The position numbers and the translations under genes were made by a program. Below are positions 1 through 64,000 of a stretch of 64,000 nucleotides of DNA, one piece after another. Source of the stretch: Bolinopsis microptera (lineage: Eukaryota; Ctenophora; Tentaculata; Lobata; Bolinopsidae); NCBI RefSeq assembly GCF_026151205.1, contig NC_087077.1, forward strand, positions 9,539,983 through 9,603,982, given 5' to 3'. Each line of letters opens with the position of its first letter. Positions within the stretch are counted from its first letter, which is position 1. The notes below the pieces were generated by a model. It saw only the letters and a list, made by a program, of their open reading frames with translations, had not been told where the DNA came from and made no database searches.

Positions 1-1033
1 TCTAACCTAGCTCCATCTGCTTTGTTGGCCCCTGCAGGAAGTTCTCTACCGTTGACAGGAAGAAGGGCATGTTCAGTGGTAACATCTATACAGTCAGCAG
101 TTGTTAAGTTTCTAAGTTTCTAACATTACTGGTATTGTTAAGATCAGAAATGAAGAAAACAGTATATGGCACCCCACAGTATCTCTTACAGCAATTTATG
201 GCACTTTGACGCAACTCTTGACAGTTGATTCTAACCATCGACAATGTTTCACTTGACAGATAAGTATGTGTACTGATTGTAAAGAAAAGAGGAAAATAAA
301 TGAAAATAGAAACATTCTGTGCTAAATAAAACACACGACAGGCTGATAAGGAAGATTAGTTTACTAGCAAATTATATTAGGTGTCTTTTGGATGTATACT
401 AAACCATAGGTGCAGATTTCGTTTTGAGGTGAACTTTTAAGTTCCCGAGAAATCTTCTTAAGTTTGCTTTTTTTCCTCCTAGGGCACATTCGTAACCTAC
501 GGGCCAGGTAAACCTAAACTACATATTTACCGTTATGTACGTTGGTATCTGTTGAGGAGCCAAATCATCTGAAAAGCCCTAAACCTATATTTTGCTCAGG
601 CACGTAGCCAGGATTTTTCTTTTGGGGGGGGGGGGGGGGGGGGCTGTCGGCGAGCGAAGCTGCAAGCTGTAGCAGGGGTCTTTTTGCGAAATAGGGTGTT
701 TTAGGCTAAATTGAAAGTTTAATGAATTTACAAAAATGTATGGTTTGGCATAATCATTGCCTACAATCCTGACCTGAGTAATTTCCCTCTTTGAGACTTT
801 ATTTAGGGTTGAAAATTGAGTTTATCGAGAGGAAGTGAGAAATCTCTGGTTCAAATTTGGATTTGAAGCCATGTTTAATTTTTTCTGTTGAGGTCAACTT
901 TTTGTGCAGAAAGTGCTCGATTTTAGGGAAACAAATTTATTATTATCAAACATGTCAATCTTACAAATGTCAACAATCCTAAAATAATTTAGAACCGAAA
1001 CGTGATCCTTTGTAAAATTATATGTCCCAATAA
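1..1033. other. non-coding, repeat-rich sequence
   Basis: I find no supportable gene here. A run of about 20 G at 624-643 follows the phrase CACGTAGCCAGGATTTTT. That motif looks like the end of a widespread invertebrate repeat, but this is my recollection of similar repeats and not proven here. Confidence 0.5.
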
Positions 1034-1330
1034 TCAAATTGACTTGTACTCAAGTATAAAGTTAAACAATTTACTCCAATAACCACGGTCACTAGCAAGT
1101 TCTCTCAAATGGAGAATATCATCATACGACTCCAGCAAGATGAAGCGCTTCCAGAACTTAACCTTCAGACCGTGGTGCAGGAGGTTACGTCTGTGAGCCC
1201 CGAGTCTACCAACTTCACTACACATCTCAACAGCAAAACACAGCGCAGCTTGAGCTGGTGATCTTTCATCGCTCCTCAGTATGTGTCCAAGCATCTTCCA
1301 CCTAGATAACTCAGCATAACTCTAGTTGCT
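1034..1330 (-). pseudogene. LINE C-terminal fragment (non-LTR retrotransposon remnant)
   Basis: On the minus strand an open stretch reads WKMLGHILRSDERSPAQAAL, followed by GRLGAHRRNLLHHGLK and ending ELASDRGYWSKLF. The pattern 'LGH-LR..D.R.P.QA' followed by a basic linker and 'LA.DR..W' is typical of the region after the reverse transcriptase in several LINE clades. Only about 95 residues remain. No RT catalytic motif is present and stops lie upstream in all frames, so this is a dead fragment. The clade cannot be assigned. Confidence 0.5.
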
Positions 1331-2154
1331 GGGGAATGCCTAAATGGTACTGGGACTAACTAGATGCATGTCACCGTAACCACCTCAGAAAGATCATGAA
1401 TGTCAGCTGGCCACGCAGTATGATGTCCAAAGATACCCTCTACAAACAGAGTAACTCTACCCCTATGTCAAACAAATTTAAGTTTGCTTTTAATTTTTAA
1501 TGTGCTGTCGGCACCTGAAATGGACGAAATCTGCAGGGGTGTACTAAAATATAATATGTGATAAAAATGTCACCGCTTTTGCCTATTGCCTATGTTTAAT
1601 GGCACATTTTCTTTGATTAGCATTTTCAATTGAGTGTATGAAGTCCAATTGTTAGTGGTTAGATAACCAATGAGTGAAGCTTAATTTTGTATTGCATATA
1701 CTAATTTCTACAAACCATAGAATATTAAATATCAAATGTGTCCAGTATGGCGCAAATGAGGGTGAGAGTTGTCCTAACCAACTGCATGCCCCTACGATCG
1801 CGTCACCACTGGTGAGCAAGCATTGGATTGTTGTTTAGCTGTGTTGAAAGGGAACATTACTTGATTAATTCATCAATTCGGATTTTAACAACGATGAGCT
1901 ATGATATACTGTTCATCTTAACTTATTGGATCAATTTTATTATATGATTAGATTTTGTCAACGAACTTGGCACACAAAAGATTATAATGCGGAGGTTGGC
2001 TGGCTCTTTTATAATATAAATAAATGTGACACTCCGATTTACAGAATGCTTGCTAGAGAATTAAACAAATAAATATTATCAGACTATACATGCAGCATGA
2101 GTAACTGGTGAATGAGCCTTTGGTAAAAACGGATCCGGAAAAGTCAATGCGGAA
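1331..2154. other. A+T-rich non-coding sequence
   Basis: No open frame or recognisable repeat structure was found between the LINE fragment and the palindrome at 2155. Confidence 0.5.
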
Positions 2155-2589
2155 GACAATACCAAAGACCCGAGTGCACTCGGGTCTGGATGATGATTAA
2201 TCACTCTACACTCGACTGTCACGTGACTTTTTCTACTCGTTCTCTAGCTGGTCCTGAACGACTATTCGAAACCCTAACCCTCTTATCTGATCCCAACCCT
2301 AACCCTAACCCAATCCTTAATAAAAGCATATGCTGAAACCCTAACCCTAACGAGAAATTGGACTAACTTCCTTATACGGTCATATCACGTGATCGAGACA
2401 GTTTTTCGCCAATATCTCGACAGGGGAGCATTTTAACCCTATGTCATAGGGGGTGATTCGGAATCATGAATCAGCGTCCGAAAATACATCGATTGAAGTT
2501 GGTTTCAACTGTCGGGGGCCCTTTTAGAACAATCTCGAAGATCGACTGTAGAGTGATTTAGCACGCTCGCTCGGGTCTTTGGTATTGTC
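2155..2589. repeat. 44-bp perfect palindrome split by an inserted element
   Basis: The arm at 2155-2178 plus the distal sequence (2570-2589) would form a perfect 44-bp palindrome centred on TGCA if the insertion at 2188-2569 and one copy of its 9-bp duplication were removed. The arms read GACAATACCAAAGACCCGAG and its exact complement. This suggests an older short hairpin element was the target of a younger insertion. Confidence 0.75.
2188..2569 (+). mobile_element. E-family inverted-repeat element with internal telomere-like repeats
   Basis: The 382-bp insertion is flanked by the exact 9-bp direct repeat CTCGGGTCT (2179-2187 and 2570-2578). Its ends are imperfect inverted repeats: the left end carries AATCACTCTACACTCGA and the complement of the right end carries AATCACTCTACAGTCGA. 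The interior holds several CCCTAACCC units (about 2270-2350) and the site CACGTGA. Related copies lie at 4725-5190 (inverted), 10859-11240, 12466-12600 (partial) and 17608-20707 (expanded). It has no coding capacity, so it is non-autonomous. Confidence 0.85.
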
Positions 2590-3785
2590 GTCGGTATATT
2601 GTCCATTATCTACGTTCTGCTTTCATAATTTCAACAATAGTGAGTTCTAAATATACAGCTTTAAACCGACTAAGTGTAGCCTGGATGAATTAAATACTTG
2701 ACAATCCGCACTCCTATAATTCAAAAGCATGAGTAACTCGTAGTGATGTATGATCCTTAAAAACTTAAAATTTAAATTTGTTGTCCTAAAAAAGTTGTTT
2801 TCCCATATAGCCTGCTAGTCTGTTGCTCACGTCTTTCATGCATGGATAGCCTAGGATGCCACGTGAAAAGGGTGCCGCGCACAAAATATTCAATCCACGT
2901 TCGGAAAGTATTTGTTACTGTTGCTTTATAATACAAACTAGTTTCATCGAACGATTTTTTCTTGCACATAAATCGTAAATCAAATCATTGATATATGCAG
3001 GATCAACAATAAAAACGATTAACTGTATCCATTCAAAATTTAAAAACTACAAACTAATATGAAATTTAATGTATTACATTAATATAGGTAACTCAAATCA
3101 AAATTTCGAACGCGCGTACGCAATGTGCATCAAACTCAAAACAATTGACAAAACAACCAAAAAATATTGCAATTTATAATCATAATGAAGTATGTCAATC
3201 TGTTGAGCAGAAATCAAAAATATTTGATACATCAAATATATAATAGGCTAGGCGCGCGCTATATTTTTACCAAAAGTACATCCAATAAATTTGATCTACG
3301 TACGTATTGAAATGTATCCTTGTGTAAATTTGTATTGATCCCGTTTGATGCGACAAAAAATTCTTTTATTAGGCAAGGAAATTACTAAACTGTCAACGTT
3401 TCAATGTTATTGACGTACGTAATTGCATGCCACTCTTCGCGCGCGAAGTGTTGTAACATTGTATCAACAATGTTACAACATCGTATGCATGATCTCAAAT
3501 TATTTGTTTGCTGTAGGGGTATTGGTATGGGTACCACTACCTAGTGGCCCTGGAGTCCGAAGAGATGATGTCCATATTAGGAGTTAGTTGGATGTTCATT
3601 TGTTGTAAAGGTTGAAGGTCGCGCGCGAAAAGTGGCATGCAACGTATGTCAAGGTAGTCTTATCAGCACGTTCGTTACTTGTAGGTTTATAATCTACCAG
3701 GACGCGCGCCGAGTTGGACTCGTCGACGGTTGAAACAATCATTTTACGAGTATCACCCGTTAACAGCTTACAATCTATCGGCGGC
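2590..3785. other. A+T-rich non-coding sequence with GCGCGC hairpin fragments
   Basis: No gene is supportable. Pieces of the G-family hairpin element (GCATGCCAC next to TTCGCGCGCGAA) occur near 3424-3455 and 3619-3652. Their flanks do not give a clean target duplication. Confidence 0.5.
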
Positions 3786-3930
3786 TTACTGGGCCGCGCT
3801 CAGCCTGTCATTCCGCCGAATCTCTATTGAACATAATAGCCTGAGGTCCCCAGGTTGCTCTAACCAGAGCCCTCTCGCTTGCAGTAGCGCGCGACCGCCG
3901 TACGCGTATACACATGGCTATGTGAATGCG
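3786..3930 (+). mobile_element. B-family and H-family short elements side by side
   Basis: A B-family copy starting TTACTGGGCCGCGCTCAGCC and ending GGTCCCCAGG runs directly into an H-family copy that starts TTGCTCTAACCAGAGCCCTC and ends ATGGCTATGTGAA. B has other copies at 4907 and 10597; H has others at 21069, 21447 and 24686. No clean target duplication is visible here, so the copies may be rearranged or decayed. Confidence 0.6.
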
Positions 3931-3944
3931 TAATACATACAACT

Positions 3945-4017
3945 TTGACGGATGTTACTCGTCTAAATTTCTTCGAAGTAGCGCGCGCCGGGCCAGATCA
4001 CCATTAACAATGGTCAA
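3945..4017 (+). mobile_element. D-family short element
   Basis: This 73-bp sequence runs from TTGACGGATGTTACTCGTC to a complement-related end (complement TTGACCATTGTTAATG). It has a GCGCGCGCCGGGCC core and matches the 126-bp D copy at 17429-17554, which has a clear 9-bp duplication. The flanks here are similar but not exact (CATACAACT and ATACAATTT). Confidence 0.6.
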
Positions 4018-4083
4018 ATACAATTTATTGAAATGTGTCTTCGCGGCAGGAAGGGTCCAGGAGATCACGACGTAATAAAGTAA

Positions 4084-4164
4084 TTGATACATGTTACGTA
4101 TCCCAAATATATATCTTCGGCGGCGCGCGCTTCGCGCGCGAAAGGTGGCATGCAACGTATGTCA
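4084..4164 (+). mobile_element. G-family short hairpin element, 9-bp target duplication
   Basis: This 81-bp element is flanked by ATAAAGTAA (4075-4083 and 4165-4173). It starts TTGATACATGTTACG; the complement of its end starts TGACATACGTTGCATGCC. The core GCGCGCGCTTCGCGCGCG can fold on itself. A related, uninterrupted host sequence near 29940 lacks the element, supporting insertion. Further G pieces lie at 3424, 3619 and 26156. Confidence 0.8.
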
Positions 4165-4299
4165 ATAAAGTAAGATCAAGACAATTTACATATTGGACAA
4201 GAATAATACACAAATATTATTAATAACGTTCGTTAACTTTGAATTTACAAAGTTAATTATTACTATCAACTAGATAACTTCAGAAATGGGACATTAATG

Positions 4300-4558
4300 C
4301 AATGGCGTAACGTTGCCTGTTGGTGCCCCCGCCGAAAATGCACCCCCTCCCCTGTTGGCGCCCCTCCCTAAAATTGAACAAAATAGGTGATTTTAGCATT
4401 TAATTTAGAGGATACGCTGGCAAAATCTTTAAAAAAGTGCGTTTCTAGAGCAAAACGCACAGTTTTGCTGGTACCTCAGTTGAGTTTTTCAAAATTGTCC
4501 CACATTCAAACGCGAACGACGATTTTGCGGGGTCAGCGGGGCTTTTGTTACGCCACTG
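4300..4558 (+). mobile_element. hAT-like non-autonomous element
   Basis: This 259-bp insertion has terminal inverted repeats CAATGGCGTAAC / CAGTGGCGTAAC and an 8-bp direct repeat CATTAATG / CATAAATG (4292-4299, 4559-4566; one mismatch). The related host sequence at about 30060-30100 has the uninterrupted site (GGACATAAATGAATAT). An 8-bp duplication and CAGTGGCG-type ends are characteristic of the hAT superfamily. Confidence 0.8.
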
Positions 4559-4608
4559 CATAAATGAATATCTTAAAATCTGATAAGTAGCAAGCGTGCT
4601 AAATCATT

Positions 4609-4726
4609 GTCATACGTTGTATGACCCGTCGCGCACGAAGTGACGATACTATAGTGACGATACTATAGTGACGATACTATAGTGACGATACTATAGTGAA
4701 GCGACAGTGGGGGTTACCACGTGATA
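4609..4726 (+). mobile_element. F-family short element with 14-bp tandem repeat
   Basis: It starts TTGTCATACGTTGTATGACC and ends GGGGGTTACCACGTGATACAA. Four copies of a 14-bp unit, GTGACGATACTATA, fill 4641-4697. It sits between two copies of CTAAATCA, the terminal sequence of the E-family element that follows, so it apparently landed in the end of an inverted E copy. Other F copies lie at 5603, 9890 and 17217. Confidence 0.7.
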
Positions 4727-5190
4727 CAACTAAATCACTCTACAGTCGATCTTCGAGATTGTTCTAAAAGGGCCCCCAACAGTTGTAATTAACTTCAATC
4801 GATGTATTTTCGGACGCTGATTCCGAATCACCCCCCATGACATAGGGGTGAAATGCTCCCCTGACGAGATATTGGCGAAGAACTGTCTCGATCACGTGAT
4901 ATGACCTTACTGGGCGGCGCTCAGCCTGTCATTCCGCCGAATCTTTATTCGGTTTATGTTTATGAACATAATAGCCTGGGGTCCCCAGGTAAGATATGAC
5001 CGTATAAGGAAGTTACTCTAATTTCTCGTTAGGGTTAGGGTTTCAGCATATGCTTTTGCTAAGGATCGGGTTAGGGTTAGGGTTGGGATCAGATTAGAGG
5101 GTTAGGGAATTTCGAATAGTCGTTCAGGTCCAGCTAGAGAACGGGTTGAAAAATTCACGTGACAGTCGAGTGTAGACTTAAAGTGATTAA
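4725..5190 (-). mobile_element. E-family element, inverted copy, interrupted by a B element
   Basis: This is the reverse-complement relative of the element at 2188-2569, with the same end motifs (TAAATCACTCTACAGTCGA and TGATTAATCATCATCC) and TTAGGG units at about 5028-5105. It is interrupted at 4907-4992 by a B element. No clean duplication is visible outside it. Confidence 0.75.
4907..4992 (+). mobile_element. B-family 86-bp element, 9-bp target duplication
   Basis: This insertion interrupts an E-family copy. The flanks are GATATGACC at 4898-4906 and 4993-5001. The same host sequence appears uninterrupted at 2380-2390 and 11045-11055. The ends are TTACTGGG and, on the complement, TTACCTGGG. 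Internal self-complementary segments (GCCGAATCTTTATTCGGTTT; CCTGGGGTCCCCAGG) give a strong hairpin. Confidence 0.9.
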
Positions 5191-5468
5191 TCATCATCCA
5201 CATCTCCTACGGTCATAAGTGCGCGTACCGTCACGAAATTGTCAACAGTTAACCTCATAAAAATAGTAAGGAGCAAAATTTAAAAAATCACTGCATCATG
5301 CATTATAATCGATTGTGCCTCTGTCAGGAACATATGTTCTAAATTTGAAATGATACGGATGAAAGTTCTAGGAGAAGATAGGTTTTGAAGGTGGTTTCAG
5401 GGGTCAATTGCTGACAGTGACAGGGGGAGGGGGTAAAATTGGTCAAAATCTTGCTGACGTTATATCAC

Positions 5469-5573
5469 TTGATTCACGATGTCAATCCTTCGCAGCTCGG
5501 TGAGGCACAGTGGTGCATCTCGCGAGAAGCATTATTTGATGCGCGCGCGACCAAGTAGTGCATCGCGCTACAA
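5469..5573 (+). mobile_element. C-family 105-bp element, 9-bp target duplication
   Basis: It is flanked by TTATATCAC (5460-5468 and 5574-5582). It starts TTGATTCACGATGTCAATCC; its complement starts TTGTAGCGCGATGCACTAC. The core is rich in GCGCGC. The duplicated copy of this locus near 13300 lacks it (CATATCACATATG), which gives an empty site. Other C copies lie at 11241 and 17405. Confidence 0.88.
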
Positions 5574-5602
5574 TTATATCACATAATATGTGAACGCTCC
5601 CT

Positions 5603-5715
5603 TTGTATCACTATCACGTCGTGACCCCAATTGTAGCGTTTCTACATGCTACACTTACAGCTCAGTACAGGGGGAGCCGCGCACTCGTGCGTGGCGGGTC
5701 ATACAACGTATGACA
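5603..5715 (-). mobile_element. F-family element, 9-bp target duplication
   Basis: This 113-bp element lies between direct repeats ACGCTCCCT (5594-5602 and 5716-5724; shared flanking letters extend the match to 11 bp). Its ends are TTGTATCACTATCACG and, on the complement, TGTCATACGTTGTATGACCC. The paralogous site near 13316-13326 (GAACGCTCCCTTAGG) is uninterrupted. Confidence 0.85.
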
Positions 5716-5892
5716 ACGCTCCCTTACTCTTAGTAGGGGTACGTTTCACGTGTTACTGTTAGATATGTTTATTGATTTTAAGTTAAACCGTCGTTTTTAA
5801 ATAATTTACAAAGAATCTAACACAAGTGTGTACAGTGTACACAGCACAATTACCAAATTTACAATCCGCCGTCATAATTTTCTACTATAACT

Positions 5893-6486
5893 AGGAGGTG
5901 CACCATAAAAATAAACTTGCTCGGATTTTAAAATTTTTTGTACCATTCTTTTCTAGAGACTGTGAGAATTTTCACAATACCAAATTTGTCATACCTTTTT
6001 GGAAAAATCAGTGAGTTTCGCCTAGGTGTCATATTTGATGGTGCGCGGCTTTAGGAGCAAAATTAGCTGTAAAAGTCGCGTAATTTGACCAAATTTGACC
6101 AAATTCGTTGGTTTTTGTCGTATTATTTGGATATATCTTCAGTTCCTTGAATGAGATCATTCTGAAAATTGGCGACGACCTTCCAATAGTGCTTTCACAA
6201 CTGTCCGAAAAATTTGGTGGATATCGGAGTTGATATAGTGATCAAAATGGGGCAAAATATGCTGCTTTTAGCTGTAACATAATGTCTGATGGTTAGATAT
6301 GCTTTAAACTTTTCGGACACTTTCCTTGTAAGTCTATGAGTAAGCTTACCAATTTTTGTTGCAATCGGAGGTCGGGAAGGATACTTAATATCTATTTGTT
6401 TGAAGAAAATTGTGCTGGCCGAAATTAGCGCTAAAAAACCATCCTACAGTCGGCACGCGCGGCTCACTGTCGATGGTGCACTACCT
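5893..6486 (+). mobile_element. A-family element, 594 bp, 9-bp target duplication
   Basis: It is flanked by ACTATAACT (5884-5892 and 6487-6495). The ends are AGGAGGTGCACCAT and, on the complement, AGGTAGTGCACCATCGAC. It has no long open frame. It landed in the sequence that corresponds to the C-terminal tail region of the neighbouring receptor gene. The copy at 11513-12079 is very similar throughout, and a third copy from 17345 is broken by nested insertions. Confidence 0.92.
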
Positions 6487-6495
6487 ACTATAACT

Positions 6496-6710
6496 TTGTC
6501 AACATCTTAATTTATAATTATTTTAGCTTCATCGCCTTTTCAGAATTAAAAAAAATTTCGGCTAGCGATTTAGTTAAAGCGGAAGGAGACACTTGTTCTA
6601 GGGTGGTCCATGTCTTCGTTGCCTTCCCATGTACTACTACTGCCTCCTCAGCTACATTGCATTTGCTTGTAGTCACATTTTCTACTATAGCTTCGTCAAC
6701 ATCTTCATTT
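6496..6710 (-). other. former C-terminal tail sequence of receptor copy 1
   Basis: Directly after the stop, another frame of the same strand continues with AIVENVTTSK, which aligns with TIAENYDDG in the tail of copy 2. A further, diverged copy of this unit sits on both sides of the A element (5880-5892 and 6487-6522). The tail was probably once coding and was lost through a small indel. Confidence 0.55.
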
Positions 6711-9389
6711 CTAATTATCTGAATTCTGATCATGAAGTTTTCTTCCGTTTGACAAATCATTGCTGATAAATCTAAAGCGTCTTTTCAAAGCCTTCATAAA
6801 AGTTAGGCCGTCGATCTGCATTGATTCATTAACAGAAACATATACAAACTCAACCAAAAACAGGATGAAAGAAATCGCGACTCCTGCACTAAGTAAATAA
6901 AACACTCCCGCTAAAGTGTCCAGATCCAACGTACCCTTCTCTGCCATGACTGATGTGGAACAAACGGTAGCTCCCCCTGTCCACTTTTCCCACAGACTGT
7001 CAATAAAACCTTCTTCTCTAAACTTTAGGAGATATGTGTCTATAATAGTTTCATACGGAGAGTCTTTTGGTAAACCAAAAGCGTACGCAAAGGATTGAAA
7101 CTCTTCTCCGACAGAAAATATATCACAGTCCCCTCCGAGATTGTATGCCAGGACGGGCGACTCATCTATGAAGACAAAGTTACCTTGACGTACTGTATCC
7201 AGGGCATCTGAAACGTTCTGTAACTTTATTCCCTCATTAGCAATTCTCAAGTATCTGGTGTCCATGTGCGTCTTCAGAAGAGTCTCAGGATGTCTGCTCC
7301 CAATAACCCCCCACTGGTACGTATCCTGTGCCAGTAAATCAAGGACTGTCTTCAAAGAAGTGCCGAGGTTACTGAGAGTAAGGGAGGCAGTGAGGTTAGC
7401 GGTGTACATGGAGGTTACAACCAACATGAAAGTCCACCAAATAATGATGAGGAACCGTCCGGATATACAAGGGAGTGCGGGAATTGACAATTCCACTTCA
7501 CCAGTGGCCATCATCCACAACGAGCTGATAAAGGAAGCCTCATCACTTTTACCCTCTTCCTCTGCCTTGTCTATCAGACAACCGTATAGCTTATTACCAT
7601 GTATTGAGCACCGTCTCTTCTTCATTTCATCTCTCTGTCCTGTACATTCGTTACAAGAACACGTTTTCACGGCGTAAAGTTTAGTTCCATACTTACTATA
7701 GGGAGAAAACTTACCAATGCAGGAGATGAGAGCAACCAGGATGAAATATGAAAGCAGAACCATCAACCAGACGAGAGGGTCGAATGGAGACAAAAAGAAG
7801 TATTTGTTACCTGTCTTTGATTCACCCTTCACCACCGCTTTTAAGCCTGCGTCCATAAACGCGAAGCTGAAATCAATGACAGTTTTTCTGGCTGAGTTAG
7901 TTGATAGGTCGATGGCTATTATGTCAGTTTTATCCGCTAGCAGATCTCCGATCATCCCATTCCATTCCTTGGTAGTCTCGTTTTTTGCTCCAAACTTTAA
8001 ATCAGCGGGGGAAATGTACTCATATGTGAAAGACAACTCTTCAGCTAGCCGTACCACCATGTCGTTAACCATTCCCGACCAGCAGGCATTTCCTTCGCAT
8101 TCCTTTGTGGAATGAAACATGAAAGGTTTCTCCTCGACTGTCCCTAATCTTAAGTGTCTATCTACCAGATTCTTATTAACACCAGTTGGAACGATATTGG
8201 TTCCGTCAAAAAACTGCATGTTTTGTGTCATCTGGAGGCCTGATGAGTTGGTCCAAGTACCGACCGTACTAAACTTATCATCCACAAAGTTCAGTATCTC
8301 GTAAGACGGCTCATTCCTTTCTCCGTTAATTGTAAAATTGATTTCTCCAGAAATTCCCGTATACCTGGTTTGTAGTATTGAATCCAGAACAGTTTTACCT
8401 TGGTTCCAACCTTCTGATTCAGAAGAACAATCCACGTCTTGTGTAATGTCCTCTGAAACTCCGATCAGTGCTTCGTCAACAAATCCTATTGCATCAAAAG
8501 TAAGATCTGTGTAACTGGTCAAATCTTCAGCTTTACCGACATTCAAAATGTAAGAGTCCTTATATTTCTTGTACTTGCTACTTTTTATTTGAGCTGGCTT
8601 GATCCCTATTAATCCCTCATAAAAACTCAAGGAGTTACCATTATCTTCCGCTAAATATTGAGGCTGTGCCGCAATGGCATCTGTAACTATCCACACATAT
8701 TCTGGTCCCATCAGACCTATCTCGTGGGCCTTTTCCAGGACACGTTTCCCAAACTCAGCTGCGGCATTGAGTACGATAACCTTGACAAGGGAGTGCCGGA
8801 TCTCTGACAGTGGGCCTGATATTTCCGTTGTAGTATTATCTGCTGAGAAAATGAGAAAATCTTTTAACTCTACACTTGAGTCTGTTAAAAGTAAATTCTC
8901 TAGTTTTATCATCCCGTTTAGTCCATACGAATCTGCCGTTGCCAGAATTGAAACTTCGTGCCAGTTGTAATATTTGATCAAATCGTAGATAGCTTCACTC
9001 TGATAAAAATCCGATGCCAACATTCGAATGATGTATTCCCGATTTTTATTCCAAAGAAACGGATCGGTCGCTGAGACTGCTATATGTGGTATTTCCAAGG
9101 GTGAGAATATGTCCGACTGAATGGCGGTGTCTGGAGAATCTCCTTTGGTGATGACCACAGAAACTCCCTCCGTCACCAGCTGACAACATGCTTCTATCAT
9201 GCTCTGCAGTTTGGTGTCATCATACTCCACTGTTACCAGAGTATAGGAAACGTTCTGTGCGGCGTAGCTGGACAAGCTCTTCAGGGCATTGTTGTACCTG
9301 TCTTGTTTTGAGATAAGGAATCCTACTTTGGTTTCGGAGAAGGAAAGTGTGAGAGCGCAGAGAAAGGACAATAGTTTGTACGAATACAT
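6711..9389 (-). CDS. ionotropic glutamate receptor subunit (copy 1), 892 aa
   Basis: A ligand-gated cation channel subunit, expected in the plasma membrane as a tetramer. The start at 9389 gives a signal peptide (MYSYKLLSFLCALTLSFS). Residues about 20-360 form the amino-terminal, periplasmic-binding-like domain. S1 of the ligand clamshell follows, with the alpha-carboxylate-binding Arg at about 501 in STNSARKTVIDFS. M1 is at about 536-558 and the pore loop at about 622-642. M3 carries MYTANLTASLTL at about 661, close to the family SYTANLAAF. S2 has an acidic ligand contact (E743 in FIDESPVLAYN) and M4 is at about 825-852. The S2 style (FIDESPVL, KDSPY) is nearer NMDA-type than AMPA-type. An unusual Cys-rich M1-M2 loop is at about 577-604. 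No intron is needed. The C-tail stops 28 residues earlier than in copy 2. Subfamily and ligand are not decidable by eye. Confidence 0.93.
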   Translation of the reverse strand: MYSYKLLSFLCALTLSFSETKVGFLISKQDRYNNALKSLSSYAAQNVSYTLVTVEYDDTKLQSMIEACCQLVTEGVSVVITKGDSPDTAIQSDIFSPLEIPHIAVSATDPFLWNKNREYIIRMLASDFYQSEAIYDLIKYYNWHEVSILATADSYGLNGMIKLENLLLTDSSVELKDFLIFSADNTTTEISGPLSEIRHSLVKVIVLNAAAEFGKRVLEKAHEIGLMGPEYVWIVTDAIAAQPQYLAEDNGNSLSFYEGLIGIKPAQIKSSKYKKYKDSYILNVGKAEDLTSYTDLTFDAIGFVDEALIGVSEDITQDVDCSSESEGWNQGKTVLDSILQTRYTGISGEINFTINGERNEPSYEILNFVDDKFSTVGTWTNSSGLQMTQNMQFFDGTNIVPTGVNKNLVDRHLRLGTVEEKPFMFHSTKECEGNACWSGMVNDMVVRLAEELSFTYEYISPADLKFGAKNETTKEWNGMIGDLLADKTDIIAIDLSTNSARKTVIDFSFAFMDAGLKAVVKGESKTGNKYFFLSPFDPLVWLMVLLSYFILVALISCIGKFSPYSKYGTKLYAVKTCSCNECTGQRDEMKKRRCSIHGNKLYGCLIDKAEEEGKSDEASFISSLWMMATGEVELSIPALPCISGRFLIIIWWTFMLVVTSMYTANLTASLTLSNLGTSLKTVLDLLAQDTYQWGVIGSRHPETLLKTHMDTRYLRIANEGIKLQNVSDALDTVRQGNFVFIDESPVLAYNLGGDCDIFSVGEEFQSFAYAFGLPKDSPYETIIDTYLLKFREEGFIDSLWEKWTGGATVCSTSVMAEKGTLDLDTLAGVFYLLSAGVAISFILFLVEFVYVSVNESMQIDGLTFMKALKRRFRFISNDLSNGRKLHDQNSDN

Positions 9390-9885
9390 CCTGACTAGGT
9401 GAGGTGTTGTGTAGATTAATGATGGTTAGAATGATATCTGCTTTAATGAAAATATTGCACTGCCTACAGTCAGAACATCAATGAAAGCTGGCGGCATTAC
9501 AAATGATGTATATTAGAGCTTTTCATTACAAGTTAAAACGAGGCCTTCATATTACGGAGCCAGGGTGTGGACTGGTTAAAGCCGACTAAAGTCGAAAGCT
9601 TTATTCGAGGACATTTAAGCCTAAGGGGGCAGGGAGCCGGGGGTGGGGAGCGTCTTCATGGAAATAGCTAAATTTATCGCTGGTCAGTGGTGAAAGGGCA
9701 TTGAAATACAACAACAGATGAGTAAACTTTTATCCGCGGAAACAGGAAAGTAGAAAGATCCAGTATGCAGTACGAGATCGGGGACGGGTTCTATGAACAA
9801 ACAGTCGATTGAATTATCGAATACAATGCGTGCTGCATATTTACCTGCGCAAAGTTATTTACGAAAAATTAATTTGCAAATTTTT
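9390..9885. promoter_or_regulatory. upstream flank of receptor copy 1
   Basis: This is the 5' flank shared almost base for base with 16696-17190. It presumably includes the 5' UTR and promoter, but I see no unambiguous TATA or initiator element. The strong conservation may simply reflect recent duplication. Confidence 0.35.
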
Positions 9886-9889
9886 TGTC

Positions 9890-10003
9890 ATACGTTGTCA
9901 GTTAATTGTATGACCCGCTGCGCACGAGTGCGTGGCTCCCCCTGTATCGTCGAAACTCTACACTATAGTGAAGCGATCTCGTGGGGGTCACCACGTGATA
10001 CAT
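9890..10003 (+). mobile_element. F-family element upstream of receptor copy 1
   Basis: It starts TTGTCATACGTTGTCAG, carries CCGCTGCGCACGAGTGCG, and ends GGTCACCACGTGATACA. The flanks GCAAATTTT and TCAACTTTT look like a decayed 9-bp duplication. The copy upstream of the second receptor sits about 20 bp away in the homologous sequence. Confidence 0.65.
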
Positions 10004-10596
10004 CAACTTTTGTTGTATGAGTGTGTGCGCGCAAGCGTAATGTTTACTTAAGGACCTATGTGTCATGCTGCATGCTTTATTTGATTGACGATCAGACGAT
10101 GTCAACCCATCGAGATCGTTGCTTTGTAGAGTCAGAAGAAGACCTACGCCGCAGACTAACACCAACAGATTTGAGATTATCACCTCAACTTTTGTGATGA
10201 AATAACATCCGTCAGACGGCTGAATACGTTACCGATCATATTCATAACAGCTAGGGCTAAACGACCCCGTCATCAGAATGAGAAAAAACCTTCCTTTTGT
10301 TATATTCTCATATTGTATGTTAGTTTGGTGTGAAGTATAATGTTCTTTTTAAAAACTAACATTGTTAAACTAAATAATATCAGTAAAAGATGATATATTT
10401 TTCAACAGGTAAAATTCATATAATTGACGATTAAGAGATAAAGGAGTGTGTTCAGGACTCTGAAAGTGGTATAACTATACTCTTATAGCAATGGTATGAA
10501 ATGATTAACTTTATAGTCAAGGTCTCGTGTCTCTATGACCTTTGCTTTTGGCGCAGTGAATCTTGCGTTTCAGCGCAATGCGCAAATTCTTACTAC
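10004..10596. other. non-coding spacer
   Basis: A+T-rich sequence between the duplicated block and the next repeat cluster. No supportable gene was found. Confidence 0.5.
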
Positions 10597-10735
10597 CACT
10601 GGGCCGGGCCGCGCTCAGCCTGTCATTCCTCCAAATCTCTATTTGGTGTTATCAGTTATGTTAATGAATATGATAGCCTGAGGTCCCCATTGTCATAGGT
10701 TGTATGACCCGCCGCGCACGAATTTAAAACACATT
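10597..10735 (+). mobile_element. B-family and F-family fragments
   Basis: A B-like copy (ACTGGGCCGGGCCGCGCTC to GAGGTCCCCA) abuts an F-like start (TTGTCATAGGTTGTATGACC). Neither is complete, and no target duplication is visible. Confidence 0.55.
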
Positions 10736-10858
10736 TAAAACACTCCTTCGTGACTAAATCGACGATTTAGAGAATTTTACGCATTCAAAGCTCGACTTTA
10801 ATGTTATAAAAATGAACTGATAGCGAGTGGAGCATCGTCAAAGGGTCACTTCTGGGAA

Positions 10859-11240
10859 GGATGATGATTAATCACTCTACACTCGACTGTCACGTGACTT
10901 TTTCAACCTGTTCTCTAGCTGGTCCTGAACGACTATTCTAAACCCTAACCCTCTAATCTGATCCCAACCCTAACCCTAACCCAATTCGTAACAAAAGCAT
11001 ATGCTGAAACTTTAACGAGAAATTAGACTAACTTCCTTATACGGTCATATCACGTGATCGAGACAGTTTTTCGCCAATATCTCGGTAGGGGAGCATTTTC
11101 AATTTTAATCCTATGTCATGGGGGCCGGGGGTGACTCGGAATCAGCGTCCGAAAATACATTGATTGCAGTTGATTTCAACTGTCGGGGGCCCTTTTAGAA
11201 CAATCTCGAAGATCGACTGTAAAGTGATTTAGCACGCTAG
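10859..11240 (+). mobile_element. E-family element with telomere-like interior
   Basis: Close relative of 2188-2569 with the same ends (GGATGATGATTAATCACTC to TTTAGCACGCTAG) and CCCTAACCC units at about 10942-10985. The left flank TTCTGGGAA and the sequence after the nested C element, TTTTGGGAT (11370-11378), match at 7 of 9 positions, consistent with an old 9-bp duplication. Confidence 0.8.
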
Positions 11241-11360
11241 TTGTAGCGCGATGCACTACTGGGTCGCGCGCGCATCAAATAATGCTTCTCGCAACCGGTA
11301 GATCGGCGAGATGCACCACTGTGCCTCACCGAGCTGCGAAGGATTGACATCGTGAATCAA
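11241..11360 (-). mobile_element. C-family 120-bp element, 9-bp target duplication
   Basis: Inserted into the end of the preceding E element. The flanks GCACGCTAG (11232-11240) and GCACGCTCG (11361-11369) differ at one base, and the second matches the E end at 2561-2569 exactly. It runs TTGTAGCGCGATGCACTAC to CATCGTGAATCAA, the reverse orientation of the copy at 5469. Confidence 0.85.
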
Positions 11361-11512
11361 GCACGCTCGTTTTGGGATCTCTGCGAAACCTTGATGTCAA
11401 AAATAAATACATGTGAGCATGATTCATATGCATATTTCATGTCTAATAACCCATTGATTGCTAAATACCGAGGAATCAATGTTTCTTGATTGTTAAATTC
11501 AGAACTACATGT

Positions 11513-12079
11513 AGGGGGTGCACCATAAAAATAAACTTGCTCGGATTTAAAAAATTTTTGTATCATTGTTTTCTAGAGACTGTGAGAATTTTCACAGTAA
11601 CAAATTTGTCATACCTTTTTGGAAAAATCAGTGAGTTTCGCCTAGGTGCCATATTTGATGGTGCGCAGCTTTTGGAGCAAAATAAGCTGTAAAAGTCACG
11701 ATTTTTGTCGTATTATTTGGATATATCTTCAGTTCCTTGAATGAGATCATTCTGAAAATTAGCGACGACCTTCCAATAGGGCTTTCACAACTGTCCGAAA
11801 AATTTGGTGGATATCGGGGTTGATATAGTGATCAAAATGGGGCAAAATACGCTGCTTTTAGCTGTAACATAATGTCTGATGGTTGGATATGCTTTAAACT
11901 TTTCGGACACTTTCCTTGTAAGTCTATGAGTAAGCTTATCAATTTTTGTTGCAATCAGAGGTCGGGAAGGATACTTATTAATATCTATTTGTTTGAAGAA
12001 AATTGTGCTGGCCGAAATTAGCGCTAAAAAACCATCCTACAGTCGGCAAGCGCGGCTCACTGTCGATGGCGCACTACCT
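11513..12079 (+). mobile_element. A-family element, 567 bp, 9-bp target duplication
   Basis: Flanked by ACTACATGT (11504-11512 and 12080-12088). The ends are AGGGGGTGCACCAT and, on the complement, AGGTAGTGCGCCATCGAC. It is nearly the same sequence as 5893-6486 apart from small indels. Two copies with different target duplications show independent transposition. Confidence 0.92.
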
Positions 12080-12088
12080 ACTACATGT

Positions 12089-12624
12089 TAACGTCCTAAA
12101 AATAATTAATCATTACATGTTCCGGATAGGAACATTTTTCTTTTTGAAAATATTGTGCGAACTGCAATAGCGTAGAGTGCAGCTGCAGTTGGGTTTCAAG
12201 TTTTGTCGAGATGGCTATGTGGCCATAATCCTATTATTATTACCTGTTAAAAATTGGTAAAAAATATGGGCGTGGCTCAAGTCAGTATTACTATTATACG
12301 AATGACGAAACCGTAGAGACAAAAATTTTGTTGTTGTTGTTCCTGACCCTATAGAGCAACTAATTAGAGGTGATCTCTAATTATTTGAACGAAAAGTGGT
12401 TTTGTGAACCGCCCTAGACCGTATAAATGTATAATGAAGTTGGTGATGATCTAATTCATTGTCAGGGTTTCAGCATATGCTTTTGTTAAGGATTGGGTTA
12501 GGGTTAGGATCAGATTAAAGTGTTACTACTTACTGTTAGGGTTTCGAATAGTCGTTCAGGGCCAGCTAGAGAACGGGCTAAAAAAGCCACAAATGTAGTG
12601 ATTAATCAATATCATCATCTGCAT
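12089..12624. other. non-coding spacer ending in a partial E-family element
   Basis: No gene is supported. From about 12466 to 12600 lies an inverted, truncated E copy (GGGTTTCAGCATATGC, TTAGGG units, TAGTGATTAATCA). Confidence 0.6.
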
Positions 12625-13391
12625 TTCCTACGGCCATGAGTGCGCGTCACGAAATTAAATTGTCAACAGTTAACCTCATAAAAAGAGTAAGGAGAAACAT
12701 TTTAACAAGAATTGCGCCCGTTGTTTCGTTTTGGCGGACGCTAGATTTCCATTTCACTATAACTATTAATATAACTATAAGCTCTAATCAGCTCACCTTA
12801 TAATAACAATATTGAAACATCAGTACACTACGCGTGCCACGTTCAAGTTGGGCTTATTACAAAATACTATACATTACTAGTATTCATTAAAATACGCTCG
12901 TGCCGCGCATTTATTGACCACAGACTAGCTATACACCACATCTCCGCAAGCAATCCTATTCCTCGCGCTAGTTGTCATGGTAACGGACGGAAGGAAGTAA
13001 GTAAGGAACACGACATATTCAGACCCCCCTACCGCTATCTCTAAAATCCACGTTTTTTTACAAAAACGTCCATTCGTAAACCTTTCACTATTGCCTTTTT
13101 ACAAAAGGGTGAAAAGGAAAAAGTCGCTGCATCATGCATTAATATAATCGATTGTGCCTATGTCAGGAACATATGTTCCAAATTAGAAATGATACGGATG
13201 AAAGCTCTAGGAGAAAATAGGTTTTGAAGGTGGTTTCAGGGGTCAATTGCTGACAGGGGGAGGCCGAGGGGGGTAAAATTGGCCAAAATCTTGCTGACAT
13301 CATATCACATATGTGAACGCTCCCTTAGGTATATTTCATGTGTTAGATATGTTTATCGATTTTAAGTTTAACCGCCGTTTTAAAATAATTT

Positions 13392-13880
13392 CAAGGTTGT
13401 TAAATACGTATTAGGAGGGAATACGTATTGGAATACGAATACGTATTAATCCTCGAAAATTGACGTATTACGACGTATTCTTTATTCAAAAAATTCAAAA
13501 ATTCAAATATGTTGAGGGGACTGAACTTTAGAAAATGGTCTTAAACTTTGATAATTGCGAGATCGTTTTAGGAAACGAAATCATTAAATATGTATTAATA
13601 TGTAATTGATAATTTCGCAAAAAATGTTAGCTTATTATCCATGAAATTTGATTACAAATTTAAGTTATCATGTATAACTGCACTCCTTTAATGCATGATC
13701 AATGATGAGGGTGGCGCGCAGCTGTAATGTTTAATTTTGACACGGCGTATTATGGCGTATTCGTGGACGTATTTAACAATCCATAGAAATGACCGTATTC
13801 CGGCGTATTACGACGTATTCTTTATTAGAACCGAATACGTCGTATTCTTTCACGAAAATTTGACGTATTTAACAACCTTG
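13392..13880 (+). mobile_element. hAT-like non-autonomous element with TACGTATT repeats
   Basis: This 489-bp insertion has perfect 17-bp terminal inverted repeats (CAAGGTTGTTAAATACG) and the 8-bp direct repeat AATAATTT (13384-13391 and 13881-13888). Copy 1 of the segmental duplication has the empty site near 5803-5815. Repeated GACGTATT / AATACGTA motifs lie near both ends, as expected for subterminal transposase sites. The 8-bp duplication and CAAGG ends point to hAT. Confidence 0.88.
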
Positions 13881-13932
13881 AATAATTTACATATAATCTA
13901 ACACAAGTGTGTACACAGCACAATTACTAAAT

Positions 13933-16695
13933 TTACAATCCATCGTCATAATTTTCTGCTATAGTTCCTAACAATCCATCGTCATAATTTTCTGCTATAG
14001 TTCCTAATTCAACATCTCGATTTATGTTTATTTTATTACGACTTTTTCTTCGGTTTGACAAGTCATTCCAGATAAATCTAAAGCGTCTTTTCAAAGCCTT
14101 CATAAAAGTTAGGCCATTGATCTGCATTGCTTCATTAACAGAAACATATACAAACTCAACCAAAAACAGGATGAAAGAAATCGCGACTCCTGCACTAAGT
14201 AAATAAAACACTCCCGCTAAAGTGTCCAGATTCAACGTAACCTTCTCTGCCATGACTGATGTGGAACAAACGGTAGCTCCCCCTGTCCACTTTTCCCACA
14301 GACTGTCAATAAAACCTTCTTCTCTAAACTTTAGGAGATATGTGTCTATAAAAGTTTTATACGGAGAGTCTTTTGGTAAACCAAAAGCGTACGCAAAGGA
14401 TTGAAACTCTTCTCCGACAGAAAATATATCACAGTCCCCTCCGAGATTGTATGCCAGGACAGGCGACTCATCTATGAAGACAAAGTTACCTTGACGTACT
14501 GTATCCACGGCATCGTTGAGTCCCTGTAACTTTATTCCTTCATGAGCAAGTCTCTTGTATCTGGCGTCCATGTGCGTCTTTAGAAGAGTCTCAGGATGTC
14601 TGCTCCCAATGACCCCCCACTCGTACGTATCCTGTGCCAGTAAATCAAGGACTGTATTCAGAGAAGTGTCGAGATTACTGAGAGTAAGGGAGGCAGTGAG
14701 GTTAGCGGTGTACATGGAGGTTACAACCAACATGAACGTCCACCAAATAATGAGGAGGAACCGTCCTGATATACTAGGGAGTGCTCCAATTGCATGTCCC
14801 ACTAGACCAGTGGCCATCATCCACAACGAGCTGTTAAAGGAAGATTCCTCACTTCTGCCCTCTTCCTCTGCCTTGTCTATAAGACAAACATATAGCTTGT
14901 TGCCATGTATTGAGCACCGTCTCTTCTTCATTTCAGATCTCTGTCCTGTACATTGGTTACAAGAACACGTTTTCACGGCGTAAAGTTTAGTTCCATACTT
15001 ACTATAGGGAGAAAACTTACCAATACAGGAGATGAGAGCAACCAGGATGAAATATGAAAGCAGAATCATCGACCAGACAAGAGGGTCGAATGGAGACAAA
15101 AAGAAGTATTTGTTACTTGTCTTTGATTCACCTTTCACCACCGCTCTTAAGCCTGCGTCCATAAACCCAAAGCTGAAATCAATAACAGTTTTTCTGGCTG
15201 AGTTGGTTGACAGGTCGATGGCTATTATGTCAGTTTTATCCGCTAGCAGATCTCCGATCATCCCATTCCATTCCTTGGTAGTCTCGTTTTTTGCTCCAAA
15301 CTTTAAATCAGCGGGAGAAATGTACTCGTATGTGAAAAACAACTCTTCAGCTAGCCGTACCACCATGTCGTTAACCATTCCCGACCAGCAGGCATTTCCT
15401 TCGCATTCCTTTGTGGAATGAAACATGAAAGGTTTCTCCTCGACTGTCCCTAATCTCAGGTGTCTATCTACCAGATTCTTAGTAACACCAGTTGGAACGA
15501 GATTGGTTCCGTCAAAAAACTGCATGTTTTGTGTCATCTGGAGGCCTGATGAATTGGTCCAAGTACCGACCGTAGTGAACTTATCATCCACAAAGTTCAT
15601 TATCTCGTAAGACGGCTCATTCCTTTCTCCGTTAATTGTAAAATTGATTCCTCCAGAAATTCCCGTATACCTGGTTTGTAGCATTGAATCCAGAACAGTT
15701 TTACCTTGGTTCCAACCTTCTGATCCAGAAGAACAATCCACGTCTTGTGTTATGTCCTCTGAAACTCCAATCAGTGCTTCGTCAACAAATCCTATTGCAT
15801 CATAAGTCAGATCTGTGTAGCTGGTCAAATCTTCAACTTTACCGCCGTTCAAAATGTAAGAGTCCTTATATTTCTTGTACTTGTTACCTTTTATTTGTGC
15901 TGACTTGATCCCTATTAATCCCTCATAGAAACTCAAACAGTTACCACTATCTTCAGCTAAATATTGAGGCTGTGTCGCAATGGCATCTGTAACTATCCAC
16001 ACATATTCTGGTCCCATCAGACCTAACTCGTGGGCCTTTTCCAGGACACGTTTCCCAAACTCAGCTGCAGCATTGAGTACGATAATCTTGACAAGGGAGT
16101 GCCGGATCTCAGACAGTGGGCCTGATATTTCTGTTGTAGTATTATCCGCTGAGAGAACTATCATATCTTTTATCCTTACACTTGAGTCTGTTATTAGTAA
16201 ATTTTCTAGTTTTACAATCCCGTTTAGTCCATACGAATCTGCCGTTGCCAGAATTGAAACTTCGTGCCAGTTGTAATATTTGATCAAATTGTAGATAGCT
16301 TCACTCTGATAAAAATCCGATGCCAACATTCGAATGATGTATTCCCGATTTTTATTCCAAAGAAACGGATCGGTCGCTGAGACTGCTATATGTGGTATTT
16401 TCAAGGGTGAGAATATATCCGACTGAATGGCGGTGTTTGGAGAATCTCCTTTGGTGATGACCACAGAAACTCCCTCCGTCACCAGCTGACAACATGCTTC
16501 TATCATGCTCTGCAGTTCGGTGTCATCATACTCCACTGTTACCAGAGTATAGGACACGTTCTGTGCGGCGTAGCTGGATAAGCTCTTCAGGGCATTGTTG
16601 TACCTGTCTTGTTTTGAGATAAGGAATCCTACTTTGGTTTTGGAAAAGGAGAGTGTGAGAGCGCAGAGAAAGGACAATAGTTTGTACGAATACAT
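13933..16695 (-). CDS. ionotropic glutamate receptor subunit (copy 2), 920 aa
   Basis: Tandem paralogue of the gene at 6711-9389 with the same architecture: signal peptide, amino-terminal domain, S1 with the ligand-binding Arg (TNSARKTVIDFS), M1, Cys-rich loop, pore loop, M3 with MYTANLTASL, S2 with FIDESPVLAYN, and M4. Most of the protein is nearly identical, but the pore loop differs sharply: GLVGHAIGALPS here against GEVELSIPALPC in copy 1. Other clustered differences lie in the amino-terminal domain (about 166-182) and S2 (about 710-730). The C-tail is longer and ends with a perfectly repeated 12-residue unit, LGTIAENYDDGL. No intron is required. Whether both copies form one heteromer or act separately is not visible. 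Confidence 0.93.
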   Translation of the reverse strand: MYSYKLLSFLCALTLSFSKTKVGFLISKQDRYNNALKSLSSYAAQNVSYTLVTVEYDDTELQSMIEACCQLVTEGVSVVITKGDSPNTAIQSDIFSPLKIPHIAVSATDPFLWNKNREYIIRMLASDFYQSEAIYNLIKYYNWHEVSILATADSYGLNGIVKLENLLITDSSVRIKDMIVLSADNTTTEISGPLSEIRHSLVKIIVLNAAAEFGKRVLEKAHELGLMGPEYVWIVTDAIATQPQYLAEDSGNCLSFYEGLIGIKSAQIKGNKYKKYKDSYILNGGKVEDLTSYTDLTYDAIGFVDEALIGVSEDITQDVDCSSGSEGWNQGKTVLDSMLQTRYTGISGGINFTINGERNEPSYEIMNFVDDKFTTVGTWTNSSGLQMTQNMQFFDGTNLVPTGVTKNLVDRHLRLGTVEEKPFMFHSTKECEGNACWSGMVNDMVVRLAEELFFTYEYISPADLKFGAKNETTKEWNGMIGDLLADKTDIIAIDLSTNSARKTVIDFSFGFMDAGLRAVVKGESKTSNKYFFLSPFDPLVWSMILLSYFILVALISCIGKFSPYSKYGTKLYAVKTCSCNQCTGQRSEMKKRRCSIHGNKLYVCLIDKAEEEGRSEESSFNSSLWMMATGLVGHAIGALPSISGRFLLIIWWTFMLVVTSMYTANLTASLTLSNLDTSLNTVLDLLAQDTYEWGVIGSRHPETLLKTHMDARYKRLAHEGIKLQGLNDAVDTVRQGNFVFIDESPVLAYNLGGDCDIFSVGEEFQSFAYAFGLPKDSPYKTFIDTYLLKFREEGFIDSLWEKWTGGATVCSTSVMAEKVTLNLDTLAGVFYLLSAGVAISFILFLVEFVYVSVNEAMQINGLTFMKALKRRFRFIWNDLSNRRKSRNKININRDVELGTIAENYDDGLLGTIAENYDDGL

Positions 16696-17190
16696 CCTGA
16701 CTAGGTGAGGTGTTGTGGAGATTAATGATGGTTAGAATGATATCTGCTTTAATGAAAATATTGCACTGCCTACAGTCAGAACATCAATGAAAGCTGGCGG
16801 CATTACAAATGATGTATATTAGAGCTTTTCATTACAAGTTAAAACGAGGCCTTCATATTACGGAGCCAGGGTGTGGACTGGTTAAAGCCGACTAAAGTCG
16901 AAAGCTTTATTCGAGGACATTTAACTTTAAAGCCTAAGGGGGCGGGTAGCCGGGGGTGGGGAGCGTCTTCATGGAAATAGCTAAATCTATCGCTGGTCAG
17001 TGGTGAAAGGGCATTGAAATACAACAACAGGTGAGTAAACTTTTATCTGCAGAAACAGGAAAGTAGAAAGATCCAGTATGCAGTACGAGATCGGGGACGG
17101 GTTTTATGAACAAACAGTCGATTGAATTATCGAATACAATGCGTGCCATATTTACCTGCGCAAAGTTATTTACGCAAAATAAATTTGCAA
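16696..17190. promoter_or_regulatory. upstream flank of receptor copy 2
   Basis: Near-identical to 9390-9885. It is a candidate promoter and 5' UTR for the receptor on the minus strand, by position only. Confidence 0.35.
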
Positions 17191-17216
17191 ATTTTGTTGT
17201 ATGTTTGTGTGTTGTC

Positions 17217-17341
17217 CGTCATACGTTGTACGACCCGCTGCGCACGAGTGCGCGGCTCCCCCTGTATCGTGGAAATTCTAACATAGTGAACAGTGAAACC
17301 CCACCATAGTGAAACGACCGTGGGGGTCACGACGTGATACA
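17217..17341 (+). mobile_element. F-family element upstream of receptor copy 2
   Basis: Runs from GTCATACGTTGTACGACCCG to GGGGGTCACGACGTGATACAA, with CCGCTGCGCACGAGTGCG inside. It lies at a slightly different homologous position from the F copy at 9890, so the two look like separate insertions. Confidence 0.65.
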
Positions 17342-17428
17342 AAGTAGGGGGTGCACGATAAAATAAACTTGTTCGGATTTTCAAAATTTTTGTACCACTG
17401 TTTTTTGATTCACGATGTCAATCCTTCG

Positions 17429-17554
17429 TTGACCATTGTTAATGATCTGGCCCGGCGCGCGCTACTTCGTAGCACTTGCCGTCGGGCCATAACATTTCGA
17501 GAAGAAAACGGCGCGCGCTACTTCGAAGAAATTTAGACGAGTAACATCCGTCAA
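17429..17554 (+). mobile_element. D-family 126-bp element, 9-bp target duplication
   Basis: Flanked by AATCCTTCG (17420-17428 and 17555-17563), which interrupts the C element; the intact C sequence at 5480-5497 has the site once. It starts TTGACCATTGTTAATG; the complement of its end starts TTGACGGATGTTACTCGTC. The core is GGCCCGGCGCGCGC. Confidence 0.9.
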
Positions 17555-17844
17555 AATCCTTCGCTGTTCGCAGCTCGGTAAGGCACAGTGGTGCATCTCG
17601 CTGATCTCGCTCCTACTAAATCGCTCGCCCAAATTTTAAGAAAATTCTTGTGAAAAGGCCCTTCGGGTATGAATTTAATCTGGATCGGTGTATTTTTGGA
17701 CGCTGATTCCGAATCACCCCCCATGACGTAGGGTAAAAATGCTTCCCTGGAGAGTTATGGGCAAAAAACCGTTTTGGTCACGTGACAGGCTAGTAAAACA
17801 TGAATTCGATTGTTTAGGGCTCGGGTTAGGGTTAGGGTTGTTAC

Positions 17845-20570
17845 TTTACTTGGGTTACTTGGGTTGGGTTCCGAGCTAGAGTGCTACCAGGCCAAGAATG
17901 TCTTGCATCTCCACCGCCAAGTAGTAGCACGTCAGACACATGTGCCACCGGCCCACTCCAGCATTGAGTTCCTGTTCTGTCCAGTGTACCCAGGTGTTGG
18001 TGGAGTGTCAGGGAATTCATTGAGGAAAGCATCAAGAGCAGGTTTGAAAGTGGTCAAGGTTAGGAGGGACTTGATGCTAGGAGGGACCACGTTGTACAGT
18101 GCAGAGGCTCTAGAGGCAAAGGAGTTGAACCTCAGGTTATTGACACTATTGTACTTGGAGGACCCTAGTGGTCGTATACACGTAGTTCCGTATCGTGAGG
18201 TCTCGCGGAAGTTGATGTTCATACTGTTTGGAGCGAGATTGTTATAGATCTTCCAAACTAGGATGATAGTGTATCTCTCACGCCGCCTGTAAGGAACCTC
18301 GAAATTCTATATTAATTTCAATCTTCCTTTAAAGATAGTTAAATGAATTAGGCTTATAGTTAACAACCATTTCCATAGAGGATAGATAGTAAATTTGTTA
18401 ACGATAGAAGTATACCAGAAATGGAATATACGTTGACGTTTAATTAACAAAAGGACACTTTCTGTGAGAAAACTATCAAATCATTTGACACGCTTGATGA
18501 GTTACCACGGACTTATAGAGGGGTTAATTAGGAGCACAAGACCAGCCTATCACAAGACGAAGCGTGACGAGGAATGATAAGCAGGGAGTTTAAACAAGGA
18601 GGAGCAATTTCGATCGGGATGAACAATACTGCGTTCCCTGAGAAAAGGCTGGAACGGCAGAATAGACTCTGGGAAATTCAGGGAGATATAGCGGAGAATG
18701 ATCGAAGGACCGATGTCTTTCTCACGTCAGGGCAGTCTGTTAGGTTGTGTCAGTGCAACGTGCTTGTAAACAGAGTCCAGTAAGTGAGTAAGCTGGTTCC
18801 GCCCGGGTGCTTTAACCTTTCCAGTCATAAGTATTCCAGTTGCAGTGGATCCGATCCGTCGCATCGAATAGATTCCACCGTACATTAAAGAACAGTGACT
18901 ATTAAGTTTCCGGGTAGAAGTAAGCTAACGACGATAAGATTCCCGATCTCCTTCTCACTTGAAGGACCCTGGACCATTATACGGATTGAAGTTGTTCTCG
19001 AGGTAGAGAGACACGAACATTCCTGCTCAAACCGTGCTGCCTTTGCCGATACCTGCTAGAGTAATTGATTCTCCTTCGTCAACCGAGACCATTCGTGACA
19101 GTCAAACTGTTGACGGTGAGACTCAGTCAAAGACGCGTGATATTCCAGCCCTCCTACACTATTTCTAAGAGAGAGACTTATCATAAGGTGATTGCACCAG
19201 CATATACTTAGATACCAAGATAGTTCCTTTAATTAGGTTATGAGAAGAATTTCTACCGTGTCAATTAATTAGTATAGTATCAAAATGTTACTTTCATTGT
19301 TATATAAACATCTTTCAAGACAAGAAGGTTTTCGCTCATTAATTATACTACCATTAGTTGTTCTATATTTTGTTCTATATTGTCGTTTCAATTTGTGTCA
19401 ACCCACCAAAATTGAAAGTCTGAATTATAATCACTAACCGCACTAAATTAAATAAAAAGTAACATGAAACTCTGAATTCTAGCAAAACTATAATTTCCAT
19501 AAAACAAAAGTTTTAAGACGCTCAATCGTGGGTTCAGAACCTTCCGAAACGGACTCTCTTGATATAACCGGGGCCTCCCATGTATAGTTCTAGCCAAGTC
19601 AAAAGGAGCTCTAAATAAATAATTTCTTGGAGGAAATAAAGTACTACATACCATGGACATGGGAGAGGTGATTATTACCCGGTACTTGCAACTAACACCT
19701 GATTAAATTGGTACCGTGGTTAATAACACCGCCTCTGAAGGGAGTACATAGACAGGCGACGGAGGCGTTCCCAGTAGTTGAGACTTCCAATTCAAGACAC
19801 TGGATTTTAGCAGTGAAGGATCGTTGAACTGCTTCGAGTTTGATAATTTCGCACTGCATGTGAGGAGACCACAGAGGACAGCAGTATTCCAGATGAGATC
19901 GTACGTAGGACTTGTACAGGAGCATCATGGTCGCTACATCCCTGGAGATGAAGGTGCGTAGCACCCAGCTAGCCATGTTTCTGGCTTTGGCAGACTTCAT
20001 CGCTATGTGAGTGCGCCAGTTGAGGTCTGGGTCGATATAGACACCCAGGTCCTTCACGTGGTCAGAGCCCTTAAGAGTCTCTCCAGATGGTAGGATGTAG
20101 GGCTGCTTCAAGTCTTGTAGTTTGCCGTGTTGTAGAAGCTGGAACTTTTCCTCGTTAAGCTCCATGTTGTTAGCATCAGCCCAATTCACAACCGAGAGAA
20201 GATCTTCTTGGAGAAGGATGCGATCGATATGGGGAAATATATCTTTGTGGAGCTTCGAGTCATCTGCAAACACTTTTATCTTGCTGTGCTTGACAACGGA
20301 GAAGATGTCGTCAATGTAGATGAGGAAGAGAAGGGGACCTAGGACAGTACCCTGAGGAACCCCACTGATGACATCGATGATCGTGGACATGACCCCATCC
20401 ACGATAACATGCTGCTTTCTGCCAGTAAGAAAGCTGGCTATCCAGTCGTAGAGCTTACCACGGATACCAAAGGCCTGGATCTTCTTGAGAAGAATCTTGT
20501 GGTCAACCTTATCAAAGGCTTTGCTGAAGTCGAGGTAGAGCACGTCAGCATTTTTGTCGAGGTTGTGGAA
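17845..20570 (-). pseudogene. LINE (non-LTR retrotransposon) reverse transcriptase, truncated and split
   Basis: On the minus strand from about 20570 an RT domain reads YLDFSKAFDKVDHKILLKK, then SGVPQGTVLGPLLFLIYIDD, then the catalytic FADDSK. It continues through PILNWR-like and SHLEYCCPLWSP motifs to QRSFTAKIQ. Reading continues out of frame as LNYWERLRRLS up to 19734. The remaining C-terminal part (ERYTIILVWKIYNNLAPNS to NSFASRASALYNVVPPSIK) lies at 17932-18282, after a 1.44-kb insertion. The 5' end, with endonuclease and the first RT motifs, is missing. It is sandwiched between TTAGGG-type repeats on both sides. The RT style is CR1/Jockey-like; the exact clade is uncertain. Not functional. 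Confidence 0.85.
18288..19728. mobile_element. 1.44-kb LTR-like insertion (possible solo LTR) in the LINE
   Basis: It is flanked by the exact 5-bp repeat CCGCC (18283-18287 and 19729-19733). It begins TGTAAGGAACCTCG and ends with the complement of TGTTATTAACCACG, giving TG...CA termini and a short imperfect inverted repeat. Those features fit a solo LTR, although 1.4 kb is long. No gag or pol is present. A DNA transposon with 5-bp duplication is the alternative. Confidence 0.6.
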
Positions 20571-21068
20571 AGGGTTATGGATAGCTTCGGGGTTATGGTT
20601 AGGGTTAGGGTTGGGATTAGGGTTTATGTAAAACCGTTTTGTACGGCTGCAAAACCATAAAAACCAAAGTCACGTGAAATTTTTGGGCGAGCGAATTAGT
20701 AAAAGCCCGCCGATCTACCGAGAAGCATTATTTGGTGCGCGCGCGTGTTTTAGCGCGATGCACTATATAGTTATACTGGGTCGCGCGACCCAGTAGTGCA
20801 TCGCGCTAAAGCACTGTTTTCTTACTAGAGACTGTGAGAATTTTCACAGTACCAAATTTGCTATACCTTTTTGAAATGATCAGTGAGTTTCACCTAATAT
20901 ATAAGTGCCATATTTGATGGTGCGCGGTTTTCGAGCAAAAGTAAGTGTAAAAGTCGCCTAATTTGACGAAATTCGTTGATTTTTGTCGTATTACTATTAT
21001 TCTGTCATATCTTCTATTCCTTAATATAAATGAAATCATTCTGAACATTCAACATTGTCATTTGTGAA

Positions 21069-21176
21069 TTGCTCTATTCACTTCCAGAGCCCTTGCGCTT
21101 GCAGTAGCGCGCGCCCGCCTCTTGACTTGTGAAACAAGCGCGCCCGAAGTGGCGCGAAAGCACATGGTTAGGTGAA
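21069..21176 (+). mobile_element. H-family 108-bp element, 9-bp target duplication
   Basis: Flanked by ATTTGTGAA (21060-21068 and 21177-21185), inside the third A copy. It starts TTGCTCTATTC, contains CGCTTGCAGTAGCGCGCGCC, and ends ACATGGTTAGGTGAA. Confidence 0.88.
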
Positions 21177-21446
21177 ATTTGTGAAGACTGAAGACCTTCC
21201 AATAAAGCTTTTACAAGTACAACTGTTAGCTGTCCGAAAAATTTGGTGGATATCGGAGCTGATATTAAATGATATAGTGATCAAAATACGCTGCTTTTAG
21301 CTGTAACATACTGTCTGATGGTTTGATATGCTGAAAATTTGTTGGGCACTTTCCTTGTAAGTGTATGAGTAAGCTAACCAATTTTTGTTAAAATTGGATC
21401 AAGGGAAGGTTACTAAATACGCATTAAAAAACCATTCTACACTATA

Positions 21447-21517
21447 TTGCTCTAACCAGAGCCCTCTCGCTTGCAGTAGCGCGTCACGCAGTACGCGTAG
21501 GCACATGGCTATGTGAA
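21447..21517 (+). mobile_element. H-family 71-bp element, 9-bp target duplication
   Basis: Flanked by TACACTATA (21438-21446 and 21518-21526). It starts TTGCTCTAACCAGAGCCCTC and ends CATGGCTATGTGAA. Confidence 0.88.
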
Positions 21518-21744
21518 TACACTATATACATCTATACATATTGATATACTTCACGACAATCTGTTGTAAAACAGGAGTTCCAGGAAGCCCACTTCCCGAT
21601 ACTGGATACTGTACTCCTTAAACATGAAAAAAAAAATTACAGTCGATTTGGTCAACGTCTAAACGCCCTTCAAAGTTTCAGATCTCTAACTCAATTTTAA
21701 CATGGTTTTTAAGGCACCTGAATATGGCTATTTTGGGTTTTTAC

Positions 21745-22290
21745 CGAATTTCGGGCACTATCCGTCGTGGAGTAGAGTCCGCGGCGGAGCCGCCGGACTC
21801 CGAGCGGACTCCGGCGGTGCTCCGCCAAAATGTATTTCGTTTGGACTCGTATACATTTTGGCGGACTCCGAGCGGAGCCGAGCGGACTCCGAGCGGACTT
21901 TAAAGTCCGCCGCGGACTCCGAGCGGCTCCGCGGCGGTTCGGCGGAGTGTCCGCCGCGGACTAAGCCACTAGGCGGACTCGGCGGACTCTCCGCCGGACT
22001 TGAATCCGGCGGAGTCCGGCGGAGCTTGGCGGAGTCCACCGGCTTCCAACAGAGTCCACTGACTTCCGACTTCCGACTTTCGACTTCCGACCCTCGGCTA
22101 AATTTGTCACGTGACATACAACATAGCATTTTGCGATATTGTGGTCAGATGAAAAGGTCGCTAGTGATAAACCTTAACCATTACCCTCACAATGTCAATA
22201 GCGTAGAACTCTAATCCTAACTTTGACCCTATAATGTATAAACGTTGACCCTAACCCTCCACCAAACCGTCAGCAGCGAAATATCAATGT
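21745..22290 (+). repeat. GC-rich palindromic repeat K, copy 1
   Basis: A strongly GC-rich core (about 21776-22085) is built of short, self-complementary variants of TCCGAGCGGACTCCGGCGG. It is followed by CGACTTCC units, CACGTGAC and A+T-rich sequence ending at CAGCAGCGAAATATCAA. An inverted copy lies at 28143-28752. Open frames through the core reflect codon bias of the repeat, not genes. Confidence 0.75.
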
Positions 22291-22343
22291 CATTGACTGG
22301 TCACGTGACCAATACAATTTTTGTCATAATATCTCATATAGTA

Positions 22344-24307
22344 CAGTCAAATCCGTCCTAATTTAAGCCTTTGTCGGACAAAATTCGCAACAAAGCGATT
22401 TTAACGGGATATGGTCGGGACAGGTCCCAGGAATCATTCCAGAGAGTTCCCAAAATCCTCGACTTCAGGAAAATCCACAATTACCACTTTTTTACCACCT
22501 TTTTACCACTTTGGTTTTCTGCAAATAAGTCACGTTCTGAATATCCTAGAAGATTCTAGTTTAAAGCATTGTGTTTAGAAAACAAAGAAGAACAACTTTT
22601 CCTTTAACAACTTTTTCAAAAATAAATTATTTAATTAATAAATTAAATAATTAATAAAATTTCAAATATTTCAAAAATATATTTTCATAAAAAATGTTCA
22701 CAATTACATTCCACGTGCAATGAACTAATTTTTATAAAAATTTTCACTTTCAATATTTTGGACTTGTAAAATTTTCGAAATTCGTAAAGAATAACCACTA
22801 TTTATCACTTTTTATCACAAGACGTCACTCAGAGCTGAATCAGTCATGCCGTTGTACTGCCGTTTAATTTCGTTCAGTGACCAGGGGTTGTTGATCCAAC
22901 CTGTGGTGCGTTGATTTCTTTATTTATACAAGGTATGAGAGGCGTCAGGATAAAGAATAGGACTGTACGTATCCGTTTCAAATTTGCTGGGCATAGTTTA
23001 AAAGTTAGTGCACTTACTTAAAAGATAAATAGTTTAAATAGTACCTGAGGACAGCAACCCTTTCCATATTTCATTCCATGCAAATTTACATTGTCGATCA
23101 TTCGCCCTCTTAAAGCTATTCACCGAAACTAACTCCTCATTTGCCTGGTAAATTAAAACATTGTATTGGTTAAGAATAGCTGATTTCATAAAAATCGAGA
23201 TCACTAGATGAAGCAAGACTTTCAGTTCTTGAACAGAAGTCGCAATCTTCAACAGCAGACATCAAGTGCGAACAGCTCCCGCCAACATTCTTATCGTGTT
23301 TACCATCAGCAGCAGGTGTGGGATGAGAATGACCTAGATCCGATAAGCTGGGATGGAAGATGAACAATGGGACACATGTACCAGTGACCACTCTTATGAG
23401 TACAGCTCCGAAAAAGCTCATTCAAAAAATCAGTTGCAAATGTTTAAAGTCAGGTTGTGGCAATGAAGCAGGAATACATTGTGGATCAACCTGCCTCAAA
23501 TGTCAGGACAATTGCAGCAATGTGCCAGCTGAGGACTCATAAGTTAGACTGTTATCTAGTATATATATGGTTATATAAAGAATTACTTCGATTTCCCGAT
23601 TAATTTAATGGAAATTTGTTAATTATTCGTGATATGTAATTTTAAAATATTTTGATCAAAAATAATTTTTATAATTTTTGGATATTTGTTTAATAATCGA
23701 ATTAACTAATTAATTAATTATCTAATCCAAAGGTTGTCAGATAAAACTTTGTTCTCTTTATATTTTGAACACATTGGTTCAATCTAGAACCTTCTACGAT
23801 ATTCAGAAGTCGTTTTTTTAGCGGAGATTCAATGTGGTAAAAAGTGGTAAATAGTGGTTTTTCTTCTCAAATTTCGTAAATTTTACAAGTTCAAAATATT
23901 GTTAGTGAAAATTTTCAAAATTTTCATAGAAATTAGTTCAATATTCGTGGAATGTAATTGTGAACATTTTTCATGAAAATGTATTTTTGAAATATTTTAA
24001 AATTTATTAATTATTTAATTAATTAAATAAATAATTTATTTTTGAAAACGTTGTTAAAGAAAAAGTTGTTCTTCTTTGTTTTCTTAACACAATGCTTTAA
24101 ACTAGAATCTTCTAGGATATTCAGAACGTGACTTATTTGCGGAAAACCAAAGTGGTAAAAAGGTGGTAAAAAAGTGGTAACTGTGGATTTTCCTGAAGTC
24201 GAGGATTTTGGGAACTCTCTGGAATGAATCCTGGGACCTGTCCCGACCATATCCCGTTAAAATCGCTTTGTTGCGAATTTTGTCCGACAAAAAGACGGAT
24301 TTGACTG
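22344..24307 (+). mobile_element. Tc1/mariner-pogo-like element with about 500-bp inverted repeats
   Basis: The ends are CAGTCAAATCCGTC on both strands, directly flanked by TA (22342-22343 and 24308-24309). Inverted-repeat similarity extends about 480-500 bp inward (22344-22830 against 23810-24307), including TTGTCGGACAAAATTCG and TGGTAAAAAGGTGGTAAAAA motifs. A TA duplication and CAGTCAAA-type ends fit the Tc1/mariner-pogo group. No DDE transposase remains; the middle carries a Cys-rich fragment. Confidence 0.75.
23250..23542 (+). pseudogene. Cys-rich transposon-associated protein fragment
   Basis: One frame reads RVYHQQQVWDENDLDPISW and, after a one-base shift, the next continues VPVTTLMSTAPKKLIQKISC and CKCLKSGCGNEAGIHC. 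It then reads GSTCLKCQDNCSN and stops at 23540. The Cys spacing resembles CXC (tesmin/TSO1-like) segments found at the end of some repeat-associated proteins in invertebrate genomes. This is an impression from pattern only. The frameshift and lack of a start mark it as a remnant. Confidence 0.4.
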
Positions 24308-24685
24308 TACTAATATATAGGGAAGCGTTTTTAGTTTTACCCTACACGTTGCATGTGGCGTCATTCGGCCGCCCGGCCGGATCCCAGCAAGCAAAAATAC
24401 GTCGACCATCACAGGACGACGCCAGCACTTTCTGACTCTACGCTCTTCGAGCTCCGATCGTCCTGTGACGAAGTAAGGACGAAGCCTGAGGTCCTCAAGC
24501 TCAGGTAACATCGACCACCGATTGAAAATTCAGAAATTTTTTGACATAAAGGTCAAATGTAAAACTAAAATCTTGATGTTGATTGATTGACGACGTCAAT
24601 TTTTGAGCACAGCGCGAGCGCATGCGGAAAAGGACCGCGTAGCTAGTCAAGATGTTGATAAATATTTGGCTTGTGGCGCGATGTG

Positions 24686-24762
24686 TTGCTCTAACTATAG
24701 CCCTCTCGCTTGCAGTAGCGCGCGACCGCCGGAGGCGGAAATGACCTGGTTAGCTAGGTGAA
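24686..24762 (+). mobile_element. H-family 77-bp element, 9-bp target duplication
   Basis: Flanked by CGCGATGTG (24677-24685 and 24763-24771). It starts TTGCTCTAACTATAGCCCTC, carries TTGCAGTAGCGCGCGACC, and ends TAGCTAGGTGAA. Confidence 0.9.
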
Positions 24763-24771
24763 CGCGATGTG

Positions 24772-27125
24772 CCTTGTAGGATGAAATCCTACTAGCTGAC
24801 GCCACTCGCAGCTGTGCTGCTCGCTGTACGTCAGCGATCGAAATTTATACGCGTATCACCCGTTAAGATGTGCCACCCGACGCGCCACACAATTTTTCTC
24901 GTTGCTCGTCGCACGTCGACGAACAACGAAGCTCGTTGCGACGTGCCGCGCAATGAGCTGCCAGGCTAGGACATCGTCCTGGTCCAACAAATTTTGGCGA
25001 GCGATTTTCTCCAAAAATTTAACGAGGGCGCCGACTTCCACTCTGGCTAGGTTTCTTTTTACCCATCGCGCGTTCCTTAATGGGATGAGGTAAAATTAGG
25101 TAAAAAGAATCCACTGACTTAAAATTCCATGCACTCTGGCCTGGCCAGAGTGCTTTCATAAAACTCAATTACTAGCTTGGCGTTGTAGGATTATATACTT
25201 TAATTTCGGATCGAGTGAAGCGAGTGATACACATTATTTTGATTAAACTCATGCTGATCACAATACAGTACAGGGAGGTGGGTAACACGGCTTGCAGTCG
25301 CAGCTGCGGCTCCTCGCTGGCGGTAATATTTCAATGAACAAGAATTAAGAAAAAGAGAATTTAAGAAAAAGAGAATTTTATTTTCCACAGAATAATCAAT
25401 ACATATAATATACTTCAAAAACTTCAAAATATATTGTAAGTTCATCTATCGTTCATAAAATGGGGTACTCTCAATAATCAAGCACCACACTGCAAATGCA
25501 ATTGAAATTGGAGATGTAAGCATAATGGGCGCGGGGGCGCCGCGCACGTGGATCGAGCCGGCCCACGTACCCAAATTGCAAATGCAAATGTACATGTCAC
25601 AATGTCACACTCACAGTCACATTTATTAATTTCTACACAATTTATTCATTATACTTATCTGCCCACGATCGAGTGCTGGTATCAGTTTGTGTCTTTTTTA
25701 AAGATCTTTTTTATTTATTTTTATTTTAATTTTTTATTTTTTTATTTTTTTTTCAATATGCAACCTACTAAAACCAATGGGGCCCTCCCCGGGGTCATTA
25801 CTCTCGCATTTGCGAGAGTCGTCTCAAAGGTGTGAAAGTAGGTCAAGATTTGTTCACACCAAGCCCTAGCATCGCTATTTGCTGACCATCTGCCTTCACT
25901 GAAGGTATGTTTTTAGACTTAGAGAGTGGAGGACGACCGTCAGCTTGGGATGCAGGGCCAAGTGGTCAACAACGTCAAGGCTCCCTTCCACATGGGCCAT
26001 GTTGGTTTTGGCAGATACTGTGGTAATAAGATATGAAGTGAATGAGTGAAATGAAGTGATTGAAAAGGGTTTAAAAGAGGAACAGCTTGTAAGGTAGTTT
26101 AGGAATGGAAGGAATTAGGGCATGTACTACAAAAAACAGTTAGTAGTATTGTAATTGACATACGTTGCATGCCACTTTTCGCGCGCGAAGCGCGCGCCGC
26201 CGAAGGCAAAGTGGATTATAATGCAGTAGAGTTAGTTATATTATCAATATTTACTTACCGCTTGATTTGAATATGAAGTATAAAAGCTCATTCCGAGTTG
26301 TGTTCTATGAGTAAGCTAGATGGTAGCATATTTATTTTAAAGGGATTAGATTTATTTATGTTTTGTTTTGGAACCATCTACTTCTGAGCTGCCCTGTCAA
26401 AATTAAAAGGGTGTATAGGTTGTCCCGGCAAAAGCCTCCTTAAATTATTAATGGACGATCCTAAAGACCGTAATTTGGTCATGAACACTTCAAAAGAATT
26501 GAATGAAATAAAGGATATTGCCCGCTGTAAACAATGTCGGAGGAACCGTTATTGTAGCTTTTGCCCATTTTACGGTGTGAAGATGTTTTTACCATGGTAA
26601 ATTCGGTACACGTACTCAAGTTCGACACGCACTCTAGTTCGTCACTTACTGTAGTTCGACGAACCCTGAGGTTCGACTCTGTCGAACTAAAGTGCTCTAT
26701 CTGGACTCAAGTTCGATACGCACTAAAGTTAGACAAGAGAACTTTGACTGTCGGACTACACTTTTGAAATCTCCAATATCCAGCAACGATCCTTTACGAG
26801 CTTGAAATCTATTCGTTTGTTTGTTTTCCACTTCTCTCATCAATGCTGTTCAATTATGTGTTTATATAATTTCTATAATCCATATCTATGGACATTTAAT
26901 TGACCTCATACTCCATTGTTAGTTATTAGAATTGTAGGCTTAACGAAGAAATAAAAGAGTAACGTGGTAACTCTTACTTCGTATTGTAGATCTAGATTGT
27001 AGTTTATGCTAGTTAAGTATTTAGCTAATTAGTGATTCACTCCCGGCGCGAGAACAAAGCGCCAGGAAAATAAGACAATTTTTCGCGCGAACTTGTAAAT
27101 TTACTTACGCCGCGCAGAGGTGTTC
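24772..27125. other. non-coding sequence with scattered repeat pieces
   Basis: No supportable gene. A G-family end (TTGACATACGTTGCATGCC plus a GCGCGC hairpin) lies at 26156-26210. Several GTTCGAC-type words around 26600-26760 recur near 58130-58190, suggesting another decayed repeat. Confidence 0.5.
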
Positions 27126-27129
27126 CTTC

Positions 27130-27860
27130 ATGGTGTATCCATAATATCTCTGATATTTGGATACGAAACATGTATCAATATTGTAAGATAGTAACAATAA
27201 CCATTGATAATAAAATAACAAAGACAGCAATATAAATGGGGTGGACAATTTGCCCTAAGGCTAATCGGCCAAGATCGAATTCGACACAATAGAACTTTTG
27301 TACATTGTTGTGGCCTATTTTGTCTCCTGTAAGTGAAAGTATCCCTGCCAGATCGGCATGTCCCCTGCCTGAAATCTTTTGCTAATGTACCATTTGGCAA
27401 CAATATTAAAATAATTTATAATTTGTGAAGTGTGATTACAAACTATAAAATTAATTTTATTGGGGTCGTTGTAATTTCTATCGATATTCCTTTTTATAAA
27501 GTCTTCAAGTATTGTGATGAAGCTATTTGTGTGGATACAATGGAGATAGATATGAGGAATTGTTTCTAAGTATGTGTTACACAGGCTACACATGGGAGTA
27601 TCTGTAACAATTTTCATTTTGTGTCTCATGTATCTACACAGTACACGTCGTGATCCTCATTAACAATTAAAAGCTTGTACTGAAATTGAATCAACTTAAA
27701 ATTTTTAGATACTAAGAAAAATAGGTTGCTAAGAACGACCGCCCAATCTATTGGTTGATTATTTAGGTCTGGTTGATTATTTAGTTTGTGTCTTAAGACA
27801 CTCTTTAGTGGTCTGAATAGTTCTGCTATGTTGAGAACAGTTCTTTGAAGGTATTATTGA
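27130..27860 (-). pseudogene. LINE ORF2 C-terminal remnant with CCHC motif
   Basis: Minus-strand frames give DWAVVLSNLFFLVSKNFKLI, then QFQYKLLIVN. After a frameshift they continue with RHKMKIVTDTPMCSLCNTYL and ETIPHIYLHCIHTN. The C-x2-C-x7-H-x4-C pattern after a 'FQYKLL' segment is the usual C-terminal zinc-like motif of L1/Tx1-type LINE polymerases. The region is A+T-rich with stops and shifts, so it is a dead 3' fragment. Confidence 0.65.
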
Positions 27861-28142
27861 AGGTATTATTGCCATCTGCAATTTACTCCTTTAGTGTATG
27901 CAGCCAACGCTGCCTGTGGCTCATCGGCAGCAAATGTAGAAAGTTTCTCTATATCCTTTACCCATTTCTCTACTTTCTTTTTGACATGATATTCCTCCTT
28001 GAACCTAGGGGTTCCAATTACCGCTCCGAGGTAATAATATATGTAACTATAATATAAGTTAAATTTTGAAGTGAAGGAAAAAGGACGAGTTTTCGATAAT
28101 CTGTGATGATGTTTATGTCATTATTTTTGATTTGATTTGATA

Positions 28143-28752
28143 TTTCGCTGCTGACGGTTTGGTGGAGGGTTAAGGTCAACGTTTATACATTATACTTATA
28201 GGGTCAAAGTTAGGACTAGAGTTGTACACTATTGACATTGTGAGGGTAATGGTTAAGGTTTATCACTAGCGACCTTTTCATCTGACCACAATACCGCAAA
28301 ATGCTATGTTGTATGTCACGTGACAAATTTAGCCGAGGGTCGGAAGTCGGAAGTCGGAAGTCGGAAGTCGGAAGTCGGAAGTCGGAAGTCGGAAGTCGGA
28401 AGTCGGAAGTCAGTGGACTCTGTTGGAAGCCGGCGGACTCCGAGCGGAGTCCGCCGAGCCCGGTGGACTCCGCCAAGCTCCGCCGGACTCCGCCGGAGTC
28501 AAGTCCGGCGGAGAGGTCCGCCGGAGTCCGCCGACCACTCCGCCGGAGTCCGCGGCGAACACTCCGCCGAAGCGCGGCGGAGCCGCTCGGAGTCCGCGGC
28601 GGACTTTAAAGTCCGCTCGGAGTCCGCTCGGCTCCGCTCGGAGTCCGCCAAAATTTATACGAGTCCAAACGTAATACATTTTGGCGGAGCACCGCCGGAG
28701 TCCGGCGGCTCCGCCGCGGACTCTACTCCACGACGGATAGTGCCGAATTTCG
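28143..28752 (-). repeat. GC-rich palindromic repeat K, copy 2 (inverted)
   Basis: Reverse-complement relative of 21745-22290. It contains a 7-bp tandem array, GGAAGTC, about 11 copies at 28337-28411, that is much shorter and degenerate in copy 1. The GC-rich core at 28420-28730 again consists of interleaved GGCGGACTCCG-type palindromes. Open frames in it are not genes. Confidence 0.75.
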
Positions 28753-29092
28753 TATAACATGCCATGGCGCGTATTTTGCGCAAATTTCTTAAAAACCTCC
28801 ACATAACTATTTCTTATTCCTGTCATCTTTAACATTGAATTAGAATGTTTTGAACTTAAATATACCTGCCGGACTACGTTCGATGAGTCTTAATGCCTGT
28901 AAAATAATAAAGGGGGTATAATAGTAAAAGGGGTAAATAGTATTGTGAATATAATGGCAACGGTAATGCTTGCCAGCATTGTGATCAAGACCTTTTTTAT
29001 GCGTCACAACGTTACGAGATTAAATACTTGTGGTCAGTAGTATCAACTTATGTCAACTTTTTTCTGGTTTAATTGACCCTTCTACTATCTTC

Positions 29093-29332
29093 TACCACCT
29101 TCTAATTCTACCAGTACCACCTTCTAGTTCTACCAGTATCACCTTCTACCAGTACCACCTTCTACCGGTACCACCTTCTACCGGTACCACCTTCTACCAG
29201 TACCACATTCTACCAGTACCACCTTCTACCAGTACCACCTTCTACCGGTACCACCTTCTACCAGTACCACCATCTACCAGTACCACCTTCTACCAGTACC
29301 ACCTTCTACCAGTACCACTTTCTACCATTCAG
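29093..29332 (+). repeat. 16-bp minisatellite
   Basis: About 15 copies of TTCTACCAGTACCACC, with A/G variation at CAG/CGG. Because 16 is not divisible by 3 the open frame through it cycles through three readings; I do not treat it as a gene. Confidence 0.85.
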
Positions 29333-30993
29333 GATTACAACAACACAGAACACAAAAGATAATGTATGCCATACTTGGACCTTTTGATCGAGTGTCGAAC
29401 TCTGTCCAAAGGTCAGTGAGGCAGTGGTTCACACTCTGTTGAAATCTCTTTAGGGAGATGTTGGGGACTCCTTAGTTTTATCAGGGATAGGGGCGGTAGT
29501 TGAGTGTGTCCCATATACCTAGCACCCTGCCTAATTGTCCGGTATTATAATACAGGGTGGTAATTTATATTATATTTACGTACATTATGACTCTGAGCCA
29601 CCCTGTAAACTTCGATTTCGATCCAGGATTTATGCGACGAGTTTGCTCCGTAACCAAAACCAAATACTTCAGTGCGGCCGGTTTCTACTGACAGTGACCG
29701 AGTTGATACTTTTGCACCGTTTCAACTACGACAGTACAATCCCGGCCGAAGGCCGGGTTACAATAGTTTACAACATATACTTATAGTGAGAGAAATAGAG
29801 AACGCGCTGTTTTTTACGTGTAGAGATCATGTTTACATTACAGGCGTCTGTTGTAAAGATTTTATTGTCTCACGTTGCGATCTTAACTATTATTCAAATA
29901 GATCCCTTCGCGCGGCAGGAAGGGTCCAGGTGATGCAAGAAGGACCAGGAGATCACGACGTGAGACAGTATACATATAATTGAACAAGAATGAAGAATAA
30001 TACAAAATATTATTAATAACGTTCGTTAACTTTGTAAATTTACAAAGTTTATTATTAGTTATTACTATATAACTTTAGAAATAGGACATAAATGAATATT
30101 TTAAAGATCTGATAAGTAGCCTAAAAAGAAAGAAATACAGATATATAAACTGAAACAACGTCTTCCATCCTGTTCTATGAGAAGCTAATCTTCTTAAACT
30201 ATACAAGTCGTCTGTATTTACAAAATACAAATGGAATGTCTCTATAACTTAAATCGAAAATACTTATAATAATACAAAATGTAAAACTGCACTCTGTAAA
30301 TCGAACCATTATCATATCAACGAATTTGACATGCATATCGTTTGGTTACCAATATAATCAGAGAATTGTATTGCTAGCAGAGAAAACATCCGCCAGCCTC
30401 AAGACCGGCGAACCGTAGGGCCAGTTACTTGAGAATTGCTTATATTATATTACCCAGTATTATACTTATAGATAACTTCAAAACTATACGATAACCTCAC
30501 AAATTAACCAAGTTTTGTCCGGCGTTTAATAGAAATCTTTAACCTTTACTTTGGATGTTATCGTTTGACGAAGTTGTTAGTAATGGTAATACCATAATAA
30601 TATTGATACAGTGAAACATATTTATATACCGGGTGCCTCCATTTTTTGGGCCTCTTCCTTTTCCCCAAATGTTCCGTCAATTATCCCGTGTTTTGGTATT
30701 CCGCGAAAGCAATGTGATTTTTCAATGCTCACATCGTATTTGGTGGTAATGTGATTACATATTATCAAACTGTATTCCATCGATATACGACACAACAGGT
30801 ACATAATGTATGAGACGCTCCAAAAGTTATTTGACAGGCTTTAGATACTAGGAATTGGGATCATCACCCTTTGAACCTCTCTATGCCGAGTTTGTTTCTA
30901 TATCATGCACTACTCGTTTCCCCCGAGGAGCCCAGTATTATAGATATGTAATATGTATGGTACGCATGGTTATTATCTCATAATACATTGTTA
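29333..30993. other. non-coding sequence downstream of SLC23
   Basis: No gene is supported. At 29905-30120 lies a relative of 4040-4270 plus 4559-4600 that preserves the empty sites of the G and hAT-like insertions there. Confidence 0.55.
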
Positions 30994-33900
30994 TTACATA
31001 CTGAACCCTTTAAACCCATTAACAAATGGTAATCTTCTGAGGCCAGGGAATCTCTTGGCAGCCTTCTCCATCAAAGGTTCGTAGTATATCTTCTCGAGGA
31101 GCGCCTTATCAGAACAAGCTTTTGTTGCCAACTTGTAACTCTCCATCCCTGAATGATATGGAAAGTTGAAGACGGTGACTTAATCCAGAATGGTGCATAT
31201 TATGAACAAATAAGTTATAAGATTGAAGTGAGATTGATAATCCAGTTAATAACACTGAGACACACTACACAGTACCTCTCTCCTTATCAGTTCCAGGGAT
31301 AGTGTTATCGAGGAAGCAGGCTATCACTGCCCCTATTATCATCCCAGAGGTTAATATCACTGCCACCAACTGGTCAAACTCTTCGTTACCCGTCTGTATA
31401 GCACCCTACAGGTTAAATCAGGGTAAACTCGGGATAAAATCGGGTTGAAATTAGGATGAAATCGGGGTAAAATCGAAGTAAAATTTAAAACTATTAAATT
31501 GTTAAATTAGTAAATTAAATGTTTCAAAACACTTATGAAATGAATAAGAAATGTACTTTAAGTTCATCGTCAGCCATGACTTTTTCAGCCCACATTGGCA
31601 CAACCAGACCTATGTACAGAGATACACCAATAATAAACACGTTTCTGGATGAGGTCAGGTCTACAAACTGAAGATGAATGCGTTAGAAATTATCAAATTT
31701 GCCTTCAAATGAGACCAATCTTCAAGGGTTTGTAACTGAGCTGGAGTTGTTTCATCACAGAAAGTTTTAATATAAATTTGATCGGAAAGCATCTCAGTGT
31801 CATTGATTCAAGGACCAATGATTGAAATTCTAAGAGCAAATGTTTACGCATATAGAAAATGTCATGAAAGCAAAAAGCTTCCTAGTATTTTATTAACATT
31901 TGACCACGAATTGGCAACAAAACCGTTAAAAATGATTTTTACGAGATACTCGTAGTTTAAGATAACGAATACGATCACAAGATAAGAACATAAACTAAGA
32001 TATTACCTGAAGATTGGAGATACCGACAGCTGCAATGATTCCAAACATAACAAGATACATTCCTCCGATGATTGGCTCGGGCATTGAAGCGAAGAATATT
32101 CCTACCTTTCCAATCAGTCCAATAATCAACATTAGAATAGCACTACACAGTATGACTGTTCTGCTTCCGACCTGACAAAAAATCATTGTTTTATTTCTAT
32201 TGTAAATTGTACAACTATACATTTGTGTTAGAAGCGGTGTCGTTAATTTCACGAATCACACTCCCTTGCAGTGGCGTAACTTTCATAAATCATGTTATCA
32301 CCTCATTGTAAATATTCTGGTACTGTGTAAATCTAATTGCAATACTGCTGAAAATGTATTTGAATTTTAGAATTTATTATGAATTGAAAGTCCGAAAAAG
32401 CAAATATAGCCCTAAAATGGTTTCCATTAAATTATTTGAGCCTGAAGCTGCTCACTTATTTTGTGTACCTTGGTGAGGGCAATAGCTCCAATATTTTCAC
32501 TGTAACTAGTCACTCCGACTCCTGGTCCACAGAGACCCGTCAGGAAACATCCGACCCCTTCTAATAATATGCCCCTGTTCAACACGTACCTGAAATTATA
32601 CAATGTACAGTTGTTAAATAATAGCACAAATAAAATAATAGCACATATACGCTGAATTATATGCATTTTAGGTGGTGATGGTTGGGTCCGGGACTCTACG
32701 GCGTGAGTCTTACTCCGGAGAGTCCGGACCCCGTGATGGTTGTATTGAGCAATGATCTGCAGGCAAAGAGCAAACTAGAGGCACAACCCGGCCCCTTTCC
32801 TTAGAGGTTCATCATGTACGTGGTCCTGCTTAGTGGGACATCATATGATCATATCAGCTTATCAAATCAAATCAATCGATTGATCAGTAATACTCGTCAA
32901 AATTTAGTCAAAGCATTCTTTCTGCTATATAATTTTATCGATATCAAGGATATTCATTGCCAGAACCTGGCCTTATATAAGCGGTAAAAATTTAGTCAGT
33001 CAGGATCACTCGATGAAGTGGCATTTTTGATCGACCACAATTTATAATTAATTATACCATTATTTTATGAATTAACAATGAATTCTTTCTGCTATATTAA
33101 TTTCATGCTTTCAGTCATGTTTTCTATATCTGTGAGAATTAGAGTTCTCAAATTATCCAGACATGATTATGATTTAACAGGATAGTGGAAACCTGAGAGT
33201 TCTCAAGCCTTTTTAAGCCTCCTCTGGCTACGACCTAAAAGCTGAAAAAACCTATCTGAATACAAAAAAATAAAGTAATATAAACAAAAGTTAGCTTACT
33301 TTGGTGGGGGTGGGGCACCAGCCAGTTTAGCACAAGCATAATAATCACCTATACTCTCAATAACACCTCCGATAACCCCAGCAACCATTCCAACGAACCC
33401 TCCGACGGTCACTATCGGGGTTCCAAACTGACCTGGGGAGTTGATACAAATAATTCAAATGAAATGACTGCTAGTTGGCAGAACTAATAATTTACTAGTT
33501 TTTATTACGTACCAGAACTTATAATTTACTAGGCGAGCTGGCTAAAATTGCGCGCGCACAATGCGCGTAGGAAGATTTATGGGTATTCGGATTAATTCAT
33601 CCGGTCAACGTGAATGAGACATTTTTATTTTCAACAGTAAAATATCGTTCGAAGTTCGCGCGTGCTGCATTTTACCTGGGTACGGGAAATAAAACCAAGA
33701 TGCTTCATCAATTCTCTTTTTAAGGTCAGTCACTCTGGCAGGGTTACCTTCAGCAAAGGTATCAGTGGCTGTCAGTATACCACACAAAGCCCACACGATA
33801 ATTAGAGATAGGATGATCTGAGGAAAAATCGTTAAAAGTGATAATTGACCAATAAATAAAGAACAATAGGTATTGGTTGCGAGAAGTGAGGTGATCAGAC

Positions 33901-36900
33901 GATAATTATTATCCTGTAAAACTATACAAAACGGGAAAGGGTCGACGTATTGGGTGGAATTTCTTCAAATTGACATCAAATTATCTTGATAATACTTACG
34001 GACAGCGTCGAGAACAGCTTCAGCCAGGCGACTTGAAATTTCGCACCCTGTAGAAGAATGCTGCGTTAAAGTGGACAACTTAATCTCCTTATTTATTCAT
34101 CAGCAAAAATTGTTAACAAATTTAGACAGAAATTATAACGGGGGTGAAAGCGGCACCTAACAATCCTATTTCCTGACTGATACTAGTCACTAGTCCGATT
34201 TTCCACTCTAATTTGGACACAATCCTTGGTAACAACTAACACACATCTTGTAAAGGTACAAGTGGGCCGTGGGAGGAAGGGAGAAGTGTGCTGGGTAGAT
34301 CCGGAGCTCTGGCTTGCTGAACTACTTTACTGAGGGATTCCATAATCGGGAGCGTTTACTTCTGTTGAAGCACCTGAGACCGGGTTCTGAATTGCTGACA
34401 AGAGTTGTTCTGTAGGCTTCCTCTTGAGCGTTGTTAGAAGTTCACGTCTCTGTGGGGTAGCCAGATTTGCATCTAGTGGTTGTGTGGTTTAGTTCCAAGG
34501 GAAAGAGCGTTGACTGAGAAAGCGAGGTGGAATTGACACTAAGTAGATATGTTCTTCGAGCAACGCCAAGCAGAGGAGAGGGCGGTGTCACGGGGTTTCT
34601 TCCTGCTGTAGATGTATCCGCCAGAGTCCAGCGGTTGGTGACTTCCTCTAGGACCAGTGATGAATTTGAAGAAGGATGGCATGATTGTTGATAAAATGGG
34701 ATACTACTGTCCTCAAATATTTATATCTAAGATCTAGACCGCGTATTAAAACCTGATTGGCTCAGGTACTCCCCTTGATACGTACGTATCACATCCCTTG
34801 ATACGAGCAGCTCTGTTTAATATCGTTATAACCTTGGCTGCTTACTCTTATTGTCAACAGTGCGTGGGAACCCCCATACACCCCGACCTGACGTCCCGTC
34901 GAACATCTATTAATTTAAAACCACATTTTTGGTGATGACTGGACTGTGGACTGTGGACATGAACAACTCTACAAAAGTGTAAACTCTTTGCATGGTATTC
35001 TAATTACGAGTAATGTAACGGATTTTAACTCTCCGCCATGTTTAGATAAACACTTGATTGAATGTATCTGCTTTACTTCCGGCGACTAGGAACACAAGAT
35101 AAAAGCTTATTTTACCGGTTGCACACTGTGTGTAAAGATGTATAATATATAATACCATATATAGCATTGAATGTGATTTAGGTGTTTTTAATACAGGGGG
35201 GCCGAAATACGTTGGCCTTTATAGCTCAGTTACTGAGTGCCCGATTGAAATAATTCATTGACTTTTGGCCCCCTCCTGTATGAAAGATATAAGTAGGATT
35301 TATTGCCAACAGGAGTTTCTCCTGGATACACCAGACCTTCTCAGTAACATAAAAAACCTTAATGAATCTGCAGACATGTCAAAATATAGCACCATCAACT
35401 TGTTTACTTTAGACGTGATCAGTCTGTATCCAAGCATAAAACCTGAAATAGCTATGTCTGCATTGGAACATGCCCTGAACGGTAGTGCTATGATCGATAA
35501 ACGAAAGGCTATTCTGAAAACATTCACGGAGATTATCTTCACAAACTCCTTTGTCACTTTTCAAGAAAATGTGTACACAGGCAAAAAGGGTATCCCAACT
35601 GGAAATTGTATTTCGCGTCAAGTCGCTGATATCATGCTTCATTGGGTGCTATTCATCAACATCTGGCCTGAAATGATACAGCTATGGAGTCTTATTTTAT
35701 TCTGGCGACGCTTCATCGACGATGTCTTTGGAATTTGGAAGGGCTCCAGGAGGCAATTTGATCTTTTTGTGTCGAAACTAAATGAAGCCGCAAAACGATT
35801 TGGAATTCAGTTCGGTGATTGTCAGTTTGGCAAATCAGTTAACTACTTGGATGTAGAACTCTCCCTGGGGGAGAACAACAACATCGACTACAGACTATTT
35901 AAGAAAGAGACTGATGCCAGGCTTTACCTTAATACTGATAGTTTCCACCCAAACCACGTCTTTAAATCAGTAGTATTCTCACAGATGATCCGAGTGATCA
36001 AGCGAAATTCGCAGGATCACACATGTGTGGAGGACCTGGAGGAACTTAAAGAAGACCTAATGAAAAGTGGACACAAGGAGGGGACCTTAACGAAAACAGA
36101 GCCTGAAGCAGTCTTGAGGTCAATAGAACACGATTTGTATGAGAGGGAAGATAAGAAGCCAATCACTGACAAAGTTGTCTTTTCAGTGAAATTTTTCAAA
36201 GAGGTCACTGAACTTAGGAAGTTGGTACACACTACTAGTGAGGACATCAAACAATTATGCGGAGACGTACAGATATTGTTTGCGCTACGTAAACAGCCAT
36301 CTATAGGCAACACAGTAGTGCGCAATAGAAAACTCAGTTCGTGCTCCGAAACGGATTCTTTCACCGTCAGCCAAAACTGTGGCGGGAGAGGCTGTGCAAC
36401 CTGTCCCCAACTGTTCAACTCCAACGAAGTTATCACTGTCAATGGTTTGGATTTAACTCTGGATTTCCGGTTGACATGTAAGGACAGCAATATAATTTAT
36501 GTCGCCCAATGCCAAATTTGTAATAAACTTCCCCAGAGCCTAAAAGACGACACCTATTTCGGCCAAACGGTTTCTCCATTTCATATCAGAATGAATGGAC
36601 ACAGAAACAAGTTTAAAATTGATAATGAATTGTCATTTGAGAAGTCGGCACTTTCCATGCATTGTTTTCTAGCGCATAAATCTGATTTCACTATGGGAGT
36701 TTTTAAATTAGGTGTAGTAAGAAAAGTCCGACCAACAGCACTTGATAGAGAAGAGAGCATTCTTATTTCAAAATTTAGAACTAATATTTTTGGGTTAAAT
36801 AGGATTGTAGTTACTCGCTGAATAATCTGTTATGCTCTGTTGTCCATTCTACCTAGCACATTGAGCTCTTTAGTAAAGTTTCAGATTAAAATCTGTTTTG

Positions 36901-39900
36901 AATTTTCAAGTTGTTAACTTTTAAATTGCTTTCATTAGTCTAACCTAATTTTATTTTTATAGGCTAGTGATGTAAATATACGAAGAATTCACCTATATTT
37001 GTGCTGTCTTACTATGTGTCCAAACCAAATTGAAAATAACATTGATACTTTGATAGCTACAGTGGCTCCATGCTCCATTCTAGTTTCAGACTTGGTCGTT
37101 TGCCAAGGTTATGTGGAATGTGGTCGCTTGCCAAGGTTGTGTGGAATGTGTTGCTTATTTGCGTGGTTTTAATATTCACATGTATGATAGTAAAAGTAAA
37201 AGTTTCCCCACGCCCTATCATATTTTACCAGTGGCAAGAACTGTAGCGTTGATTTTTCGCTTCCTTTAGGATGTGCGCCTTATTCTACCCCTCCCTGTTG
37301 TGCAACTATTCAACAAGAATAAAGAATTTCATGTACCTTACTCGGGATTATTATGACCGGGATAAAGTGGTGGGTTTAGGGTAATTTCGCCATATTTTTC
37401 CCGAACCACATTTTCACCGGTCGTTAATAAACCCGCCTACTCAGCTTTTAAGGTTCCCAAGGGGTATGGGTGCTCATATTTTAATCGTTGTCTTATATTC
37501 ACTAAAGAAGACTATTGGGACACTTGTTGTAGGTTTTTCGACTTCATTTGGCTAAAATTGCAAAAAATTCACCTTTTTGCCCAATTCTTGTCATATATCC
37601 TTATTGTCAAATTTGATTTAAATAGGCCAATTTTTAATTTCTTAGGTATTGACTATCTCTATTCTCTACATAATGAAATAGGACTCAAAGTAAAAGTAAC
37701 AGTTAAATTAAAACTTGAATTAATTAAAACTGATGAAAGGGATGATCCAGATGAAGATAACGAAGATGATTACAACTTATTGGAAGACTAAACAGCTCTC
37801 CCTTTATCTTAACTAGCAGGAACCCGTATAAACCTAAAATAGTGTCAAGACTCAAGAGACTAAAATAATTATTACCTATTTAATTCGCGTTTTTGACACC
37901 ACTTGGGGGTTCAAATTTTGGGCTCTAAAACTCCTATTCCTTGGCCAATTTTTTATTTTTTCATGCTGATTTGGAGGCCATTAAAGCATTTGACCCAGTC
38001 AAAAAAGTATCAGTTGTATATCTTTTACGGTTTTTGCGGAAAGTCGCGTTAAAGTTGATGCCGTGGTGTCAGTAAAATGGTACGGATAAACACATCCATA
38101 TATATCGTCTCGCTTTATATATAGTAAGATATCGATCTGGTTGTTACGCTTCAAATGTTAAAAATTATTTTCCATCTAGTTTGATTAACCACGAGTCATT
38201 ATTTCTGTCTACTTTCAACAATTATTGATAATTCGACTTGTTTCACAAGTTTTAGCAATGCGAAAATTTCTAAACTTGCTTATCTCTAATTAGGAAATTT
38301 ACATCTGAGACAAAATTTTTGAATCTAAAATTGAAAGGTTGGACACCGGTAAAATGGCGACCGGGAAAATGTGGTGGGTTTTGAGCAATTTCGCCATATT
38401 TTTCCCGAACCATATTTTAACCGGTCGTTAATAAACCCGTCGTAATAATCCCGAGTAAGGTACGTAAGGTAAAATAGGAATTTCGTCACCTTAAAGCTTT
38501 AAAGCTTTAAAGTGAACTGTCTAGTATGTGGTATTTGGTAATCAAGTAATTATTCTTGAGGTCATTAGTTTGTGATATTTCTTACAGAATTCCAGAGGTA
38601 TTCACCCTGATAGCTACCGGTACAATTAATATCTAGGGAAATATGTCACTTATTGATTGACAGTTTAGACAATCATCCTTGCTAGAACAAAATTATACGC
38701 CAAATTACTTTATGTAAGGCAATAAAACCTTAAAGAAAAGTCCAGTTTTTAAAAACCGAGATTTGCCCATGCTTGTACAGAAGTTGCATCTGCACTCCGT
38801 ATTTTGGTGACCCACAAGTCATTTAATTACATACATTTTAAGTCTTTAAGCATATTAAGCTCGTTCGCAAATCTACATTAACTTTCAGGAAACATTTTGT
38901 AATTTAATCCATTGTGTAATTTGTATGTAATTGGTTGATTTGAAAGATATCAATAAAAATAATAAAATATAAGCGAGCTGATAAGAGATTGGACCAACGT
39001 AAGCTGTTGGTTCTACAGTATCCCAGTTTGTTAGATACCTTCTACTGCGGGAGGATTGTTGAGATGGTCTGAACGTCTGCAGGTATACGAGGTGTAGCTT
39101 TATTATATTGATTAAATAATTTGCAGTGTGTTCTTTATCGAGCGGTTACAGAACCCTACCGTGTTAAATGATCAGGCAATTGTTTAACTTTTATTCATCT
39201 AATTATTTACTGGTATATTTTGGTTCAACGGACCAGCAGCTACTAGTGGAAGTAATTAACTTTCAACAACCTCTACAATGTTAAACAATATTTTAAATCA
39301 GATGACTACCACACGTGGGCAGAATTTGAAAAACTTAATTCATAATAACAGGTGTTAGGAGACGTCGTGTTAGAGGTCTACTGAGAAATCTATTTTTTCA
39401 AGTCTCAATCATATGATTCTAGACTAGGGAGCGAGGAGCGGAGAGTAATGGTCTTTATAAGTATACTGGTAAGATGCAGCTCAGTGAGCAGGAATATAGG
39501 TAAATAGTTAAATAGTGCTGATTTTCGAAATATCTAACTATTTGTTGGTACAGAAAGATTGCTCCATATAATAACATGAAATACTTATCCTGCTTCTTTG
39601 TTTCCTATGTAATGTGATAATTTTACGTGAATGATAATGCGATGGACGCAAAAAAATCGAAGCCAATTTTATAATTTTTGACCCAATTTAACGCACCTGT
39701 GGGTTGATGTGGGTAGATTAGCGAACTAGTGGCAACTAGTGGGTAACTAGTGGCAACTACATACTGCATTATGAAGCTAGTCTCACTTCTGTCATTTATA
39801 AACAGCTGCGGTTGTCGTAATTTATAGGTCAGCTGGTTAGTATAAACTTTTAGTTTTTACGAAATTTGTTTTCTGTGACATTTGGATTTTTTGAAAATAT

Positions 39901-42900
39901 GCTGAATATCAAAACTGTATTTACTCAAAAAGTGAAAGAAGACAATCTTGTGTCCGGTTTACTGTAGCTAGCTGCTGCGAGGAATGATATGTCCTGAGTT
40001 TTGAATCCCTTTTTGAATGCTTATTAGAAGTTTTATTCGATAAAAGATGTTTTAATTTAGCCTTTGCCTTTTTCGAGTTACACTTACGTTCACATTTCTC
40101 ATTTGCTCATATCACTCACAGCCAACCGCTCTGACATGGTTAACCACCTTCCTTGTGTTGTTTTTTCTTCCACTAAGAGTGAGCTTCAATTCAATTCAGG
40201 ATGTACATAGATGACTTGTGTTGATACATAACACCAAGACGCTGATCTTGATCAACTCTGCATCAAGTGACTAAAATGCACAAGTTCATCAAATTTCTAC
40301 CGATAATTCTTATTCAGATTTGTGCAGGTAAGATTGTATGAAGCTCTTTACCAAATACCCATTAAAAATACTCATTTGACTGATTTTTAACCCGAATTTT
40401 TCGACCGGAAACGTGGTACATAACTTTCAGTTTCAAAATTAGCATTGTTCCATTTATTAATATTTATTTGATATTGAAAATGTTCACTAAGTTAAGAATT
40501 AAACCGTTCACATATTTCGTAAACTATGAGGAGCGGGTTTGGAAAAGATTAAGTGTCATTTCTACAAAATAGCTATGTTTAAGGTGACTTACGGAGGGGA
40601 GAGGTCTAAAATTGCCAAAATCTAGCTTAAATAATAAATAAAGTATCCCTAATCTAATAAACCGACAAGGAGAAGCAAGAGAGGTGCAAATACAGCTAAG
40701 ACCTGTAGCAGCTGAACAATCCTGTACACACGATCATCAGACAGCAAATCTGGGAATAGACAGTAAAACGACCACCTGGGCCTTGAGTGGTCCTGCTGCG
40801 GTGGGTGAGGAACCCTGGTTCGAGGCAACAATGGAACATGTTTATTACATATGTGAGGTGGCCAGGTATGAAATTCGGTAGAGTTTTATGTATTTTCTTT
40901 CTGTTTTCAATCGCCAAAATCAATATTAAACCACGGATATCGTCGGTTTAAAATGTTATTAGGAAGCCTACTATGTTATAAATATTCTTCCGTGCAGTCC
41001 AACCTACAGTTGAACCGTGATTCGTGCTTGAAACCCAGAGCTAGATCCAAATTTCAATACTAACGAATAAATTATTAGTATAGATTTCTGAAAACTTGCA
41101 AATCTAATGGATTCAGCTGAATTATTGTCCAGGTGGTGGAGTATTACTAAACGTGACATATGGACCATTGAACCTAGCAGGATGTTCTGTACTGGTGACG
41201 ACTGTGATAAGACTTCAATCTCTGTCTATATAAGTGATGGAGATGCTGATAATGTATCTGAGAGGTGCAGACAGGGGAACAAGATCAGAATATCTAGACG
41301 ACAGAATGAAGCTGACAGCGGATTCTTATCAGTCAACGAGCTCTTTATCTTTGGCTTTTCAGGTAAGACCTTGGACCATGAAATTGCTACAAATAAGAAA
41401 AAAGACATATGATCGGGTAAGTCCCTGCGATGCTTACTTTAAAAACTCTGTTTACAGGTGTGTCACTAGTTTGTGAGAGTGTTGACATGTCTTGGTTACA
41501 CGCAGAAACAGACCCCCCATTACCAGTCAATCAAAATGAGGTATTTGGTGGCCAAATTTTAGTGGCAAAATTTTAGTGGCACTAAAATTTGTGCTCAAAA
41601 GAAGGACAATTCTGTTAACTATTTATTAAGAAATTTGATTATGTATGTTAACTATCAAATTGGCACTTAAACTTTGTGAGCACCCGATATCAAATTATCC
41701 CTCATTCTACGTCTATCAACAATTTTATCTTAAAGTAAAGTTTTATATCCCTTATAGCTCATCCGTTTAGCGATGAACTTGTTTTATGTGATAGTACCCT
41801 AACAAAACTAGACCCCACGTGATAGTGCCCACGTGATAGTACCCACGTGATAGTGACCACGTGATAGTGCCTACGTGATAGTACCCACGTGATAGTGCCC
41901 ACGTGATAGTGCCCACGTGATAGTGCCCACGTGATAGTGCCCACGTGATAGTACCCACGTGATAGTGCCCACGTGATAGTACCCACGTGATAGTGACCAC
42001 GTGATAGTGCCCACGTGATAGTACCCACGTGATAGTGCCCACGTGATAGTGCCCACGTGATAGTGATCACGTGATAGTACCCACGTGATAGTACCCACGT
42101 GATAGTGCCCACGTGATAGTACCCACGTGATAGTGACTACGTGATAGTGATCACGTGATAGTACCCACGTGATAGTGCCCACGTGATAGTGCCCACGTGA
42201 TAGTGATCACGTGATAGTACCCACGTGATAGTACCCACGTGATAGTGCTCTAACACAAATTGAACTAGTACCCACTAAACACCCAGGTAGTGAGGGTGAA
42301 GTGTAGCAGTGGGTACATTAATCTAGGTGGGAGGGCAGCTTCTTGTAGTTACGGGATCCTCAGCTCACCTCCTGAGAGTGATCATCCTAACTGTGTCAGA
42401 GCAGGTAAATAGGGAGTGTAGATAAGGAGTAGTGATAAGGAGGGTTTCCGGTTCTGGTTCGTTATTATGATATCCTTCTCATAAATTTCATTGATATGTA
42501 TCGTTTTTATCAGAATAAGATTCCTTCAGTTTTAAGGTTTGTGGAAAAACGTTCGTGGGAATATGCGTTTTTTCACGAAGTTTTGTTAATTATGTACGGT
42601 AATCGATACTGTTGTTGATGATTTCAGGAATTACAGAGATGGCTGGTAACCATTTGGCAATGATTTAGTTTGTATGTTTTTAAAACTTTATCTTTTGAGG
42701 TATCTGGTAATTAACCTGCATAAAATCTTAGCAATTCTTTTACTTTGTGTGCGATATCAGACGAAAATCAACAAAAATCCCACCGAAAGATTTTATAATT
42801 TATCATAACATAACTTACCGAAATAAAGTTAAAGCCTAAATCAAATAAAAGGAATAACTTACGGAGCCTCTTGAGTACGTAACGTAAGGAAGGGGAACTG

Positions 42901-45900
42901 GCACATTCTTCAAGTATTCCGAGAACAGTGTCACCAACGCTACCATCCTGTCAAGTAAACATGATAATTAAACATGTATACTCAAACATGATAATTTAAA
43001 TTACTGCCAAATCCTTCAATATGCAAAGTTTGGAGGGGCATGAAGAAAAATCGTATGGTAAAAAATCTCTCACGCTCCTTTAATAAGTTAATATGTGCCT
43101 AAATTTTTGCAAAATTCGCTTTCACTCTATAAAAATTAACACTCATATCTACCACATAATTAGCCAGAAAATCAACAAATTTGCCAACTAGTATATACTC
43201 ACAGTAGAGCAATCCCCCAGTTTTGACTGGCTGAACCAGCAGCTACACCCGCCAGACACAGGCCAATAAGTGATATCAGCACTGTTATCGTTATCGGACC
43301 TATAATCTTGAGCAGGAACCCAACCAGACCGAACCCTCCGAGAATCATCTGAAAAATATTTTGTTGGAGTTTCTGAATCTTACAGAGGCACCATTTAGGT
43401 GGGGCAAAACATTGGAAATTATCCGATGCCACGTCATCTAATTTTTGCATCTAGTTGTTGATGAAATATCTGGAAAATGTGGACTTCTCGTACAACATTA
43501 AGGGTCTGTTGACCTTGTTGGAAAATTCAAAAACTCTGAATAAGCTGACGAGTATACAGTATCATTGATCAACCAAGTTCCTGACATAGCATGCAAGACA
43601 CTTAAAACCATTATTAATCTAGCAACTGGCAAGAATTCCGTCGGAACAACTTGCACCCCAAGGTCAATATACTAAGAGTGATATTTCACTGGTTTTTATA
43701 CCGAATTATTATTGCAAGTAAAATTTTGTCAGCCATAGTCTCGGTCCCGGTCTTAATCCCTGAATCCCGGTCCCGGCATTTTTTTCCAGTCCCGGTCCCG
43801 GCCAAAAAAATCAGTCCCGGTCGAGTCCTGATGCTGAATCAGTATACAGGTTATAAAGGTGATTGTGGTAATTGTGGCAATAGTGGTAAGATGGTGGTAG
43901 TAGTGGTAGTAGTGGTAGTAGTGGTAGTAGTGGTAGTAGTGGTAGTAGTGGTAGTAGTGGTAGTAGTGGTAGTAGTGGTAGTAGTGGTAGTAGTGGTAGT
44001 AGTGGTAGTAGTGGTAGTAGTGGTAGTAGTGGTAGTAGTGGTAGTAGTGGTAGTAGTGGTAGTAGTGGTAGTAGTGGTAGTAGTGGTAGTAGTGGTAGTA
44101 GTGGTAGTAGTGGTAGTAGTGGTAGTAGTGGTAGTAGTGGTAGTAGTGGTAGTAGTGGTAGTAGTGGTAGTAGTGGTAGTAGTGGTAGTAGTGGTAGTAG
44201 TGGTAGTAGTGGTAGTAGTGGTAGTAGTGGTAGTACCTGAAGAACACTAGCTGCCATCAAGTTGCCCTGTAGTTCAGCCATTCTCTTGTGCCAATTAGGG
44301 TCCCAATCTTGTGTTACATTATCTGAGAAATAGCGCAGTGTTAAGTGTTAAGGGGGGGGGGGGGGGGGAGCCATGGGTATTTTTTTGTGAAACTTGATTT
44401 CGAGATAGCAGTTGACCAACAAACTAGGACCAGTGACCGAACTTTTGAGGGGGTCCCGGACCCCAACCGCCAAACGGTGCCCGCGAGGCAGCCACGCCCA
44501 TATTGGGTCCAAAGTAGGCCCAATTTAGCCAAATACCCTGAACACGCCCAAAACCCAGGTTTATGGTGCTCTTGGTTAATCATGCTCTTGGTTAATCAGC
44601 GCAGTTGGTTAATCATCGGCTTTGTAATCGTGAGGTTGCGAGTTCGAATCCCACTGCCTGCCTAGTCGTGGGGTGAGCGTCGTTGACGCTCTGCTAAGGA
44701 TCCCGAGTGGTCTATGTAGCCCCACGGTCCACTCAGCCGAATGCTCGAGAAATCGGGTGTGAGGGTTAAATGAGGAGCTGTGCTTGATCAACACAGCGAA
44801 GCCTCGGGCGAAGAAAGTGTGGCATAGTGCCTTAACCGTCGCTGGCCTTAGGAACGATCCTTCGGCTTCTTGTAAAGCTCTTCCTTGAAAGTGCCGGTTT
44901 ACATTGTAATGCAGGTAATGCCGAAGTAAAATAACAAAGGTGGTCGACTCATTCGATGGCCTTGTTGCGTCGCAACGAATCCTCATAAGATAAGATAAGA
45001 TAAGATACTTGTATCTAGTGGTCTCTTGAACTCGTATATGAAATTTCATCAAGATTGGACAAAGAACGACTGAGTTATGAGCCAAAAACCATATGCCCAT
45101 ATTTGGGCATACGCACCAAATTTGGTAGATTTCGTCCCATTTATTAATCAAATATCAATATTTTTGAATGAGACTTACTTTATATGAAAGTTAAGCCTAA
45201 ACTACATATTCTCTGTAAGTTATAGCTTTATATCTGTTTAAATGACAATAACTACAATAAAGAATATCACAAAATATTAACTTACTGCCATTCTCATCCT
45301 GAACAAAATACTCCTTCTGACAGGGGCTCTTGGACATTATTCCAGCAGCAACCGCGAAGAAAACGTAGGATCCACTTTGAATGATTGGTAGTCTGGTTCC
45401 AAAGAATATCTGCGGGTATAACCGTGTTACAAAAAACATGTGTTCATCGTCTTTAGGCTTTTATATTCAGTTCAAGATTGGTTATAAATAGAAGCTTCTA
45501 AAGTTCCATTCAGAGCTACTGAACTCAGCTTAAGCCTCAACTTAGAGCTTAAAATTGCAGATAGGTTATAACAAGGCTAGGTCTAGTTTACATCCGTGTA
45601 TTAATCTATAGAATGAAATGAAATGCGGTATTTATATCCCGCTCATATGACTAACCAAACATACAAGGAAGGTGGTTAACCATGTCAGAGCGGCTGGCTG
45701 TGAGTGATAAAGCAAAACAGATATGTGAACATAAGTGCAAAAAGGCAAAAACAAAATGAAGAACAGTACAACAACATGAGAAATGCCGCACAACAGTACA
45801 GTGTATGTAACCTACCTGAAGCAGTGTAGCAAGTCCACACATTACGAACATAGTGTTGAGGAGTTGACCTTTAGCTTCTACGTTAGCTGGCAGAAAACAT

Positions 45901-47964
45901 AGTCAGTACTGGACAAACAGGGGTGGATATCGAACAGGAAAATTTAAATAAAAAAGTAAATAATTTTAGCTGGAATCGGATCAAAATAATTACAATACGC
46001 CTAACAAATTGCATGGAGAACCTATAGAGCAAAGAGTTTCACTTCCCAAACCAGTGACACTGAGCTGAGCTGATATATCGCTCCAGCAGCACCTTATCAC
46101 ATAGTACAGTGAATCCCCCGTTTTACAGCGCCCAGATTTAACGCAAACCCTGATTTACTGCGGTCATTTCCTTTCCCAAACTGCAAATATTTATCGATTG
46201 ATGAGACTTACTCGCGATACATAAGCTTGGAGACAGAATCACAGGAATAGCAAAGGTAGGTCCGAACATGATGAGGTATTGCTGGAATCCAAGCAGGAAT
46301 GCCATCGCAACTCCAGGAGACTTGTCCACTGGAAATTTCAGCTGGGGATAAGTTTCAGCTACTAATGTGATACAACCTTTAGAAAATGCATTTTATTTGT
46401 TTCGAGATTCAGGATTTATACGTTTAATCGATATAAAAGGCGTCCTTTTAACAAATTAATGATTTTAACGAATGATCAGTAGAGACTAGAGAACAATTTC
46501 TATAAAATCAATATCACCACATTACAAACCTGTTTTCTGATGGCAATGTACTCGTCTGCAGGGTTGACTTCTCCTGATCCCGCGTCTCCATTAACTCCCA
46601 TATGTGTTTCGTGCACTGGTTTATACTCCTGAAAACAGACAAAACTAGAGATAAAATACAGATAGAATACAGAATATAAAGTACAGATAAACTACGGGCT
46701 AAATAGAGAACCATGGGATTTAGTTTTACAGCCCGAGGATTAGTAGTTTGAGTGATTGAGGACTATACTGGAGCAGAAATGAACGAACACTATTTAACAC
46801 GTTAGTCTATATGCTGCATGACTGTAGGATTCGCAAATCACAAAAATTCATATCCAAAGCAGTAGTTTCGAACTTAAAGTAAAGTTTTGTATCGCAAACT
46901 TCTCGTTGAGAATCATTATCAAGTGAAACACCGTGTGAGTGTACCTGGTAAATCCGCTAAACTTACTCGTGCGTGACATGCCCGAATAACTGGATTACCT
47001 TAAGAACGACAAATACAGTCTACCATAAGTTTAGTCAAACTTTTGACTAAAATTGTTGTAAACCAAATTTCATGAGACTAAATTTTTCGGCGACTAATTT
47101 TAAAGCAGACCAAAATTTCAGTAGAGCAAATATGACATGAATATTATTAAGCTAACATTTTTATAATTAATATATGACATCACCGTTCCTACTGCACAAA
47201 ACCGTACCAAATTCCTATTGCATTTAAAGGGTTAGAGCTCCTCTTGGACATTACATTTTTAATCGATCCATCCCAATGCATGCTCTGTTGAAACGGCTGA
47301 AGGATCATATCGACATAAACTACGTCGTTCCGACAAAAATGGTAAAGTTGAAAAAGGGTGAAAAAGAAACTGAACAGTGTACTAAAGAACTTAGTGATAC
47401 AGAGTCACAAACTCTGGATCTGATGTTATTGAAATTCCTGAGTAATGCATTGCAGCTTAATCTGTAATGCTCAGACGGGGTAGACTAAATTTGTCGTTCT
47501 TAAGGTAAAATGGAATAGAAAATGGTCTCGAAAAGTCGAAAAATGTGACTAAAATTGTTGCAGACTAAAAATTTGCGAAATATGTGACTGAAATTATGGT
47601 AACTAACATTTTGGTAATCAAATTTATTGTGAACCAAATTTATTGTGAACCAAATTTATTGTGAACCAAATTTATTGTGAACCAAATTTATTAGCCCTAA
47701 GGTATTAATTGTAGCATATTATGGGAGCACACCGGTGTTTCTGAAACAACTCTAATATCATCTTGCAAACGACACTTCATAAGTGTTGATAAAGAGAAGG
47801 AGCCGGGGGATACCCCCCCACAAAATCTCAAAAATAACTGTTTAGATCTCTTAACAATCTCAACAATATACCAAACCCACCTTCTCTGGTTTGTCATCAT
47901 CTAACGGAGGAGCAACAGGGTTAACCATAACCTCTGCCTTATCAGTGTTGTAGGAGTAGGACAT
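30994..47964 (-). CDS. SLC23-family nucleobase/ascorbate transporter, 16 exons, 609 aa
   Basis: Multi-pass plasma-membrane transporter of the nucleobase-ascorbate (SLC23) family. Exons, in transcription order: 47881-47964, 46530-46628, 46212-46341, 45816-45886, 45286-45409, 44237-44322, 43203-43348, 42863-42947, 34000-34047, 33676-33817, 33300-33432, 32469-32589, 32007-32171, 31557-31667, 31276-31405, 30994-31148. All introns are GT-AG, all phases agree, and the sum is 1830 nt with a TAA stop. Recognisable segments include [54 protein letters not shown] and [16 protein letters not shown]. The family signature is [10 protein letters not shown], followed by [25 protein letters not shown] and [14 protein letters not shown]. 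Length is normal for the family. Substrate (ascorbate, uric acid or nucleobase) is not determinable by eye. Intron 8 (34048-42862) is exceptionally large and repeat-filled. Confidence 0.92.
34395..34690 (-). pseudogene. FLYWCH zinc-finger remnant in SLC23 intron 8
   Basis: A single minus-strand frame reads [20 protein letters not shown], then [20 protein letters not shown] and CSKNIST, a stop, CQFHLAF, TKPHNH and another stop. The order G...L..GGY.Y..... WRC ... C ... H.H matches the FLYWCH zinc-finger pattern. In invertebrates such fingers occur on MULE-type transposases as well as host proteins. Two in-frame stops make this a relic. No transposase catalytic region was recognised nearby. Confidence 0.5.
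35194..35278. mobile_element. 85-bp Tc1/mariner-like micro-element
   Basis: The ends are CAGGGGGGCCGAAA and, on the complement, CAGGAGGGGGCCAAAA, flanked by TA on both sides (35192-35193 and 35279-35280). It sits exactly at the 5' edge of the Penelope-like reading frame, so the first ATG of that frame overlaps the duplicated TA. Confidence 0.55.
35280..36821 (+). pseudogene. Penelope-like element reverse transcriptase/GIY-YIG, 5'-truncated
   Basis: A single open frame of over 510 residues (open from 35265; first ATG at 35280). RT motifs are [14 protein letters not shown] (motif A Asp), [16 protein letters not shown] (motif B), [13 protein letters not shown] (motif C, IDD) and [12 protein letters not shown] Cys cluster, [13 protein letters not shown], precedes a GIY-YIG-like region, [12 protein letters not shown] then [20 protein letters not shown]. 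Penelope-like elements have this RT plus C-terminal GIY-YIG layout. The N-terminal domain and earliest RT motifs are absent, cut off at the 85-bp element, so a complete polymerase is unlikely although the remaining frame is intact. It lies in the opposite orientation to SLC23, inside its intron 8. Confidence 0.85.
37337..38459. mobile_element. 1.12-kb inverted-repeat DNA transposon, GTAC target duplication
   Basis: The ends CTTACTCGGGATTATTA and its complement are flanked by GTAC (37333-37336 and 38460-38463). Inside each end, a segment of about 80 bp (GTGGTGGGTTT ... TTTCGCCATATTTTTCCCGA ... CCGGTCGTTAATAAACCC) is repeated in direct orientation. A 77-residue open frame at 37558-37791 with an acidic tail ([13 protein letters not shown]) is too short to call. 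Non-autonomous; superfamily not assigned. Confidence 0.8.
38464..40275. other. intronic non-coding sequence
   Basis: Part of SLC23 intron 8 without a supportable exon. A block at 40090-40175 recurs inverted at 45660-45760 (GTTAACCATGTCAGAGCGG), marking a decayed dispersed repeat. Confidence 0.5.
40276..41547 (+). CDS. secreted lectin-like (F5/8-type / fucolectin-like) protein, exons 1-4, partial
   Basis: Four plus-strand exons lie within intron 8 of the minus-strand SLC23 gene: 40276-40327, 40670-40865, 41133-41362, and 41458 to about 41540 or 41547. GT-AG junctions and phases agree for the first three joins. Exon 1 encodes a signal peptide ([18 protein letters not shown]). Exons 2-3 read [55 protein letters not shown] and [13 protein letters not shown]. 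This follows the pattern of a discoidin/fucolectin galactose-binding fold: variable DG-like loop, PWF..., edge Cys, final 'L.V.EL.IFG'. Exon 4 ([14 protein letters not shown]) may begin a sushi-like domain. The match is from pattern, so the exact family is uncertain, and the 3' end is unresolved. Confidence 0.6.
41758..41814 (+). CDS. possible further exon of the lectin-like gene
   Basis: After an acceptor (CCCTTATAG) one frame reads [19 protein letters not shown] before running into the 14-bp minisatellite. It joins in phase only if exon 4 ends at 41547 (G|GTGGCC). The donor would have to lie in or near the array. Weak but plausible. Confidence 0.3.
41815..42247 (+). repeat. 14-bp minisatellite CACGTGATAGTGCC, about 31 copies
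   Basis: Unit CACGTGATAGTRCC with A/G and C/T variants. Each unit contains the palindromic E-box CACGTG, and each unit also holds a donor-like GTGATAGT on the plus strand. Long minus-strand frames through it are an effect of the repeat. Confidence 0.95.
42287..42404 (+). CDS. sushi/CCP-like exon
   Basis: Acceptor CACCCAG and donor GTAAAT bound a phase-0 reading: [33 protein letters not shown]. The spacing C..GY...G..A.C......P.C is that of the second half of a sushi (CCP) domain. It probably belongs to the lectin-like gene upstream; the link across the minisatellite is not established. Confidence 0.5.
43892..44236 (+). repeat. 9-bp minisatellite (GGTAGTAGT)n abutting an SLC23 splice donor
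   Basis: About 38 nearly perfect copies. On the minus strand the array is the first sequence of SLC23 intron 6: the exon ending LMAASVLQ (44237) is followed by GTACTACCACTACTACC. All open frames in the array are repeat artefacts. Confidence 0.95.
44390..45250 (+). repeat. dispersed repeat J, copy 1 (interrupted by a SINE)
   Basis: Shares its sequence with 52243-53760: GAGATAGCAGTTGACCAAC, CACGCCCATATT, AACCCAGGTTT, TCAAATATCAATATTT, ACTTTATATGAAAG. The SINE lies between the 'AACCCAGGTTTATGGTGCT' part and the 'ACTTGTATCTAGTGGTC' part. The repeat occupies SLC23 intron 5. Confidence 0.8.
44590..45006 (+). mobile_element. tRNA-derived SINE
   Basis: The head carries a pol III A-box-like TCAGCGCAGTTGG (about 44595) and a B-box GAGTTCGAATCC (44640-44651), with a tRNA-like anticodon arm around TTTGTAA. 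A body of about 320 bp follows with no coding, and the 3' tail is (ATAAG)4 at 44984-45006. This is the classical SINE layout; the parent tRNA looks Thr(TGT)-like but this is tentative. The flanking 16-bp doublet TGCTCTTGGTTAATCA precedes the head. Confidence 0.8.
47625..47692 (+). repeat. 16-bp tandem repeat
   Basis: About four copies of CAAATTTATTGTGAAC in SLC23 intron 1. Confidence 0.85.
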
Positions 47965-49318
47965 GGTCCTTATATAGGGTGTTAAACTGGGTGTATGTTA
48001 CCAGACAAACTGCAAACAATTGTACCAAGGACTAACAAATCAGTTAGAAAAATAACACGGATCACAAAGGATAACTTTAACATGACACTAAATTCTTATA
48101 CAAGCATATTTAATACATTAAGCATATTTAGCAAGCAAATTACTATATATCCCTCCTCATTCTAGTAAAAGCACGTGCTATAAAACCGTTATTTGTCAGA
48201 AGCAACATGTAAGTGCGGTAATATTTTGTAAATATAGTGCGATAATGGTGGAGCAATGGAGTTACCCATTACCTCCGGTTCATCAGTGTTATATGATACA
48301 ATTAATGGGACACGCCTCGCATACCAGTGGTTGTTGTTTAAGCAAGCAGGTTTGGAAGTTTGTAGTTACCGGTTTAGAATGCGTTGGTTGGTGTACATTA
48401 CAAATAACTAAACAACAACAAAAATTGAAATCCTCAATGTGGCACAGAGAAAGCATTTAGCAGAACAACAACTAACAAAGATTGTTTATAATTTCCGTAT
48501 GTGTACGTGGTAAAGTTGAATAAACATATATATAATATAGCTAGCGCGTATAAATAATATTAATGTTAACATTACTAACAGGACCGGAATTCTGATTCCT
48601 AGTCGGTCCCATTCTTTACTTAAGACGTAAACAGTCGTTATCTTAGTTGGATTGCGAGCCCTTCTACTACATTTCCTTTGTAAAAAGTATTAACGACGAG
48701 AAATTATAATACAATAATACCTTGGCTGTTGAGTGCTCCCGGAAAATATTATAAATTGTAGTTCCTAAAAGAATGAGACGTCATGAGTCATGACTAATTG
48801 ATTCCTCGCGTGACATCTTCTCGACCTACAGGGAAATATCTCATGCACTTTCATACAGAATCTCTGTTTATTTGCCAGAACATTTAAATTACTACTATTG
48901 GGTTATGCGTTGTTCTACCCAGTCAGATGAGTGCGATGTACAACTGTGCAATACGGCAATTTGAAAGAAACAAGTGCCGAATTTCAGTTCCGTTATTCAG
49001 AAGTTGTTGCACAATTATCACTGTTAGTAATTGTGCAATACATGAATACATCATAATGGAAATTAAAAAACTTAATGTAGAACCGGAACCGGATCATAAC
49101 CAGACGAAATTGTGGCCGTTTCCTTACAGTAATAGAATAATGTTATTAACTTTATTATAAATTAATATTGTTATATTTACTGCTCTTCTGATTTGCTTCG
49201 TTTAAAAACTGTGTTTTTTTTACAACAAATTTGCCGCACATAAAAAGTGTAATTATTTAGGCGGGAATCGCACAATTTGCAAACTATTACCACAGTTACA
49301 TGTTGTCTCTAAACATAA
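47965..49318. other. SLC23 upstream region and non-coding sequence
   Basis: This is the sequence 5' of the SLC23 start codon. No clear promoter element was recognised, and short open frames here have no recognisable features. Confidence 0.45.
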
Positions 49319-49652
49319 AGTCTGTTACTAGTCTGTTACTAGTCTGTTACTAGTCTGTTACTAGTCTGTTACTAGTCTGTTACTAGTCTGTTACTAGTCT
49401 GTTACTAGTCTGTTACTAGTCTGTTACTAGTCTGTTACTAGTCTGTTACTAGTCTGTTACTAGTCTGTTACTAGTCTGCTACTAGTCTGCTACTAGTCTG
49501 TTACTAGTCTGCTACTAGTCTGTTACTAGTCTGTTACTAGTCTGTTACTAGTCTGTTACTAGTCTGTTACTAGTCTGTTACTAGTCTGTTACTAGTCTGT
49601 TACTAGTCTGTTACTAGTCTGTTACTAGTCTGTTACTAGTCTGTTACTAGTC
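49319..49652 (+). repeat. 11-bp minisatellite TCTGTTACTAG, about 30 copies
   Basis: Highly uniform array containing the palindrome ACTAGT in every unit, with a few TTACT to CTACT variants near 49479-49515. Confidence 0.95.
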
Positions 49653-52240
49653 TTTAAGCTATAAGGGGTTAAGAACACAAAGAAACGATACCAAATAAAT
49701 TCTATCTACCATAATAAACTCAGTAAACATACGTTGGGTCTTATAACATATCCAAGTTTCATAACAATATGCCGATACGTGAAAAATTTAGGAGACGGAA
49801 TTTCTAGGAAGCCTTTTTGGGGCCTTATATCAAAGGTCTATTCAGCTTATCGTGAATTAAATCGAGTTTATTATGAAACAAACGAATAAATGGACACATG
49901 TAATTCACTGAGCATACAATATAATTTGTCGTAGCCTTATTTATCCATGAAATAACTTTGCTTCTGAAGATGATTTTATTCACAACATGTCGTGCAGATT
50001 ACTAAATTAAATTATACAACATGGTACAATCAGGAGGTAACAAGTAATAATATAAACAACTTCGTAAAATGTTCTAATACGTGCTTACTTCATAGCATGT
50101 ACCGCTTATTATGGTTACGAAACCAGCCAAGAATGCTTAAGAAACTTAAAAAACGACACAATACGGAATTTGTCTAAATACAACTTCTAACTTATGGGAC
50201 TTTGAGATTAAAGTTTGAACCTAGTGACACGATGGTAGTTAAGGTATTTTACGCAGTTTACGTCACGTTATCAAGCTTGTAAGATTAGATAGGCGTGGGT
50301 GATGCCACTCGAACATCCGTGTGAAGTTGACTGTGAAGTCGTGAAGACCTCTGAAATATCAAATCGACATAATTATGGCAACTGTTTTAATGAAAGTTGA
50401 GGGACAAAATTTGTAATTATGTTGACACTAAAAACTATATGGATAATGATTACTGCCATTAGAAAGCACACTATCTTCAGTAACGGTAGTTCCGACTAGA
50501 ACTATAATTTCAGAACGCAGCACCTGCCTTTAAACTAATAATTTCAAAGACAGGTGGCTGGAAGACACTTCATTCCTATATTAAGTTTTAAGACTGGTAT
50601 CTTATCAGTTTATTAACTTGCAGTGAACTGACCAGAACGGTGGTAACGGTTCTGCAAGATTATAAAGTAACATAAAGTAAGCGTATTTTAACAAATTTAC
50701 TTATCCTCGTTGGTTTTTGGTTGTTGTTATCTAATAATTATGTTTAACTTAAATTTAGTCAAGACAAGAAGTCCCCGTAATAACAATTTAACGAAGATAC
50801 AATCCTACGATAAGAGTAGCAAGATTTGTAGTCCTATATGTGGTACTATGGGGTAATATGTGATACACAAGGGCGGTGAATCAGAACAAATTGATAACGG
50901 ATTTGGATAAACAAGTTCTCTTCGTCAGACGAAAGGAAAAAAGATAGTCGGACGATTTTAGCAAATGTAATAATATATGCAAGAAAAATGTATGCGAAAT
51001 ATTTTCATAATGACAATATTTGCGTAATATTTCCTGCAATCTTTTGTGTCATTGGTATTTCAGACTCAATTTAGCGGGAAAGCCGTCAAAGATAGATGTT
51101 ATATCACGCACCAAAGATTAAAATTAAGGTTTACACCATTTATCTGGGAGACTGAATAAAAAACCAGGAAAACAGAATAAAAAGACCAGGAAGGTGGTGT
51201 AAAACACGAAATAACAAAAATAATCGAATCTATTGTACCGTTATTCTTAACCCGGAACCTTTGCTAAACTAACGATCAAACAACCATAGTCCATGGTATG
51301 ATGTTATACATTAAGAGCATTAAACTCAGAACATTAGTCTTAATCTCCAACTTAACTATCTGTTCAGATTAATTTGTGTTATTGAGTCTCGTCCCATGAG
51401 CCTTTCAAGACTCAATTGCGTCTAGACATTAGTTCTAGGCCCTAACCTTACTGTTTGTACCTAGGGGACGTTATATCATGTTAAGCGGTTACATTTTAAT
51501 TTCATCAGAGTTGCCAGCTTGATATTACCTTGATGCGATCATCTTATTTAGTTATTATTTGTATTTCAACCGATATTAAATTAATTAAATTTATTTCAAG
51601 GTCAGATTCTGTCCTGATGTCGGAAATTGGGTTATAGTCTCAGTATTGGCTAGTGTCACATATCAACTAGCTCCTACGAACATGGAACTCGAAGGATCCC
51701 TAGTGACCCCTAGTGACCCCTAGTGACCCCTGATAACCAACTTTTCGACTGTTTGTAATGATCAAATTTGCGTTCTGAAATGATTATGTACTTACTTCAT
51801 ACTTGAAAAGGTCTCCTCCTAGTTGTTGGAGTGGCCTGCACCAAACAGTAACTCCTTTTTCTGATGTATGAGACCTCCCCAGTTTACCCTGTTTGTTGCT
51901 TGATGCCCTGCTTGTATTGTGGTGGATCTTCCATTATGACGATGACCAATTAGGCTTAGTCTAACATTGAGAATATCAGGTTACAGGTAAAATGGCAAGA
52001 TCAAATCTAAACTTTCAAAAATTCCGGACTTTATGAACTAGGAACCAACCGCTCTGGGGTTTAGCCTGCCGGACGGGAAATTGCAGGATATAAATTTATT
52101 TTCTGGTCTACAGGATTTTCCAGGACGGAAATGGGTGTTTAGAAGGAGAAATTCTAGTACGCTGGATCTTGCCGAAAATTGTAATTAATTCCTTTTTAAC
52201 CTCTGCCATTTAAAAATGTGTTACTAATAAAAGCCAATAA
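49653..52240. other. non-coding sequence
   Basis: No supportable gene. A small CCCCTAGTGA tandem (3 copies) lies at about 51697-51729. Confidence 0.5.
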
Positions 52241-52476
52241 TTTGATTTTGAGATAGCAGTTGACCAACAAACTAGGACCGAACTTGGTGCCCACCGGTGC
52301 CAGCGGGGCAGCAGGCAGTCACGCCCATATTTAGTCCTAATTTAAAGGGGATTTGGCCAAATCCCCTGAACATGTCAAAAACCCAGGTTTTAGGTGTTCT
52401 ACTTGTAGCTAGTGGTCTTCTGAACTCGTATATGAATTTTCATCCAGATTGGACAAAAAATGAGTTATGAGCCAAA

Positions 52477-53583
52477 GGGTGGGCGACAATTGACCACCCG
52501 ACAATTAACCCCCCGACAATTGACCCCCCGACAATTGACCCCCCGACAATTGACCCCCCGACAATTGACCCCCCGACAATTAACCCCCCGACAATTGACC
52601 CCCGACAATTGACCCCCCGACAATTGACCTCCCGACAATTGACCCCCCGAAAATATAATTTAATACAATTAACCCTGACCCTGACCCTGACCCTGACCCT
52701 GACCCTGACCCTGACCCTGACCCTGACCCTGACCCTGACCCTGACCCTGACCCTGACCCTGACCCTGACCCTGACCCTGACCCTGACCCTGACCCTGACC
52801 CTGACCCTGACCCTGACCCTGACCCTGACCCTGACCCTGACCCTGACCCTGACCCTGACCCTGACCCTGACCCTGACCCTGACCCTGACCCTGACCCTGA
52901 CCCTGACCCTGACCCTGACCCTGACCCTGACCCTGACCCTGACCCTGACCCTGACCCTGACCCTGACCCTGACCCTGACCCTGACCCTGACCCTGACCCT
53001 GACCCTGACCCTGACCCTGACCCTGACCCTGACCCTGACCCTGACCCTGACCCTGACCCTGACCCTGACCCTGACCCTGACCCTGACCCTGACCCTGACC
53101 CTGACCCTGACCCTGACCCTGACCCTGACCCTGACCCTGACCCTGACCCTGACCCTGACCCTGACCCTGACCCTGACCCTGACCCTGACCCTGACCCTGA
53201 CCCTGACCCTGACCCTGACCCTGACCCTGACCCTGACCCTGACCCTGACCCTGACCCTGACCCTGACCCTGACCCTGACCCTGACCCTGACCCTGACCCT
53301 GACCCTGACCCTGACCCTGACCCTGACCCTGACCCTGACCCTGACCCTGACCCTGACCCAAGACCCTGACCCTGACCCTGACCCTGACCCTGACCCTGAC
53401 CCTGACCCTGACCCTGACCCTGACCCTGACCCTGACCCAGGACCCTGACCCAGGAACAGCTGTCCCTGACCCTAACCCCAACCCCAACCCCAACCCGAAC
53501 CCGAACCCAAACCCTAACCCTAACACTAACCCTAACCCTGATGTCGGGGGGTCAATTGTCGGGGGGTCAATTGTCGCGGTACC
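52477..53583. mobile_element. inverted-repeat element carrying a (CCCTGA)n satellite
   Basis: The exact 8-bp repeat GAGCCAAA flanks the insertion (52469-52476 and 53584-53591); repeat J copy 1 shows the uninterrupted site at 45078-45085. The ends share GCGACAATTGACC in inverted orientation. A subterminal 15-bp array, CGACAATTGACCCCC, has about ten copies on the left (52498-52650) and two inverted on the right (53545-53575). The centre is (CCCTGA)n. The 8-bp duplication would fit hAT, but the ends are not diagnostic. Confidence 0.8.
52673..53450 (+). repeat. (CCCTGA)n hexanucleotide array, about 130 copies, grading into telomeric repeats
   Basis: Almost perfect CCCTGA units with one interruption near 53358 (CCAAGACC). 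The distal end (53451-53540) becomes CCCTAACCCCAACCCC, CCCGAACCC and CCCTAACCCTAAC, i.e. variants of the animal telomere unit. The long frames (LTLTLT; QGQGQG) are artefacts. Confidence 0.95.
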
Positions 53584-53760
53584 GAGCCAAAAACCATATG
53601 CCCATATTTGGGCATGCGTACCAAATTTGATAGATTTTGGCCCATAAATTGGTCAAATATCAATATTTGTTGAACCAGACTAACTTTATATGAAAGGTAT
53701 GCCTAAATTACATATTCCCTATAAGTTACAGAATTATATCTGTTTAAATGTGGATACTAA

Positions 53761-56700
53761 GGCGAAAAAACCACACATAATGAACATAATTGCCTGTATC
53801 TTGGTTCGCGAAAGTGCGTATTCTCAAAGAATTTTTTTAATGTATTAAATCTCATTGGTTTTATCTATATTTTCATAATATGAAGTCAAATCCCGAATCA
53901 CGGCAAAAAAGGTTTTGGTGTATGCCCCCTTAAGGAATTGTGCGAGAAGACGATACATAGAAGCCCTCTTATGAACAAAGACGAGGCATCCGTGGGAAAG
54001 CTGGCGGTGAGGACATGTGAAGTACGATTTCTTCAGAGCTCGCCATTGACAAGGCCAGCATGGCAACCGCAGTACCCACGTGACCATGGTAACATTGTGA
54101 CGCAGTCCGCAGATCATTCAATTTTGTATCGTATCTCATGTATATCAAGATCAATCATCAATACGGCAATGAACACGGTTCCCATATCATATACTTCATT
54201 TTTATTAATTTACTTGATTTGTAATATGTTACCTGGGTATTATCGGGCGTGTTATTTGTATAGGCCATTATAAGAGACAGGTTTCTTCGGGCAGGCCCGG
54301 TGGAGAATAAAGTTGATTGGGACTCGGCGTGTTCTTGGGAGGAGATAATTATGCTGTTTCAGAGACTACTATAGTAGATTGATTTTATGTTTTTCGTAAA
54401 ATAAGAAATTAGGCTGCCTTAAAACCCGTAATTGTAGATAACTTCACAGGGCTCTAGATAGTGGTTTAGATATTGAAGATGTGACTTGACAATCCGGGTC
54501 ACTCTGCTAATTCTCACTCAAAAACCCGAACGAATCTATAAAGTATGGAAGAATTTAGCGGGTTCAAACTTCAACGGAAGAAAATTTTGCCACAAATATT
54601 TATTTCGGATTTTAAGTGCGTTCGTCGTTAACGAGTTGATAAAATGGAAGATTGGAGCACAGCTATATTTTCCTATTTAATTAAATCAGACCCACAAGGC
54701 CACACTGGTAAAATACCCATCCTACTTTTAATAAAACAATAAATAATTGTTTTATAAAATAATTGTTTTTATTAAATAATTGTTTTATTATCTACAATGG
54801 TCAAATATCCATCTTTCCCTGGAAGCCGACTGTCCCGGCAGTTTTTCCCTTTCCACAACCTCTGCGGCAAATCGGTGTTCTTTCTGTATATTGTTCTGAT
54901 TCGGCTCCAAATTTGGAGGACTGGATGGATGACTGGATCATGGCCATCCCATACAAGTACAACCAGTACGTGACCAAACGGGTTATCTTACTAAATAGCA
55001 CGAAAATAAACGAAGAAAAATAGAGATCCAGTCATTGGCCCTAGCGTGGATCCTAATAATATAATGTAAGAAGCCCTGTGTAGTGTGTATGAAAGCCATT
55101 TATGTTGCTCTTACATTTAGACTTTAGTGCCTGAGAAGTTATGAATATTATGGTTTGTCCAGGAGTCGTTTTAATTATTTAAAAAATTCAACGCAAATAT
55201 TTCTAATTATGCCCCAAACGTTCAGTAAATGATGGATATGCTGCTAAAGTAATACTAACGTAATTTTGTATTTGAACTTTTAAATCTTAACTTTACATGG
55301 AAGATCAGCAACATGTTTATTAACATTGTTTATTCTGCCGAAATTCTGATCCACGTTCGAATCATTTAAAAATATATCCGAGTTATTTTAAAATTCAAAA
55401 CAAACACTTTCAAAGATGCAACTTTGATTTCATATCAGGGTTGAGGTTTCCCTTTTTAACACGCAGCATTTCCATGACTGCTTTTTTTGTACCTTTACAC
55501 TCAACAACATCTGCTTATCTTGGGTTTAAAGTTTACACGCAGAACCAGCGGCATATTAATATTAACACAATGTGTTTCCTTGTACACTCAAGGCAGGTGG
55601 TGGACGTTGTGTTTTTGTTAGAAACACGCACACTCATGTGTAATGTATATGTGAAGTACACGTGTATCCCATACAGCTCGATGATAATGATAATGATAAA
55701 ATAATAACTTCCATCATGTACAGGGTGTTTCAAGACTCATGTCCAAATTTTGAGTGTATAATGCTTATGCTACAGGTTGAAATGAGCATTACGGAAGCAA
55801 ATGTTTCTTCATTCTTGTCTCAAATCGCAAGATAACACATTTGAGCGGACAATATGAGCATTTAAAAAAAATCTACTGTCTCACTTAGCACTCTATTGTA
55901 CAAAGAGTATTTTATTGTACTCTATTGTACAAAGATGTTTTCTGCAATACACTCCATAAGCTGATACATAGGAGTGCTTGCCCCCCCTAAACTAACAAAG
56001 TAAATAGCAGTAACTATTACTCATATGCCTGACCCCCCTCCCCCTAAACTAACAAAGTAAATAACAGTAACTATTACTCACATGGTTTTTGCCGATAGAA
56101 TCCTCCGAAGAATCTGATACCATATCTCAGTCGCTAAAATAGTAAGCTGGTTTTAAAATAGGAAGGTATATTTTTGAATTAGTGAAGTAGTTTTAACGTC
56201 ATATTATGTGAAATTTTATTGTTAGTCATAAAATTCTAATATCGACAAAAAATTCTTCAATTAATTATATGTTATTCACTGAGGCAATGACTTAAAGTCG
56301 CAATTTCTATAAAAGTTGCATCATAGATTGACAGCGACGTTCATTATTATTAACAGAAGAAATAAAATTGATAGAATGTATTTGTAGAAATATAAAACTT
56401 TTACTAGACTCATTACGAATAAATAAATAAATTATAAAGAAATAAAACGTCAAATATTAAAATCACAAAGTTGTACCTGATACCTGAAGTAACGCACAAA
56501 CGTGAAATCGTGATAACGTATAAACGACAACCACGTAACCACTTTAAATACATGCCACTTCTCCGAGAATATAATAATGGAATAAAAAATTAACTAGTTC
56601 AAGTTACGTTATTGTAAGGTGTACCTGTAACAGTCTCCAACATTTACCTTATCATGACACCAAATTCAACGCGGTAAATAACTTAACACAATACAAATTT

Positions 56701-59202
56701 TACGGTAGCTGCCCTGGATTATTACCAGAGAAGAGGGGCCTGCAGATATTTACATCTTCCCGTGTATCAAGCCCTGCGGAGAGTCCTTGACAATCGTTCC
56801 AGAGACCACTTTATTGACAAATATCATCAACGTAATTAATTAGTACAGCAAAGCTCCAACAAAAACCCCAAATAAAAGGTTTTCATAAAATTGAATTCCT
56901 GCGATCTGTTGCTAGCGTATACGGTGATTGATAAATTGACTTTGAGAATTCTACAACTAAGCTACATAATATATTATATTATGTAGCTGATGTATATGTA
57001 ATATATTATATTATATATATTATATAACATATTAAATATAATATAGACTGATTCTGGTGCTCCTTTTTCGCCTGATTCGTCGACGAAAATAGAGAGAATT
57101 TCAAAAACATTTACTCCTTTTTCACCACCTTTTTCACCATTCTCGCCATTATCATCATCGATGATGAAAACCAGAGGCAACACATAAGTGCGATGGGTGC
57201 TGAATTGCAATATTGACCTAATACGGAATACCTAATCATTATATAATACGACTCTGTCCAATAATCCAACCTGAGAGTACCTAAAGGCTGCAAATTTGGC
57301 GAATTGTCCAGCTTATTCGCGGTGTGTTTTTTCCTCCAAATTTGCAGCACATAAAATAATTTTATGCAGGTGCGGGATCGCACTATTTGTAAAATTTTAC
57401 CGCACCTTTATATATTATATAATATGTTACCGCACCTATATATAATATGTAAAAACGTTTAAATATATCCAGCTACTATAACTCTTAACTCAAGAATCTG
57501 AAGTAGGTACTAGGTACTGGAGTTGTACTTGAACTATTGAGTAACAAATAAGTGAATATACATCACCCATCAATAACAGTACAGAATGCAAAAACTAAGA
57601 ATGCAATTTACATTCAGGCAGGACTGCAGGAATCTAGTTCCTAAAATCAGGTTACTTCTAGAGTTCTGAGTTCCTGGAAACACTGCTGGCAACACGACTT
57701 GTACATCACTGAAATAACGAATGCGATTATTCGACTACTTACAACTAATTATTTAAGCAATTTAAAATACCTTTGAAAAAATATCCCAATTGGACAGGTA
57801 AGCTTTGAAAATTATACAGAAAAAGGACACAATAAGGAGACAGAGATTGTCAGGTGGGTTGGTTGTAACTGTATAAATCAATCAGGCCGAGGCAATTTCA
57901 GTTTAACTCGAGGAATTTACTTCATGTTTGATACTGCAAGATATGAAGATATTCTTATTATTGAATTCCTTCCTACTTCCTATTTACTTCCTTCCGTTTG
58001 CCCGTTTTCTTAGAACACGTACGAAACAAAATAATTCAATAGGGATAACTGATTGGTGATAAAAAATGGCTGCCAGCCCTGGGCTGGTATCCAATAATGC
58101 GCTAAAAGCACCTTGGTACATGTAATCTGTTCGACAATCCCTAAAGTTCGACCCTGTGGAACTAGAGTACTTTAGTTGAACAAGAAAATTGTGACTGGGT
58201 GGAAGGGATACATTTTTAATTTAGATTAGCTTCCAGTTCAGTTTTTTTATTGACCAATTTTGAGTCACATATGAAATTGTTTAATAGATACTGTACATAA
58301 TATTGTATAAAAACACTCAACACGCAACTACAAATCACACTAAAAAGTTAAAGAGGTTCAGTCTGTGGAAGTCATGATGGAGTTAAACTGTTTGTCGTAG
58401 TCCTTCCACTAACGTTGAAGAAACGGACGGTAAAAATAATCTTATGTTTTTATTGAATTGGTACTGCAAACTATAAATCAAGAGGCTTGCATATAATGAA
58501 CATATTGACACGGGTGCAGAGTTGAGTCTGTACGGAACCTAGTAGTTTCAGTTCCTTGTTTAACTTGCCGTACAGCAAGGACATCCACATTCCACTACTT
58601 TAGCCCGGCGAGGCACATAACTCACTCTACAACTCCATATCAAATGTTTCATATATACTAGCCAAGTTCACAAGATATAGCCTTGTGTTTGAAAAGCGCT
58701 CGTTAGAACTGCTTCCTTTCCCTTCAGTATCCCACAGTCTCTCGAGTTTCGTAACTGCCAGAGAACTCTCTTAAACATGGCGAGGTCAGCAATAAACTGC
58801 GGTACGAGTTGCAACTTAATACACATTTCCTTCACAATAAATTGTTTTATTTAGTGACCTGATCTGTGTTGGGAAAGTATTAGGTATTTGGGTGGGAGGG
58901 ATAATCATATTTATAATTTTTTGTACGATTCTATCCATATTTCTAATGCATTGTAAGTAATTCAATTAGTTCTGAATGATGTTTATTGTGGAGGTGGGAG
59001 AAGCACTACAATGTAAAAGGTAGGTACACAGTGTCGCTGAATAAGTTCCTGCTAGATAAATTAAAAATAGACTAAATCACGAATATTTCAGAATTCTAGG
59101 GGGGAGGATTATAAGGATTAGGCCTAACCCCAGTTCAAAATACAATAATATTATCAGAAATAACCTATTTAATGATGATTTATTTTCAACTTAACATTGA
59201 AG
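53761..59202. other. non-coding sequence with minor repeats
   Basis: No supportable gene over 5.4 kb. Noted structures are a tandem pair of about 58 bp at 55978-56094 (CCCCCCTAAACTAACAAAGT) and an A+T-rich near-palindrome at 56961-56991 (AGCTACATAATATA). TA-rich sequence continues to 57050 and recurs at 57405-57450. Confidence 0.5.
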
Positions 59203-59214
59203 AGTTGGAAGTTG

Positions 59215-61784
59215 TATCAAATAACGGAGTAGTTCGCTGTTTATTAGTCTCATGATTGAAATACTGATATCTGGATATTATCCGGTTGGAAGAGACAAGG
59301 ACAAGTGAAACAAGGAAGTTAGGAGTAAGGGCAAATTTTCGGCGTCAACGCCATCTTCAGGCTAAAATTGTTATAAACGTTAGTATATAATAAATGCTTC
59401 TATACTAGTTAAAATGCTAAATTAAAATTACACACACTGAATACAGGTTACATCAAATGGTATTGTACATTACATTGAAAATAGTGATGTACACACGTTT
59501 TACACTCTGTCCAAGTACATAATATCTACTGAACAGCAGGGTCGTGTGCTATTTGTTTAAATTTGTCTTTGAATATGTTGTAAAAGAAATCCCTTAAGCT
59601 TCTCGCACTCTTCTTTGTTATTGATACTAGGTTTAAATAAATTAATGTAGTAAGCTTCTGTCACTTTACGTTTAATGGTGCTATATAAGTTAATTTCTAA
59701 AATATCGAAGGAAATATCTGGTTCTATGTTATCGTGAAACTCTGAATAATGAGCAGCCAACGCATTATCTGGATAGGTTAAAGGCCTGTTGACTGCTCTT
59801 CGATGCTCTGAAAATCTATCGTGTGCTGTTCTACTCGTTTCCCCTATATATAGCTCTTGACATAATTTACACGTAACTTTGTATATGACACATTTTGGTT
59901 TGCAGTCGTGATTTGTTGTGATGAGTGGACATATGATACAGTTTGGTATGGTGCAGTGTGGTTTGTCGTGTGGTCGTGATGAACATAAGATCTCTGAGAG
60001 TTTCTTACCTGGTGTGAATATGAATTTGACCGGTAAGTTGTGTGAGAGGGCAAATTGAGTGACTTCTTTGGAAAATGGCTCGTTGATGAATGGTAGAGTG
60101 CATGTTACGTGGTCGGTATCTTGTATGTTTGATGATGAAGGGTTATGACGTGTTGTAGGTGAGAGAGGGTGAAGTCGTCCTGTTTTGTTTATACGTCGTG
60201 GGTCTTGGTAACCGTTGTTGACCAACAAGTTGTCTACTATCTTCATGGACTCTTCTTTATACTCTGGTGTTGATGAGCAAAAAGCAGCCGTTTTGTAGAA
60301 GTTCTTGATTGTGGCTACTTTAGTTCCCTCATTGTGGTGGCTGTTGGCGTGCAGTGTGATATTCTTTTTCTGCTTCTTTCTGTAGAATTTGTGGTGTAGT
60401 GTTCCCTGTTCGTCGATCTTTATCTGGGTGTCGAGGAATGGGGTGAAATCCTGACGGCTTTCCGGATAGTCAATTTCCCATTTGAGCAACTGGTCTGGGT
60501 CCTCGTTTGAGATGGACTCCACTATCCTCAGAGCTTCTTCTTTGGAGCTGGCTAGACTCCCGGCATCATCCACGTATCTCCGGTAGAATGAGACGTGTAA
60601 ATCAGTGTAAATCGATCTTCTCTCGAACATATATACTCGTACTATCGCTCCTATTGGTGATGGTTGGCACCCCATGAAGAGACCAATTTTCTGGAGGTAG
60701 AGTCTTGAGTGATATGTAAAGTATGAGTTGGTGAAGACGAATTCAAGGATCTTGTGGATGTGCGTGAGTGTTAGACCCCAGGTGTCGAGGTCTTCCCAAT
60801 GTTCTTCGGTGAGTGTAATGAGGTCTTGAATGCAGCCACTGATGTTGATGTTTGTGTACAGTGCTGTGACGTCAGCTGTGAAGAATGAGAGACCTGAGAG
60901 TTGTTGATGTGACATGTTTTGAAGCTCTTCTAGGTGAGTGTGTATATTGCTCAGGTGAGATGGAACATGATTAAGCAGAGGAGATAGAATAGATTTAACA
61001 ATCCAAGCAAGCTTCTCAGAAGGGGAATTTATACAAGACACAATTGGACGTATTTTACAATTAGAAATAATATCTACATCTGAAACTAAGACATTACAAT
61101 CAAATTTATGAGTTTTCTTTATTAAATAAATAGTCGGTAGTTGGGTATTATGTGATTTAAATAAGTCTACTGTTTTGCTGTCATAATTACACATCCTACT
61201 TATCTCTGTCCATAACACATTACTCTCAGTCTCTAGTCTCTCAGTAACCCTGTTGATGAGGCGGCTGTAGGAGACTTCTGAGGGGTTTGCTATTGGTTGG
61301 ATCCGATTTTGTCGCGTGGTGGTAGGTGCAACGTAGGTGTACGCTTCTTCCGAGGTCATGTCTGACAGATGTTTCTGCGTAATCTGCTGTTGTACTCCAC
61401 TGCTCATAATCACAAACTCACCCCCCTTGTCGCTTCTCGAGAAGTGGAGTTCTTCTTTTCTTGCAATCAAGGATTTGAGTCCCTCCCGTTGTTTTGCTGT
61501 TAGGTTAGAGGGTACTTTACTGTGTTCTAATCTGGTGTTAATGATGTAACACAGTTGGCGGAGGTGATGTTCCATGGCGAGGTTGGTGGTGGGTGGAGCA
61601 CCAGCAAACGGTCGTTGAAATGGCACGTTTTTCGACTTAATAAATGCGAAGCTGGTCGGGCATGTATCATCTGGGATCTCAATTTTAGCCTGAAGATGGC
61701 GTTGACGCCGAAAATTTGCCCTTACTCCTAACTTCCTTGTTTCACTTGTCCTTGTCTCTTCCAACCGGATAATATCCAGATATC
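59215..61784 (-). mobile_element. complete Penelope-like retroelement with inverted terminal repeats
   Basis: The 2570-bp element is flanked by the exact 12-bp repeat AGTTGGAAGTTG (59203-59214 and 61785-61796). Near-identical inverted repeats of 105 bp lie at 59266-59370 and 61680-61784; about 50 further bases lie outside the left one. One intact gene fills the interior. Inverted or direct terminal repeats and variable-length target duplications are known for Penelope-like elements. The intact frame and near-identical repeats suggest recent activity. Confidence 0.88.
59557..61764 (-). CDS. Penelope-like reverse transcriptase with GIY-YIG endonuclease, 735 aa
   Basis: Retroelement polymerase that primes on nicked DNA and integrates by its own endonuclease. 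N-terminal basic stretch, then IYLIKKTHKFD and KIRPIVSCINSPSEKLAW (early RT motifs), LSFFTADVTALYTNINI (motif A), LFMGCQPSPIGAIV (motif B), SFYRRYVDDAGSL (motif C, YVDD) and FTPFLDTQIKI. The C-terminal GIY-YIG domain (about 640-725) has CVIYKVTCKLCQELYIGETS, then RFSEHRRAV and the distal Glu/Asn segment TEAYYINLFKPSINNKEE. Catalytic positions look intact. The first about 28 residues (MEETRTSETRKLGVRANFRR on) are encoded inside the right inverted terminal repeat. No intron is needed. Confidence 0.93.
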   Translation of the reverse strand: MEETRTSETRKLGVRANFRRQRHLQAKIEIPDDTCPTSFAFIKSKNVPFQRPFAGAPPTTNLAMEHHLRQLCYIINTRLEHSKVPSNLTAKQREGLKSLIARKEELHFSRSDKGGEFVIMSSGVQQQITQKHLSDMTSEEAYTYVAPTTTRQNRIQPIANPSEVSYSRLINRVTERLETESNVLWTEISRMCNYDSKTVDLFKSHNTQLPTIYLIKKTHKFDCNVLVSDVDIISNCKIRPIVSCINSPSEKLAWIVKSILSPLLNHVPSHLSNIHTHLEELQNMSHQQLSGLSFFTADVTALYTNINISGCIQDLITLTEEHWEDLDTWGLTLTHIHKILEFVFTNSYFTYHSRLYLQKIGLFMGCQPSPIGAIVRVYMFERRSIYTDLHVSFYRRYVDDAGSLASSKEEALRIVESISNEDPDQLLKWEIDYPESRQDFTPFLDTQIKIDEQGTLHHKFYRKKQKKNITLHANSHHNEGTKVATIKNFYKTAAFCSSTPEYKEESMKIVDNLLVNNGYQDPRRINKTGRLHPLSPTTRHNPSSSNIQDTDHVTCTLPFINEPFSKEVTQFALSHNLPVKFIFTPGKKLSEILCSSRPHDKPHCTIPNCIICPLITTNHDCKPKCVIYKVTCKLCQELYIGETSRTAHDRFSEHRRAVNRPLTYPDNALAAHYSEFHDNIEPDISFDILEINLYSTIKRKVTEAYYINLFKPSINNKEECEKLKGFLLQHIQRQI

Positions 61785-61796
61785 AGTTGGAAGTTG

Positions 61797-63781
61797 GAAC
61801 ACACATGTTTTGTACTCAACTTATTCATCTCTTGATCAAACGTGACTCCCACCATGAGTGAGTGCAAAATGAGGGCAAAGCTAAAAAACACAATCAACGA
61901 GAAGGGTTCAATGGAAATTTTATCTTCAGTGTGCTCATTACTTCAGTTATTCCAACAATCACATGGTAACTAAGTGACTGGTGAGAAGCATGTAGCATCT
62001 TTTAGCCTTTAAACACTGTAATAAGGTGATTTTATATAAATTGCTAGAGTTCTATGGAACTCAACAGCACTTGCTGGCAAACCTTTATATTACAATAGCT
62101 ATGTAGTCCCAGCCGCTATTTTGATTTATCCCAGTCCCAACCAGAATGAGGTTTTTTTCCCTCTTTTTTAGGGAGCAAACTTGTCACATTGGTCCAAGAG
62201 CATAAGAGTATAAACCGGATGTTTAGGCAAGGTGCTAGGATCTCATGACCTTAAATAGGTCAATAAATGACCAATTGCGATATGTTACAATGGAGTTTCT
62301 AGCATGTTCGCAAGCATTGTTTATGAACAATGAACATAGGGTTGCATAGAAATATACACAATTTTCAAAATCAATTTAACTTAAATGAACAAAACGAAAA
62401 AGTCTTAAAAACATAAAAATCTTAAAAATATGAGGGTTGTCCTCACTTTGCCGCTCCACACAACCTGAGCGTATTATCATGCTTGATAATTTCAATCAAA
62501 AACTTTCTCAAAGTCCGTTATGACTCAGATGACACTTTAATTTTTTGAGAACTCAGCTAAATGAAAGGAACCCAACAGTACTGTGCCATCTCCGAGACGT
62601 GTAAAGAAAGTAAAACATTTCAGCACTGAAGTTCAGACCTGCGACATGAGTGATATTTCTCAAGTATAGCTAGGGAATGATATAGCAATTAACAGAACTG
62701 CTTTGGTAAGAGAGTATTCAAAATTTACTGATGATGGAAGGATAGTCTGCAATAACACGATTTTATTGCAGCCCCCTTCCTATACCCTTTGGAGTAAGCA
62801 TTAAGATGGAAGTATTGGTAATGAGTCTCATCTTCAGAGTTAACAGACCAGTGGCTTCTCTGCTATATTTTCGCTCAGATGAGCATACAGTGCTGCACCT
62901 ACTTTGAAGTTGTGAGCTTGTCGATATAATTCTAAAATGTCAAAATAAACACATTATCACTTTCTGTAACAGCAAAAGGTCCATGGCCGACTTAACAATA
63001 AAACAAAAGTTAATAAAACAAAAGTTAAATTTATTACCAATTATTCAATCAATACATATCATAAATTCTAATATTGGAAACACAATGCAGAATGGATGTC
63101 TTAAACTATAATTTGTTGTCACTAATAATCTATTTACTTTCAAAGTTGAAATTTAGTTAAGTATGAAATGCCACCACATCATAGTTAGGGTAAAATATAA
63201 TTCTTAAAAATTTTAAAATTAAGAAGATTGCTCTATGACTTAAAATTTAAAATTTAGCAAAAGATGTCTAATTTTTAAATAGTTGGTTACAGTCTATGAC
63301 AGTACTGGCATGACCAACAGCTGAGCAAGGTTCCATCATTCTGAACTGTTCCAGAGATGTGTATGTTGAAATTGTGGGAAGCCAGGGACTAACTTTTGAG
63401 TAAAAGTTTGTTTGTTTAAAAGATTTTATTTTGATAAGCAGAGCATATCTATAAAATTGGAAAATTCCAGAGAAACAAACTTTAGAGGTCGCAACGTGAG
63501 ATAACATCGTTTTGCGGTATGCCCCTATAATAAAGCCGAGTGGGGAAATACTTAAAATTAGTAGTTTATACATACAAATTACCCCCACACATATTGACGA
63601 AATATTGACGAAATATTCTGTAAAACCCTCTGGTGTCGAGATTACTCCATCAGATCCCAAATTCGGATCCACTACTGTTAAGGAGACCCGCATCCAGTAG
63701 GGACTGTCAGCGGTAAGCTACAGCTCCTGCTGGTAATCGACTCGGAAAACAGTGGTGGTCCCCGTTTTTGGGTTGGAAATG
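61797..63781. other. non-coding sequence
   Basis: No supportable exon was recognised. A minus-strand open frame at 63268-63693 has no recognisable features and an atypical composition; I do not call it. Confidence 0.45.
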
Positions 63782-64000
63782 ATGAAAACCAGATCTAAAT
63801 CTAACAATGAAGTAGACTGTATTCAGTTGGTTCCTTTTGGTGGCACACTGGTACCAGAAATTGACATCAGAAGTGGATCAAGCTCGGACAGTACATTAGA
63901 CATTCTGCTTCAGCCTGATAATCTAAGGGAAGTTACATCTGACAGCCAGACCTCAACTGACATCTCCGGAGAGACCAATGATACCTGCCCTGTTTGTTCC
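63782..64000 (+). CDS. start of an unidentified reading frame, cut by the window edge
   Basis: An ATG at 63782 opens a frame that stays open for 73 codons to the end. It reads MKTRSKSNNEVDCIQLVPFG, then a Ser/Asp/Thr-rich stretch (RSGSSSDSTLDILL), and ends with DTCPVCS. The CPVC could begin a PHD or RING-type zinc finger, as in ORF1 proteins of some LINEs or in nuclear proteins. This is an inference from four residues. Function unknown. Confidence 0.4.
   Translation, partial: MKTRSKSNNEVDCIQLVPFGGTLVPEIDIRSGSSSDSTLDILLQPDNLREVTSDSQTSTDISGETNDTCPVCS

Follow-up and report, generated by a model that had tools for sequence, protein, structure and literature searches.

The window, by which we mean the whole 64,000-nucleotide stretch of Bolinopsis microptera DNA analysed here, contains a series of short elements bounded by target duplications (TSDs), several of them nested. 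The first, an E element (2188..2569, + strand; 382 bp), has the terminal inverted repeats GGATGATGATTAATCACTC and CGAGCGTGCTAAATCACTC and the 9-bp TSD CTCGGGTCT. It is followed by a G element on the − strand (4084..4165; TSD TAAAGTAA) with TTG...CAA ends, given in the original prediction as 81 bp with a 9-bp duplication and revised here to 82 bp with one of 8 bp. Two insertions sit within E sequence: an F element (4607..4729, +; 8-bp TSD CTAAATCA), which had been overlooked, and an 86-bp B element with TTA...TAA ends (4907..4992, +; 9-bp TSD GATATGACC), for which uninterrupted E copies provide an exact empty site. A 105-bp C element (5469..5573, +; 9-bp TSD TTATATCAC) precedes a second F element (5603..5716, −), formerly described as 113 bp with the 9-bp duplication ACGCTCCCT and delimited here as 114 bp with the 8-bp TSD CGCTCCCT. 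Two A elements, of 594 bp (5893..6486, +; inverted repeat AGGnGGTGCACCAT / AGGTAGTGCACCAT; 9-bp TSD ACTATAACT) and 567 bp (11513..12079, +; 9-bp TSD ACTACATGT), lie on either side of a 120-bp C element (11241..11360, −), the 9-bp TSD copies of which, GCACGCTAG and GCACGCTCG, differ by one mismatch.

Further along, a C element (17405..20811, +; TSD CACTGTTTT) has landed in A and is itself broken by a 126-bp D element (17429..17554, +; 9-bp TSD AATCCTTCG) and by a long E element of 3100 bp (17608..20707, +; 9-bp TSD CGCTGATCT/CGCCGATCT, with one mismatch); this nesting of A, C, D and E was read by eye. The long E element also contains an open frame on the − strand (19692-20543) which, by eye, is reverse transcriptase-like. 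Three H elements on the + strand, of 108 bp (21069..21176; ATTTGTGAA), 71 bp (21447..21517; TACACTATA) and 77 bp (24686..24762; CGCGATGTG), each have a 9-bp TSD. The duplication CGCGATGTG of the last, together with the same flanks, recurs in 17 of 20 other fetched copies (one with a mismatch), so these copies derive from a single insertion that was copied as part of a larger host repeat. Beyond it lie a 93-bp I element (24774..24866, +; ends TTGTAGGATGAAATCCTAC ... TTAACGGGTGATACGCGTA; 8-bp TSD GATGTGCC) and a 1024-bp G element (26155..27178, +; 8-bp TSD TATTGTAA) carrying a LINE 3′ fragment with a 70-aa frame; both had been overlooked, and the latter is related to longer G elements, of 7-8 kb, found elsewhere in the genome.

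Each of the 14 9-mers quoted in the original prediction (two with ambiguity letters) is present at least twice in the window. Twelve frame an interval of less than 700 bp, in one case with copies that disagree at the ambiguity letter (GCACGCTAG/GCACGCTCG); the copies of CACTGTTTT (17396/20812, 3.4 kb apart) and of CGCYGATCT (17599/20708, 3.1 kb apart) frame the nested insertion, in which A is interrupted by C, and C by D and the 3.1-kb E. The further claim that all families make 9-bp duplications fails for F and G, which give 8-bp TSDs once their ends are fixed at TTG...CAA; ACGCTCCCT (F) and ATAAAGTAA (G) are the 8-bp duplication plus one chance A. Among 17 F copies with both ends, 16 have an 8-bp TSD (13 exact, three with one mismatch) and one a 7-bp TSD. 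The TSD is 8 bp in 18 of 20 G copies (16 exact, two with one mismatch; one of the others has 7 bp and one none), and 9 bp in 23 of 30 C copies (8 bp in four, none in three) and in 14 of 20 D copies (8 bp in three, none in three), the C, D and G copies being the best query matches, which biases these counts toward young copies. The B and I families have predominantly 8-bp TSDs. Differing duplication lengths across the genome, which the original prediction named as grounds for refuting it, are found in part, with C and D mostly at 9 bp and F and G mostly at 8 bp, a split which may reflect two movers.

When the left flank of one copy was compared with the right flank of another as a control, matches were found in 3 of 870 comparisons for C, 2 of 380 for D and 2 of 380 for G, and some of these stem from duplicated loci. 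When maximal, non-extendable duplications of 6 to 12 bp accompanied by matching 3-nt ends are counted blind, the loci chosen for C and F show an excess of TTG at 8 and 9 bp (11 each); TTG is weak in the window (3 and 2), and there is no TTG enrichment in loci fetched around Mutator-like (MULE) domains.

The TTG end and GC-rich cores ascribed to C, D, F, G and H can be made out in the sequence, and the description of these families as transposed DNA with unrelated interiors and a common end architecture is supported. In B, C, D, F and G each end consists of TT and a 17-bp imperfect palindrome (arms of 7, centre of 3), the sequence of which differs from family to family and from one end of an element to the other, with the pairing kept. 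The ten ends of these five families were picked by family, irrespective of palindrome. Of their 70 cells, 84.3% are paired, compared with 49.5% in shuffled sequences (0 of 500 shuffles as high), and slid structures are 20-46% paired. Two-sided changes number 29, compared with 9.1 in shuffles (again 0 of 500), in a covariation tally that counts ends and not independent events. Of the five pair-count measures applied to the ten ends, two are weaker, with 171 of 500 shuffles as high for pairs with a two-sided change and 22 of 500 for further pair types. Over 15 ends, five of them collected with a palindrome filter, 87.6% of cells are paired.

Within one element, the left end matches the right at 10.3 of 19 positions on average (range 7-13 in seven families); between families, the figure is 8.7. 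Standard pairs number five of seven in both the F right end and the G left end; H departs from the 7-3-7 geometry and was excluded from the pair counts. Across the window and the MULE loci, palindromes with TT and a centre of 3 are in slight excess (128, versus 104 with a centre of 2 and 111 with a centre of 4). Folding of whole elements gives z-scores of −4.4 for F, −4.2 for B and −2.0 for I; G, H, C and D lie between −0.5 and −1.6, so the families do not have whole-element structure in common. The palindromes may be relics.

The elements are genuine mobile DNA, with copies in the thousands in the 264.7-Mb host genome. The F left end is found at 2767 places and the G left and right ends at 607 and 517, with zero for the reversed-pattern control in each case. 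In an empty-site test of seven nested cases, four match uninterrupted host copies at the called TSD length, with 0, 1, 3 and 4 mismatches over 32-33 bases, and in every one the fit worsens at ±1 bp; three gave no match at the called length, and one of these, the D-in-C site, has its best match (four mismatches) at 10 bp, not 9. A further 219 family-like ends in the sequence examined have no partner showing a duplication and are taken as truncated, nested or old copies.

Like MITEs, these elements are short and non-coding, with many near-identical copies and a fixed TSD; matching inverted repeats shared with an autonomous element were not found in what was searched. They resemble MITEs of MULE or Merlin type in these features and in their high copy number, inverted termini, nesting into one another and longer, cargo-bearing relatives. 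They differ in that the two ends match poorly and are each palindromic on their own, in having terminal TT rather than GG, and in that no partner transposase was found. A search of the window against Rfam gave no family at gathering score, with one weak U6 match far under the cut-off in 3400-6500, and we found no description of such elements among the open-access papers listed for MITEs, TSDs, palindromic termini and ctenophore transposons.

Longer relatives with the same ends, which had been proposed as a place to look for the transposase, do exist, with G reaching 8.1 kb; a complete transposase was not seen within them. All seven long G elements examined (3.5-8.1 kb) have perfect, mutually different 8-bp TSDs, and their cargo consists of hAT fragments, LINE fragments or tandem repeats. 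They could be viewed as decayed autonomous hAT elements, in which case a hAT transposase would move the 8-bp families. The 8-bp TSD of F and G is that of hAT, and the same hAT gene fragment occurs in five of the seven and at 15 genomic places with 84-100% identity. Its assignment in L138 rests on a collinear relative, L140 (53-84% identity over four protein pieces; Dimer_Tnp_hAT domain, E 6e-19), and splice-like borders seen by eye in L138 make a split gene possible; Pfam and NCBIfam scans of the L138 pieces and read-through frames returned no hAT model, and a PDB search with one piece gave nothing of use. The hAT elements read from this genome, however, end in CAAGGGTCGACC (L140, L142, L143) or CAGTAAAC (L139, L141), and L138 itself contains, at 736 and upstream of its hAT fragments, a copy of CAAGGGTCGACC with one mismatch (background rate for such a match, 1 in 665 kb with both strands counted), which points to a nested hAT as cargo. 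L156 and L157, two of the three long G elements fully read, have no match to the hAT fragment, and none of 150 scored PF05699 places (of 365 candidates) falls within the seven. The target preference of hAT, nTnnnnAn, is seen at 0 of 36 target sites (about 2 expected by chance), and the 9-bp families are left unexplained. We regard a hAT mover as improbable and do not favour the long G elements as autonomous hAT elements, the hAT fragments probably being a nested passenger.

The 70-aa frame of the 1024-bp G element was rejected as a transposase. Of the open frames in its relatives, the longest, that of L113 (1027 aa), resembles by eye a non-LTR retrotransposon protein; the 70-aa frame is accordingly read as a captured LINE 3′ end, and a Pfam scan of a 55-aa piece from it gave no match. 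In one long G element, L156, tandem repeats of about 330-bp units are set as inverted arms, as in foldback elements (FB; Tm1 of root-knot nematodes, PMC3169594). Unlike foldback elements, 43 of 52 paired G ends lie no more than 150 bp apart, without such arms.

MULE TSDs are about 9 bp long (8-11 bp). The duplications found here have the size expected of a MULE, and lie within the 4-10 bp given for IS256/MuDR in PMC10045372. The host genome also has 88 PF10551 places, a handful of them having open frames of close to 500 aa, so that the short elements might be MULE-derived MITEs, moved by a MULE transposase as the original prediction had it. The MULE boundaries nevertheless look different. Two loci, L014 (TSD AGTTTTTAT) and L022 (TSD CATGGCCAC), show 9-bp duplications and inverted repeats starting GG, with ends chosen by eye among several hundred candidate pairs per locus. 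The right ends of five MULE clusters differ, four being G-rich and repetitive and one starting AAGTGTGTGT; the largest cluster (L026-L033) extends past the ends of the loci examined. In 30 loci (of the 88; 1.5-kb flanks), the MULE domain is nowhere enclosed by a pair of TT-palindrome ends with a TSD. Readable MULE boundaries in these 30 fetched places lack TT-palindrome ends, and this interpretation of the palindromic families is unlikely.

A and E stand apart, with ordinary terminal inverted repeats and no TTG ends; E has a 9-bp TSD in five of eight independent copies and none in three. We place them in a group of their own, of conventional inverted-repeat elements making 9-bp duplications; a MULE is our best guess at their mover, given the 9-bp TSDs and some G-rich starts. 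The proposal of one transposase for all of A-H is not borne out, the ends of A and E being quite different and no mover having been found.

The mixture of 8- and 9-bp duplications would also suit a Merlin/IS1016-type transposase, for which PMC8101967 gives TSDs of 8 or 9 bp. With E allowed up to 10, PF12762 is found at 63 genomic places, of which 58 score above the cut-off; several contain frames of 295-337 aa. Merlin termini, however, have a conserved 5′-GG and matching inverted repeats according to PMC8101967, whereas all ten family-chosen ends here have TT; an apparently complete Merlin element (L137, 746-2613; 8-bp TSD GGAATCAG), among three of the 63 loci that were fetched, starts GGCA and has matching inverted repeats as well. 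A Merlin mover accordingly seems to us quite improbable.

Bacterial REP/REPIN elements, associated with RAYT transposases, are tiny elements of two inverted palindromes beside a short conserved foot. They are similar in build to the elements described here; REPs are not known to make a target duplication, in contrast to the 8- or 9-bp duplications of this genome. A further candidate is a single-strand, hairpin-reading HUH enzyme (Replitron or IS200/REP-like), for which the end palindromes would fold on one strand: both ends can form hairpins, pairing is conserved over sequence, and bacterial REPs offer a precedent of palindromes tied to a transposase (PMC2817692). Replitrons, according to PMC10741241, encode an HUH endonuclease and have TSDs of 2-8 bp, a range that suits this reading, and short direct terminal repeats, which does not, as the termini here are inverted (TT...AA). 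Near-fixed 8- or 9-bp TSDs are moreover the mark of staggered double-strand cuts, and we consider an HUH mover very improbable indeed.

On balance we favour the view that B, C, D, F, G and I (probably also H, J and K) are non-autonomous DNA transposons mobilised in trans by a single staggered-cut (DDE-type) transposase or by a small set of related ones, the mover and its enzyme class being deduced from the fixed TSDs; an element with TT-palindrome ends and a complete transposase was not seen in what was searched. Elements with the same ends move at sizes from about 80 bp to 8.1 kb, and the family ends are fixed. In such a mechanism, the transposase would pair two palindromic ends, reading the symmetry of each site, through two subunits on two arms or an extruded hairpin, together with the terminal TT(G); symmetry is suggested by how little else the two ends of an element have in common. 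The target duplication would then arise from strand transfer at positions staggered by 8 or 9 bp. As the interiors are free, hAT and LINE fragments, tandem repeats and other MITEs would be carried along as cargo.

Sequence is generally regarded as the basis on which most transposon ends are recognised, and for this reason MITEs normally match their partner. Here the sequence is rather free and the palindrome is kept, even within one element; recognition may therefore depend on structure or symmetry. That one ctenophore machine recognises ends by palindrome shape (7-3-7 and TT), not sequence, and carries cargo of whatever kind, up to 8 kb or more, is a doubtful proposition at present. Were it true, it would constitute a shape-reading transposon class in animals, serving many families with unrelated, poorly matching ends, and a single mover could adopt unrelated sequences, explaining the many tiny families in one genome. 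The pairing-preserving sequence changes are ready-made experimental material. In the ctenophore Mnemiopsis, PMC12221973 reports DNA-transposon insertions in over 90% of loop promoters and a common GC-rich motif at loop anchors. The GC-rich cores of the elements may have seeded GC-rich regulatory motifs, for example the ctenophore loop-anchor motif, and this putative link makes the GC-rich MITEs described here worth comparing with the Mnemiopsis motif.

Duplications flanking the insertions (TSDs) were read by fixing the ends of each family first and then inspecting the flanks of the best-matching copies. In family C, 21 of 30 loci (from 41 matches) have an exact 9-bp TSD, with two more at one mismatch, four at 8 bp and three with none; one tandem pair (L052 and L053) is counted twice in this sample. 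Family D is similar, 13 of 20 loci (from 44 matches) having an exact 9-bp TSD and one a 9-bp TSD with a mismatch, the others being 8 bp (two exact, one with a mismatch) or lacking (three). For G, 16 of 20 loci (from 41 matches; L117 and L118 have a common site) carry an exact 8-bp TSD, two an 8-bp TSD with one mismatch, one 7 bp and one none. The 17 F copies with both ends in the sequence read (L006 and L008 have a common site) gave 13 exact 8-bp TSDs, three with one mismatch and one of 7 bp. Among independent copies from a harvest that required 8 or 9 bp, the TSD is 8 bp in 5/7 for B and 8/9 for I, and 9 bp in the others. Matches were near zero when the left flank of one copy was compared with the right flank of another. 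Thus, TSD length leans to 8 or 9 bp according to family. The original prediction held that fourteen insertions all made 9-bp duplications; each of the 14 quoted is present in the window sequence, two of them framing nested insertions rather than single elements, but the generalisation to 9 bp fails, since F, G, B and I are mostly 8 bp whereas C and D are mostly 9 bp.

These elements have transposed. In seven nested cases the inserted element and one duplicate copy were excised in silico and the result compared with other copies of the host; uninterrupted host copies matched in four. B in E gave 0/33 mismatches at the called length (9 when 1 bp shorter, 8 when 1 bp longer), C in D one (11 and 9, respectively), F in D three (8 and 7) and F in E four (10 and 6). 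For D in C, C in G and G in D, no host copy matched within 4 mismatches at the called length; the test windows in these three cases may overrun the host end. In the D-in-C case, a match (4 mismatches) appeared when the duplication was read as 10 bp, which argues against the 9-bp call there.

Both ends of B, C, D, F and G consist of TT followed by an imperfect palindrome with arms of 7 and a centre of 3. In ten ends chosen by family, standard pairs occupy 84.3% of cells, compared with 49.5% after shuffling (none of 500 shuffles as high), two-sided changes number 29 versus 9.1, and sliding the partner by 1–3 columns lowers pairing to 20–46%. Two of the five measures stand out less from the shuffles: the number of pairs showing at least one two-sided change is 6 versus 5.1 (171/500 shuffles as high), and that of additional pair types is 15 versus 11.2 (22/500). 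With five more ends from I, J and K, harvested with a palindrome filter, 87.6% is paired over 15 ends. TT-led 7-3-7 palindromes number 76 in the window versus 33–57 for other centre lengths, 128 in the window plus MULE loci versus 104 (centre 2) and 111 (centre 4), and 383 versus 162–220 in all sequence examined, which is enriched for C and F. The left and right ends of the same element agree at 7–13 of 19 positions (mean 10.3), compared with 8.7 between families.

The genome searched, which we take to be that of a ctenophore resembling Bolinopsis, comprises 264.65 Mb in 232 contigs, 13 of which (C1–C13, 15.2–26.2 Mb apiece, the window being C6 9539983–9603982) make up ~258 Mb. The families are abundant: the F left end occurs at 2767 places at ≤2 mismatches (reversed control, 0), and the G left and right ends at 607 and 517, respectively. 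First-look candidate counts, which are not scored copies, are 1494 for C, 1599 for D and 957 for H. Searches of the open-access literature found no earlier description of these elements.

The ends of H look palindromic to the eye; their geometry differs from 7-3-7, and they were left out of the pair counts. Of 20 further H copies inspected (of 40 listed), 17 share the CGCGATGTG duplication and its flanks, one with a mismatch; this insertion is therefore a single event multiplied along with a larger repeat. The remaining two H copies in the window each have their own 9-bp duplication. An element bearing 375-bp inverted arms (22370–24291; 95% complementary, ~1.2 kb between) lies a short way upstream of the amplified H insertion.

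A and E have ordinary inverted repeats. The TSD is 9 bp in both intact A copies of the window. Among eight independent E copies, five have a 9-bp TSD, imperfect by a mismatch in one case, and three have no duplication. A MULE-type mover is plausible for these two families. By eye, short runs of CCCTAA/TTAGGG, the telomere-type repeat of animals, lie inside E elements (2280–2350, 4993–5107, 10930–11000, 17820–17850 and 20590–20630).

MULE, Merlin and hAT superfamilies were searched for a mover of the TT-palindrome families. The suggestion that this mover is MULE-like found no support: the element boundaries found in the 30 MULE loci read, out of 88 genome places, are of other kinds. For Merlin there are 63 places with E ≤ 10, of which 58 pass the cut-off; one apparently complete element has GG ends and an 8-bp TSD. 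For hAT, 150 of 365 candidates were scored, and the hAT-type target pattern occurs in 0/36 8-bp sites. Target sites have an A+T-rich middle, and G is their commonest first base (16/36 at 8 bp, 14/37 at 9 bp).

The G ends on contigs C1–C3, amounting to 95 of the 100 left and 98 of the 100 right ends listed, form 52 pairs within 12 kb: 43 at ≤150 bp, two at 150–600 bp and seven at 3.5–8.1 kb. A further 43 left ends have no partner within that distance among the listed right ends. All seven long elements have a perfect 8-bp TSD, every one different. Three of them were read from end to end. The 7066-bp L138 holds hAT gene fragments, a LINE-like fragment and a tandem array of 91-bp units; the 4.8-kb L156 consists chiefly of ~330-bp repeats, and the 7.2-kb L157 carries other repeats. 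The window's 1024-bp G element matches L138 over its left 53 bp (100%), right 180 bp (96%) and 770 bp between (96%). Neither it nor the three long elements shows a complete transposase in a single open frame; L138 may hold an intron-split gene. The hAT gene was considered as L138's own; however, hAT elements related to its fragments end in CAAGGGTCGACC, a near copy of which lies inside L138, so we read the hAT sequence as cargo. The large tandem arrays carried by long G elements (L138 764–3125; L156, with units in opposite orientations) imply that these elements spread satellite-like DNA too.

We infer an enzyme acting in trans, which would recognise the palindromic ends. The explanation as a whole, a trans-acting mover of the staggered-cut type working on such ends, seems to us somewhat the better bet, held slightly less firmly because of the D-in-C empty-site result.

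The window also contains a tandem pair of glutamate receptor genes on the minus strand (6711–9389 and 13933–16695), with uninterrupted open frames; the closest match to the first among solved structures is ML032222a (E 9e-121; next molecule 3.5e-71), a protein of the ctenophore Mnemiopsis. Two long open frames (35265–36821, plus strand; 59557–61764, minus strand) presumably resemble Penelope-type reverse transcriptases. Two stretches of a very G+C-rich CGGAGT-type repeat (21702–22214 and 28320–28740) look by eye like inverted copies, and a hexanucleotide array of ~0.8 kb (52609–53526) shows up among the open frames as a T-L alternation. The MITE cores here are GC-rich, as is the motif with two CpGs that PMC12221973 reports to be common to Mnemiopsis loop anchors; the same paper places DNA-transposon insertions in >90% of Mnemiopsis loop promoters.
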